64,000 bases of DNA from Owenia fusiformis (taxonomy: Eukaryota; Annelida; Polychaeta; Sabellida; Oweniidae): the NCBI GenBank assembly GCA_903813345.2, contig CAIIXF020000003.1, forward strand, positions 8,993,912-9,057,911. The letters are read 5' to 3'. The translations under genes and the position numbers were made by a program. Under the pieces are notes generated by a model. It was not told the origin of the DNA and did not search any database. It saw nothing but the letters and a program-made list of their open reading frames with translations. Shown in pieces: positions 1 to 64,000 of this stretch (positions are counted from its first letter, which is position 1; every line of letters begins with the position of its first letter).

Positions 1-890
1 TAAAGCGATTGACAAAAGGTGGCGCTGTGTAAAATCTCACCTGCGCGCTGAGCATATTGAAAACTAGGCCAGATCTTCCAGCCAACAATTACATAATTCT
101 CTCAAAGAAAATCAATCACAATAGATCAACAGTTCCAAGTAACCAAATCAAATGCACACTCAGTTGACTCAAAGTCAAAGACAAAATAAAATCTGGAAAT
201 ATTATTCACAATATTTCTACAAATCTATGCTCAGCACTGCAGTGGAGTTCAAATATAAAAATACAACCTCAGTTTTGCAGCCACTCGACTCTCCTCATCC
301 CTCTGGCTGCCATAGCGATCGATCAGGCCTGATCAAGTGTCGAAAGTTATCAAAATCACCAGTTAAACTTTAAATCAAAACTGCCTCGTGAGTGAATATG
401 GCGCCAACTCTCTTCTCGCTGTCTCTCGCGAGATCAACCCTTACATAAAATTACAGCAGAAATGTGCTATGCCCAAAATACCCTTGCAAAACAATTGTTC
501 TGAACAAAAGCTATATAGCTCAAGCAACTATATTATACCTAAGACCTTGCAGCGGTACTATTCGCGCTCCGAGCGGAAGGGAAGTAGCGACACCGGGTGC
601 CAGGTTGGCAATTTATTTAAGAGTAAAATATGACTAGCCAACCCAGGGTCGCTACAATAGCATTGATATACAGTATATATATGACATCGATCGAGGATCT
701 GGGGTTTAGGTATGTGAGACATGAGTTGCTACTTTTTGAATCTCATATTCAATATTCTTTCTTTAACCCTTATATTTAATATTTGTTATTCTTTTTCCCA
801 TAGTTGAGCTCTGTTCCGCTCTGTTAGGTAAAATGAAAACATATTTATCATATTTTGCAAATGCGTGAAAAAAGTGATATCTGCGAAATA
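1..890. other. No gene seen; imperfect inverted repeat
   Basis: No coding or RNA gene recognised. Short open frames lack codon structure or recognisable domains. An imperfect inverted repeat is visible: the 15 bases at 584-598 (starting GTAGCGAC) pair with 641-655 (ending GTCGCTAC) with about two mismatches. It could be a decayed foldback element. Confidence 0.4.
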
Positions 891-900
891 TGGAAAATAT

Positions 901-1375
901 TTTACAGATATCATATTCCGCAGTGAATATCCGATTCAACCTGTGAAATATGTCATATTCACTTGCGGAATATGTCATATACCGCAGGGCAATATGACAT
1001 ATACTGCAGGTGAAAACGTGATACAGCTTTGGTTGCAACAATCTACTCTAAATGTGAGACTACACTGGATTACCAATATAATTAGTGCTTGGAGTACGTT
1101 CATATGAATCCTGGATTTATTGAGTAAGTTTATTACGTGATATTGTTGCGTGATACTTTTGCATTAGTGGATATATTCAATACACTTTACTGTTGATTCA
1201 GTAACCATTACAATAATCTATAAACTTTAACCCGTTCGTTCAATCAATGAATTTGACAATTGCGTACTTCAGTACCACGTTCTCATTGATAAGTGAGTAT
1301 GCCATATACTGCAGGTGAATCTGTCATATACCGCAAGTGAATATGCCATATTCGTTGCGGAATATGGCATATGTT
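901..1375. repeat. Cluster of ATATGNCATAT palindromic repeats
   Basis: Two blocks (about 915-1015 and 1295-1372) are built from short near-palindromic modules around ATATGTCATAT or ATATGCCATAT, separated by linkers such as CTGCAGGTGAA and TTGCGGA. Modules occur in both orientations. The 280 bp between the blocks lacks them. It looks like a short palindromic minisatellite interrupted by unique sequence. Confidence 0.55.
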
Positions 1376-1380
1376 TATAT

Positions 1381-4300
1381 CGTGTTTACCGCGTAACAAC
1401 CTATACTACAAAAGATTAAGTACAAATGGTCAATGTAACTTTCAACACTTTCTATTTGACAATATATCCTAGCATTATAAATAACATTTATAAATTGTAC
1501 TTACAGTATGTAAATAAATAAAAAATAAAAAGAAGCGTTTATCAACAGAAATTCAAAATTCGCAATGTGGCTGGCGTAGGAAATGTGATTTCAAAATTAT
1601 CCGACTGCAGAAATTCTACGGAGAGCGTAGAAATGTTACTGACCACAGAAATATTATAAAACCTATGGCAAATTATACATACCTTCTCACAGCTGTGTGT
1701 GACATGATAAAACGGGTCAAGTGAACTCATTTGAGTTATCTATTTGCCGTTAAAAAGCACAAAATGTGTGTTATAAGCTAGGTCTGGTTTGGTAAATCCA
1801 TGAAGGATGATATCCACGGATGAGTAAATATAGATCATTTAAACAAAAGTGCAAAATTCTTCCATATAAAAGTACAGAGGCGGGTACTTACCATACATTA
1901 CATGTATATGACTACATCCACATATTTCGACTAGTGACAGTGTATTATTTCATAAAAATTCAACATATTATCGTACATTTGATTTATACCTTATTTATAT
2001 TGACATGTACACTTATAGTGACAGATCCTTTGGTGATTGAAGTGAACATGAGAACTGTCTAAATGATATTTGTTTTCATAAAGATGTCACACGTTTTATA
2101 CACGTACACCCAATCGAAATCGATAAACCTCGTTGACATATATCAACTTATATTCAAGTTGGACACTAAAGTGCTAATAACTGTCATCGTCGTCCTCAAA
2201 GACCCTTAACTATTTTCCAATTTCCATACTGACGGTATTAAAATGCAAACCGATCAAAATAAAATGCAAATGTTCTATTTCTAATGAAATACAAGTATAT
2301 AGCTACATGAAAACTGGATTTATATTACATCAGCCCCCCGGAATGTGAAAAATAAAGAATTGATACCAATTAGGAAAGCATTAAGTGTACTCTTCAAATG
2401 CAAGTTGATATTTTCATCAATTCCTTATTTCCTTATTGACATTTTCAGTATTTCCCTATTCATTCTTCCTTTACCACAAAAACGAGGTTATATTAGACGT
2501 AATAGGTTGTGCCGATAAGTTTATTATGAGCTTCTTCAAGAAAACACGTGAATCTTTTGCTAGTACACATCCGGACAACTCACGTCACGTGACCCAAATC
2601 AAAAGCTTCAATTCAGAGCAGAAGAAGTGAGAAGCTCCCACAATTCTTTCATATTCTATCGTATTCGGGGATTCCCCATTACATCATCTCCCGCATCATC
2701 TCCAATCAAATTGCAGGATGTGATCACGTGAACAATCACAAGCAAGTGCTCTCTCAGTGCTGTGCATGCGTAAAGTAACATTTGAAATCGTGGAAATGGT
2801 GTTTATTTCAATTAACATCATTTCAACATCATCATTTCAAAACTACAGTAATACTATTGAAGTTACTCGATCCAAACTTGTAGAGAATACTCATAAAACA
2901 ACAGCGAATATTTTTCAATGGCGAATGAGGCCTTTTAATAAAATTGGTCATCGAACGTGCCGAATATTACAGGTCATCTTTGGGAAATCCCCCCCCCCCA
3001 CATGAATTCAGAGTAAACATTTTTGTCAGGTGATATATTTTATGTATATGTAAACAAGTGCATGCAGATAACTTAGACTAACATAAAATGGATTGGAAGC
3101 CTTCCATTGATTATGTATTTAATTCTGATATGATAGTAGGGTAACAGTTTGTGAAAGTGCCAAATTTCTTTGGTGCCAGGTACAGGGGTTATAGTTTAGA
3201 GGAGTGTGTGCTCGATCGTTTCATGTCAACAACTCTTTAGAATTTGTAACGGGCATTTCTAGAAGGTCAAAGATTTGAAAGCTACTTATAAATTTTGTTT
3301 TAAAATCAAAGTTATCACTTCATATTGATTAATTGTTTATAGCCTATAACGATATATTGGCACACCTTCAAGTTGTTTATCTATGAGTATCTTATAGCGT
3401 TGAAGAGGCATAAGTTCTTTCTTTGATAGGTTCATTTTGCAAAATTATCTTTACAAAAAATGTTAGAGTCTTTCAAGAAACAAATCAGCTTGTTGTTTAT
3501 ATTTTTATCCATTTCACATTGTTAACTATATTTGTTGAACATTTAGTACACTTGTTTTAACGTGAACTATGTGGTAATTCAAGGGGCGTGTCTGCTGATT
3601 GACCAAACCATAAACTTTGGCTCCATTATAAAACAGTTAAACGTTTACAACATTAATAACTCTCTTTTTAATCTCTTAAACTCGATAATTTATTACGTAC
3701 CTACTTGCAAATGCATGATTTGTTGCGTCTGTAAAGATAACACAAGGACTTGGGCATACAATTGACAAAATACTGACGATTTATTTCACTCATAAATTAA
3801 ACTTTCTGAAGGGCCTACTGGAACGCATGTTACAACTCTCAATCTGAACAAGTACTTAGAAACGTCGAAAAAGTTCGAACACGTGTTGCTACACATTTTT
3901 ACTTTTTAACCCGACAGAATGTGACGTATTTGAGAAAAATGTACACACATTGAAATCCGTTCGTCCTCCACATTTGCCTCTATATCTAATAATATTTAAG
4001 ACGAATAACTCTGACATCGCATATATATTAACAATGATTAGGAGCGTCATAAAACACGAATCATTTAATGTTTTAGGTGAAATGAATATATAAGTGAATG
4101 TGTAAATTAGCCCTATTTTAGTAAAGTCTGAAAACCTTTCGTCGTCCATTTTTCCACATACAACAGAAAAACATAATCAACTATTTATTAATAAGTGTTT
4201 ATGAGAAAAATAAGTTCAGTGGGAAATCTCATTTGAAGTTGGCGGCGGAGTGATTTTACCAGAAGTTTCTGAGAAATCTGACGATAGAGGGGGCTAGTGT

Positions 4301-4720
4301 CATCAAGTTTATTTATGTCAAAAACTCGATGGAAAACCCATGGTAAGTTTTGTTTTAGCAGGCCAGGCAAGTCTCTCCCGAACACTGTGGTATGTTGCAC
4401 TAGGCTTGGATACTAACAGTGCAGTCATTGGTCAGTGAAAGAACTTAGCAAAATGCAGAGATTACTCCGTTATATGGCTATCCGCCGTGATTTTTTTTTG
4501 TTTCTGGGCAATATAGAATTAATTTAAATAATTATCAATGTAGTAGATATGCATGAAACCAATAAAATAGGGCGAAATGTCAATAAAAAACTTAAGTCGG
4601 GGTCAAAAGTAAACAAATTTGAACAGCCAAACGCTCAACCGGAATTTAACATGAAAAAAGTGGAAATGAACATCAAAATTGACGATTTTGCAATATTCTG
4701 GTGAGTTTTCATGTTTGAAT
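1381..4720. other. Gene-free AT-rich DNA
   Basis: I see no gene or well bounded repeat here. Open frames are short, on both strands and without recognisable motifs. A nine-base poly-C run lies near 2,991. Confidence 0.4.
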
Positions 4721-4721
4721 C

Positions 4722-4891
4722 GCTATATTGACCTCAGAGCAGGGCTAATAGTTTCGAATACACCCTTAGGTCTAGGCACAAAAGCTTTCGAACCCCTCAC
4801 TCCCTTCGGTCGTTTGGGGTACAGAAAACGTGTGTGCCTAGACCTGTGGGGTGTATTCGAAACTAGTAGCCCTGCTCTTCGGTCTATATTT
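4722..4891. mobile_element. Foldback element with ~75-bp arms
   Basis: The segment is an imperfect palindrome. The left arm (4,722-4,797) contains GAGCAGGGCTAATAGTTTCG, GAATACACC and TCTAGGCACA; the right arm (4,817-4,891) contains TGTGCCTAGA, GGTGTATTCG and AGCCCTGCTC. The short centre carries CCCTTCGG. No transposase and no clear target duplication were seen. The two overlapping open frames here are by-products of the palindrome. Confidence 0.75.
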
Positions 4892-5410
4892 CTTAAATAA
4901 GATATAGGGTAAAATGGTATAATGGTCATATATGGGAAACTCTCCTGAAGTCTCCAACCTTCCATGCACGGTTTATCAAGATGAGAAAAAAAGTAAAATA
5001 GTCAAATACTTTTTTTGAATTATTAAAGACGAAAAAATATTGAAAATGTAACGTGTCGACAGCGGATATTTGCCAGATTTTTGGATAAAAACTATTTTTA
5101 AAAAAGAACGCGCAAGAATTGTGAAATGAACAATAATGAACAATAAGCATTATTATATCACTGTCATATTCCTCACTCTCTTATTGGTCCATGTCCTACA
5201 CGTGACTAAAAAATAACTAGCGACGTGACTTCCGGTGAATATCAAATGATATTCAACGGTCATGAATGGACATGAAATGAAAAACATTCCCAACCTTGTT
5301 TCCAACATGGCCAATACTATGAGTATGAACACAATGGTTCCATTTTTATTGACTCATTGCAATGTTACAATTAATTGTAACGTTAACATGAAACCTTAAA
5401 TTAAAATACT

Positions 5411-5465
5411 ACAATTTGGGAGTTGATATTTATTGACTATACAATTTGGTAGTTGATATTTATTG
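5411..5465 (+). repeat. Two-copy 30-bp tandem repeat
   Basis: ACAATTTGG-(G/T)AGTTGATATTTATTG occurs twice at a 30-bp spacing. This is a local duplication with no other feature attached. Confidence 0.7.
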
Positions 5466-5553
5466 TTTTATTGTTAGAAGAAATATAAATGTATTTTAAT
5501 GTTAACATATGACTTATTCAATTATAGAAGATGTTATGACAGTGATATAATAA

Positions 5554-5805
5554 AACAAATATTTAATTCTATTTTCGGAGAATACATGTGACACTTTCAC
5601 AAGATGATATTCCACTAGCCCTTCGGGCTTCGTGGAATATCACTTCTGAAAGATGCACAGGTATTCACCTCAATAGAATTAAATATTTGTATAATATGTT
5701 TTTGAGGGTGTATTCCACGCAGCCCAAAGGGCAAGTGGAATACATCTCCAGAAATATATATAGGAATTGCACGAAAACAGAATTCAATAGTTGTTTTATT
5801 ATTTC
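5554..5805. mobile_element. Paired foldback elements with GCCC-TTC-GGGC core
   Basis: The first palindrome (5,554-5,693) is bounded by AACAAATATTTAATTCTATT and its inverse, with GATATTCCACTAGCCCTTCG and its complement inside. A second half-element (5,700-5,805) holds GTGTATTCCACGCAGCCC, GGGC and the inverse arm. The same family is at 24,131-24,256 (single copy) and, more diverged, around 42,173-42,290. It is non-coding and most like a non-autonomous foldback transposon. Confidence 0.7.
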
Positions 5806-7155
5806 AACCATTTACACGTATACCAAAATTTGAGAAGAAAAGAGGAAATACATATTAACAGTTTGAAAATATTGATTTATTAACTATATAGTGTATTAAA
5901 CATTGAAAATTGGATAAATAATGCCACATGTTTACAGTTGCCTATTCATGTGTTGTCACATTCGTTGAGTACCTTTCATATCGATGACTCATACATTAAA
6001 GAGTTGTTAAAGAGACTTCTCCGTGGCATTTTTTCTTTATTCCTTATTGTTTTGAATTTTTTTACACCATAACATTAACTAACTTCTCAATATGCAACTT
6101 TTCACCACGTAGAATTTTAAAATATAAAGTTTGAAAATTCCATTTTTATAATGGAGCTCAATGGGAAAAATGACATAATTTGGATTATTTTCAAACGTAG
6201 CGGCGTGATTTTCTTGAAATTGACAGATATAATAAATATTGGTAAGATGAAATGTTTGAAGAAAAATGAAGAAAATTCACCGTCTTGGTTACGCAAAATA
6301 TAGAAAAATGTGAAATAATCATAAAAACCTGTAAAAATAGATTGAAGGGGGTGATATTCATAGTTTTGGTAATGGTTAACTAATTCTAAAAGCATATTTT
6401 CCATCATGTGTATCAAGCGGAAGTAATACAATAAGTGAGTTATCATTTGGTATTATTATATTCCCTAGCAATGATGACAAAAAGGTAAAATCAATCATAT
6501 CACATACTAGTTCTTACCATCAAATCGATCTGTTATAATGCATATTAAACAATATAGCAGTAGATCTTCAAATTCAAGAATTAAGCTAAATTGTAAGAAT
6601 CATACTAAATTATATTTCGGTATGCTTATTTTAGCTGCTGTAGGTTAGGATATGTAGGATATGTAGGAAACGATATGAATTCTTCATATTTTCTTCTTTT
6701 GTAATAATCCATTCTTGAAAATTAGCATTCAAAGCTTTTCAATGCAATCATGAATTTAGTGATCTGACCCTTAAAAAACTTTTCAGGGGGAATAGTTTGT
6801 CCACCTGTAGCCCTTAGGTGTATCATCTTTTTCTAGCCATATTTTCCTAGGCCTGCTGGAATACCTATTTCAGTGTGCAAGTTTAGCATTGTTTTCCCAT
6901 TGATCATTTGAGTTCTCATGTCAATAAATGGAAATAAAAATGATAGAGTAGTTCATTTTATTGTAAAAATAAAAAAACAAAACAAGGTTTGGTCAGGAAG
7001 GGAACAGGTAAAATCCTTGGGATATATGAATTAATTAATTATAAGTTAGAAACTACAATTTAGGGTAACCCTGTGTATTATTCTACTGTGCAAAATATTA
7101 CAAAATGTTATTTACTTATTATCATAATTCAATGTGACAATATCAGTCTTATCTT
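5806..7155. other. Gene-free AT-rich DNA
   Basis: No gene, RNA gene or bounded repeat recognised. The longest open frame (109 codons on the minus strand, 6,117-6,446) has no recognisable motif and a Phe/Ile-rich composition expected from AT-rich noise. Confidence 0.4.
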
Positions 7156-7159
7156 CAAA

Positions 7160-7345
7160 GGAAGAGGCTCGATAGAGAGAGCTTTTTAGATGGGTATAAG
7201 TTTTTTATTATTTCGATGATCAATATAAAATTGTAACACAATTTAGGAGATGAGGTGAATTTTCATATTCTAAAATATTATTTCTGAATCATCAAAATGG
7301 ATTTTTCTACAACCTTTTTGGCGAATCGATGAACTCGTTTTTCAG
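7160..7345 (+). repeat. Dispersed repeat, copy 1
   Basis: About 185 bp that recur in inverted orientation at 23,183-23,370. The most conserved part is the first 35 bases (GAGGCTCGATAGAGAGAGCT onward). TTCTAAAATATTAT and the end TTTTTGGCGAA also match. Terminal inverted repeats are not apparent, so a SINE-like or other dispersed non-coding repeat is possible. Confidence 0.65.
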
Positions 7346-8880
7346 GTTTAACCCTTTCTTTGTGGTTAAATATAATGCCCTTTATATAATTATAGAAACA
7401 AAATATTTTGTTTCTAGGTCTTTAATTATCTAAAGTCTTACATAATGTGGACACATATTTGTTTAACTGATCAGAAATATTTTTTTTCCCCATTCATCAA
7501 TTTTTCCATGTTAAAGTATAGGGGGGCTGAGATCCCCGGGAATTCCTGAGGTTTGACCCATTATGTTATGGTTTTGAACCGATGATAAGTTTATAGAGGG
7601 AAATGCTGTTCCATCGAATTATTTGATTTTGACTGAAATTAACGCATTACGTTATTCACACTGGGAGCTACAAAATATTGGGTTACGGATTTATTAAAAC
7701 GTACCTTTATCTCGCATTCTCGGTTTACCTGCGTATCATGATTTATGATCATGATTTATCGTTTATGCTTTGCTCACATAAGTTCAGATTCACCTTATGG
7801 GTGCCTACCGATTACGGTATTTTTCAACTGCCAACCGATCACCGGCAGACGTTGCGCCGGGAGAATTTTCACAATCAAAATGTAAATTACATTATAAAAT
7901 ATGTATCAAATGAATAAAAGGATGTCCAGATGGGTGCTGTTCGGCAATTGTAAGATTATAGTGTTGCTTGTAATATCATAAGTTGAAGAAAATTGGGTTC
8001 TTGGAATACATGTTCGTTAACGTTTTGATTTTGATTGTATATATTTATAATTCATATGTAATATACGATTGACTGTACTTTGAAGAGAAAACAAGTATTT
8101 TACCAATTAATAGAAGAATTCAAAAGCTCTAGCGAAGTAACCTCTTTAGTTTATATTCGCCAAAACGTAAAACGATAGAAAATCATATATTTTTGAAACA
8201 TCGCTTATTGGAACCATTTCACTTGTCGACTAACTTGCGGTAAGTTAGTTGTACATGAACTGGGCAGGTCGTAATATCACTATTTACCAGTTAAAGACAT
8301 TCGACATGTTATGACCGAAATAATCAGTTACGATCCGTAGTATAATTAACAAATCCAGTGCCACGGAATAAATAACTTGAAAGTGGTGATAAGCCATTCA
8401 GGACTACTTAGATTATTCATTTATTTTATTTTTCTAGTTTATTGACGGCCATTTATGTTTGTTAAACATTTTCATCATATAAATATGTATCAATATTTCT
8501 TATTTAATAAATCTTTTTCAAGCAAATGGAAATTGTTATCATAATTCCATCTGAAACAATGGAACAATCATATAAATATGAAATACAGGCATTTTACAGA
8601 TAAAGTATAGTTAGCGTTGCTGCAGAAATAGGATTAAAATTCCAAGCGGGGCTATTATAATACATATTATTGAAAAGGGAAATCTTAGACTGGCTGAAAC
8701 TTATGTCCAAAAGATATATGAAGAATTGCCCCTAATTGAAATTGCAGCATTTTAAGAACTTACCAGGGTTTATCTATTCAAAACTAGCTACAGTTCATAA
8801 GATGCGAGGCATTTATAAAATAGTGAATCAATATTAACAACGAAAGCATATCTATACAAGGATGGATAAAAACATTAATG

Positions 8881-9047
8881 CCTGGTGTAAACGGGTAGGA
8901 GGTTCTATCAATTATGGTCCTACTCTCCATTGATTTATATGGTGACCTAAACTCTTTCCCTCATTATCTTATACGCAATCTGGGCCAATAAGGGCCGTTA
9001 AGAAAGGGGACCATAATCCCTGGGGGACCATCGTTTCTTTCACACCT
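8881..9047. mobile_element. Candidate MITE with CCTGGTGTAAA ends
   Basis: The left end CCTGGTGTAAACG is matched by the inverse CACACCTGG at about 9,040-9,048. ATTATGGTCCTA and GGACCATAAT also pair internally. It abuts the next foldback. The inverted repeats are short and imperfect, so the call is tentative. Confidence 0.45.
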
Positions 9048-9050
9048 GGT

Positions 9051-9172
9051 CACATTTGCTCAGATTTATCGGCCGGCGTCCGGCCGATTGAGTATCCTAC
9101 TGACAATTGCATTCAGTTTTGAACAGAATATTTAATCTGTCGGCCGCCGGGCAATGAATCGGAGCAAATGTG
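9051..9172. mobile_element. Foldback element, CGGCCGATTGAG family
   Basis: The left arm CACATTTGCTCAGATTTATC-GGCCGGCG pairs with the right arm CGGCCGCCGGGCAATGAATC-GGAGCAAATGTG. The motif CGGCCGATTGAGTAT also occurs at 20,871-20,884 and, inverted, at 16,094-16,108. At least three members of this short foldback family are therefore in the window. Confidence 0.7.
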
Positions 9173-9390
9173 GGATAACCAATTAACGAATATCTACAGA
9201 CTGCTCATCTCTTGTATAATGATACTGTGTATATGTCTATGAATTCCGTCTAAAAGAAGACGTTCTCTAAAACTTTCTAATGGAATACATGTATAGGACT
9301 AGAAACACAATGCAAATTCACGTTTATGCAATATAATTTCTTTTTTATTAAATTCAATCTTACAACACTTTATGGAGCTGTTACGTTAGA

Positions 9391-9515
9391 CCACGTGGGC
9401 TCACCGTTCGCTACAGTATGGATACGTTTTGCAGATGGCAGGGCTAGACATGGACATACGGTTGGCTAATCAAATAGTTTTAAAGCAGGATATTCCGAAC
9501 GGTGAGCCCACACGG
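9391..9515. repeat. 20-bp inverted repeat with 85-bp spacer
   Basis: CCACGTGGGCTCACCGTTCG at 9,391-9,410 is inverted as CGAACGGTGAGCCCACACGG at 9,496-9,515, with one or two mismatches. It could be the termini of a small non-autonomous element, but target duplications were not identified. Confidence 0.65.
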
Positions 9516-9882
9516 CCTAGTGCAATAGCCACTCATTACATTTCGATACTCATAACATCCTTCTGTTTCAACCGAAACTTGCTTTGATTTTATTAGGCAT
9601 ATTCTGTGATCTGAACACATCAGATGGGATGTGTTATAACTGTCAATAAGTGTGATAGTTATCATATACCTTAATGTCAATCCATTACATAATAGGCATT
9701 GTATTCAACCACATATAAATTAGCAAAGGCACAGATGCACAGTTTTAGGACTGGAGAAGAAATAAGATGTCATGATTTATCAGGACTCATTAGCTATTTA
9801 ACATACTCTATATGTTAACATTATTATTGTATTTTGTTTCAATTCAAAAATTGAATTCAATTAATTTTAGTTGTACAATGAT

Positions 9883-10395
9883 CACTGGTGATCCGCTCGA
9901 TTACGCTGGTTACCGAAACGGTTCGTTTTGGTAACAATATGTCGGACATCGAAGGTACGATTTTTCTTTTTCCTTATTTCACGCGTTGTAGGCAGAATAC
10001 CAACGACGTTTATTGTCACAAACGTGTATCAGCATCATATGTTTTAGAAAATGTACATGTTTGCGAAAAAATAGCTCAGAAGACAACAGAATCGTCGATT
10101 TAATTCCTCACTTAAGTGCAGATCTTAACTGTTTTTCGAAAAACCGTTTATGTAACTTAAGTGAGAAATTAAATCGACGATTCTGTTGTCTTCTGAACTA
10201 TTTGTTCGCAAATATGTACATTTTCTTAAACATATGATACTGATACACGTTTGTGTTAAAAATGTCGTCGGAATTCTGCCTACAACGTGTGAAATAAGGA
10301 AAAAAGTAAAATCGTACCTTCGATGTTCCGACATTTTGTTACCAAAACGAAACGAATCGTTTTGGTAACCAGCGTAATCGAGTGGATCACCAGTG
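9883..10395. mobile_element. 513-bp foldback transposon, CAC termini, 5-bp TSD
   Basis: Nearly the whole element is an inverted repeat: each arm is about 240 bp and the loop is short (around 10,110-10,160). It begins CACTGGTGATCC and ends GGATCACCAGTG. The identical pentamer ATGAT lies immediately outside both ends (9,878-9,882 and 10,396-10,400), as expected for a 5-bp target-site duplication. No transposase is present, so it is non-autonomous. The overlapping open frames on both strands mirror one another because of the palindrome and should not be read as genes. Confidence 0.85.
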
Positions 10396-10400
10396 ATGAT

Positions 10401-12200
10401 TATCCCCGAACAATAACTCAACTGAGTCTACATTCAGCGCTTTATCCTATTCTATATGTGTTATTTTTTGTACCATCGTAAGTACATCTGTGAAGCCCCG
10501 TTGTGTAGCCTAACGTAGCTACTTGTACAATGGTAACTTTGTGAGTGTCTGTAAATGCCATGATGCAATATAAAACACTGTAAAAATCTGATAATTATTT
10601 TTGATTACTATGACAAGTAAAAGATTTATAACACTAACCTAATGCATAGTTTTACACATCTACATGCACACATTCTACTCGAATGTTACTATTTGAGATA
10701 ATTCTTTTCGAAGCGATCGTACAGTCTTCAAACATTGGAAGAATCACAATTGAGCATTGTTTTTATGATTATAATAAATATGATAAGGTTAATGACATAT
10801 CAAAATTCTTGTTGGAGTGGTCAAAATCATATACTCTCGATAAACTTTGATAAACGATTTTTATTCATTATCCATGGAAGACAAAATATGGCATATCTAC
10901 ACATCTGATGTGGTGTTAAATTCATGTAGGCATATTATGTACATCTATATTTATGTTGATGTGAAATATAAAGTTATGATATTGGTCAACATGCAAAAAA
11001 TGAACAAAAAATATTATTCGAAGCGTATTTCGAAAGTTTTGAGGACGACATTTTGTTTTTCGATTTTGACCAATCAGAAACATATGTCATCTCAATAGGG
11101 GTTTACATGTTCATGTTCTCTACCTGGGAATGAGAGCCCATAATTCAATTTGAGAACTAGTCTGAAGAGACCTACATGCAAAGTTCATAGAAAAAAGAAA
11201 AATCACAAATATGAATACAGTTTGATTATAAGTCTATTGGAATTTTCATCGTGTTGATTTTAAAGTCTATTACAGAAGTTACTGTTATGTTTACCACACT
11301 GGTACCAGTTAGTGGTATGTTGAATGGTATGAGTTGTTGAGTTTCACCTTCACCCAGATCATGCAGAATATCAACACGGCGTTCCTTGTAGAAAGTAGTT
11401 CTTGGTTTGTCTTACATATGATAGATAGTAAGATATGATAGGCAATATTCTCCTTTGACAAGATGTGACTGACATAGTTTTGTGTTGGAGTGTAGCAATA
11501 TGCGGTGCAATCATACCATATCTAACATCACATAACATCCCTGTGCTCATCACAGAAAGATGTCAACACGTATGCCTCTCCATTAAATAATTCTTTTTTA
11601 TATGCAGTATCTCGACCCGATCCTATCTGAAATATAAGAAATATATATAATCAAGTTACTTGTTGTATTTCCCATAACTTATATAAACATCCATGACCAA
11701 TATTCCCATTCTATTGATATTGTTATCGTCTCGGGGTACCATAAATCGAAACAAGTAAATCCAAAATCGCAAGAAAAGATAAAGCTTGAAACAGGAACTA
11801 CATGTTTCAAGACAGCTTGCAAATCCTATGGTTTTTCACATGATGAAATGGAAGAGCTAAAACTTATTCAAACATACTAGTTAATTAGTTCTAGTAATTC
11901 ATCTAGTTTGTCATTATTTATTACATTAAATATGTCTAAAGCATCGAAAAGTAATGTTTTCACCGCATGAAAGTAAAGTTGATCGATTTGTCGTACATGT
12001 AGATCGAGAGAATTGTGTGAAATCAACCGGGCTTTCTTGTGTCATCTGGGCTTTGTTCAGAATTAGTGAAACTTGAAACATAGAAGCAAGAAAAGAAATG
12101 TACGGTTTCTGTTATTTTGCTAAAATATAGGTTTCATCACTCTTATTTGAGGCAATGCCATGCCACATGGCAGTTGTTAATCTTATTCTTTCTTTCTTTC
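10401..12200. other. Gene-free AT-rich DNA
   Basis: No gene, RNA gene or clear repeat was recognised here. Confidence 0.4.
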
Positions 12201-12204
12201 AATA

Positions 12205-13735
12205 ACAAGCCACTTAAATGTCGTGTCAAACTCTGTTTATTTCGTATTATTTTCAGTAATTGTTTAACCACTCTTCATGTTTCATAAGCTAATTCCACTC
12301 ATATTGTCATGCCAAACACTGTTTATTTCATTTATCTACAAGTTGTCTATCGCATTGTTTCAAAAGCTAATCAAACAATTGTCATACCAAACTCTGTTTA
12401 TTTCGTATTATATACATGTTTTCAATCGCTTCTTTATGTTTTACAAGCTAGCTCTACTCAATTGTCATGCCAAACTCAGTTTATTTCGTAATTTTCATAT
12501 GCTAATTCCACTCAATTGTCATGCCAAACTCTGTTTATTTCATTTATCTACAAGTTGACAATGGCCTCTTCGTGTTTCACAAGCTAATTCCTGCCAAATG
12601 TCATGTCAAAATCAGTTTATTTCGTATTATCTACATTTTTTCAATCGCTTCTTTATTTATTACAAGCTAGCTCCACTCAATTGTCATGCCCAACTCGGTT
12701 TATTTCATTTTAAGATACAGTTGTCAACCGCCCCTCGGGTCTCATAAGCGACAATCAATTGTCATGCCGAACTCAGTTTATTTCGTAATTTTCATATGCT
12801 AATTCCACTCAATTGTCATGCCAAACTCTGTTTATTTCATTTATCTACAAGTTGACAATCGCCTCTTCGTGTTTCACAAGCTAATTCCTGCCAATTGTCA
12901 TGTCAAACTCTGTTCATTTCGTATTATCTACATGTTTTCAATCTCTTCTTTATCTTTTACAAGCTAGCTCCACTCAATTGTCATGCCAAACTCGGTTTAT
13001 TTCGTTTTAAGATACAGTTGTCAACCGCCCCTCAAGTTTCATAAGCGAATTCCACTCAATTGTCATGCGAAACGTTTTATATTTCATTTATCTACAAGTT
13101 GTCAATCGCCTCTCCATGTTTCACAAGCTAATTCCACTCAATTGTCAAACATAATTTATCTACAAGTTGTTAATCGCCTCTTCATGTTTCAAAAGCTAAT
13201 TCCACTCAATTGTCAAGCATCATTTATCTACAAGTTGTCAATCGCCTCTTCATGTTTCACAAGCTAATTCCACCCAACAGTAATGTCAAACTCTGTTTAT
13301 TTCGTATTATCTTCATGTTTTCAATCTCTTCTTTCTTTTGACAAGCTAGCTTCACTCAATTGCCATGCCAAACTCGGTTTATTTCGTATTAAGATACAGT
13401 TGTCAACCGCCCTTCAGGTTTCAAAAGCGAATTCCACTCAACTGTCATGCCAAATTCCGTTTATTTTTTTCTCTACATGTTGTCAATCGCCTCTTCATGT
13501 TTCAAAAGCTAATTCCACACGATTGTCATGCCAAACCCTGTTTATTTCCTATTATCTACATGTTTTTAACCTAACCTTCATTTTTTACAAGTCAGCTCCG
13601 CTCAATTGTCATGCCAAACTCAGTTTATTATTTATTATCTACAGTTGTTAGCTGCTCTTCATGTTTCATTAGTTAATTCCACTCAATTGTCGTGCCAAAC
13701 ATGTTCCAGTGCTTTATAAGCTATAATTATCTACA
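12205..13735 (+). repeat. Tandem satellite, ~82-bp unit, ~18 copies
   Basis: The diverged unit reads approximately AATTCCACTCAATTGTCATG, CCAAACTCTGTTTATTTC, then ATTTATCTACAAGTTGTCAA, TCGCCTCTTCATGTTTC and ACAAGCT. Units vary from about 50 to 85 bases through internal deletions. Two alternating subtypes differ in the second half (TTTTCAATC-type and GTTGTCAACCGCCC-type), suggesting a higher-order pattern. Repetitive open frames in two registers (for example 12,277-12,558 and 13,283-13,651) are products of the array. Confidence 0.85.
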
Positions 13736-14621
13736 TGATATAAAAGCATCTTTTCAAGACTAATTATTACTACGAACAAATGACATTCAATACCTCTTCC
13801 CAAATAATATCTTCTCATCATAAACAATATCAACATCTTTGTTGCCATTGTTACACTCGTTATATTGAACCTGAACCTGATACGACTTGGATACATTTAC
13901 CGAAGAGTACATAGAAAAAGACAAATATTTTTATAAACCCTAGAGATACATATATCGAAAGATATACAGTACTCTCTAGGATGTAACCAATGTGAACGTT
14001 CAAGATAAGTTTCACTTTCATAAATATATTGAAATACATACAAGAGCAATGAATCCGAGTTAGCCTGAGTCAATTGTCAGAAATAAAAGATTGCTTCAAG
14101 GACAACGTATTTCCAAAAATTAGTTTCTGAGTTCACACTTCGTATTATAATCCTAATATCATTAGATCGTTTTGAGTATAGACATCACTTCAACACAAAC
14201 AATCACAATGTTTAGATATGCCTCAAGCTACAAATCATATTAACGTCGTCATCATCATGAGCACCATCAGTCATCGTTGTCGCCAGAGTTATCGTCGTCA
14301 TCTTGCACCTGAAAGTACAGTAATACATGTATGGGTGCACACCATCTTCTCTTCAACTTGCATGCATTACAGACAACATTTGCATAATTTCAAACAGGCC
14401 TCGGTTCTGCTAAAAACTCCTGCCAAAGAACCCTACCTATTCGAACGAATTGGACTTATACATGTTAATACGTATAGCCTGTAAAATAATATAACTCGTT
14501 AAAACTCAATCAACCAATGTTCTTTTGAGATAATGAGGATGGTGTCGAAGAAAAATTAAAAAATATCGGACACAGATAAGACACAAATAAAATCATCGAT
14601 AATCAAACTGAAGAGGTTTTA
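13736..14621. other. Gene-free AT-rich DNA
   Basis: Nothing beyond short spurious open frames was seen. Confidence 0.4.
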
Positions 14622-15695
14622 CAGGGCGTTCAATAAGTACTGATAAAAATGCTGTAACTTTTTATTTTTTCAGATATCTAACTAATTATTTTAGTGTGGA
14701 TCGTTGAGTAATATACAGTGTGTCTAAAAAAATATGTTACACTTACAAAAAGTTCAATATTTTTCATAATTTTGATTTTCCCTAAAACATACTTTGGATA
14801 TCAAAAAACAAATCTTTCTCGAATAATTTGACACCATTGAATTCAAAATCATCAAAATGAAAATTGTTCCTCAGTCAATTGTTTGCGCACAAACTTGTCA
14901 CAAATCAATGTCATTTCTAAATCATTATGAATAAAATGATGCGTGCAACCAAAATTTGAATTAGTCATGTCTGCAATTTTTCTGATAGGAATTCATTCAA
15001 TAAGTATATTGCATCAATCTGACTATGGGAAGTTACAGCTTTTGGTCACTCCTGTCTGGGTTCATCTTCAACTGACTTTCTCCCTATTTGAAATAGGAGA
15101 ACCAATGATATATGCCAGGGATAGATATAGTGTCCTCCCCAAAACCTTCATTAATGTCCTTTGTTGCATCCTATTTTGATTTACTTATGGTTGCATGTAT
15201 ATAGAACTTGACGCTGCTTCTAATTTGATGAATATCATTGATATATTCTGTTCAGCAGCCATGTTAAGTGATGCCAAGGTATCTTAGTACCAGTGTGTAT
15301 AACCCAACTGTCAAAATCGATTCAAAATAAAATTATTAATGACTGTTCACATTTGAAGTGGTTCTTTTGAAAAGATTTTCGTGCAGATCTAAACCACGGC
15401 GAACCATCTTAGGCTCCATCCAGTACCACCTTCCTGTTAGAGTGCACTTCCTTGATGCCAAGGTATCTTAGTATTATATTATGAAAATGTTCACATTTGA
15501 AGGGGTTCTTTTGAAAAGATTTTCGTGCATATCTAAACTACAGAGAACCATCTTAGGCTCCATCCAGTACCACCTTCCTGTTAGAGTGCATTCTTGTAAT
15601 TCTCACAGCACAATACTCAACAACGTTCAGTAGAAAAGTTAGTCAGAAATATAAAAAAAATCCAGCAATTTTATCAGTATTTATTGAACGCCTTG
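14622..15695. mobile_element. 1,074-bp Tc1/mariner-type non-autonomous element
   Basis: Terminal inverted repeats of about 33 bp begin CAGGGCGTTCAATAAGTACT at the left and, on the other strand, CAAGGCGTTCAATAAATACT at the right. The dinucleotide TA flanks both ends (14,620-14,621; 15,696-15,697), the target duplication expected of the Tc1/mariner superfamily. No DDE transposase could be read in any frame. A tandem duplication inside (about 15,271-15,450 and 15,453-15,593) is described separately. Confidence 0.8.
15271..15593 (+). repeat. Tandem duplication inside the mariner-type element
   Basis: GATGCCAAGGTATCTTAGTA, TTCACATTTGAAG, TCTTTTGAAAAGATTTTCGT and CCATCTTAGGCTCCATCCAG appear in the same order twice, from 15,271 and from 15,453. 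The second copy is about 35 bases shorter because of a gap after CTTAGTA. Confidence 0.8.
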
Positions 15696-16090
15696 TATAT
15701 AGCTCTGATATGCAATATTTAGGCCTCTTGGATATAATCGCCTTTTTAAAAATCGCTTAAAATACTTCCTTGCTGACGTCCTTACTTTCGAAGACGAACA
15801 CTAATCCAAATTGTTATAATAAGGGTTCCTAAATACGTAGGAGTTTTTACATGATTTATAAAGATTTTGGTTACATCTAGATAAGTATATTAAGCCTATA
15901 CCGAGTTATATATTATAATTCGATAACCAGAGCCACTACAATATTATGTTTTAGATATGAAATGTCAAAATAAATTCTATGAATAAAAAATGATGATCAA
16001 CTTTGTGTTTGTGAAATACCATGAACCACAAAATACCATAGACGCGGATAAATGATTAGTTTTGCGCTTAGATACATATTGAATTGAATA

Positions 16091-16139
16091 AAAATACTCA
16101 ATCGGCCGGGCGTCGTAGTAAATATCGGAGCAATGTGAC
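16091..16139 (-). mobile_element. Single end of the CGGCCGATTGAG foldback
   Basis: AATACTCAATCGGCCGGGCG followed by ATCGGAGCAATGTGACC matches one arm of the family seen at 9,051-9,172. Its partner arm is missing, so this is a truncated copy. Confidence 0.5.
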
Positions 16140-16144
16140 CACGG

Positions 16145-16440
16145 TATTACCAGGCCTGTTCTAGGGGTATAAGTGCTAGTTTAGAAGGCAATTATTTAAG
16201 GAATAAAGACCGATATTTTATAATTTATGGCGCAATGTATGACCAAAAATTATATTCTACTCATTGTTAAAAGACCGAAATCGCGTAGCAATTGCCAGAA
16301 TAAAATCTGAGGTCATATATTTGACATTAATCATGAAATCAATTCTAATATGATAGACAGACAAGAAAAACAATTATTACCACCTTACCGGTCCTATTCT
16401 AGGGTTATGAGTGCTAGTTTAGAAGGCATTTATTTTACTA
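16145..16440 (+). repeat. Direct repeat pair of ~48 bp
   Basis: TATTCTAGGGTTATGAGTGC-TAGTTTAGAAGGCA at about 16,395-16,430 repeats the stretch at about 16,152-16,192 with a few changes. The 240 bp between holds nothing recognised. Confidence 0.6.
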
Positions 16441-16490
16441 TATCAACATGAGCAGTTACGTCATATTGGCGGGCCATATTGCCGGTCAAT

Positions 16491-16904
16491 AAATAAGGGT
16501 TATGTACTGGGAGGTTTTGGATATGGGGTTTATCCAGAGGGAGATATGCATATCTACCTGAGGGACCGTAGGGACTGATGGTAGATGTGCATATCTCACG
16601 AGGAATGAACCCAATATCCAAACCGACCGTACATAACTGCTTTATCCTATACCAAGTAGAGTTTTCAGGAGCATATGGCCATTTCAATAGTACAAGGTGT
16701 TAAAATAAACAAATCATTCATATGCAAAGTCATTTTATTGCATTACCGGAAGCGGGAAGATATGCACCGGAAGCGGGAAGATATGCAACGAAGCTGGAGA
16801 TATGGCGGGAGATTTGGAGGTTCTGGATATGGAAACCTCAAAATCAGGATACGGGATATATATTACCAACTTATCTCCCTAAAACTCTACTTGGTATAGG
16901 ATAA
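16491..16904 (+). mobile_element. Composite inverted-repeat element, copy 1
   Basis: Part A (16,491-16,641) is a foldback around GAGATATGCATATCTACC and its inverse. Part B is bounded by a 24-bp terminal inverted repeat, TTATCCTATACCAAGTAGAG-TTTT at 16,642-16,665 and its complement at 16,881-16,904. The same A+B arrangement occurs inverted at 55,022-55,414. The preserved order in two distant copies argues that A and B move as one element. Open frames reading across part A are shared by both copies but lie inside the palindrome. Confidence 0.75.
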
Positions 16905-17002
16905 TGCATTTTACAATCGGCAATTTTCCCCGAGAAATTAGATATCGTTCAGCGCGTAAGGTTTTCTTGCTATTTCAGCTCTGGTCATTAACGGTGGTAA
17001 TA

Positions 17003-17117
17003 CTCGTAGTAACGTCATTTCTGCGAGCAATATAGAAAAATATTGACCTTGGGCCTTCGGCGCTCGATCCAATATTTCAGTATATTGCCCTTCGAAATGA
17101 CGTTATTGTACTACTCT
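17003..17117. mobile_element. Short foldback with CCTTCGG apex
   Basis: GTAGTAACGTCATTTCTGCG, CAATATAG and AATATTG on the left pair with CCAATATT, GTATATTGCCCTTCG and AAATGACGTTATTGTAC on the right. The turn is GGGCCTTCGGCG. No target duplication was found. Confidence 0.65.
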
Positions 17118-17442
17118 TTGTATTTATGAATTTTGGCGGCCATACATATTCCAATAAAGACCATTAATTCAATTGTTGTAGCTATTGTGACTTCACGTAT
17201 CGTATTAGAATTTACTATATCGACTTGACCAGTATGTGGAAATAAGATGAAATGACGTTATTAGTACTATTCAACTTAGTTTAGCAGAAATCGGTAGTTT
17301 TCGAAAACGAAAGAATGTCGGCAACTATCTTGAATGAAGCTACAGTCAAAACAGAAATGTTTGGGAGTACTTTGAATTTAAAACTAAGCAATCAAATGAC
17401 CAAATTGAAACAGTTTATGTAAAAATCCTATACAGACCAGTT

Positions 17443-17845
17443 TAAGGTACAGCTGGAAAGTAACATTTTGGTAAAAAATTGCTAGTATATACCTGCACAT
17501 GTTATTCTCTGGTACAAAATTAAGTATGAAGTCATGTGTGTATTTCCTTGCTTTTTTCAGGAAAGGATCATTACACCTATTTTTAGTAAACCTGGAAACA
17601 GGTCAATGATAGTTCCTGTGTTGTCTGAAAACTTTGAAAGAAAAATAGAAAGTGTGGAATATCGGAATGTCCTGGAGTTCCCATTGAACTCCTACCAGAT
17701 ACTCTAAAAGAAGACAATGTAATGATACTTTCCTTAAAAAAGCAAGGAAATTGACACATGCCTTCATACTTTATTTTGTACCAGAAAATAACATGTGCAG
17801 GTATAGAAATGTTTTACCAAAATGTTACTTTCCAGCTGTACCTTA
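17443..17845. mobile_element. 403-bp foldback element
   Basis: Arms of about 125 bp begin TAAGGTACAGCTGGAAAGTA and end in the inverse CAGCTGTACCTTA. They also share CTGCACATGTTATT and AAGCAAGGAAAT. The loop is about 150 bp (17,575-17,727). No transposase is encoded. Confidence 0.8.
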
Positions 17846-19091
17846 TGACGTTTTCATCTGGGGTTTTGTAGTGACTTATTCCGTCCCTATTAATAAATGG
17901 AGGGCATCAATGATAACACCTCTCAACCAAATGCTCCAATTTACTTGACCCACACAAAAGCAATATCCAAAAACAATTATGTATATCATGATATCATGAG
18001 AGGTACGAGTGGTCGCACTTTATACGACCTTTCAAACGTTATTGGGGTGGGGGGGGCATACTCACTCTTGATTTGTGATGTGCCAGCTTTCAGAAGCATC
18101 ACAGACAACTGTAGCCTTTCCCGTCTTGGGTCGGTCGCTTTTGCTTTTGGGTACGTTGCTGAGACTTATTAGACCTGACGCATTCGTTATAATATGTTTC
18201 TAAATTCAACTGTGCTTCAAGTACGAGGCTGAACACGGAAACCGATTCTGTACAAGTGTAAGTTCAATTCACTCCAGGGAGTGTATTCAGTTGTTATATG
18301 TTACGTACATATTCATTGATGCGTGCTAAATGTTCGAGCTTGTTCGGTCAACCTGTCCTTGAATGTAATACATACTGTATAATCATTGTGAACATAAAAA
18401 CTCTTTTAGTCTTTAGTGTCCTAAACATTGTACCCCTAATTAACAAAACATTCTAGATTCTATGAGCATGTATTTTTGAAGTTATTGATTACATCAATCA
18501 TACGAGTGTACGAAATAAACGTATCAAACAAAAAGCATCCATCGTTGACACACACATTCCGTGAACACTCAAATTAATCAATTTGATGCTTCAAGCAAGG
18601 TTGACATATAGAGATTTTGTTGGGACCGCCCTCAGTGATGTTTCAATACTAATATTATCTAAACGATGTTCAATCAACAAAGACCATATCAATATGTTTC
18701 TTTTCTGGAATATATTGATGGCAATTTCTTTCCCAATTTGTATATTACCTTGAAGTTAATTATGTCTGAAATCTGACAAAAAGTGCGAGGCGTATTTTTC
18801 ATACGCTCTCTACATCTTTCACATTTACACAAAGAGTACACTAAAGGTAACCAGAAAAGAGCGTAGTGAACGTTTTGGATATTTTTATATATATAAAAAT
18901 TGGAAAATGAAGTAGCCGACTTATTTTTTATTTTTAAAAAGTAAGTCACTGGATTTTCTCGTTTTCATACATTTTATAAACGAAATATTGTCCACACTCT
19001 TTTCTCGCTACAATAGTGCAGTCTTTAGGCTATGCAAAACTGAAAGTTGTAGACAACATTGGAAAGAGGTCCATATTTGAAAGTAATGTGT
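17846..19091. other. Gene-free DNA
   Basis: No gene or bounded repeat recognised apart from a poly-G-rich run near 18,046. Confidence 0.4.
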
Positions 19092-20016
19092 CACGGGGTA
19101 CCATCGAATAATTTTGGCAACGTACCGGAGAACGACATTTTACTAAGAAATGGCAATAATTTAGCACAATATATTTTTTAACTAGAGTTCTACTTTGATT
19201 TTGACAAAAGTAAGTATTCCATGCAATGGCTATTTCATTCATGAGTTTGTAGGAATTCTGTTGGAACCCAGTTCTGATCAAGTACGAAGTTATTGAAATC
19301 GGCGCAGTTGGTCTTTACTCCGAAAGATGGTTTTTCGATTATAACTTTTTACAACATTGTATAGACTTTTGAAAAAAGTACAGAATAGTCCTTATACTAT
19401 TGAATAATTCTGTTATTTCTGATTCACACGACTCTGATTTGTTTAATTAAAAAAAAATTTAAAAAAATAAAATATATGATTTAAAGCATATATATTAATA
19501 ATTACGCATTCGAACAATCCCGTATGTTTTTAAATTAGTATATGTGCTTTAAATCATATATTTTAATTTTTTGATTTAATAATTCAACTGATCTGCTCCG
19601 GTTACGTTCCCAGCTCCGGTTACGTTCCTAAGTAATATTTTTAAAACTTTTTTTTTAATTAAACAAATCAGAGTCGTGTGAATCAGAAATAACAGAATTA
19701 TTCAAAAGTATAAGGACTATTCTGTACTTTTTTCAAAAGTCTATACTTAAATGTTGTGAAAAGTTATAATCGAAAAACCATCTTTCGGAGTAAAGTCCGT
19801 CTGCGCCAATTTCAATAACTTCGTACTTGATCAGAACTGGGTTCCAACAGAATTCCTACAAACTCATGAATGAAATAGTTATTGCATGGAATACTTACTT
19901 TTGTCAAAATCAAAATAGAAGTCTAGTTAAAAAATATATTGTGCTAAATTATTGCCATTTCTTAGTAAAATGTCGTTCTCCGGTACGTTGCCAAAATTAT
20001 TCGATGGTACCCCGTG
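19092..20016. mobile_element. 925-bp foldback transposon, CACGGGG termini, 5-bp TSD
   Basis: Arms of about 400 bp start CACGGGGTACCATCGAATAA and end with the inverse. TGTGT flanks both ends directly (19,087-19,091 and 20,017-20,021), although a TG-rich flank weakens this as a target duplication. The arms encode mirror-image open frames (minus strand 19,030-19,281 and plus strand 19,827-20,075) that share most residues only because the DNA is palindromic. A more diverged relative lies at 35,560-36,765. Non-autonomous DNA transposon. Confidence 0.85.
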
Positions 20017-20840
20017 TGTGTGGCTTCGTTAAAATTAGACTGTATAAAAATTCCCAAAAAACACATCTACCTTAAAGTTGCTTGAGAGATTAAGAAAGTG
20101 TTTCCATGACTAACTTGGGGTCTGTTTTGAGAGAAAGTCCCTGAAATTAGAAATTCACAAAAATCGAGGGGATCACATTCTGCTCAATTTTGTTCATGAC
20201 ATTGCTAATGCGCATAAACATTACTAAGTACACCATGCAACACCGTTGTGTTACAATGTAGGTACATACAATTAATGTAGTTACGTGTACAATACAATAC
20301 AACTTAATATCTTTAACGAGCAGGTTAGAGTCTTCCATACTTTTTTAAAAACTTTTCAAAAGCAGTACTAGTTTTAATATGTATTCAGTCATAAATCACG
20401 TCAACACAACCAACGTGTAATATTTTGACAGACGTTGTCACCCATTAATGCCTAAACCTGTCATGAGCACGTACAATCAAAATATTTGTGCGTCAATCAA
20501 GCCGTGAAAATAAGCAACCAATATCAAAATATAAGAAAGCCCAAGATACATTGTATTTGTAAAAAAGGCATCCTCCTAAGCAGGTACCTCATTCTTCCCC
20601 CCTGCTATAACCAATTTGGGAGCGCCCGATTTAACTGAATCACGTGATCTAATTATGCGCAATGTGACTTATACATGATTTCTGTCGCAGTGTTGTGACA
20701 GCCAATCAGATTGCGAGTTCTTAATCGGGGAAATACTAACTGCTTATCGCAGGGGGTAAAAAGAAAGAATATATTCTGGATTTTGAAGCCCTGTGATCGG
20801 AGGATGTAAAAAAGGGAACGTTACATAATGTCAGGTTCAT

Positions 20841-20940
20841 ATTTGCTGCGATTCATCGGTCTGCCCTCGGCCGATTGAGTATTTTGTTTCAAACAAATAC
20901 AATTTTGAACAAAACACTCAATCGGCCAGACACCTATGTG
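20841..20940. mobile_element. Foldback element, CGGCCGATTGAG family
   Basis: CTCGGCCGATTGAGTATTTT is inverted as AAACACTCAATCGGCCAGA about 40 bases later. It is a shorter, diverged member of the family at 9,051-9,172. Confidence 0.65.
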
Positions 20941-23180
20941 ACCCAGCCATAACGTGGGCTAATTGTCACGAAATGGTTGTTCTAGCTAACTGTGATATAA
21001 ATGCTAATTGCATATATTTTGTAATCTCTCAATTTATAACATGTTAGGCTATGTCAGATATGTGTGAGCGTAAAATATTAAATCGACTCCTGTATGATAT
21101 ATATAGGTCACGTCTCACAAGGCTTATACCTTATCTCAAATCCAGCCTTGAAACAACTTTTACAAATATTTGAGGGAAAATTCGGTATGCAGCTTTTACA
21201 ACATGTGCTCGACCCTTACTGCTGTACAAATTGAAGTGCGGTGTTTCTGCTTGCAATGGGTGTATGCCTACATGCATTAAAAACTGTTGTACATTGTAGG
21301 GAGAAGTGTTAGTTTAAACAAGTCAGTCAATGGAAGTACTAGTGCTGTTACTCGACTAAAAACTAACCATCATAATTACAAATAAAATTCATCTATGGTC
21401 ATTACCCCATAACAAATCGTGGGAATACTAAAATAAATTGAAATGTATCAGGTCTTATCACTATACAAGAAATGTATTTTATTGCGTTTGAGTCACGTAG
21501 TACGAATTAGCAAGAAAATGATTTCTATTTGGTCGTTTAACGTTATGAAAATAGAACGGTAATTGTAAATGCAATATTACTGAGTGAACGGTGTATGTAT
21601 TAGTGAATAAGATCACTTAGGCTCTAAGCGGCGAGATAAACTAAGTCTATGTCTTTAAAATGATATGAAAATTTTTCGGACAAACCTTTTTCCTTATAAC
21701 CTCAATTGTTGAGGATTTCAAAGATTTTTAGCATCATGTTCTCAACAGAATAATAATAGGCATTAATGAATTTGTGATGCTAAAGATAGAAAAGGTTTTA
21801 CAGGTGGTCGGAAAGTTTTTAATTTTGAAATGAGATTTGTTATTACTACATTATCGAGAAAGCTTATCAATTGTCCATTATAAACATTTTTGTATATTGT
21901 CCAGCGGCGACACAGCCGCAGAGCCACATTTTGGCAACCAACATGTATATACGATAACATTATTGTATGTAAATAATACACTCGGTTTTTCTGCAGCAGC
22001 CGCAGAGCCACATCCTAGTTAATGTTATGTTTCTTAAGTGAAGGTTAGAATAGAAATCTCAATACTTAACTTGAAAGGCGACTACGTCAACCGCAGATCA
22101 ATTTACTCCCCAGTCACATTTGTCGCACAGTGGCCGTAAGTAGACCGCAGATCAATTATATCAGTGAAGGGAAGCCGTAGATTTTATAACTCGGAGTTAC
22201 AATATTTGTTAATTTCTGCGGTCCCCGTAGAAATCAACAGGCCGTACGTAGCCAGACCGCATAAAGGTCATTTCATTGCAATCCGTTCAAATCGTTAGCT
22301 ACAAAAAATTGATTGACTAAACGTATGATACATAAATGAGAGCTAAGAAAAAAGCGCAAGAAAAAACAGTGAAATGTACTTGAAGTGGCGATTGTGTTTT
22401 CTGCTTACCAGTTACCCAGCTCTAATAGTGCGATATAAGGTGACTTGATTATGCAGATGAGAAGACCCCATTGGTTTCCCGGTCAAACAATCAAAACAGA
22501 CGGGGACCGGACAAGCTTTGTTTGAACTGTTACTATCAGACTATATCTAGTATTTCTTTGTTTCGTGACCAGAAATCCACTTAACTATAGGGAATATTTT
22601 CCGTTATAAAGATAGATTGTTTTCACTTACCAATCATTCACTAACATGTGCTGTCATATTCAGCTCTGGCCTTCATGTCAAAAGGGGGAAGGGTAACCCC
22701 CACACTGAATAAATTCAAAGTTCGCGCACCCTTCTTTTTCATTGATGATAGAACAGTTTACGATAAAACGCAGAAAACATTGAAATTACGAACGCGGTAC
22801 GTTCGGGGTATTTCTCTCGGCCTTGGAATTACTTAAGAAAAATAGACCATCCATAGACGACATGGCAACGACATCTAATTTTCGTCGAGTGAATCATTTC
22901 CAAAGATAATCAATTTTAAGAGAAAATTGCACATAATAGTTTTGCGAGACGACCTCTATCTAACACAAGTAAAATTCTACTAAAGAGATCGCTCAAAAAT
23001 ATTGAAAAAATGTAACCATTTTTCTCATCAATTTTAAGACATACTTCTCATGGATCGAATCACGATTTCTTTACAGAAAATAAGACTTTGCTTTATTATG
23101 TGGTTACGATATATGTTATTTTGCTGCTTAAAAAACGTTAAGTCATTCTATTTAAGCACTGAAAAACGGTACAAAATATA
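20941..23180. other. Gene-free DNA with minor repeats
   Basis: No gene recognised. A 20-bp direct repeat, CAGCCGCAGAGCCACAT, occurs at about 21,914 and 21,992. ACCGCAGATCAATT occurs twice between 22,095 and 22,160, with inverse-like pieces (TTTCTGCGGTC) following. Confidence 0.4.
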
Positions 23181-23182
23181 AG

Positions 23183-23370
23183 ATGGAATTTCATCGCTTC
23201 GCCAAAAAAGTTCTACAAAATGCGTTTTTCATAATTCAACAATAATATTTTAGAATATAAAAATTCATCACACCTCCGATATTGTCTGAAAATTCCATAA
23301 TGATCGTGTAGAAAATAAAAAAGTTGTACTCATCTAAAAAGCTCTCTCTATCGAGCCTCTTCTTTTGTAT
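23183..23370 (-). repeat. Dispersed repeat, copy 2 (inverted)
   Basis: The reverse complement matches 7,160-7,345 at roughly three quarters of positions by eye, with the block around GAGGCTCGATAGAGAGAGCT almost unchanged. Confidence 0.65.
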
Positions 23371-24017
23371 ATAATAGTTTGCCTGTAAAGTTGGGCAAGC
23401 AGTCTATTACGTTGATAGTATAAGATATTGATTTTGCAAAGCTCTTATGGGCTAATTCTACAATATGTACAGTAACATATATGTAAGGGTGCAAGTATGT
23501 AGTCCAGTATGTATTATACAAAGGAGTATTTTGGTCAACTGAATACATCTGATAAACACTACATGAAGTGTTTTCTATGCAATGATTATATACAGGCTGC
23601 TTATTCATTGTTACTGCGAATTTCAAAAGCTTCCAAATTGTGTGGAATAGAGCATGCAATGTTTTTCAGTTTCAAGCAGGTTTTAGTACATTCTGACCAA
23701 TTGTATTTTCAGACTTATTCATTTCATGATTATGTAATACTGACCTACTTATCTGCTCAACATGTCTTTAATGGAATACCTTGTGGTATTTTAAGTCACA
23801 TGGTACATGACTGACAAATCACATGCTGATTATCACCATACTAAGAAATAATAATATATTTTCTTAAAAAAAGCTACTCAGAGAAGCATCATGTTTACAA
23901 AGTCTGATGAACATTTTAGAGAAACTTCTATCTCAGTAAAAGTACAAAATCAGATGAATATTACAATATTACTTTTGAATTGATAAAATATTGAATGCTG
24001 TTTTCGTGCATTACCTG

Positions 24018-24983
24018 TAAATAAATCTCTCGCAAACATGTGCCATTAATTGTATTTCACATTTATTAGCAGATTAAGTTATACACTCCCCTCCATGTGT
24101 TTGGCAAACATGTAAATGGGTGCAATAATAAACAAATATTGAATGCTGTTTTCGTGCAATACCTATATATTTCTGAAGGATGTATTCCGGTTGCCCTTCG
24201 GGCTGCGTGGAATACACCCTCAGATATGCACTCAACATCATTCTGCAATATTTGTATATTGATATTCCGACAAATTAAAATTACATTCATGCGGTACCAT
24301 AAAAACACAAATGTGCCACCTTTTTGCGATGTGTCTTACAAAGATTTGCCGCACCTTAAACCGTTTTCCTTACTTCAAGTATTCAATAAATCTTATCATT
24401 ACAAAAAGGGTTTAAGACGTTGTGTTATATTTTGCTAAATGTATCATATGAAATGTAAGGTATGCAATCTTGCATAGACGGCTGCATAGATAGGCCAGTT
24501 TTTGGAGCTGGGCTCTTTTTATTGCATAAATCTGAGACATTTTTACCCATCTTGCTTCATCAAGCTTCGGACCCATCCTCATCGATAGAACGTAGTGATT
24601 GAGCGTAGGAAACGACGATGCTTTTTACCACTTCCATCTTCATGACCAGATACTCATCTTGTTTTACCTGTTTTACATTACGATTTGGATCGGGGTGTTT
24701 TGGAAATGCAAAAATTCTTAACCTAACCCAAATTCAAATGACATTTATTTTTATAAACTTAATTGTAAATATTTTTTACTTTACAAAATGTTGATTTGTT
24801 CATCTGATTTATGAGCGACAGCGTATGTCTAGGGTGTGTATTTTGATAGCAAAGCAGGAGATAACTCACGCCCTGGTAAAGTGTGTGAGATATACTTTTA
24901 TAAAACCTCAATAAGCAGTATAAATAAATCTCTCAAAAACATATGTCATTAATTTTATTCATCATTTATTAGCAGATTAAGTT
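24018..24983 (+). repeat. 62-bp direct repeats flanking a foldback-bearing segment
   Basis: The segment TAAATAAATCTCTC...TTTATTAGCAGATTAAGTTA occurs at 24,018-24,079 and again at 24,922-24,983 with a few substitutions. The roughly 840 bp between them contain the foldback at 24,131-24,256 and otherwise no recognised feature. Confidence 0.65.
24131..24256. mobile_element. Foldback element, GCCC-TTC-GGGC family
   Basis: AACAAATATTGAATGCTG and its inverse form the ends, and GTATTCC...GGAATAC with the TTGCCCTTCGGGCTGC turn forms the centre. Same family as 5,554-5,805. Confidence 0.75.
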
Positions 24984-25086
24984 AAAATTGATTGGACGCC
25001 ACGATCTGACGTATGTATGCACATTCAGTGTTATATAGCCTAAGATATATAAATTACCCCATGTGACATTAGCAGAATATTTAACC

Positions 25087-25094
25087 GTATATAG
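25087..25094 (+). promoter_or_regulatory. TATA-like box upstream of GIMAP gene 1
   Basis: GTATATAG lies 56 bases before the proposed ATG at 25,143. The distance is compatible with a short 5' untranslated region, but a TATA-like octamer is common in DNA this AT-rich. Confidence 0.25.
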
Positions 25095-25142
25095 TCGCAA
25101 TTCCTCAACAGCACATCGTGAATAAGCTAAGAAGGATTGAAC

Positions 25143-27592
25143 ATGGCGGGTGAGTAGATTATTTTAACTTTAGAAAAAGTAGCTAAAATATGGAAATATT
25201 TTAACCATGCGATTGCTCAGTCAATTGTATTCAAATACTATAATAATATATAATTCACATTGTCTGTTAATCCCTATTTATGTAACATGTAACATGTTAT
25301 GTAGATACCTAAAACGGTAGCTTTAAAGCATTGGGAGTAAGTCGCCCCTCCATCTCTCTTATATATTAAAGCTATTTTTAGATGATTTTGTTTGCACCCC
25401 GCTTAGCTGTTATAACCAGAAATTAATAAATCAAAGGAAGTAGTGCGCTTTCCATTATGATCTCCCCATGAAAAAATCGTTCATTTGATTTTTTCAAAAT
25501 GAGTATACTGCTTCCATCAAATCATTTATATGCACACTAGTATCTTGTTGACCTATATTGAGCACTTTATTGATGCATGGGCCACTTATTAGGGTCATAA
25601 TTCAATTATGAAGTGTAGAGGCATTGATTCCAAACCAGAAAGTATTTTTGTGTCTGTCAAAATCTATTTGCATCCTACATATCCCTCCATCGTATCCAAA
25701 TATGTTATTAATTAATGAAACATAACAGTATAATCTTTGGATTTACAAAGTTGTATGGCATTTTACAAATGTAAAAGTTGCTTTTGAAGCATTTTTCTCT
25801 TAATTTGAAGTATGACGTAAATCGATTGCAAACTTCATATTTGGACATCTGATGTGATATACCATTTGTGTCATATTGTGAAATTTAATTTGCAATCGAT
25901 TCAGGTCATAGTGAATTTTGGTATTTTTTGTAAAAATCACCCTTGCTGGACTTAATGACCTCAACCCCAGCCCATCTGGTCCCAAATGCTTAAATATTTT
26001 CTAATGTATTATGTGACATTGTATTCTTTATGTTACACCTATAATTATTCATTTTATTGATGGGGAAATCATAATGGAAAGTGCACTAGATCCTTTCAAA
26101 CCTGTTGTTGAATTAGTTCAGGGGATGCAACATGCCAAAACATCATTCGAGAAGCACCTTTCTTTTTTATTCTTTAAATCAAATTAAAATTAAAACTGCA
26201 TGGAAATATCTCAAACACATAGCTGTTATATTTCTTCTCGTATTGCAACTTGAACAAATAAGAGTATTTTCCGTAATTTCGATTACAACCGCTTTCGAAA
26301 AATTAAAAAATGGTCACCGTGTGATTTACACAGAATATCAAATACCGATAATCAGCAGTGCTCTTACATCTTTGAAAATTTTAAGTTGAATCCAATTAAA
26401 AGAATTATCTCAAAATTCAAAATGGCCACTATGCATTTTACTCGGTATGACTAAAATCTAATAAGATAGTGTCATTAGTCCGTTCTCGCAATCTTAAAAA
26501 TTGTGTTGAATGGATAAGCTATTTCCTTGAATTTTAATGACAAGTTTTGTATCGTACCCGCCCATGAGCATAAACGTACGCCCATTAACTGAAAACGAAT
26601 ACAATATTGCACTTTGCAAAGTGCGATAAAACGTTGATATTTATCTCTTTTCAGACAAACCAATTCGAATCATTATAATTGGTAAAACTGGGGTCGGTAA
26701 AAGTGCCACAGCAAACACGCTCATCGGCGATAAGAAACGATTCAACGAAAGAGCTAGTATAACTCCAATAGCCCCTAAATGTGTTTGTGAGACATTGAAT
26801 CATGATTCAAATAGCTATAAGATAATCGACACGCCTGGATTTACGAATTTTAATCAATTGAATTCGGCAGCTGCAAGAGAAATCGCAAAGTCAATGCAGT
26901 ATGGCGCTCCTGGTCCACATGTCTTTCTTTTTGTAATACGGTTTGGTCAATTTACACGGAAAGATCGCGACCTAATAGAATTTATTAAGAAACTATATGG
27001 CGAAAAGAGTACAAAGAATCATGGAGTTGTTGTAGTCACTCATGGCGATGACATTAAACGAAATATAAACAATGAATGTGTTAAAAGCGGGGAGGTCGAT
27101 GCATTTGTGAAAGATTTAGTTGATAGTGACGAGGACGCAAAGGAACTGCTCAAAGCGTGTTCCGATAGAATGTTTGTCATTGACAACAGATCCACAGATC
27201 GATGGACTGAGGCATCTTCACGATTTTATAAAAACATCCAAGAGTGGGGTCTTGGCTTGTCTTACTGTAACGATTTACATGGCGTTGCCAAAATGATGGA
27301 ACAGGAGAGAACAAAAGGAAACCTGGAACCACCGAAACACGTGTTGGGCACTATTCAGAGGGCTCTTCGTCAAGATGAATCGCAGGGAAGTGGAATAGCC
27401 ATGGCGATGGGAATCGTTTTTGTTGGAGTAAGCGCATTTGTTCTCTTACGTGGTCTGTACAATTGGTTTTATGGTAGTATACACTATATACCTACAAGTT
27501 TATCAACAGCATGGTCCCTTGCAAAGTTATGCCGCAACGGATATGACCAGTTGACTTCACACAATACTACACAGAGGCACGATGCTACATAA
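25143..27592 (+). CDS. GIMAP/AIG1-family GTPase with C-terminal membrane anchor
   Basis: Two exons are inferred: 25,143-25,149 (ATGGCGG, donor gtgagt) and 26,655-27,592 (acceptor ctcttttcag). They join in phase 1 to a 314-residue protein starting MADKPIRIIII. AIG1-type GTPases bind GTP, oligomerise on membranes and in vertebrates act in lymphocyte survival. Visible motifs are G1 GKTGVGKS (12-19), G3 DTPG (61-64), the GIMAP-specific conserved box around GPHVFLFV (about 89-96), G4-like THGD (131-134, where paralogues have TRGD) and G5-like NRS (180-182). A hydrophobic segment at about 250-271 could anchor the protein in a membrane, and the tail that follows is not CaaX. The exon-1 sequence and phase match gene 2 at 42,021, which supports the model. 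Family certain, specific function unknown. Confidence 0.9.
25435..26095. mobile_element. Foldback element in the GIMAP gene 1 intron
   Basis: TAGTGCGCTTTCCATTATGA (from about 25,440) is inverted as TCATAATGGAAAGTGCACTA (to about 26,090). A smaller inverted repeat is nested inside, ATCGATTGCAAA at 25,818 against TTTGCAATCGAT at 25,892. The sequence between holds no coding frame. Confidence 0.65.
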
Positions 27593-27611
27593 ATATGCAA
27601 CTAATTGCAGC

Positions 27612-27617
27612 AATAAA
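27612..27617 (+). promoter_or_regulatory. Poly(A) signal, GIMAP gene 1
   Basis: AATAAA occurs 20 bases after the stop codon and is the first such hexamer downstream. This implies a very short 3' untranslated region that ends just before the transposon at 27,670. Confidence 0.5.
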
Positions 27618-27669
27618 AAGACGAATCGATTCTATTTACACTGTTCCACAACTACACAATGCGTGTCTA

Positions 27670-28312
27670 CAGGGTGTCCCGAAAGTATGGGGCCCCCCCT
27701 AGGCAGACATATTCCAGTGTCCTCATAGTATGTGTCATATATCATTTTAAAGCTTATCCAAAGTTACATTGATTTGCCAAGTATCATGGTTTAACTCCCA
27801 AATGGGAAAAAGTTACAGGCATTTCAAAATTTAGTGTTTGGTCAAAATTAAGTTCAATTTTACACCAAATCACTCGTCAATGTGTCCTCCCGGGCCATCT
27901 TAACAGCAGCAATTCTTTTCGGGTCGGATGCATATTGAGTTGGAAAAAGAGAACGGTGAGGGTAGAAACTCTAAGGAAACTCTTCTAAAGTCCCTTAACA
28001 GGTTTTAATAGGGTTATAAAATTCCACACCCCCATTTTAAGGGCTTTTAAGGTCATATCTGAAAATAATTGCTGCTGTTAACATGGCCAAGGGGGGACAT
28101 ATTGACTAGTAATGTGACGTAAAATTGAACTTTATTTTGACAAAACACTTACTTTTAAAATGACTATAACTTTTTCCCATTTGAGAGTTAACCCATGATA
28201 CTTGGCAAATCAATGTAACTTTGGATAAGCTTTAAAATGATATATGACACATACTATGAGGACACTGGAATATGTCTGCCTAGGGGGGGCCCCATACTTT
28301 CGGGACACCCTG
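27670..28312. mobile_element. 643-bp mariner-type foldback element
   Basis: It starts CAGGGTGTCCCGAAAGTATG and ends in the exact inverse, with TA on both sides (27,668-27,669 and 28,313-28,314). Arms extend about 170 bp (27,670-27,838 and 28,143-28,312) and are nearly identical. The centre also pairs partly, for example GGCCATCTTAACAGCAGCAA with TTGCTGCTGTTAACATGGCC. No transposase frame is present. The high arm identity suggests recent activity or arm-to-arm correction. Confidence 0.85.
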
Positions 28313-29465
28313 TATATTAGCCAGAAATCACAAACTTCAAACTCTGTGCATACCATCCTTACTCCATACCTATAATTGGAATCGCGATGACTTATTTAAA
28401 GGGATTCTGGGTGATAGCTATCAGAAAGGACAAACTATTGCTTCTGTGACGAGATCAAACGACGTTGACACGTTCTTCACCCTACTTAATTTGTAATTGA
28501 ACAATCGACACAATACTTGTACATACCATATTTTCGCTGATATCGGACAAATTCATAACCAAATAAAACCAAGATACATATAAACAAATAGCATAATACA
28601 ATATTAGTATCAGCAATTACATTTTTCTTATCAATATTTCAAATCCAAAGGATGGTTCCCCTTTTTATATTTGCTAATAACATAAATGTCCGGGGTACTA
28701 TTGATTGAAACGTAACTTGACTCTATATCCAATACCTCCAAAGTTTCCCAATTTTTTCCTCAATTACAATATGAAGAAGATTGATGATAAATTTGGTGAA
28801 TTAAAACAAATGTTATTCCAATGTAAACCAATTGGAAATGGTGGGTTCAGGGCAAATCAGAAATCCGGATATCTATTCAGTAAAAGATTTAGTAAAAATA
28901 TTTTGATATATAAAATTGAATAGTCTAACTTTTTGTACACTAAGTGTTTAGTTTACTTGATGAATACTAAAGTTACAGAGCTTCAAAGTCATTTTTGAAA
29001 ATAAATTTTCGACACATGTGTTTGACTTTAAATACCTATAACTCATAAACCAACATTTCCCATTGGCTAACAAGGGAATGTAGATTTTCAAAATTCATCA
29101 ATTTTATCATCAATTTTCGACCTATTGTAATTAAGGAAAAACTTGAGAAAATTTGAAGGTATTTGAAATAAAGTCCATCAATAGTATAAGTGTTTTCATC
29201 ATAGGTTAAGTAAATACAAATTCAAAGGTAAAGAGGCTTTAACACGTAATCCAATGCGGAGCTAAAGTTGCCAAACTTATGGAGAGAGGTGTACATTTTC
29301 ACATACATTATCTTCTTTCTTTTTCATCGTATACAGTAGTTTATTTGTTAGGTATATTTTATATATTATCTTATAAAAAAGGACTTAAGTCTTCTGTACT
29401 TGTTAACCTCTTGACTACCCAGAGTGACGAGATTTCTCGTCACCTCAGAAATGACACAAAAATTG
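28313..29465. other. Gene-free AT-rich DNA
   Basis: No gene or bounded repeat recognised. Confidence 0.4.
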
Positions 29466-29469
29466 TTTT

Positions 29470-30150
29470 AAAATGTCTAGGATTGGCACCGAATGTACAT
29501 ATCCTGTACATATCCTGTGTCAGGATTTATACAGGATTGGCGCGTGTAGGAATCCAGTATGAATCCTGAATCTGGATTCATACAGGATACGCTCGCAGTG
29601 TGCCAATCCTGTATGAATCCTGATGCCTGGATACATACAGGATTGGCACACAATGTACATATCCTGTACATATCCTGTGTCAGGATTTATGCAGGATTGG
29701 CGCGTGTAGGAATCCTGTATGAATCCTGAATCTGGATTCATACAGGATACGCTCGCAGTGTGCCAATCCTGTATGAATCCTGATGCCTGGATACATACAG
29801 GATTGGCACACAATGTACATATCCTGTACGTATCCTGTGTCAGGATTTATACAGGATTTGCGAATGTAGGAATCCAGTATAAATCCTGCTCCTGGATTCA
29901 TACAGGATACGCTCGCAGTGTGCCAATCCTGTATGAATCCTGATGCCTGGATACATACATGATTGGCACACAATGTACATATCCTATACGTATCCACGCG
30001 TCAGGATTTATACAGGATTGGAGCAGGTAGAAGTCCAGTATGAATCCTCCCTCCTGGATTCATACAGGATACGCTCGCAGTGTGCCAATCCTGTATGAAT
30101 CCTGACGCCTGGATACATACAGGATTGACACACTGTGTGCATATCCCGGA
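29470..30150. repeat. Palindromic minisatellite, 160-bp period, 4 copies
   Basis: The phrase AATGTACATATCCTGTA recurs near 29,491, 29,651, 29,811 and 29,971, a period of 160 bp. Each unit alternates the module AATCCTGTATGAATCCTG with its inverse, so the array is a chain of potential hairpins. Open frames exist on both strands through the array and read repetitive peptides; they are artefacts of the repeat. A related array lies at 38,214-38,945. Confidence 0.9.
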
Positions 30151-30730
30151 TTACTTATCCTGCACATAATTTACAAATTATTGATTGCTATTGTTACTAA
30201 CATTTATTACAAAATTCTTTAAACAAGAAAATGCAGCAAACTCCTCGAGTCGAGGTCTCCAAGTCCAAAAAATTCCTGACCCTATCATGTATCTGTTGAT
30301 TATCCTGTTTATAACCAATTCAAGAGCGTGGCACTGAGCGAACCTATATGCCTATTTATTATTATTTGTTTAGTTGTTGGTTGGGTAACATGTTTATGAC
30401 GTCACAAATGATGCGAAGAATCTTTAAACCAATTAGTGAAGTCTATATTAATTGTTTTAGTTGTTGATGTGGCAATACGTGTCTGTGACGTCACGGGTGA
30501 TTGCATCATATTTTAGAAACGCCATTTTACGACATTGCATAATTTTAGCTGATTTTGTCCATTTCACTTTATTTGAAAGACTTCTAAAAATATAATAATG
30601 AGTCAGTATTTTTTCTTATAAATATCTATATTTGAAATTGAGGTCAAAGTCCGAAGATTTGATCAACTGATTGAAATCTCATTTTAAAGAGGTGAAGAAG
30701 TGAATAATTACAGGAGCAAACGTGATCAAT
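30151..30730. other. Gene-free DNA
   Basis: Nothing recognised apart from a loose duplication of TGTGACGTCAC-like and GTTTAGTTGTTG-like phrases around 30,365-30,500. Confidence 0.35.
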
Positions 30731-30732
30731 GG

Positions 30733-30800
30733 TTCGAGGTCTCCCGCAAAGTAGTCGCTACGCTCCTACTTTGCGCTGCCTTCGGCAGAGGAGACCTCGA
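30733..30800. repeat. Compact three-way-junction palindrome
   Basis: An outer stem, TTCGAGGTCTCC with GGAGACCTCGAA, encloses two perfect inner hairpins side by side. One is CGCAAAGTAG with CTACTTTGCG around an 11-base loop; the other is CTGCC-TTC-GGCAG. Single-stranded DNA or RNA of this segment could fold into a cruciform-like three-way junction. No gene is attached. Confidence 0.75.
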
Positions 30801-31653
30801 AAAAATCCATGTCAAGATAAAAAAACAATATTTCAATTTTTTCAATCAAACAAATAATATACTTTCAAAAGTACCTGTACTAGTATCCAAAAGTGAATTT
30901 CATTAAATTAAGAATGAACATTTTGCCATTATTCACAATTATTTTTTCCCTGGACTATTGTGATTTGATATTTGATGCTTAAGAAGCTATTAAGAAGACA
31001 AATGGTATACAAATAGCATATATGACATACTTTTAAAGAGCCTAATGTCTGCAACCTTTTTATAACAGACTTTCAATTAAAAGCCCATTATACCACACAG
31101 TCGCAATGGTGGAGGGATTTGGATATTTGGAATTCCCCCGGCAATTTATTATTACTTATCTGTTTTCAATATTGTTGGTATTTTGTAACCCTTTAATATT
31201 CAATTAGCGCTCCAAAAAGTATTGTTTTCAAAAGGTGTAGGTCAAAAGGGTCAAATCGAGGTCAACATGACATTTTGTGATAAATTGTTAATGTGCGAAA
31301 GTACGAAATACGTAGTACAGGTATCAATGTTCTACGAATCTAGATTTTATATCACTTGAAACAATGCATAGCCCTTGGTGAGAGGGGGGGGATTACAGAC
31401 ATCTAACATAGCGTTTTAGTTATGTATAATCATTAATCAAAACAAATAATACCAATTAGTCCATCTTTCTGATTACATTTTGTCCATGTATTTCTGGACT
31501 TATTTACTTATGATTTAGCCAATATGATACAACAACAAATTAACTTCACTTGCGTCAGCCCTTCATCTCCATGTAATTGTATTCATGTTCGATGGGGAAT
31601 AAGAATTTGTTTACCCGGCACCCCTGATCATTATCAAGCGCCTTCTAGATATC

Positions 31654-31862
31654 AGGCCCGTCACAGGCACATATCCAGGGGGTTCGATCTACCCCCCCCC
31701 TCCCCCGGCAAAAAATCTTTCAAAAGCATGTGGTTTTCACCATTCTGAACACTTTTTAAGTGATTTCGGCCATTTTTATACCAAATTTGGCACAAGTAAA
31801 CCCCCCTTGGAATTTTTCAAGAAGTGAACCTCACATGGCAAATCCTAGCTACGGGCCTGCGT
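31654..31862. mobile_element. MITE with CAGGCCCGT ends
   Basis: CAGGCCCGTCAC at the left and the inverse of CAGGCCCGTAGCTAGGAT at the right bound about 209 bp. A poly-C run and a complementary-like CCCCCC run lie inside. A further end-like copy, CAGGCCCGTATCCAGC, lies at 52,398. hAT-type MITEs have ends of this kind, but an 8-bp target duplication is not evident here. Confidence 0.5.
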
Positions 31863-34284
31863 CATACTGCATGGCTAAAACTCCGGGCTTTCGCTAGAGA
31901 GGCGTGCCTCAGAATACCCATGACCCGGAGGTTAACTTAAAAGTAACGCAAGGTAGATAAAACTGTATTTAGTCAAAATAATGTACATGTACAGTATATG
32001 GTATCCAAACCCCTAAACTGCACGGCTTCTCGCCAGGCATTTTGTCATCGCTCTACCACTCCGTCGCCACCATAATTTCTCACGATTTGAACTGTCATAT
32101 GATATTATAATATTGAGTTTATTATTTTGCAATTATTGATGAAGCTTTATCGGGGATAGAGAATTCCTTATACATGGTTATCGTTTACTCTGGAGTTCAG
32201 ATGATAAAAGAGGCAACAGATGAACTCTCTTGCTAAAACCATTGAAAGGATAATTGCTATTGTTATAATTAATAATTATAATTAATAATACTATTATTAT
32301 TAAATTCAAATTCACTAATGATGATTGATAATTTAGCTACAAGCCATGAGTGTGTGTATTTTGGCTGAAATAGAGGCGGGGGGATAGTCTAGAGGCAAGA
32401 TTTTTTGATTCCATATACCGTACTTGTTTTCAGGCATCATACTATTTCCATGAGTGAGTGTCAGATTTTAAGACCCGTTTTCCTTCTTTTCCTTCCCATG
32501 CGAATTTCAAATACAATTTGCAAATGCATCCTAAAATCTGATTATGTTAATGCTCATCCCCCCTCCTCCCATACTCGTTTCCCAGTTTGATTTTGTCGTC
32601 GACTGGTGCCTAGATGCATTTGCAGACGCAACGCACATTTCAGGGCGCACATTTCATGTCATTTATGAAAAAATTGAATTGAAAGGCATCACATGGAGTG
32701 GAGGGGGGGGGGTGAGTTATCATGATCAGAGTTGGGCCTAATACTTGTATAATTGTAATAAGATATGTCTGAAAACAAATATATAATATATATTGTATAT
32801 GTTATGATATCAAAGCAAATTGGATTATTTATACATGTCGTCTAGTTCGGATGTTATTTTAACAAATACAGCAACCAGACGGCGTATTCGCAATGTAACT
32901 TATCAGTTCTCAGATTTGTAAAGCCATGGGAAAATGAAATCTGAAATAAAGATGCTTTTCTAGCATCTTGACTCAGTGTAAATTATATTTTGAAAATCGT
33001 TTTGACTCATATACTTTAAGTGTACATACTAAATGGCGACAATGACATACATATGCATCACGCGAGGATGGATGATGACCATGTACTTTACATCTGCACG
33101 TTGTCAATATCTATATCGCCGGTTGATGTCTCATGTTCCCAAAATAATTATAGTAATAATGTTCAAAAACAGAATATGATATGTATTGTTGTCTTGCATC
33201 ACTATATGAGTAATAATTTGATTAGAAACCCGGGATTAGAAAAACTCTCCGAATCTGAATCATATATTTGAAATCGAAGAATACAATGCCCCGGGTACAA
33301 TGCCCCGTGTATTTACCATTTACTCTCAATCCTGATTACTATCAATGTCTCCAGTGAGTTTGCTTCTGTGTGCCTCTCCAAGTAACAAATCTAAATGCAT
33401 ATTCTACACATATCGCCCAATGTGGGCCCGGGACTTGAAAAACAGACGAAGACCTCGTGTGCAAGGGGGGGGGGGCTATAATGTAGCAACTTTTGGTTTT
33501 GTCAAATAGCTGAAATAGTTTGTCACAAATATTAATTAAATACGCAAATAGAGGCAGGTTTAAGAAATGAGACTAGAGGCAAAGAATAATTATAATCATA
33601 AAATCTAAAGTAATTCCTCGATGATCTCTTCTGTAATCAAGGCGGTAGTACACTTCCGCAGTTATAAAAACAAAGACATAGACTAAGTAATTAATCTTTT
33701 GTTATCATTTAATATTAGTTACTTACAGCATTAATTTGTCTTGGATTTCCGAGGTATGATGTTTTGATTGAAAATCAAACTGGGAAACGAGTATGCTCCT
33801 TACAGCTGTGTATATCAAATCCTGTGAAAAGAATCAATTCAAACTCACCCCCCCCCCCATCTAGTGTCTCTTAATTACAATTATTTCGCAAATGAAACAA
33901 CCCAAAAACGTTGATATGTCAACATAATTTTGCAGAACTGAGCGAAACGAAAGGTGGAATGCACAAAAGGCAACAGTTGAAGTTTTATTTTCCCAATAGA
34001 CTAGATGCAAAGAAATACATGTGATCTTGATTTACATCCAAAATCCAAAATTGAGATCATATTTCATATTCTTATTTACATTAATACTTTCATGTAGTGT
34101 CAAATATTTAAACCCTGGGCTTTTAAACATTTTGCATATTCGTCATCAAATCTGATCATATATGTACCCCCCCCATCTGCAATCATGATAGAAATCTGAC
34201 TTCCGGTCTCAAAACTGAAAAATAAAATTATCGATACCCTTACCAATTGACCAACCAACTGAACCACCCCCCGGGGAACCACCT
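31863..34284. other. Gene-free DNA with poly-G/poly-C runs
   Basis: No gene recognised. Homopolymer G or C runs of eight to eleven bases occur near 32,703, 33,467, 33,847 and 34,167, and an AATTATTA-rich microsatellite lies near 32,262-32,302. Confidence 0.45.
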
Positions 34285-34805
34285 ACCCATCGATTGACTA
34301 ATCAAACAGACTACAAAACATCCAAGCAACCAACTTTCAAAGGAAGCGACCAACTTTGCAATCACCAGTCAACAGAACGCAAGAAACTGACCAAGCAAAA
34401 ACAAAGCAAGCAACCAATTAATTGTGCAACCATATAAGCAACAAACAAAGCGAGGAACCAAGCAAGCAGCTAATTAAGTAACTATATATGCAAATACACG
34501 TAAGCAAGCAAATGAACAACAAAAAATCCAAGCAATCATGCAGAAACCAAACAAGCAAGCAACTAAACAAGCTTCCAAGTAATCAATCAACTAGCCCAGC
34601 AACGAACCACACAAGTAATCAACAAAGCAAGCAAGCAAGCAAACGACCATCCAAGCAGAAAACTAAGTAAGCAAACAACAAACCATGCAACTAATCAACA
34701 AAGCCACCGACCAATTAAGGAAGCAAGCTACTCATCAAGCAGAAAACAAAGCATTCGACAAACCAAGCAACCAAACAACAAAGCAACCAACCAAGCAACT
34801 AATTG
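34285..34805 (+). repeat. Degenerate AAGCAACC/AAGC microsatellite
   Basis: About 520 bp of purine-biased, loosely tetranucleotide sequence built from AAGC, AACC and AACA. It creates Lys/Gln/Asn/Ser-rich open frames (for example 34,488-34,670) that are compositional, not genes. Confidence 0.75.
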
Positions 34806-34975
34806 ATCCGGTCTCGTTTGCTGTTTATGTCTTGCAAATAATGCCCCTCTGCTGCTACAGTTTGTCAATGATATCAACTGCACACATTTGATTGATTTAA
34901 TGCAACTTCCAAGTTCCAAATGAAGCACGAAGGTTGACATTTGAGAACATAACTGATACCAAAAGGATGCGTGAA

Positions 34976-35105
34976 GCAGTGGCGTAGCCAGGATTTGGTG
35001 ACCAGGGGTTCTATTTTTATGTTATTCACAAATCCCCCACCCCTTCATTAGGGTTCCTCAAATAATGTAGAATTACACCCCCTCCAAAAGTTTGGCAATC
35101 CTAAC
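34976..35105 (+). mobile_element. End of a hAT-like MITE
   Basis: CAGTGGCGTAGCCAGGATTT resembles a terminus common to many hAT-type MITEs of animals. The matching opposite terminus was not placed. CTGCCTACGGCTATGG at about 36,970-36,985, beside a GGGGGTTCG/CGAACCCCC hairpin, may be the end of a related element. Confidence 0.4.
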
Positions 35106-35559
35106 TAACCCATTGGATTATGTATTAAAAGCATCTTTAAGTTTGATTTCTTATTTATTTTTATATTTTTAGAAAGAACTATTTTTGCAGGGGAAATATA
35201 ATTCATTTTAATACCTTCATTAAGTTAAGTAGATAATTGAATTTGAATTTTTTTAACAAAAACGATTCCTTTATTTACGTTAGCAAAGTCTGAAAGTAAT
35301 AGGCTTCATCAAGAAACCTCTCCCATTGAAATAACACTGGACGAAATTGATTTTCAAAAATGACCTTGTAGCTTTGTAGCTTTAATGTTCACAAAGTAAA
35401 ATAAACAGGCAACGTGCAAAAAAGTCAAACAACTTATAATTAATTTTCTGCATCAAAATATATTTAGGTGAATCTTTTACTGAATACATATCCTGAAATC
35501 TGATTTACCCCGAATCCACCATTATTTCGTCTGATTTCTGGAAGACTCTGGAGCATGAT

Positions 35560-36765
35560 TTGTTCCCAAGGAATATCAACTATTTCGCACAATTTATTCT
35601 TTAACTTAAGCTACTTCATCTAGGACAAAATAAATCACCTCATGCAATGGCTTATCATAATTTTTCAGGAATTTTGTTGGAGTCCAGTTCGGATCAAATG
35701 CAAACACCCTATACTCCGAAAGATCGTTCTTCTACGATGACTTTTCACAACGTTTACACGAAGGCTTTTTAAACTATCCGGGATAGTCTTATAACTGATG
35801 AAAATATCTCTTATTCAAATAAGTGGGTCTCGGTTATGCTTCGTTTTAAAAAGTTAAAAATACTTCTTTGGACGTCCCCGGAGCTCAGTTGTAAGACCCC
35901 CGGAGCAGATCAACTGCAATTGATAATAAAAATGTTTTGGTGGATCTAAATCATATATAAATACAAGCGACTGTTCGAATATAAAACGTATTTTGTTAAG
36001 TTCAAACGGCTTGATAACAAATTAGGCCTTCATTATTTGAAAATTAATACCATATGATTTTTCAATGTTTTTTTATTATGTAATTTATTCGCTAAACATA
36101 TCATGACATTAACATGAAAATGGAGAGCAGTTAAACTGGAACGATAACAATTTGAATTCTATACCATCTCTTAGATGAGTGGAGTGTATCTGAAAAAAAC
36201 AAATCATTTTTTGCAATGATTGATTTTTCTTTGGAAAAGTGATTGGTAAATAAATACTGAACAAATGAAAAAATGAATAAATGGAACAAATGCTTGTGTT
36301 TATAAATGATATACGCTTTTAAATAATTCATTTCACAACGTTTTTAATTATTTAACGCAATTGGTTTCGGGAACTTGCCAGCCCAAGGGATGTCCCAAGA
36401 AATATTTTAAATTTTAATTGAAATAAAACCAAACAGAGATGTACACATTTGAAAGAACATGTGTTTCATCAATATTACGACTATTCCAGATATTTACTCA
36501 TTAATGTTGTAAAAATCATTTTGAGTATGGGATGTCTTAGCATTATTTTCAATAACTTTCAATAACTTCGTATTGGACCAGAACTGGCTTAAAACAAAAT
36601 TCCTACAAAGGACTGATTTAGCCATTGCCCAAGATGGGTTATTTTGTCCGAGAAGAAGCAGCTTTTAAGTTAATTGTGCGAAATTATTGTTATTTCTAAA
36701 TGTAAAATCTCATGCTCTGGGGTCTTCCCAAAATCTCATCCCGTGCCTAAGGTTATGCCAACTGT
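35560..36765. mobile_element. Diverged relative of the 19-kb foldback transposon
   Basis: The left part (35,580-35,850) matches 19,150-19,420, with shared GGAATTTTGTTGGAGTCCAG-like and TACTCCGAAAGAT phrases. The right part (36,545-36,760) matches the opposite arm, with AACTTCGTATTGGACCAGAA and AAATTCCTACAAA. The loop between is about 650 bp. Ends are too decayed to define a target duplication. Confidence 0.65.
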
Positions 36766-36939
36766 TTTGAGGGAAGTGTAACTTCACTATGACATGTCTT
36801 CAACAAAATAAGGCTCTCGTGTTCACCAAGACAAACATCAATTCATTTACTGCCCATATATGTAGTTTTCAAATAGCACAGTGATTTAATGTTTCTGGTT
36901 ATATGCATTTTTCCGCAAAATGATATTTTGGGAAATCCT

Positions 36940-36990
36940 GACCGGGGGTTCGTTCGAACCCACCGAACCCCCGCTGCCTACGGCTATGGT
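36940..36990. repeat. GGGGGTTCG hairpin
   Basis: GGGGGTTCG at 36,944 is inverted as CGAACCCCC after an 11-base loop, with a nested TTCGAA. It is followed by GCTGCCTACGGC. It is probably an internal part of a hAT-like MITE. Confidence 0.5.
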
Positions 36991-38210
36991 GAAGACAAAG
37001 CTACATTTTCTAATTCTATATGCTCTTACTGGGTAATACTTTTCAGGGTTACTTAAAGAGAGAATCAGATCTACCGAGCAAGCCAAAACGTTTCAATATG
37101 TCTGGCTTATATCACTCATTACCATGTCTAAAATTCTCCAAAGTATCTTTATATGCAATACATAATATACCCTACAACCAAGCTCCGCATTCTAGCACTC
37201 GGATAGTTGGTTGATTGACAATATTGACTTACACGATATGTAATGGCTAAACTGAAGTGACGATCAACTCCCCTATCCCAGGTGCCCAAAATGTACTAGA
37301 TCCATGGGCATTCGATAGATATTATTGAAAGTCCATGCTAGATCTTAAATACACATTTTTTTGGTAAATTAGATCCACTTGCTTCCCACACCAGATTTCT
37401 ATTAATCGCTCATTTCTTGAAACGGTCCTATTTCAATTCTTTCCGGCCTAGAGAAAACCTTTTAAGATGAATATATGTTACTGTTTTGCTCTTACACATA
37501 TCAATTTTAGATCCAAGGTACAGAAAAGCCAGTCAACGTTTTTTAAAGAGGTAGAACTGCATATCCAAAACCCGGATCTAAAACAATATCTTATTGTTAT
37601 TAATTTATTGTCCAGTTCTACCTTTGATATTAATGCCAAATTCTTTGTTTGTTAGCAACATGGTGAGGATTGATTTCTATATGGCAGGTTACTTTGATTT
37701 TAAAGGCCTATGGTAATATTTTTACATCAAATTTTAGTTGTTTATCTGTGATATCTAAAATGAGGAATTAAAAATAGTACTTCATAAAACCTAATGCATA
37801 GACTGCAATCAAGGCCCGGAATCGAGGTCTCTTGAATATCATACCCGTAAAAAACCAAAAATGCAATCAAACAAGTATATACTAGTATTGTGTGGTTAAG
37901 ATCAATGATCAAGGAAACCCATTCGTAGGATTCATACTTATTGTTGATTTTTTTGTTTACAAGAAAAGGTTTCGTACGCGTATTGATATTGTCCTTCGTA
38001 ATAAAACCCATATTGAGTCCCTACCAGTAAATAACCACTATACATTTGCAAAATTTGGCCGCCATAGAATATTTGGGAGTCTAGGCAAGATACATGTACC
38101 ATGTTAATGATCATTCAGCACTGGTACAAACGCGTATTATCCCATCCTTTCATCATCAATCCCTTAATTGATTTATAATAGTGAGCTTAAACCAGATTTA
38201 ATCATCTCCC
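36991..38210. other. Gene-free DNA
   Basis: No gene recognised. A 15-bp inverted repeat, AAAGAGGTAGAACTG with CAGTTCTACCTTTG, lies at 37,541-37,628. Confidence 0.4.
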
Positions 38211-38213
38211 TCA

Positions 38214-38945
38214 GACTTATACAAATCCTGACTCAGAGTACGTAAAGGATTGGTACACTGTGTGCATATCATGTGTATCCTGGCGTCAGGATGCATACAT
38301 GATTCGCGCACAGCGAGCCTATCCTGTGTGAATCTTGACTCAGGATACGTACAGGATTAGCACACTGTGCATATCCTGTATGAATCTAGGCTTCAGGATT
38401 CATACAGGATTGGCACACTGCGAGCGTATCCTGTATGAATCCAGGAGGCAGGATTCATACTGGATTCCTACACGCGCCAATCCTGTATAAATCCTGATAC
38501 AGGATATGTTCAGGATATGCACACAGTGTGCCAATCCTGTATGTATCCATCTGTCAGGATTCATACAGTATTCGCTCACAGCGAGCATATCCTGTATGAA
38601 TCTTGACTCAGGATACGTACAGGATTGGCACACTGCGTGCATATCCTGTATGAATCCAGGCGCCAGGATTCATACAGGATTGGCACACTGCGAGCGTATC
38701 CTGTATGAATCTTGACTCAGGATACGTACAGGATTGGCACACTGCGTGCATATCCTGCATGAATCCAGGCGTCAGGATTCATACAGGATTGGCACACTGC
38801 GAGCGTATCCTGTATGAATCTTGACTCAGGATACGTACAGGATTGGCACACCGTGTGCCAATCCTGTATGTATCCAGGCATCAGGATTCATACAGGTTTG
38901 GCACACTGGGTGCATATCCTGTATGAATCCTGATGACAGGATTCA
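38214..38945. repeat. Second palindromic minisatellite, ~109-bp period
   Basis: The array uses the same ATCCTGTATGAATC module and its inverse as the 29.5-kb array. Here the unit is about 109 bp (CGAGCGTATC recurs at 38,691 and 38,800), with alternating GCACACTGCGAGCG and GCACACTGCGTGC joints. The 5' part is more diverged than the 3' part. Open frames inside are artefacts. Confidence 0.9.
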
Positions 38946-38999
38946 TTGTATTCATACGCATTTTTTGCTGTGATAAAATGAGTTCATTTTGTACCTTTA

Positions 39000-39685
39000 T
39001 CATTGTTTCTGCAAATATATTTACGAACCGAATGTCGAACTTATCAATGAATAAGTACTAGCCTTGGCATTTTTATTTTTTAATATTAGAATTTATTTTC
39101 GTAATAAGGTAATATGTTTTCGTAAAAGTGCACATTTATTGTTCGTAAATATTGTCATTTGTATTCGTAAATTGCACTTTTATATTCGTTTTTCATTGGT
39201 TTATCAAGATCACGTGATCATTCTCAACAAGACATGGTCAACCCATGGTCAAAGTCATCGCCCCCACTAACACCTAAAACTCTCATTTCACGTGACCTAT
39301 GCCTCGATACTTGCAGTATATATTCGTTAATTCACATTTGTATTTGTAAACTCACATTTATATTCGTAAAGTTTCATTTTATCATTCGCTAATGTGAGAA
39401 TATTCCTTTGCTTTCAGCAATAATTCATTAGTAATTTACAAGATTATTATTGGTAAAAATACACCTCTTCGATAAAATAACAGGCAATTTTTGGAAAATT
39501 TACAAATTGAAAGCTGTAGTTGGCGAATAATAAATTGTTAGTTACAAATATTTCTAGTCCTTACAAACATAAAATGCACTCGAATTTAGTATCTATTTGT
39601 TTATTTGATACGTCATATTTGTATTTGTAATTTGGGAATTTTATTTGTAAATGTAACATTAATATTCGTATAAGGGAATTTATTC
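39000..39685 (+). repeat. Scattered TATTCGTAA motif cluster
   Basis: ATTCGTAA, TTTCGTAA, TATTTGTAA or near relatives occur about twelve times over 680 bp, usually after TTTA or CACATTT, with irregular spacing. It could be a decayed minisatellite. No gene is present. Confidence 0.5.
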
Positions 39686-39972
39686 CAAGCGAATAATGAA
39701 GCAGTTATGACGCTATATGTAACAAATTCAATTTGAAATGTGGTGTTCTTCATGCGCTTATTGTTAAGTGCGCTGTATTTACATATTTATGTTATTCCAT
39801 TCTTATTAGCTCTAATTCAATTTCGATTTATGTGACATCATGTAAAACGTCAGCAAGTTTCAACAAAATATACAATTATTTAATGTGTTTGCGTGACTAT
39901 TATTAACAGAATTTGTGTTTGATTGACTATCATTATCAGAATTATTAAAAATAATCAAAAATCACGTACAAA

Positions 39973-40797
39973 AAACGCAATCCAAAGAAATATATATGGA
40001 AAATACTAATCAAATTATGTTCATATTCTCAGGAAAGAAAGAAGAAAGTGTGTATGTATAGCCCCTGTTGTTAGTTAGTTGTAAAACATGATGTATTGGA
40101 CACTTGCTCAAAAGAGAGTTGTACTAGCAAAATACAAAAAAGCGAATGGAAAATCACTATATCTTGGAAAATACTAATTCAATTATGTTCATTTTTTCAG
40201 GAAAAGAAAGAAGAGACTGTGTATGTATAGCTCCTGTTGTCAGTAAGTTGTAAAACATGATGCCTTGGACACCTGCTCAAAAGATAGTTGTACTAGAAAA
40301 ATACGAAAACGCAGTCAGAGGTGCCACAGCAATAAAACCGAATAACTTTCCAACAATTGTGTTTTGGCACTTCAAATTTAGCACGAATTATCCTCATTCA
40401 ATGTGTGGTGAATTTGTGGAGTTTCATTAAAATCACTCAAGGGACTTTACAGTCATGGTCAAAATGCCTTCTTAAGTCTGCCCGGACCAGGGCGTTTGAC
40501 TGAAATTTGAAAGCATTTTAACCATGACAGTGAAGTCCCTGAAGTGATTTTGATTTCACTCTACAGATTTACCATATAGTGAATGAAGATTTTGCGGTTG
40601 GAGTCATCTGCGTTTTTTCTATTCTCCTAATACAACTGTATTTTGAGCAGGTGTCCAAGGCATCATGTTTTACAACTAACCATTTGCAAGAGCTATACAT
40701 ACACAGTCTCTTCTTTTTTCCTGAAAATATGAACATAATTGAACCAGTAATTTTCAAGATATAGCGATTTCTTTGGGTTGCATTTTTGAACACCCTG
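39973..40797. mobile_element. Complex foldback with tandemly repeated left arm
   Basis: A 150-bp unit containing ATTATGTTCAT, AGAAAGAAG, GTGTATGTATAGC and AAAACATGATG occurs directly repeated at 40,003-40,150 and 40,169-40,322, and inverted at 40,607-40,770. The inner arms TAAAATCACTCAAGGGACTT and its approximate inverse pair at 40,433-40,553. The right end CACCCTG resembles a mariner-type terminus. No transposase was read. Confidence 0.65.
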
Positions 40798-42020
40798 GAG
40801 TTACCCTGCAGTCCGACAGCCAATAATTGAATTTAGTCAGAATAATTATCAGAAAAGTCACTGAATATCATAATAGCAAGATATTTCCTGCGGTCCATTC
40901 TGTAGAAGTGCTCTAGAAATGCAACCTTACTGTCATGGAAGGTCACACATTCCAACATATTTCAAACAATCTGTATGCTTATGCTGGACACTTTCTGGGA
41001 AGTTCGGAAGAAATCCCCGGGGGTACTTTAATACCACCCAATAAAAAGAATACTAATACATATCAGATATTCATTTTTATAGTGGGTAGGGCATGCCATG
41101 GTTAGTCAGTGCAAAAAATTCCAATCTCTGACCTATATGATTACCATGGAAACAGTATCATATCTCACAATCTACTCATTTTGACCCCTCCCGAATGTGT
41201 CCTTTAGTTCTCAATTTGAAATATTTGCAAATCTGTTTGGATTTTATGGCTGCTACTTTGTCAAAAGTTTTATTTATATGTATGAATTCACACTAAATCA
41301 ATAAAAAGTTGACAATGATCCCATAAATGAATTGTATTTATCAAATATAGTCACACACAACTACCTTTAGGGGAAGTGGGCGTGGGACTTTTGGTCCTTG
41401 TGAATTTGTTGTGGCATTAAATGAAAAATACATGTTACACTAACAACAAATGACATTTGATTATCATTTACTAGCATTGTGTAACATTGTAATATGTTAA
41501 CTATCATGATAAAACACTTTAAATATTTTATATGAGTGTTATCAAGACCCTTCCTATCATAGGTCACCAATTGTCAAATTAACTATAAGTCTAAGTCTTA
41601 GAGGTCCGTAGTTTGTCGAAGTCTTATTCATTGACCTGTTCCTAGAATATGAATGGTTCCATTGATCAAGATCTATGAGTCAAACGTAATTAAACGTTTG
41701 TTATGTTACAATATTTAGAACCATTTCATGCAGTTGGAAAGTAATGAATCGTTCCATCCTTAGAGTATGATGTTATCTCATGCATGTGTGAATTGCATAC
41801 CATACTCTAGTAACAATTATGACTTGGATTAAGTTATATGAACTCATTTATCATAAAACAACCCTTCGCTAGTATCTCTCATATAAACTTTAAATCAAAT
41901 TCATATTTATGGCCTTAATCAAGGTGGGAGTGGATACAAACAGAGAGCAATAAAAGTTTGTAACAGAGCAAGGGCACTGGTCAGTATCAAGCAAAGGTCA
42001 CTGCTGTTACCTTCACATCT

Positions 42021-45000
42021 ATGATGGCGGACGGTAATTGTCAATTTTAAATTTACATTCAATTAAACTACTTTATAGTTGACGTTATGCTTTGATATCT
42101 GAACCAAATCAATTTATATGATATTGGAACTATGGAGAATGATAATTTGTGAATGTCTAGCAATCATATATTTAAACAAATGTTTCATTCTATGTTCGGG
42201 CAATACCTGTTACACTTTCAATGATTTATGCAACATGTATTACCCTCGCCCTACGGGCTACGTATTTTTTACCAAATTGAGACACTTCCCTGGAGAGTTG
42301 CAAATCTCTCTATAAGAATAGCCTAGCTCCAACATCTCTTGATGACTTTGCTCCCATATTTCTTGTGAGGCTGTGGAACAGTTCTCGTGTTCTTCACAAT
42401 ATTCCATTCCACTGTAAGTCTATGAATAAGGCCAATTCTTATCACTGGCTTCCCTAGGTCATTTGGATGCCTTGCAATTTCTAAATCAGCAACAAATAAT
42501 GGGATAAATAATAAAAAAAATTGCGAGTGATGAGATTTGCTATTTAACTTTGAAATCTTGCTGAAGTAAAGTTTTACTATATATATTTCACAGGCAAAAT
42601 TCTCATTGGGATAATGTTAAAGAGTCTTAAACATTGACTTATTCTTTCAGTGGTATTTTTTCAAGTTCATACACAATCTAAACATCATCAAACACAATCT
42701 GATTATCATCAAGTTTCAAACACAATCTGAACATTATCAAATTTAAATTTAAGCGACTTGTGTCAATGGTAAATCCTAGTATCTAGCCCAACTAGCAAAA
42801 GTGCTGCCATCTACCTACTAGTATCAATCCATCTATCCATATACATAGCACCTCATGAGGTCAGTACTGTAAGTAAAGCTTTTGCCTCATGTCTGTGGTA
42901 TTTTTGACACCATTGGTGATGCCCACCTTGTAGGGTATATGGATAAAAGGAAAGGTCATGATAACAATAACATAAAATATCTTAAGTATCTAATAATGAT
43001 AATGGACATATTACAATGTCACACAGTGTTAGTAGATGATAATTTAATGTCAATTGTGGTTAGTGTAATATGTATTTTTCATTTGATGCTGCAACAATTA
43101 CACAAGTACCAAAAGTGCCACGCCCACTTTCCCAAAAAGTAGTTGTGTGTGACTATAATTGATAAATATTATTGATTTATAGGAGCATTATATCAACTTT
43201 ATAGTGCTTTTGAGAACCAAGGGACATATTTGGGAGGGAGTCAAATTGATAAGATTTTGAGATGTCTGTGGTATTTTTGACACCATTGGTGATGCCCACC
43301 TTGTAGGGTATATGGATAAAAGGAAAGGTCATGATAACAATAACATAAAATATCTTAAGTATCTAATAATGATAATGGACATATTACAATGTCACACAGT
43401 GTTAGTAGATGATAATTTAATGTCAATTGTGGTTAGTGTAATATGTATTTTTCATTTGATGCTGCAACAATTACACAAGTACCAAAAGTGCCACGCCCAC
43501 TTTCCCAAAAAGTAGTTGTGTGTGACTATAATTGATAAATATTATTGATTTATAGGAGCATTATATCAACTTTTTAGTGCTTTTGAGAACCAAGGGACAT
43601 ATTTGGGAGGGAGTCAAATTGATAAGATTTTGAGATCTAAATACTGTTTCCATGATAACCATATAAGCTAGAGATTGGAAATTTCTGACACTGACTAACC
43701 ATGGCATGCCTTACCTACAATAAAACTATTTATTTATGACATGCATTAGTATTCTTTTTATTGGGTGGTATTAGAGTAACCCGAAGGTTTTCTTTGGGTA
43801 GGGGTATAAATTTGACTGAGAGCCGTCTGCCACCCCTACATGAAGTCCAAATAACCAGAAAGTGTCCAGCATAATCATAAAGATTGTTTAAAATACGTTG
43901 GAATGTGTGACCTTCCATGACAGGAAGGTGTTACAATTATCAGAGTTGACCATTGTCTAATATACAGTATGACTATAGTCCATAAAATAAGCACGAGACA
44001 ATTACTTTTTAGATGACGCGAAGAGGATAATGTTAGTTGGCAAGGCCGGTGTGGGAAAAAGTTCAACAGGCAATACTCTTCTTGGGAAACGAGAAGGAGG
44101 GGGAGGAACGTTTACTGCATCATCAAGTTTAACATCAGTGACCAAAAGGAGTAAATCTTTTGAATGTACTAATGCCTCAACCCGATATAAAATCATCGAC
44201 ACTCCTGGATTAACCAATATTGATGGCAATGAAAACGAAATAGTCAATGAAATTGCATTATCATTGCAATACGCAGATCCCGGTCCACACGTATTCATTA
44301 TTGTGGCTGAATACGGCCGGGTGACAGAAGAAGACTTTCGTGTCTATGAGAAAATCCGGGACCTATTTGGGGAAAAGTTTTTGCAAAAATATGGAATTCT
44401 CTTGTTTACTCGCGGCGACGATATAAAACACGACTTAGAAGCGACACTGGATGATGAAATAAATGATGAAATCCTTGTTGTGGAGTTCAAAAAGAAAATT
44501 GTTGAGGAAAGCGAGACTCTACCAGAGCTCGGGAAACTATGTGAACTGTGTTCGAACAGAATTTTCATAATCGATAACAGGTCCCAAAATCGGAATTACG
44601 AGGCTTCGCGCTTTTACAAAGCGTTGGGTGATTGGGACCTTGGTATCGATTACTGTACGGACAGTCACAACCTTGCAATAATGATGGCAGAAGATAGAAA
44701 GATTCGGGATGCAAAGCTTGATGCAGACTTGGATAAAGAGTTAAAGAAAAGTAAACAACAACTTGAAAAGAAAACGAAGGAAAGAGGAAACAAAAAGGAT
44801 GAAGAATTATCCTTCGCGGACAAACAACATAGAGACAAGAAACAAGCTATCATGAACTCATATGAAAAGGCTATAGCCGACTTGAAAACAAATCACACAA
44901 AGGAAGTTGAAAAACTCAAACATGAAAATAAGAAGGAAAAACAAAAACCAGTTAAACCATCCTCTCATGTATTAGAAAAAATTGGGATTGCACTGGGAAT

Positions 45001-45208
45001 AAGTACTGCAATAGTAGGTTCAATTGTTGGTGGAATGGCTGCAGCACCCGTTGGTGCAGCTGTTTCTGCTGCTGCCGCTGGTTTTGCTGCAACAGAAGGT
45101 ATAGCGGGCGCTGCTGGAGTTGTTGCTGCTGGGGCTACAGCTGCATCCGCAAGTGCTAGTTCATTTACTCTAGGAGGGTGGATACGCGATTATTGTAATA
45201 TCTTATAG
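42021..45208 (+). CDS. GIMAP/AIG1-family GTPase with coiled coil and CaaX-like tail
   Basis: Exon 1 is 42,021-42,033 (ATGATGGCGGACG, donor gtaatt) and exon 2 is 44,013-45,208 (acceptor cttttttag). They join in phase 1, as in gene 1, giving about 402 residues. The AIG1 domain shows G1 GKAGVGKS (14-21), G3 DTPG (67-70), the conserved box GPHVFIIV, G4 TRGD (137-140) and G5-like NRS (193-195). It is followed by a charged coiled coil (about 232-318), then a Gly/Ala-rich hydrophobic stretch (about 327-393) and the terminal tetrapeptide CNIL. A C-terminal Cys-a-a-Leu suggests geranylgeranylation, and with the hydrophobic stretch suggests membrane attachment; this is inference. Its closest relative is at 49,843. 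The 1,979-bp intron is filled with repeats. Confidence 0.9.
42173..42290. mobile_element. Diverged foldback of the GCCC-NNN-GGGC family
   Basis: ACAAATGTTTCATTCTATGT followed by CGGGCAATACCTGTTACACT and the turn CGCCCTACGGGCT resembles the elements at 5,554 and 24,131. It lies within the intron of GIMAP gene 2. Confidence 0.45.
42889..43636 (+). repeat. 373-bp tandem duplication, nearly identical copies
   Basis: GTCTGTGGTATTTTTGACAC starts at 42,891 and again at 43,264. The two units appear to differ at only about one base (CTTTATAGTG against CTTTTTAGTG). The duplication lies inside arm B of the surrounding inverted repeat and in the GIMAP gene 2 intron, and must be recent. The shared 67-codon open frame is probably not a gene. 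Confidence 0.85.
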
Positions 45209-45366
45209 TCATATGATAATATTTATTGATTTAATCTTAGGGTACCTTGTACTAGCGGAAGTTTCGCGTTTAAGTGCCAAACGTCTCAAAATCCTTATTT
45301 ACCAAGTAATTACTATTGCCTGATGACAACGTGTTTCATCTGGAGTGAACAGATGTATAATTTTAT

Positions 45367-45372
45367 AATAAA
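45367..45372 (+). promoter_or_regulatory. Candidate poly(A) signal, GIMAP gene 2
   Basis: AATAAA occurs about 160 bases after the stop codon and is the first canonical hexamer downstream. Confidence 0.4.
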
Positions 45373-45604
45373 AAGATAATTAGTTGGCCATAAATGCTTT
45401 TTGCACGGAATTCCACCTATATCCCTAGGGGCAGCCACGTGAAAAATCAGGCAAGACGATTGCTTACTTCGAAAAAAGTACCCCCTTGGTGACTCTATTT
45501 AAGTTTTAATACTAAGTCCATGTATCCAGTCTCACGTACAATATCTAGAGGTTGGTTGTCATAAAGAAAGGCGCCAAAACCTTTATTTTGCTATTACACG
45601 TTTA

Positions 45605-45926
45605 CACAGGGAGATATGCCGATTACTCAATTAGTACTCAATAAGCACTCTGGCAAAATCGCACTCATTAGCATTCATATCACGAGGACAAATTTAGTAA
45701 TAATTTTGTGCTTACTGACTACTCGGCATATACATGAGTGCTCATTGAGTAATGAAAAATCAATGAAATTAGCGCTATGTTTACACTCATAATATGAGTA
45801 CTCATTTAGAACTTAAAATGCAATTAATCAGTAGTGATGTCATAAGTGCTCTTTTACTGAATTTAGTACTCAATTAAAGCTAGAATGTCATAGGTATTAT
45901 TTTAGTACTCGGCGCATATTCCTGTG
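45605..45926. mobile_element. 322-bp MITE with TA target duplication
   Basis: The left end CACAGGGAGATATGCCGATT and the right-end inverse CACAGGAATATGCGCCGAGT form imperfect terminal inverted repeats. TA flanks both ends. ACTCAATTAGTACTC-like phrases recur inside in both orientations. No coding frame. Confidence 0.6.
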
Positions 45927-46050
45927 TATAATATTATGGTGTGAGTACCGTAATCAAACACGAAATTCGAATATTCTGAACAATATTTTGCCCATATGGC
46001 ATTTGTGACCAACGTTTAAAACGCTTACCCCTCATAGTTTCTCATTTCCT

Positions 46051-47278
46051 CATACACGCCTAACCATCGACAAGGTACAGTGACAAAATATACCGTAGTA
46101 CACTTGAGATGTACGATGTCACTATTTAACCGATTTGAAGCAAAGACAATGATGCAGGTGTGATGTAGGTTTTAAAAAATATATATTTGGAATACTCTAA
46201 ATATGTCATGTTTAGATTAATTGTCATGTGGAGATTAATTAATATTCAAGTATTTATTGTAATTTAAAAAAAATCAGAAATGTGCGTTGCCAATTCGAAT
46301 GTACGTTGTCCCTGTAATTGAAATTCATGAGATATCGTAATATTAAACAATGTAATGATTTCATTTCAAAATTCATTAAGGTTTTTATGAGTAACAAATG
46401 ATCTTTAACGAACATGTTCAAGTATCCTTTTTGTTTTTTTTTCATTTAATTTGTGCCCATTTGGTGTTAGCTTCCAGCCCAAACTCCCATCAAGTGTCTC
46501 GGAATAGAATAAGTTGAATACTAGCAGTGCCACGGAGTCTCCTTCTAGCCTGTTTGATTATTTGGTGCCTGTACCTTACGTTTTGTAAGTTACATCGATA
46601 GATAGATTTACTGATCTATACTAGCTTATTGAATATGACATTTTAAAATCCTGTTTATGCTATATCTGGAAAGTTTCAATAGTTCAATCAAATTGAAGTA
46701 ATTCTGTAATTGTTCTGTTCCAATTTTACATGTATCTGATCCCCCTGTCTGTTAGTGTTATGAAAAATGTGTTGACTGTATTAGCGTTTACTGTGAATTG
46801 AGTAAGTTCAATGGAACAACGTACATTCGAGTTGACAACATACACTTATGATTTTTTAAATTATAGCCAAAATGTTAATACTTATCAAATCTTCAACAGA
46901 CCTTAATTGTGCTGTTTAAAGAAACATATTCTCATAAAAATCCTCGACACTTTTAGACGACAGGGGAGGAAATAATCAAAGGAAATGTGTAAAAAAACAC
47001 AACATTTTCCAACCGACCAATTATATGGGTAGATTGGCTACGAAAAGATCGAGCACTGTTTGAAAATGTTTTAACGTTATTAGAAAGTTAAATGTCTTCC
47101 TAAACGAATACACAAAAATCAAAAATGAAATCCTAAATGCATTCCTCAGATTATTTTTTAAAACCTACATCAAACCTACATCATAGTCATTGCTTCAAAT
47201 CGGTTAAAGCGACATCGTACATCATAAGTATACTACTGTATATTTTGTCACTGTACCTTGTCGATGGTTAGGCGTGTC
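46051..47278. mobile_element. 1.2-kb foldback with nested arms
   Basis: The outer arms 46,051-46,185 and 47,150-47,278 share CGCCTAACCATCGACAAGGT, ACAGTGACAAAATATAC and CGATTTGAAGCAA in inverse order. A second pair (46,264-46,310 and 46,812-46,862) shares AACGTACATTCGA and AAAAAATCA. The loop holds no gene. Confidence 0.75.
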
Positions 47279-47690
47279 ATGGGTCTACATTTTAAACCTT
47301 ATGTATCTTTAAACTGTATTTTCTAAGCCCGAAACGAAAGAAAAACTGATAATGTAAATTAATTTGTACCTTGACTCTATTATCTTGTTTTAAGTTTTTA
47401 CACATGATATGTATATTAGTCAACACATGTCACAATAGCATAATTAAAGCATTACTGTGTATTTATATGAATCATTGACAGTGTAAGGTAAATTATAAAA
47501 TTGGATTTTAAAATACAGGATCGAGATTACACGATTTTGACCCCTGTGAATGATAGTCGAAATACATGTAACATTTCCACAGACTTACATGTTGAGTTCA
47601 ATGGAATAATATGTCATATGCATTTTTACTCAATATGATTGAAACAACTATGTTTGTTTCTTTTTTCGCTATTGTAATATTTTTTTTTAT

Positions 47691-48438
47691 AAATGTCAAA
47701 CAATGACGTTCACAGTAGCTTTCCCAAAAGGTGAATAGCTTTGCTAATTCTGATCCGATTTTGAATCTGCTGTGTCTTGAATGTTGCCTATATCTTACAC
47801 TCATCAAATTAAGGTAAAACCTATGCACACATTCTGTCATATGGTTCGAAGTTCTAATAGATATGTTGCTAAACTCGGATATTCTGAATAAAAATAGATT
47901 GATGACGTCACAATTTATGCAAATTAGCTAATTTGCATAATTAAACATTCTTAACGAACATAAAAATTGATGAGGTTTAATTTGATACCAATATCATTTC
48001 TATAGACCAAATAATGACAAAGTTACAAACATTTTAAACTTCGATGGTAAGATGTCTGAATAAAATTGTCAAATAATGACATTCACAGTAGCTGCCGAAA
48101 AGTTTAATAACTTTGGTAATACTAATCCAATTTTGAATCTGTTTTCACTTTTATGTTGCTTATACCTTCTTCTTATACTCCAAAGGACCAAACTTTGCAG
48201 AAATTCTGACATACAGCCTCAGTTCTAATAGATATGTTGCTATACTCGAAACTTCTGAAATAAAAAGTAATTGATGACGTTACAATTTATTCAAATTATC
48301 TAATTTGTATAATTGAATATACTTACTTTATGGGAAATTCAATTAGGTTTAATTTGATACCAATATCAAATTCTATAGACCAAATAATTTACATTATAAG
48401 TTACAAATGATTTAAGATTCCAAGGTAAGATGTCTATA
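47691..48438 (+). repeat. Diverged two-copy tandem repeat, 373-bp period
   Basis: TGTCAAACAATGACGTTCAC at 47,694 corresponds to TGTCAAATAATGACATTCAC at 48,067. Further shared phrases are TTCTAATAGATATGTTGCTA and GGTTTAATTTGATACCAATA. The first copy holds a CRE-like TGACGTCA and an inverted pair of octamers, ATGCAAAT and ATTTGCAT (47,917-47,938), which have decayed in the second. The two copies are clearly older than the duplication at 42,889. Confidence 0.75.
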
Positions 48439-49842
48439 GGTGCTTAACCATGGTAACGGAATGCTACAATACAGAGCAACCAATGAGAGTTTGCAAGGGC
48501 ATCCGGCAGAAAATTGAGCCCCAAAGTGTTACCTTTCAAAAAAGTATGGATGCCATAAATTAACAGAGACCGATACGTTGGGCAAATGTTTTGAAACGAA
48601 GAGAGGCATAGGTCTCTGACTATTTAATATTTATAGGTACATTACTAGTGGAAAATGAAAGATTCCATAGTAGTATTTGCTCTTATTCCATGCTATGATG
48701 GTAAAATTCCCTGCAATCATATTGGTCCATTTGACTTAAATATATCCTGTATTTACACTTCGCACTTTCAAATAAACGTTGGATACAGAGTGAAAATGAC
48801 GTCAGTGTTAGGATACGGTCCAGTATCCCGACGCAGTCTAAAGGCAGTCTAAATGTGTTAGCTTGTAGAAAATGACATTATCAATTTTGATATTTGATTA
48901 TGAATCCATCGATTTCCTTAAAATCGTGTGTTTTAAGTTGATGACATTTGTTACATACATGAAGAGGTCATGTTGTATCGGTGGATATACAGTATATGAG
49001 TGTACGTTTGTTTATTCGAATAATGATTAAGACTTGACTTGCATTATATATGAAATAAAAGCCTCTAGTTATTGAAATGAAATAAACTGTTTTTAATAAA
49101 ATGGCGGCTTTTGAGTGCATTGCCTATTGTCCTCGACGAGGATACTATTCGCGTTCTCAACTCCCGTAACTGTTTCGTAGTGGATACAAGACTAATTTTA
49201 AACTTCGTGTATCATCGGTATATTATTGTAGGTTAACGAGCCTGGAAAAAATCGAATATAGTATGAATCCATATTATGACTTTCATAGACGTTTAAAAAG
49301 AGGAGGAAAACTCAAAAACTCAAAAATGAACATTTTAAACTAGTCTATAGCTGAGTTCATAATTTGTCTCTGATATAATACGCACTCCACAACAGTATGT
49401 TGTCTGAACCCTAAGAACTACAAACGTTTTAACTGTACGGATGAGAAAGTATGCACGACTTTTGTAAAATGTCCAGTTAAAAAGTTATTTTAATTGGAAC
49501 ACCCGATATACAATACTGTACAATACAATACAATACAATACAATACAATACAATACTGAAAACGTACTCATATGGACATTTAAAAAATGTTTCTTAAATT
49601 CCGAAATAAGCCGAATCATACCTTGCCACATATCGGTATGATTATGTAGGTGAAAAATCCCAGAATAATTCAGACAGTCCTTTTGTTCTGTCAAAACATT
49701 TTCCCAATTTTCACCACAATGGCAACACCCTTTATTATTTTAGTGCAACTATAAATCCTGTACTTAAACATTATTTTCAAACGGTAAAGGGGAAAATAAA
49801 TTGAAATAAAATTGGACTAAGCACGACACGATTATTTTTTAG
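48439..49842. other. Region upstream of GIMAP copy 3, no first exon found
   Basis: No exon equivalent to the gene 1 or gene 2 first exon (ATGGCGGA plus a phase-1 donor) is visible. ATGGCGG at 49,101 runs on without a donor in the required phase. A (CAATA)n microsatellite of about nine repeats lies at 49,508-49,556. Confidence 0.5.
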
Positions 49843-50990
49843 ATGACGCGACGAGAATTATGTTAGTTGGCAAAGCCGGTGTGGGAAAAAGTTCAACAGG
49901 CAATACTCTTCTTGGGAAACAAGATAAAGAGGAAAGGACGTTTAATGCGTTGTCTAGTTTAAGGGCCGCAACCAAGAAGAGCGTTTCTCTTGAATGTACA
50001 AATAACTCGACTCGATACAAAATCATCGATACCATTGGATTGAATAATATCGAGGGTGACGAAAAAGAGATTATCAATGACATTGCAATATCATTGCAAT
50101 ATGCAGATCCCGGTCCACATGTATTCCTTATTGTGGTTCAATATGGCCGTGTTCAACAGGAAGATTATCATGTGTATTTGAACATTCAGAAACTATTTGG
50201 GGAAGATTTTCTGCACGAGTTTGGCATTCTCTTGTTTACTCGTGGCGACGATATAAAACACGATTTAGGAGCTCAACCGGATGATGATTTTGATGATGGA
50301 TCCCTTGATAAGGAGTTCAAAAAAAGAATCGATGAAGAAAGCAAAGCTCTACCAAACCTCGATGCACTACTTAAACTATGTTCTAATAGAATTTTCATTA
50401 TCGATAACCGGTCCCCAAATCGGAAAAACGAGGCTTCACGCTTTTATAAAGCGTTGAAGAAATGGGCCCTTGGTATAAATTACTGTACAGACAGTCATAA
50501 CCTTGCAATAATGATGGCAAAAGATAGAAAGATTCGGGATGCAAAGCTTGATGCAGACTTGGAAAAAGAGTTAAAGAAAAATAAACAACAACTTGAAAAG
50601 AAAACGAAGGAAAGAGGAAAGAAAAAGGATGAAGAAATGAAAAAGTTACTCACGCCAACATCAAACCCCGACTCCAATGTGACAAATCAGCATATCGAAA
50701 AGAAAAAGGCTATCATGCGCTCATATAAAAATGATATTGAAGATTATGAGAATAAATATAATGATGCAGTTAAAGAACTTAAAAGTCGTTATGAAGAGGA
50801 AAAACGCAAACCAATAGAACCATCGTCTAATGTATCGCATACAATAGCAAAAGCGATAGGAACTGGTGCAGTGGGAGGAATAGCTGGTGGATTCTTTGGA
50901 GGACCGTTTGGTGCAGCAGCAGGAGCTGCAGGAGGTATTGGTTCATTTGCTGCAGGAAAGAAGTTAAAGGATTCTTGTAATATTATGTAG
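49843..50990 (+). CDS. GIMAP/AIG1-family GTPase, CaaX-like tail, altered G3 (first exon not found)
   Basis: The main exon starts after acceptor gattattttttag at 49,843 and stops at 50,990. It aligns over its length with gene 2, including about 25 bases of upstream intron, so the pair arose by genomic duplication. If the first in-frame ATG (49,860) were used, the protein would have 376 residues beginning just before G1 GKAGVGKS (4-11). G3 reads DTIG (57-60) where DTPG is usual; G4 TRGD (127-130), the box GPHVFLIV and G5-like NRS remain. A coiled coil, a Gly-rich hydrophobic tail with a GG-x-x-GG pattern, and the terminal CNIM follow. CaaX ending in Met would suit farnesylation (inference). The long open frame argues for a functional gene or a very young pseudogene. 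Confidence 0.8.
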
Positions 50991-51127
50991 TCGTATTGTA
51001 AAATGATGGAATACAGGAAATACAATATATACGCTCAAATACAATAACCGGATGGTTTCGTGAACGTGTCCTAAGGAGAGTTCGAGTGATATAAGCCCGA
51101 GCAAAAAGTGTGCAACCGTGCTACAAT

Positions 51128-51133
51128 AATAAA
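51128..51133 (+). promoter_or_regulatory. Candidate poly(A) signal, GIMAP copy 3
   Basis: AATAAA occurs about 140 bases after the stop codon. Confidence 0.4.
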
Positions 51134-53660
51134 CGCAATTTTGTAAAATTAAATCATTTACACAATTGCATTTATAATTGAAATGGTGGAATTGCCCTTT
51201 GTGTGGCTATATTGAATAACAAAACTATGAGTGTTACAGTAATTTGCATTATCAAAATTAGTCACACATATACAAAAGTAAAAAATATTGATTCAGAGTT
51301 GTACGGTGCTTAATATTTCTAAATTAAAATAATAAATGTAATATAGTATTGATTCGAATAAAACTATGACAAATCAGCAGTGGTGTTTTGGCCTCTGGAA
51401 AAATTACATATTATCCAAGTGTTCAAAGTCAAAAAAAGATAGAAGGAAACTTCAAAAAATGACAAAAAGTGGTGGTGACATGGTGGTCTATAGGACGTCT
51501 TCATGAGCATGGCATCAGGTTTGGGCACGGGGCATTCCTACTGTAGACTTGATCACATATGCTATCTACATATTTGCAATTCATCTCTCTAAAACTATGA
51601 AATGCGATTTAAATTTGGTTCTATGATTTCCAAATCTAAATATGTGTAACTATAAACTTTTGTATTTGACTGACACTTTAAAACTGGATTTTGTTATTTT
51701 CTAAAAAGGAATACGCGTAGAGATGAGTTTGGTTTTAGATGACATTATGATATCATTTTATTATAGACCTGAATGAATACCTTCATCGAGACGTCCTGTA
51801 ACAACTGTCACTTCTTATCACCTGCATTGATGCCATCATGATGGGGCGACGGCCCCGGGGCGACGGCAGTGCCTTGTCTTTTTAATCTTATTAATATTAT
51901 TAATTAGTATTCAGAATTGCAGAATTAAGGGCCGAAGAAGCAAAACAACTTCTTGTTATCAATACCATCCATATACATAGTACCCCTTGAAAACAATTTG
52001 ATTTTCGGTCTTCATGTTAATCTTAGGTAAGGGGGCACTTCGACAAGATCAACATGTTAACGTAAAGAAAGTTTTATAAAAATATGTTTTATAGCTAGAC
52101 TTATTCATACATATATTTTTTCCTTTTTTAGACATAAATACTTCAAGTTTTGACGACCATCGAACATAATTGCAATCAACGTCCATGATACTTGTCCCCG
52201 GATATTTGTAAAAGTGCAAACATTTTGAAAGCAAATGTAACCAAGTATCTTAATTTCTGCCCGGATCCCCGAAGACGTTTAATCAATCTCGATAATTTAG
52301 CAAGACTTCAAAATAAGGGATTCAATATTTAGAATATTACCACAAACATCAGCGAATAATGTAATGTATGAATTCAAAATAAAGAAGATGTACAAGTCAG
52401 GCCCGTATCCAGCTTTTGCAAGGGGCTCACTTTTTAAAAATACCAGGGGCTTCATATTTGACACCTTTGGCCCAAAATTACTTGAGAAGTTCTCAGAATG
52501 GTGAAAACTATCTGATTGAAAAAATATATAATTGGCCAAAAGGGGTTTCCCGACCCTCCCCCTTTTGTTTTTTCCTGTGTAAAACTTAACCGGTCATAAA
52601 TCTGCAAATGAATCAGTCATTTTCCCTAGTAATATAAACTTCTCGGTCAATAATTTCTCAAGTATTGCTTTCAACTTTTTCCAGGTGAATTCTTGAAGAA
52701 TTCTATGAAGAGCGTCTTGGCACGCTAGCCTTTTCATGTTTTTATTTGATCTCGCTCGAGACTAACTTGAAAATCTAAAGCATCGTACAGGTACATTGTT
52801 GATAGTTTAATAAAACACGCAAAATGATATCAAGATTTTACTATACCGTTAACAATCATAAATCTTAACTTAACTGAAAGAATGGATGTGTTTATGATGA
52901 ACGGTAAACAGATGTAATATACTGTACAGAACGTTTTGTGTTTTTATAACATTTTAAAAACTTGGATCAAATAAAACCACCCACTTCTGACGACATTAAT
53001 GTTTAGTATCTTCTCCACATCCACAAAGATTACACCTCGTCCCTTAAAAACTTGTAAAATCCTATTATGAAATGTACTTGATTATGTTAAAGGCAGAATC
53101 AGATATATAATGAGTGACAAGATAGGAAGCAATATTGTACAAGTGATGTACCAATGTATCCCTTACAAGCTAAAATATAATATCTCCCGAAAAATTCCGT
53201 AATATGTTCTCGATTGGTGAAGTTATTTCAGATTTCAAGTGCTAAAATGGGGGGGGGGGAAATAATTAAATTCCCCCAAATAATAAGAAGGATAACCATT
53301 CTTATAGACAAATTATTGCATTATTGTAAAAATCGTTAGTTTTCCGAAATAAAGTATATACTTCGGGTATTTTAGATAAAAGACATGAAGACATGACAAG
53401 GAATGGTATGAGCCCCAAAAATATTTAAGAATTTTAACACTTTTTGTCAAGATGGAGCTCAAAAATAGCCAAAGTTATCGCTATATCTGATTCTTTTTTT
53501 TAATTCATTATTATCTGAAAATGAACAAGTTCTCTGAACACAGTAAACAGAAAAACACGTTCCGCTAGCTTGCATAATACAATGTAATGCTGTCATTTTA
53601 AACCAAAAGTGTTTTAAACTATCAAAACACATATAATGCACATTTAGTTACATCGCGGCA
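51134..53660. other. Gene-free DNA
   Basis: No gene recognised. A CAGGCCCGTATCCAGC end-like fragment at 52,398 relates to the MITE at 31,654, and a ten-base poly-G run lies near 53,250. An ATATAATG element at 53,631 sits about 32 bases before the receptor ATG. Confidence 0.4.
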
Positions 53661-53662
53661 TC

Positions 53663-53956
53663 ATGACCGTCACTTTTCGCGTGGAAATTTTCGTTTGTAT
53701 TGGATTGTTGACCACGTTCGGAGCAACTAATAATGCAACTCCAACAGTTTATTACACTACAATTCCAGTTCCCAACGCACTATTTGTACATGACGAACCC
53801 TGGAAACGAGAGACCATACTGATAGGAAATATTATTGAAAGTTCAAGGTTACGATTTTATGACGCGTGCAAGTTCGCACAGCAGGCAGTGTTTGATGTTA
53901 ACAATGCCACTGACTTGTTTCCCTTATTTAGGCTTGAACTGGATCCATGTTTACCA
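53663..53956 (+). CDS. Receptor exon 1 (signal peptide, start of flytrap domain)
   Basis: Ninety-eight codons from ATG at 53,663 to donor CCA|gtaagt. Residues 1-20 (MTVTFRVEIFVCIGLLTTFG) form a hydrophobic signal peptide. The end, FAQQAVFDVNNATDLFPLFR then LELDPCLP, is the first helix and strand of the class C ligand-binding fold. Two possible N-glycosylation sites (NAT) are present. The last 96 bases of the exon are repeated three more times downstream. Confidence 0.85.
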
Positions 53957-56900
53957 GTAAGTAAGCATTTCTAGCTATAGGTAAATATTCTTTTGACGCA
54001 TGCAACTTCGCACAACAGACAGTGTTTGATGTCAACAATGCAACTGACTTATTTCCCTTATTTAGGCTTGAACTGGATCCATGTTTACCAGTAAGTAAGC
54101 ATTTCTATCTATAGGTAAATATTCTTTTGACGCATGCAACTTCGCACAACAGACAGTGTTTGATGTCAACAATGCAACTGACTTATTTCCCTTATTTAGG
54201 CTTGAACTGGATCCATGTTTACCAGTAAGTAAGCATTTCTATCTATAGGTGAATAATCTTTTGACGCGTGCAACTGCGCACAACAGACAGTGTTTGATGT
54301 CAACAATGCAACTGACCTGTTTCCCTTATTTAGATCCACTGACGTAACATACCTTGTATCGGGTATAGTTAATATCAAATGCGAACCCAACGACACCGTT
54401 TCCAACCCAGGGAACTAAATAAAAAGTCTAAATAAAATATTCCTCACAATTAAGCTGATATTTTTTTTGTCGCTTTGGTTCACCAGAAACTGTTTCCAAG
54501 ACAAATACTTTTATCCGAGCATAGTTTTTTTTGTTATCGCATTGTTTGACATTCGCATTTACTTTTTCCCGTTAATGTTGAAAGACAAAATACTTGGTGT
54601 CCCGGAAGAATTTGTACAGTGTTTACATGAGATAACAAGAGGAGTAAGACATCTTCTTCAAATGTTGTCATCTGACAGACGATTTAATCATCATAGGCAT
54701 CTGAAAGTCTCTAAAGTTTTATGTAATAGTATCACCCGTGTAGCTCGGTAGTATGTATGTACCAATTACGCAACAGGTTTGGATTCGATTCCTGGTTCAG
54801 GCAATACTTCATTTTTTGGTTGCGTAAAGTACTTCGAGCTGTTTGATTGAGTAGTCTACAACTCGTACAAAAGGCCGTGTCGACGTGTGGTACGTACTTG
54901 TATGTCTATGTGTACATAAAAACACGAGTCTCTTCCTAAGAGGGGATCCTGGGTCTACCTTCCATGATTACATGATTTAATTACGACCGTATATATACAT
55001 ACGGGATATACCAAAGAGGTATTATCCTATGCCAAGTAGAGTTTTAGGGAGATAAGTTGGTAAGATATATCCCGTATCCTGATTTTGAGGTTTCCATATC
55101 CTGAACCTCCATATCTCCCGCTCCATTTGAAAAAAATTGAAAAAAAGAAAAATTTGAAAAAATAAAAAAAATAAAAATTTGAAAAAATAGAAAAAATTGA
55201 AAAAAAATTGAAAAATGTGAAAAAATTGAAAAAATAAAACTCTACTTGGTATAGGCTAAAGCAGTTAAGTACGGTCGGTTTGGATATGGGGTTCATCCCT
55301 CGTGAGATATGCACATCTACCTTCGGTCCCTACGGTCCCTCAGGTAGATATGCATATCTCCCTCTGGATAAACCCCATATCCAAAACCTCCCAGTACATA
55401 ACCCTTATTTATTCACCTTCATCGGTGGTGATAAACAAAATACAATATCTATTCAATCACCATTTTTCATTTTGTTCAGAGAAATACATGGAAGTAAGAT
55501 AATTTAAAACATAACAAATTTCGCGGAAAGTAATGAAATATCTAATTTTCTATTAATATTTATCTGCTATTTGAAAAAATGATTTTTTGGGGAAAATTAG
55601 TTTTTAACTTTAAGTTAACGTACAATAAACTGTAAGTATTTTTTGTTTATTTAGGTACAACGTTTAGGACATCTAGTAAATCTTGTATAAGATTTGTATA
55701 AAAGTTTTAAAAATGTTTTTATTACAGAAACTATGTGATACTTAGAAAGAGTTGTAATAAAATATAATTGTCTCTTATTTCATTCCAAGAGAAGGTTCTG
55801 TTAAAATATTATGTGTGACTCAAATCATACAGAGTGGGCCAAAAAAATGCTATAACTTTTTATTTCTTTTTTTATACAAAATCATAATTTTCATATATCA
55901 AATGAAACTTGATGTTGTTATCTAGCCATGGATTATGAATTGTACACTTTTACATGAATAAAATATGTCACCAGCAAGGCATCAGATCTCAAAAAATTGC
56001 TCAATTATAGCTTACAATTAAGACAAGTTGAAAAAAACTTAGCCAACATTTCATTGTCACTGCTTTATCAGCATGGCGACTAAACCTAAAAGTTATCATC
56101 AAAGAGGGTCGGGTACCAATTGAACTCCTCTTTTAGATCAAATATAATCCAAGTTGACAGACTTGTTACATTATATGATTACTTAGAACCCTTAGCACTA
56201 CATAATTGCAAAATTTGGTGTATGTACATGTAGGTTGCAAAATGAAAATTATAGTGTCTTGAAGAAAGTGGCATTTTTTCGCCCACCCTGTATACAAATA
56301 AATCAATTTTCAAATATGGAAAGTGAGTAGGGATATTCGAAATAAATAAGAATGAGTGTACAATTTTGTGATTTAGAACAAATCCATTGCGTCTATAAAC
56401 AGCAAGTTGTGGGAATATATATACCGAGGTCGTGATACACCGTTTATAATGATGCCTTTCATGGGACAAGAGGCAGCAGTACCAATTTGTGGTATGTGGG
56501 GATGCATAGTGGTATGTATTGCACGTTTTAAACATGTAAATGACCCGTAATAATTCCGTGAAGACATTCAGTAAAATTGCGATTTCTCTGAACCATGATG
56601 TCCAATCAAGATAATTCGAGTGCTTATGTGTTTCTGAAATGTTTGGACATCCGGGAATAATTTGGACGCCATATTGAAGACCAAAATGTGCGATGTTCTT
56701 ACAGAATCGCTTTTCGTAACTATTATTCCAGAATCATGCAAAATACATTGTGTATTACATAAGAATACCGTTTATTTCTATCTTTTCAAAACCATGCGAC
56801 ATACAACATGTATTATATTATACAGTTGGTTTATACCTTTCCAGAATCACGTTTCTATGGAATCAGAATATAACGCCGAAAAGTATGATTACTACACAAA

Positions 56901-59900
56901 GTTAGTTCCTGGAAGCGCAGACGTTTCTAATGTTTTCGATGCCATCCTACAACATTTTAAGTGGAACAAAATAGGACTTATAACATCCAATAATAACGTA
57001 ATGGCAACGGTAAGGCTGGCTGCAAGTTAAATACGAAATGAGAAAGAGCTCAAAAAGTTCAATCATCTATTTATCTCAAAAAGACCTCAAAACTGAGCTT
57101 GAATTAAAAATGTGTCTTCTAAAATCTTCCTCGCCTGGACCAGATGGGATTCTACCATCACTTACTAAGTCTGCAAGACAGTTTTTAATTGATCCACTCT
57201 TGTATATATTTAACTTATCTTTTAAATCTGGTATTTTCCCAGACGCCCTCAAATTGGCCAAAGTAACACCTGTATTTAAAAAAGGTGTCACTACAAATCC
57301 TTCGAACTATAGACCAATTTCAGTTTTATCCGTATTTTCTAAATTGTTAGAAAACCTCATGTACGCCAAACTCACTGTTTTTTTAGAACGTTTTGAAATT
57401 ATTTTTACTTATCAATTTGGATTTCAGAAATTCAACTCTACCTACATGGCCATTTTATATTTCATTGAACAAATTCGAAAATCAACTGATTTGAGGAAAA
57501 CGAGCATTGGCATAATATTAGATTTTTCCAAGGCCTTTGACACAATTAATCATGACATTTTGATACAAAAACTTGAATATTATGGCATCAGAGGAATACC
57601 TAAGTCCTGGTTTGAAAGTTATTTAAAAGAACGCAAACAATATGTCACCATTAACAATTATGAATCTAAACAAACATCTCTAAATTGTGGTGTTCCGCAG
57701 GGCTCGGTACTTGGACAACTATTATTTATTCTTTACATAAATGATCTGCCTTTTGTTGCCCCTAATCTAAAATTTATTATGTTTGCTGATGACACCAATC
57801 TCCTTGATAGTGGTTATGATTTAAATGAACTAATGACTAGAACTAATGCAAACTTGAATTTAATAGATGACTGGATAAAAGCAAACAAACTTTCACTTAA
57901 TATTGGCAAAACCAATGCTATTCTATTTGGACCCAAAAAAATCAAACAAATCTGAATCTTAAAATACGCAATGAGAACTTCCGGGAAAATTGACTTTCTT
58001 GGAATTATTATTGATAAAAACTTAAAATTTAAAGAGCACATAAAATCTGTTGAAACAAAGATTTCTCGCGTCATTGGTTCTCTTTATCACATTAAACATC
58101 TACTTCAAATAGACAGTTTCAAAACAATTTACCATTCATCGATACACTCTCAATTAAATCATTGCAACATAATCTGGGGTAACACATTTAAATCATTTTA
58201 TGATCGGTTACATAAACTGTAGAAACAATTCTTAAGGCTAGCTTTAAATAAGGATAGACTTTCTCACTCTGCTCCCCTATTTAAAGATCTTAAAATATTA
58301 AATATTTTTGATGTCAACAGATATTACATATTACATCATGAATATAAACAACAAACCTACCAAAGATAAAAGAATTATTGCTAATAAATTTACTTCCTAT
58401 TTCTCTGATGTGGGACCAAAACTAGCATCTACAATAACTTCAACTGGATCACCACTTGAGCATATAACAAGAAACCCCTTTTCTTTATTTTTAGAACCTG
58501 TAATTGAAGATGAAATCTTAACACTTATGAAAAGACTCAATGATAAAGCTCCAGGATTTGATGATATAAAACCAATAGTTATTAAACATGCAAGGTACAA
58601 CCTTGTGATACCATTTACTCATATAGTAAACCTTTCCTTACAAACAGGTGTATTTCCAGAAAAGATGAAAATAACCAAATTAATAGCACTTTTCAAAAAG
58701 GGTGATAAATCAAAATTTGAAAATTATAGACCAATTTCCTTATTAAGTGTATTTTCCAAACTTCTTGAAAAAGTAATGCACTCAAGAATTTCTAAATTTA
58801 TCAAAAATAATAAGTTAATGAATGAAAAACAATTTGGATTCAAAGAAAACAACTCAACATACATGGCTCTTTTAACTTTTCTGGAACAAATTCGGTTTTC
58901 AATGGATGATAATAAGCATATTCTAGGATTGTATTTAGACCTATCAAAAGCGTTTGATATGATTGACCATACAATATTATTAAATAAACTTGAACTGTTA
59001 GGTTTTCGTGGAGTAGTGTTAAATTGGTTCAAAAGTTACTTAAACGATCGACCATTAAAAACTTTCATATCAGGTTCATACTCTGATGAAGAGCATTATT
59101 TACATTGTGGCGTCCCCCAAGGATCTGTTTTGGGACCAGTCCTCTTCACATTGTATATAAATGATATATTTAATGTTACCAATATGATAAAATTAGTTAT
59201 TTTTGCAGATGACACAAATATTTCTCTAGAAGATGACAACTTAGATAATCTTTACTTGAGGGCAAACACTGAAATAAAATGTATAATCAACTGGCTAAAA
59301 ACAACAAGCTTTCACTCAATATAGAGAAAACTAAATATATGTTATTTACTAAATCAAGACTTAATAATATAAATAGCCATCACTACAAGGTATATATTGG
59401 TGATAACCAGATTGAAAGAGTTAACTATATATATGTTCTTGGTGTAATCATTGATGCAAATCTGAAATGGAATAGGCATACTGAATATATTGTTTCAAAA
59501 ATTTCAAAAATAATAGGCATTCCTTTCAAAGTAAGAAATAAATTATCAAGACATGCATTGTTAGACATTTACTATTCACTTGTTTATTCACATATTTCGT
59601 ATTGCAACATCATATGGGGTAATGCCAACAACTCATTACTTACACCATTACTTAATCTTCAGAAAAAAGTTGTAAGACTGATTTGTAATGCAGATTATCA
59701 ACAATCTAGTGTACCATTATTTAGGGAAATGAAAATCTTAACAATTTTTGACATTCACAGGTTAGAGAAATCAAAATTTATGTATAATTGTGTCAAGGAA
59801 CCATCAAATTTTCCTGCTTATCTTTTCAAAAACTACTTTACATACATGCACAATCATAATGTTGGTAATCGTACTACAAGACAGTTTCATAATATACGCC

Positions 59901-62900
59901 CCAGCAAAATAAAAACTGAATTGACAAAAAGATCAGTGACATATTCTGGTGCTATTTTATGGAATTCTTTGCCAATTGTATTTCGAACATGTAAAACTTT
60001 GAATTCTTTTAAACACAACATTAAAAAGGACCTTTTGGAAAAGATGAATGGAAATACTATATAAGATCACATTCCATTTAAATTAATTATTTATATCCAG
60101 ACTTCAAAGTTTCTGTATTGCATCTAAACAATTTAGATAATGTATGTTATACTGTTATATATTATATGTTTTGTGATTGCTCTGCAATAATTTTTGATAT
60201 ATGCACTGATACGCCCAATTACTAAGGGTGTCGAGTGCACATGCTTTGTACATTCCATTGTTATATTATCATGAAATAAATAAATAAATAAATATTGTAC
60301 TGGTCAGTTCATGTACAAAATCTTTAATAAGCACCCCAGTCTTCCAAAAAATCTATTTCAAGACTTGTTTGATATCAACATTAATATTCATCATCATTAC
60401 ACAAGACAATTGCATTATTTTCATATCCCTAAATGCTCTAAACTTTCCCTTCGCTATCTAGGTCCTAATCTTTGGAATGCTCTACCACATGATATTAAGA
60501 AATGCTCCACTCTAAATATTTTCAACTATTCATATAAAAACCTACTCATCTATCGATAATGTATAATACCAATATCATACTATATTGTTGATTTTATACT
60601 GGTACCTGATTTTTGTAACATTTTTACATTGTACATCCTTAGATTAATTGTTAATACTATTTTTATATACCTACATGTTACATAATATAAGTGTTTTCTT
60701 TTATATGTAGTCTAGATGTCATTTTAATGATTTCTGTTAAACCGCAACATATACCCACTAGGGTGTCTAGCGGCTTGTTTTATAGTGTATATTATATAAG
60801 AATTATGAAATAAATAAATTGAATTGAATAGAGATATAACGATTTAAATAAATATAACATGGTAATAATATGGCCTTATGGGCCATCGTGATTTGATTCA
60901 ATTGGACAAGGGTCTCTGACCAGTGATACCGTTCCGATCACAGCATATGTTCATTATTGCATGTGCGTTTAAAGAGAAGCCACCAGAACGGAACATAGAA
61001 CTATATACTGAAGATAGACGCCAAGCTTACACTATTCAAATCTCTAACGTTTGTGTCGAATGCAAACTAATCCCGACCTCCACGTATATTCCTGAGTGCA
61101 TATTCTACCTCAATCTTATATCAAAATTTATTTTTACAAGGCTGCTGCTGTGTTTAAGGAGAAACTAGCAGAACGAAACATAACACTTTATGCTGACATC
61201 CTGTTGGATAAAATTTCGCCTGATGTTATTTGGGAACCATTAAAGGTAAAATGAAAAAATTTAACGTCTTACAAGGTCAAGCAAATCCATACATTCAATA
61301 TCATAGCTCTGTTAGAACGACTTATATATTGGTATATTGTGGGAAAAAACATATGTGTTGTTTGTGATATTTGTTTGTTTGTGAAGTTTACTGATAATGC
61401 TTTATATGGGAGAGTCAATCCTGCATTCTTTCCAACTTTTTCGTCTATATGATTCCTGGCTTTCTTTTTTGCAAAGTAAAATTAAACTTTATGGAGCAAC
61501 TCCGCAAGAAGTTCCAGATGACTGGCCCAACTTGATACTCTTTCTTGAGCGTTATAAGATTTTCCCTAAATGTCAGCATACATGTACCAGTAGAATCCAG
61601 AAGTGTGCCTGCAATGGAATGAACGACATTTAGATCACATCTTGTAACCATCATAAAAGTCCACATAATTGATCTTGTCACATGGAACTTCTTGTAAAGT
61701 TGCTCCATGAAGTCTAGTTTGAATGTGCAAAAGAAGAAGTCAGTAATGAAATACACAAAAAAAGTTATTCAACTTGAGTTGGGTGAAACTTTTTGCGTCA
61801 CCCTGTATCTGAAGGGATATTGCAATTTATAGAGGATAAAATGGTTTAAAATATCGCTTTTCTTGCTATAGACATGATTTCCTGGTCATTTCCGTCGCCT
61901 AGAATTCCTTTAAGGAATAACTTATAATAGGCCATTCAATATGTTGAAATTCAGCACGAATTGGACAGAATTATGTTCAAAGCACGAACCGAATGTGAGT
62001 GCATTTGTTCTGACATTCTGTCGAACGAGTGTAGAATTTTAGCATATATATTGAATGGCCTATCATTATTTATTTCGATACAAGCAAAAAATGAAAACAT
62101 CGTTATGAGAATTGGGGATTGGGGTCCAGAAAAATAACCAGACTTGTTGTTAATTTCTCAAAGATCAGACACTAATATCCAAAAAATTAGAAAAAAATTA
62201 TCGTTTTTCGAAAATAAAACAGTCACACAATCCTTTATATTTTACGAAAACAAACCTTGATATATGTTTGTATTTTAGGGCATTCGGATACTGGTCTCGT
62301 TTGTACTTCGCTCTTGGGACCTTGCGAAGGTGTTGTGCAAGGTATGACTAATTGATGAAATTCATGTCATAAAATAATGCTGTTTTAAAGTAAAATACAT
62401 GTTCTTATCTATTACATAAATGCATAAATCAACATAATCATGGTAAACGATTGACACAAATGTTATAAACGAAACAAAAGCACTTTGAATCAATCATGTC
62501 GGAAACAATGTTTTAAAGGTCACATATAAAGTTTAACCATTTTGGTTTATATACTAAAAAATTGAGAAAATGATAGAGAAATAAAAAAGAAATTAACTCA
62601 TAAGCGCAAAAAGTGGTCAAGAGAAAAATGCATTATTTTATTTTAGTTTTTATTAATCCAATGGCACACGACTATTTAAAACATAATACAAAATGGATTC
62701 TCAACCCGGATAAGGTTCATATATGCATAAAATGACATAAAGTAATATTTTTCAAAATGAATGATTCCACTATATGTTAAAACTTTACATGGGGCCTTTA
62801 AGTCATGATGGGTGATAAAACAATATTTTCAATATTAGCATTGTATTCAAACTAAAAATTGGATTTTTAAAAGTTAAGTACAATGTACAACTTATCGTAT

Positions 62901-64000
62901 TAAGCTATATAGGCTTGGACTTTATGGACGACATCACGTGTTATTGGCCTATTTTTCTGGAACAGCTCTTGAAACCATAGGTGCGTCTAGTTACGGATGC
63001 AGTGCAACTGAAGTATCGAAAGTTCTCGAGGGAACCATTGCTTGCTCTGAAGCTGTTTCGACAATTCTTGGCTTGTATAGCAATCACAGACATTTTGCAA
63101 AGAACACAGTAAAGTATCTACTATTCTCATCAAATTATATACCTCTCTGATATTAAAAAAACAGTTTTCTGCCGGCGCCAACTGGCATTCTTCAAAATTA
63201 CTTCCTAACGATTTTGATGTCTTGGTGTTATTCCATTCAATATGAGCTAATTAGCATACATCCTGATATGAGACCTGTCATATTGAACCGATTTTTATGT
63301 TATTTTTTTGTTATTGGTACTAAACAGTTTGACATATACACAGTACACATTTTGTAGACATATGCAGAGTTGGAACATCTTCTTAAGCCAATGTCCTTGC
63401 CTACAACGATCCGTTTTCAGCATTTGTTTTATGATAACATTTGGGCAATAGCATTGGCGATTAATGCAACTCTGAAGAATTATACCGTGGACGAAGTCAA
63501 GAATTATAAGCACAGTGCTAACAAGAACAAACCATTACTTGATTCACTTTACAAACGTCTTCTGGATGTAGATTTTGAAGGAGTATCGGTAAGATTAAGA
63601 TATATTCCCTACACGATTATAAAAATGTTTCATTTCATAAAATTCCGCCATATACAAATCATACCTTAAAGTTCTTTAATTGCGACCATTGTCGAAAAAA
63701 CAAAACGGGTAACGAAGGGTGGGAAACCACTTTAGTTGCAAGGTAGAATCTAGATGTACATGTATTACACAAACTTAATATATATCCCTCCAATCGTCCA
63801 AATGTATTATAGAAGGGCAGTAAGGTAAGACAAATACAATATAAATATGAATATAAATAAGGTCAACTTAATTTATAGCAACCATTGTGACATGAAACCA
63901 ATGTAGAATAAATTGATCATTTTAGGGCCATTACTTTTATAATAAATCAACTGGAGCAAAACAGACTGACAGTTACGTTGGAATTTGGGACTGTAAGTCA
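53663..64000 (+). CDS. GABA-B-like class C GPCR, extracellular domain (gene continues past window)
   Basis: A multi-exon gene whose 5' part fills the rest of the window. I place exons at 53,663-53,956, 56,407-56,511, 56,845-57,009, 61,141-61,245, 62,279-62,341, 62,905-63,108, 63,358-63,588 and 63,926-63,992. All junctions that can be checked are phase 0. The joined product has a signal peptide and most of a type-1 periplasmic-binding-like (venus flytrap) domain. The order of phrases matches GABA-B receptors: LFPLFRLELDPC, HFKWNKIGL, GIRILVSFVLRSWDLAKVLC, LYGRHHV, FYDNIWAIA and FEGVSGHYFYN. Class C receptors bind an extracellular ligand and signal through G proteins. The ligand cannot be predicted, because the region usually containing the first ligand-side loop (MPFMGQEAAV) is unlike canonical receptors. 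The seven-helix domain is outside the window. Introns hold MITEs and a nested LINE pair. Confidence 0.85.
53861..54345 (+). repeat. Exon 1 3' half and splice donor in four 134-bp tandem copies
   Basis: GACGC(A/G)TGCAA starts at 53,861 (inside exon 1), 53,995, 54,129 and 54,263. Each unit carries the end of exon 1 (TTTGATGT-AACAATGC-ACTGAC to GATCCATGTTTACCA), the donor gtaagt and about 38 bases of intron. The last copy is cut at CCCTTATTTAG. Copies 2-4 are closer to each other than to exon 1. They keep the exon reading frame internally, but an upstream acceptor ctatag would put them out of frame, so they are probably not used as exons. Confidence 0.85.
54620..54706 (+). CDS. Possible receptor exon 2 (uncertain)
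   Basis: Between acceptor tttgtacag and a weak donor gtctct is a phase-0 segment of 29 codons reading CLHEITRGVRHLLQMLSSDR and on. GVRHLLQML resembles the helix GVK-LYDLL that follows the first strand in GABA-B receptors. The next exon, however, begins with an equivalent helix (LWEYIY). This may therefore be an alternative, decayed or false exon. Confidence 0.3.
54735..54815 (+). mobile_element. Fragment of a tRNA-derived SINE
   Basis: TAGCTCGGTAGT (54,741-54,752) resembles an RNA polymerase III A box, and GGATTCGATTCC (54,781-54,792) a B box, at tRNA-like spacing. The ends cannot pair as an acceptor stem, so it is not a tRNA gene. It lies in a receptor intron. Confidence 0.4.
55022..55414 (-). 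mobile_element. Composite inverted-repeat element, copy 2 (inverted)
   Basis: Part B is bounded by TTATCCTATGCCAAGTAGAG-TTTT and its inverse at 55,236-55,259. Part A, around GGTAGATATGCATATCTCCC, follows. It is the reverse complement of 16,491-16,904. Inside part B the sequence 55,127-55,240 is an A-rich TTGAAAAAA microsatellite absent from copy 1. Confidence 0.75.
55415..55829 (+). other. Intron sequence, nothing recognised
   Basis: AT-rich intron DNA of the receptor gene between two mobile elements. No exon with plausible splice sites was found. Confidence 0.4.
55830..56290. mobile_element. 461-bp mariner-type MITE in receptor intron
   Basis: The left end CAGAGTGGGCCAAAAAAATG and the right-end inverse CAGGGTGGGCGAAAAAATGC are terminal inverted repeats flanked by TA (55,828-55,829; 56,291-56,292). 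No transposase frame. It sits 116 bases before receptor exon 3. Confidence 0.75.
56407..56511 (+). CDS. Receptor exon 3
   Basis: Thirty-five codons in phase 0 between acceptor acagcaag and donor gtatgt. The product runs LWEYIYRGRDTPFIMM, then MPFMGQEAAVPICGMWGCIV. It fits the class C segment where a helix and strand precede the canonical GxGC motif. The conserved Cys and Gly pattern is altered, so this receptor is divergent. Exon limits are inferred from frame and alignment to the fold. Confidence 0.6.
56845..57009 (+). CDS. Receptor exon 4
   Basis: Fifty-five phase-0 codons between acceptor tatacctttccag and donor gtaagg. The stretch KLVPGSADVSNVFDAILQHF followed by KWNKIGLIT is the family's 'RTVPSD...HFNW' block that starts the second lobe. 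The match is clear. Confidence 0.85.
57038..57955 (+). pseudogene. Reverse transcriptase fragment of LINE A
   Basis: About 305 codons of reverse transcriptase remain, with the two-Asp active site (FADD) intact but the N-terminal endonuclease missing and a frameshift after KKIKQI. It is therefore not expected to be active. Copying of DNA at a nick is the family's role. Confidence 0.85.
58308..60064 (+). pseudogene. Reverse transcriptase of LINE B, frameshifted
   Basis: Two overlapping frames (58,308-59,324 and 59,279-60,064) together give the reverse transcriptase and the C-terminal region typical of this group. A single frameshift separates FADD-containing and C-terminal parts. No endonuclease domain remains, so it is a dead 5'-truncated copy. 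Confidence 0.85.
58319..60294 (+). mobile_element. Dead LINE B inserted in LINE A
   Basis: It starts abruptly in the region before the reverse transcriptase (DKRIIANKFTSYFSDVGPKL) and runs through GFDDIKP, NYRPIS, DLSKAFDMIDH, GVPQGSVLG and FADDTN. After a frameshift at about 59,280, KNNKLSLNIEKTKYMLF to SGAILWNSLPI follows. It ends with a 3' untranslated region and a GAAATAAATAAATAAATAAA tail. It is related to LINE A but clearly a different copy or subfamily. Being inside LINE A, it inserted later. A short ATATT at both edges may be the target duplication. Confidence 0.85.
60930..61020 (+). pseudogene. Decayed relative of receptor exon 5
   Basis: After a cag at 60,942, the reading CAFKEKPPERNIELYTEDRR parallels VFKEKLAERNITLYADILLD in exon 5, 190 bases downstream. 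The similarity ends after this stretch, and no good donor in phase 0 follows. It is most likely a duplicated exon losing function, though an alternative exon cannot be excluded. Confidence 0.6.
61141..61245 (+). CDS. Receptor exon 5
   Basis: Thirty-five phase-0 codons between acceptor tttttacaag and donor gtaaaa. They read AAAVFKEKLAERNITLYADI to SPDVIWEPLK, the second-lobe helix and linker before the 'ARI' strand of class C receptors. Confidence 0.85.
61440..61800. mobile_element. Foldback remnant with mariner-like end
   Basis: TTTATGGAGCAACT and AAGAAGTTCCA at 61,489-61,520 are inverted as TGGAACTTCTT and AGTTGCTCCAT at 61,683-61,710. The element ends with TCACCCTG followed by TA near 61,796, a mariner-type terminus. 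The left terminus was not found. The open frames on both strands lack recognisable motifs. Confidence 0.45.
62279..62341 (+). CDS. Receptor exon 6
   Basis: Twenty-one phase-0 codons between acceptor tgtattttag and donor gtatga. They read GIRILVSFVLRSWDLAKVLC-K and match the 'VRIILG...KVFC' strand-helix of GABA-B receptors. Confidence 0.85.
62905..63108 (+). CDS. Receptor exon 7
   Basis: Sixty-eight phase-0 codons from acceptor gtattaag to donor gtaaag. They begin LYRLGLYGRHHVLLAYFSGT (the family's 'Y..G.YG..YVW..PGW' position) and contain SYGCSATEVSKVLEGTIA, equivalent to the 'C....L..A.EG' segment with a conserved Cys. Confidence 0.85.
63358..63588 (+). CDS. Receptor exon 8
   Basis: Seventy-seven phase-0 codons from acceptor cattttgtag to donor gtaaga. 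FYDNIWAIALAINATLKNYT corresponds to the 'YAYDGIWVIA' helix, and LLDVDFEGVS ends the second lobe before the GxVxF strand. One NAT glycosylation site is seen. Strong family match. Confidence 0.9.
63926..63992 (+). CDS. Receptor exon 9 (last in window)
   Basis: From acceptor gatcattttag it reads GHYFYNKSTGAKQTDSYVGI-WD, the strand pair closing the flytrap domain. A donor gtaagt follows after one extra base (phase 1). The next exon is beyond the window. Confidence 0.75.

Follow-up and report, generated by a model that had tools for sequence, protein, structure and literature searches.

How are neighbouring GTPases that have a common G domain held on membranes, and can paralogues differ in the anchor that holds them? 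The question is raised by three GIMAP frames (W1, W2 and W3) of the annelid Owenia fusiformis, which lie in one window, the whole stretch of 64,000 nucleotides that was analysed. W1 ends in a hydrophobic segment, and W2 and W3 end in a cysteine tetrapeptide that resembles a CaaX box.

GIMAP frames and their tails

All three predicted GIMAP frames were found, and each lies above the curated PF04548 (Pfam AIG1) threshold of 27 bits (Table 1). The G1 motif GxxxxGKS is present in all of them; the G3 motif reads DTPG in W1 and W2, DTIG in W3 and ETPG in L020, another GIMAP frame of the genome. Vertebrate GIMAP1, 2, 4, 5 and 7 have an AIG1 G domain, as has W2, and the best PDB sequence matches of W2 were GIMAP4, 1, 2, 7 and 5. 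As judged from a dN/dS of 0.44 (dS 0.52), the W2/W3 pair is under constraint.

Table 1. Positions of the frames and tail features in the window
Feature	Position	Strand	Remarks
W1 open frame	26630-27592	+	ends in hydrophobic segment, no Cys at -4
W1 candidate exon 1 (ATGGCGG)	25143..25149	+	followed by donor GTGAGTAG
W1 GIMAP exon, ends HDAT, no Cys box	26655..27592	+	PF04548 118.1 bits
W1 hydrophobic segment (SQGSGIAMAMGIVFVGVSAFVLLRGLYNWFY)	27380..27472	+	19-residue Kyte-Doolittle maximum 2.43
W2 GIMAP exon open frame	43991..45208	+	PF04548 117.8 bits; acceptor TTACTTTTTAG
W2 charged helical (coiled-coil-like) segment	44690..44948	+	sequence; AlphaFold2 helices 219-257, 264-310
W2 Gly/Ala-rich hydrophobic stretch	44969..45157	+	Kyte-Doolittle maximum 1.89; AlphaFold2 uninformative there (pLDDT under 50)
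W2 CaaX box CNIL + stop (TGT AAT ATC TTA TAG)	45194..45208	+	preceded by WIRDY
W3 GIMAP exon open frame	49821..50990	+	PF04548 103.2 bits
W3 charged helical (coiled-coil-like) segment	50520..50809	+	alignment to W2
W3 short Gly/Ala-rich stretch, about 33 residues	50859..50957	+	Kyte-Doolittle maximum 1.22
W3 CaaX box CNIM + stop (TGT AAT ATT ATG TAG)	50976..50990	+	preceded by KLKDS

The candidate first exon of W1 joins in frame to an acceptor at 26653-26654 to give M-A-D-K-P-I-R-I, and it is the only one of three short candidates that reads M-A. A donor-like GGAGTAAGC lies 162 nt 5' of the W1 stop. W2 and W3 start behind splice acceptors, presumably at about 44013 and 49843, respectively; therefore, 43991 and 49821 are frame starts and not gene starts. 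A scan for first exons of up to 6 codons yielded two weak, overlapping candidates ahead of W2 and nothing ahead of W3.

A C-terminal extension with a coil, a hydrophobic anchor or both is present, as indicated by hydropathy, alignment and, for W2, low-confidence AlphaFold2 helices (model built on a three-row alignment; mean pLDDT only 51, with residues 309-398 below 50). The single hydrophobic anchor ascribed to W1 was seen at about residues 245-275. It had also been proposed that W2 and W3 replace this anchor with a coiled coil, a hairpin-like Gly/Ala stretch and the cysteine box. In the alignment, W1 has neither coil nor Cys box, and to this extent the tails do differ. However, a linker (E/K)P-x-x-x-V ahead of the hydrophobic part is common to W1, W2 and W3, which rules out unrelated tails and a replacement of that kind. 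The Gly/Ala-rich stretch is long and hydrophobic in W2. In W3, it contains no 19-residue window at 1.3 or above, and a hairpin is doubtful because the stretch is short and weakly hydrophobic.

Recurrence and history of the CaaX box

The terminal tetrapeptides of W2 and W3 were read directly before the stop codons as predicted. The genome has 24 clear GIMAP frames, which were read singly so that C-termini lying in further exons would be missed. Five of them end in C-[NK]-I-[LM] (CNIL, CNIM, CNIM, CKIM and CNIM), and these five have the Cys at -4, the aliphatic a2 and the permitted X of a CaaX box; none of the 11 weaker PF04548 matches has a C-[NK]-I-[LM] end. In all five boxed frames, the Cys at -4 is the sole cysteine within the last 60 residues. 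Its distance from the G1 motif varies from 258 to 418 residues, while its distance to the stop is fixed. In the DNA covered, the pattern C-[NK]-I-[LM] closes 6 of the 15,111 frames with a stop, namely the five GIMAPs and a frame of 5 residues, and the broader pattern C-x-[ILVM]-[MLSQACFIT] ends 110 of them. The probability of five or more such ends among 24 frames is 1.2e-7 at a rate of 0.5%, a figure that ignores shared descent.

The Cys at -4 and the Ile at -2 are invariant among W2, W3, L019 and L020. In these four frames, 56 ungapped four-column windows follow the G domain, and none but the terminal one reaches its score; in the full alignment, 16 of 253 windows are conserved at least as well. 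The last 8 residues of W2 and W3 are identical at only 4 positions. A chance terminal cysteine was rejected on the grounds of the recurrence in five of 24 frames, the fixed distance to the stop, the rarity of the pattern and the conservation of the window. The conclusion that W2 and W3 end in a conserved CaaX box is well supported, and a lack of conservation of the cysteine, which had been named as evidence against the idea, was not seen among the paralogues of one clade.

In the tree, W2, W3 and L019 group together (support 100/97), and L020 groups with W1 (99/96), so that close relatives without the box exist. W1 nevertheless falls into one ten-gene clade with W2 and W3, and L014 belongs to it too. 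A single clade of CaaX genes was rejected by the AU test (p 2.9e-6 for all five together and 0.0046 for the four that lie on C3). The box requires at least three changes on the tree, and as few were obtained in 21 of 500 label shuffles; a single gain followed by losses is possible. The last residue is Met in four of the five boxed frames and Leu only in W2, and the Leu looks derived.

Relics of the box were also sought. No C-x-[ILVM]-x-stop was seen by eye in any of the three frames over 27301-27800, and a scan of 2,411 nt downstream of W1 gave none. Behind L012, L014, L015, L016 and L018 (367-794 nt each), the only match was KCKIL-stop, a 5-residue frame that lies about 230 nt beyond the stop of L014 and out of frame with it. 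We counted it as chance because its surroundings are A+T-rich and have no clear acceptor; a relic is possible, given the place of L014 in the ten-gene clade. A scan of viral contigs for relatives gave 210 pattern matches and zero relatives.

Probable prenylation, and one lipid or two

W2 and W3 are GIMAP-type GTPases that probably end in a working CaaX box, and prenylation of both is likely. FTase, GGTase-I, Rce1 and ICMT are all represented in the host genome by exon-level matches only: PDB matches for exons of GGTase-I-beta (E 2.2e-28) and FTase-beta (E 3.3e-19), a weak Rce1-like exon match (E 2.6e-4) and an ICMT match containing one stop, owing either to an intron or to a defective copy. 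The terminal cysteine would be prenylated, the aaX residues removed and the new end methylated. The GTPase could then be kept at a membrane jointly by the lipid and the Gly/Ala-rich stretch, together with basic residues close to the box in W3, L019 and L020, and the coil and the G domain may assemble there, much as in prenylated GBPs. W1 would use its more hydrophobic segment as an anchor in place of the box. Some of these immunity-type GTPases are therefore probably lipid-anchored, and a neighbour probably relies on a hydrophobic segment.

Passages of PMC1175975 describe the linker of CaaX substrates as small, flexible and hydrophilic, about 11 residues long. The last 11 residues before the cysteine include one basic residue in W2 and three in W3, and the linkers of W3, L019 and L020 have 3-4 each. 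The W2 linker, SFTLGGWIRDY, is more hydrophobic than those described there. Points against a working box are this linker, the DTIG of W3, the agreement of W2 and W3 at only 4 of the last 8 residues, the scatter of the boxed genes on the tree and the GBP-2 result given below.

Two other readings dispense with prenylation. The last codons might lie outside the mature proteins, by chance or through an artefact of the gene models. L020 has a donor-like AAAGTAAGG at -24 nt from the stop, and L002 has such a site at -179 nt; no AATAAA or ATTAAA was found within 400 nt of the L019 and L002 stops, the scan described above did not recover the first exon of either W2 or W3, and KCKIL-stop, the sixth C-[NK]-I-[LM] end, indicates that chance can produce the pattern. 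However, W2, W3 and L019 have no GT[AG]AG donor within their last 240 nt, AATAAA lies within 160 nt 3' of the stop in W1, W2, W3 and L020 (20, 159 and 138 nt in W1, W2 and W3, respectively), and the same box in five genes makes this reading very improbable. It is somewhat less remote, yet still unlikely, that the hydrophobic stretch alone is the anchor and the cysteine is palmitoylated or idle. W1 manages with a hydrophobic segment only, the W2 stretch is itself long and hydrophobic, and the box-less frames L009, L010 and L013 have hydrophobic ends (Kyte-Doolittle 1.84, 1.93 and 1.75). Palmitoylation needs neither Cys at -4, nor Ile at -2, nor a final Leu or Met; therefore, five frames with the full C-x-I-[LM] layout count against it, and W3 and L002 keep the box despite weakly hydrophobic tails (1.46 in L002).

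If prenylation is accepted, W2 and W3 may receive different lipids or the same one. The original prediction held that Leu favours geranylgeranyl transfer and Met farnesyl transfer. X is indeed kept as the main determinant, with Leu for GGTase-I, in passages of PMC11304957 and PMC1175975, but assays show that the enzymes overlap. With human GGTase-I in yeast (PMC11152559), modification reached about 50% for CSIM, CAIM and CLIM and was complete or almost complete for CIIM and CVIM, and some modification of Met boxes persisted without FTase; PMC1175975 names both Leu and Met as preferences of GGT1 and states that FT can take Leu. W2 and W3 might thus receive the same lipid or mixture, the Leu of W2 being a neutral change without functional effect. 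This reading is favoured by the enzyme overlap and by the occurrence of Leu in one of five boxed frames, most simply as a derived state, and neither PMC11152559 nor PMC11304957 mentions the exact boxes CNIM and CNIL in its main text. Against it stand the role of X and, with little weight, the two base differences between the last codons (TTA in W2, ATG in W3). We consider it a serious minority reading. The most likely division, with about even chances, is that W2 is mainly geranylgeranylated and W3 mainly farnesylated with geranylgeranyl as a fallback. The membrane tails do differ among the paralogues and the box recurs, but sorting of Leu and Met forms by two lipids to two membranes is not established. 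The residues before the cysteine differ between W2 and W3; therefore, any sorting need not stem from the lipid. For GBP-1 and GBP-2, the compartment is not determined by prenylation signals alone, as stated in part of PMC2998424.

Relation to known GTPases

C-terminal anchors vary between paralogues in vertebrates as in Owenia fusiformis: parts of PMC3804274 give predicted transmembrane segments in GIMAP1, 2, 3 and 5. The same passages state that known prenylation and palmitoylation motifs are absent from every family member described there, whereas the CaaX box ends five of 24 frames here. Plant AIG1/IAN GTPases have the AIG1 domain in common with W1-W3 but are far relatives. A review (PMC6866125) includes Arabidopsis AIG1 (IAN8) among prenylated proteins; "prenyl" is absent from the main text of a 2026 plant AIG1 survey (PMC12845241), and AIG1 is absent from an Arabidopsis CaaX paper (PMC3017772). 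The AIG genes of Biomphalaria glabrata are, in sections of PMC7053062, expanded, in tandem arrays, with coiled coils and 1-3 transmembrane segments, and "caax", "prenyl" and "lipid" are absent from its main text. Literature matches for an Entamoeba AIG1 with CaaX concern a CAAX protease and were rejected; "prenyl" is absent from PMC5884625.

A further likeness is to the GBPs, immunity GTPases whose paralogues have CaaX boxes for different prenyl transferases and whose membrane recruitment depends on dimers. Passages of PMC2998424 give the human C-termini as CTIS (GBP-1), CNIL (GBP-2) and CVLL (GBP-5), and the C-terminus of GBP-2, which is treated there as geranylgeranylated, is identical to that of W2. 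Without CNIL, GBP-2 was lost from the membrane fraction, though its microscopic distribution was still like the wild type. No GBP family was matched by W1-W3 in Pfam at E up to 1, where only a sub-cut-off Dynamin_N appeared, and the likeness is an analogy only.

We tentatively suggest, as a doubtful but possible extension, that the anchor is the evolving part of this GIMAP cluster. A Met-ending CaaX ancestor would have given rise to a Leu form (C20 lipid), a transmembrane segment or no anchor; neighbouring immune GTPases with a common G domain might occupy different membranes and recruit one another, forming a prenylated scaffold of the GBP kind that arose anew on the AIG1 domain.

No report of a CaaX box or prenylation in animal GIMAPs was found among the matches listed in the literature searched. 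Membrane targeting of GIMAPs has been described mainly for transmembrane-anchored mammalian members. If a GIMAP clade from a different organism does carry a conserved CaaX box, a class held by a lipid would join them, GIMAP localization could be tested with prenyltransferase inhibitors, and the prenylated GBPs would have a counterpart in this family.

GIMAP frames and their C-terminal tails

The genome assembly amounts to 498 Mb in 525 contigs, and the window corresponds to C3:8993912-9057911. Three AIG1/GIMAP frames (W1, W2, and W3) lie within it. GIMAP4, 1, 2, 7, and 5 were the nearest solved structures to W2 by sequence match. W1 has a short exon 1 at 25143 followed by an acceptor at 26653-26654, and similar acceptors, TTACTTTTTAG and TTATTTTTTAG, precede both W2 and W3. 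A scan for first exons of up to six codons gave two weak, overlapping candidates in the 10 kb upstream of W2 and none in the 4.6 kb upstream of W3. AATAAA follows the stop codons of W1, W2, and W3 at 20, 159, and 138 nt, respectively, which is consistent with terminal exons. For L019 and L002, two further GIMAP loci of the genome, neither AATAAA nor ATTAAA was found within 400 nt 3' of the stop. Donor-like sites lie upstream of the stop in W1 (162 nt), L002 (179 nt), and another GIMAP locus, L020 (24 nt).

Features of the window (nucleotide positions)
Feature	Position	Strand	Description
W1	26630-27592	+	AIG1/GIMAP frame, above Pfam cut-off
Foldback element	27668-28314		About 75 bp 3' of W1 stop; arms 224 nt, 93% complementary, spacing 199 nt, ends TACAGGGTGTCCCGAAAGT
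First array	29479-30146		Period 160; rich in inverted repeats
Second array	38246-38946		Periods 55/109
Doubled unit	42889-43636		Directly upstream of W2; 373-bp unit x2, head-to-tail, 99% matches
W2	43991-45208	+	AIG1/GIMAP frame, above Pfam cut-off
Inverted repeat	46054-47277		W2-W3 interval; arms 70 nt, 93% complementary, 1084 nt apart
W3	49821-50990	+	AIG1/GIMAP frame, above Pfam cut-off

The original prediction that these paralogues carry different tails, a hydrophobic end in W1 versus CNIL in W2 and CNIM in W3, holds in the frames. A single, strongly hydrophobic segment (maximum Kyte-Doolittle mean 2.43) lies in the W1 tail, whose last residues are HDAT, and the linker (E/K)P-x-x-x-V is common to all three. 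The tails of W2 and W3 both consist of a charged segment, a Gly/Ala-rich stretch, and the terminal tetrapeptide. A hydrophobic hairpin-like stretch had been proposed for both; it is long in W2 (maximum 1.89), but in W3 it is short and weak (about 33 residues, maximum 1.22). The AlphaFold2 model of W2 (mean pLDDT 51) has long helices C-terminal to the G domain. Because pLDDT is below 50 over residues 309-398, the model speaks neither for nor against a hairpin.

The G3 motif reads DTPG in W1, W2, and L019, DTIG in W3, and ETPG in L020; judged from the sequence, the altered motifs may change GTP hydrolysis. Among the other elements, the foldback looks like a non-autonomous DNA transposon of putative type, and the inverted repeat is probably another inserted element. 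The two arrays, about 8 kb apart, have similar unit text (AGGATTGGCACAC...CATATCCTGTA...). Either the 373-bp unit was recently duplicated in tandem or the assembly doubled it.

Recurrence and history of the terminal box

A profile search found at least 35 places matching PF04548 in the genome, all above the Pfam cut-off. Of the frames read at these 35 places, 24 are clear GIMAPs with E values of 8.2e-28 or lower; the other 11 match weakly (E of 6.6e-10 or higher; 27.8-46.3 bits), and their G-domain text is unlike that of the clear ones. The terminal Cys proposed as a prenylation signal proved recurrent: C-[NK]-I-[LM], with Cys at position -4, ends 5 of the 24 clear frames (CNIL in W2; CNIM in W3, L019, and L002; CKIM in L020), a count from frames read singly in one genome, which C-termini in further exons would escape. 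None of the 11 weak frames ends in this way. A sixth GIMAP with Cys at -4, L017, terminates in CCVD, which was not counted as a CaaX box.

The same pattern ends 6 of the 15,111 stop-ended frames of at least four residues on both strands of the window and L001-L034, namely the five GIMAPs and a KCKIL frame behind the GIMAP L014; inclusion of L035-L045 left the count unchanged (6/19,885). The broader pattern C-x-[ILVM]-[MLSQACFIT] ends 110 of the 15,111. The binomial probability for 5/24 at a rate of 0.5% is 1.2e-7, which is too small because GIMAPs share descent. The fixed Cys(-4) despite variable tail length is stronger evidence: in all five, it is the sole Cys of the last 60 residues, while its distance from the G1 motif varies between 258 and 418 residues. 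W2, W3, L019, and L020 all have Cys(-4) and Ile(-2). Among the ungapped four-column windows C-terminal to the G domain (n=56), the terminal one alone attains its own score; over the entire alignment of these four genes, 16 of 253 do so.

L035-L045 (C2, C3, C4, C6, C8, C9, and C317) are eleven long open GTPase frames of 468-1002 aa with weak PF04548 matches, text like TIIDTPGFGDT, and a basic tail at several C-termini; they make up a second, multi-copy G-domain family. L015 (C3:10237k) and L016 (C511) are near-alike GIMAPs of 490-495 aa with long coils. One of them sits on a 51 kb contig, and the pair is either a recent duplicate or an unplaced allele.

In a tree of the G domains of the 24 clear GIMAPs, W2, W3, and L019 form a clade (support 100/97), and L020 groups with W1 (99/96). 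These two groups fall inside a ten-gene clade (100/100); nine of its genes map to C3, and the small contig C511 carries the tenth. L002 branches off outside this clade, and its long branch is poorly placed. A single clade of box genes was rejected (AU p 2.9e-6; four C3 genes, p 0.0046). The box requires three changes on the tree, and 21 of 500 label shuffles needed as few; therefore, its clustering is modest. One gain with losses in W1, L012, L014-L016, and L018 fits this tree, and so do several independent gains. The KCKIL frame, a five-residue frame about 230 nt 3' of the L014 stop and the sole such end outside the five GIMAPs in the window and L001-L045, is either due to chance or the remnant of a box that a clade mate has lost. 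The final residue is Met in four of the five boxes, so the Leu of W2 (codon TTA vs ATG) would most simply be derived.

By Nei-Gojobori estimates (custom script), W2 and W3 differ by dS 0.52 and dN 0.23 (ratio 0.44; G domain 0.33, coil 0.60, Gly/Ala part 0.64), and W2 and L019 by dS 0.89 (ratio 0.39). These genes therefore look constrained. W2 and W3 share four of the last eight residues and three of the last four; within this C-terminal end, conservation is limited to the box.

Candidate lipids and relation to known GIMAPs

Three loci (C10, C8, and C6) together hold 10 exon matches to PF00432. GGTase-I beta is matched by an exon at C10 (E 2.2e-28) and FTase beta by an exon at C8 (E 3.3e-19), and the C6 locus was taken for a putative Rab GGTase beta by elimination. 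ICMT has a single match (E 1.0e-17) with one internal stop; the match to Rce1 is weak (E 2.6e-4). Such enzymes are expected in a eukaryote and show that the pathway exists and no more.

According to passages of PMC1175975, the enzymes differ mainly in the last residue, X; GGT1 prefers chiefly Leu and Met, and FT accepts many residues, some Leu among them. An excerpt of PMC11304957 gives Leu, and at times Phe, Ile, Met, or Val, for GGTase-I. In parts of PMC11152559, human FTase modified Met-ending boxes fully, and partial modification occurred without it; with human GGTase-I, CSIM, CAIM, and CLIM reached about 50%, and CIIM and CVIM were fully or nearly modified. CNIM and CNIL have no occurrences in the latter two papers. 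The CNIL end of W2 is shared with GBP-2, a guanylate-binding protein handled as geranylgeranylated in passages of PMC2998424; without CNIL, it was lost from the membrane fraction, and its microscopic distribution was wild-type-like. By analogy with these preferences and GBP-2, CNIL is probably geranylgeranylated, and CNIM is probably farnesylated, with geranylgeranyl possible. The 11 residues before Cys include one basic residue in W2, three each in W3 and L019, four in L020, and two in L002, and these may weigh as much as the lipid. Neighbouring paralogues may be sorted to different membranes by different lipids.

Arabidopsis AIG1 is listed as prenylated, second-hand from cited work, in a passage of PMC6866125. 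A snail AIG survey (PMC7053062) has no occurrence of 'caax' or 'prenyl', and a GIMAP review (PMC8201404) none of 'caax', 'prenyl', or 'farnesyl'; GIMAP/AIG1 passages of a lancelet pangenome paper (PMC12373286) mention CARD and HINT architectures. No report of the box in animal GIMAPs was found in the literature searched for GIMAP with prenylation, CAAX, or farnesyl, mostly judged by listing, and it therefore seems unreported there. In the relevant passages of PMC3804274, none of the GIMAPs of the family described there has known lipidation motifs, whereas the box is present here in 5/24 frames. CaaX GIMAPs would be a lipid-anchor class new to the known family, using a mechanism that is itself known.
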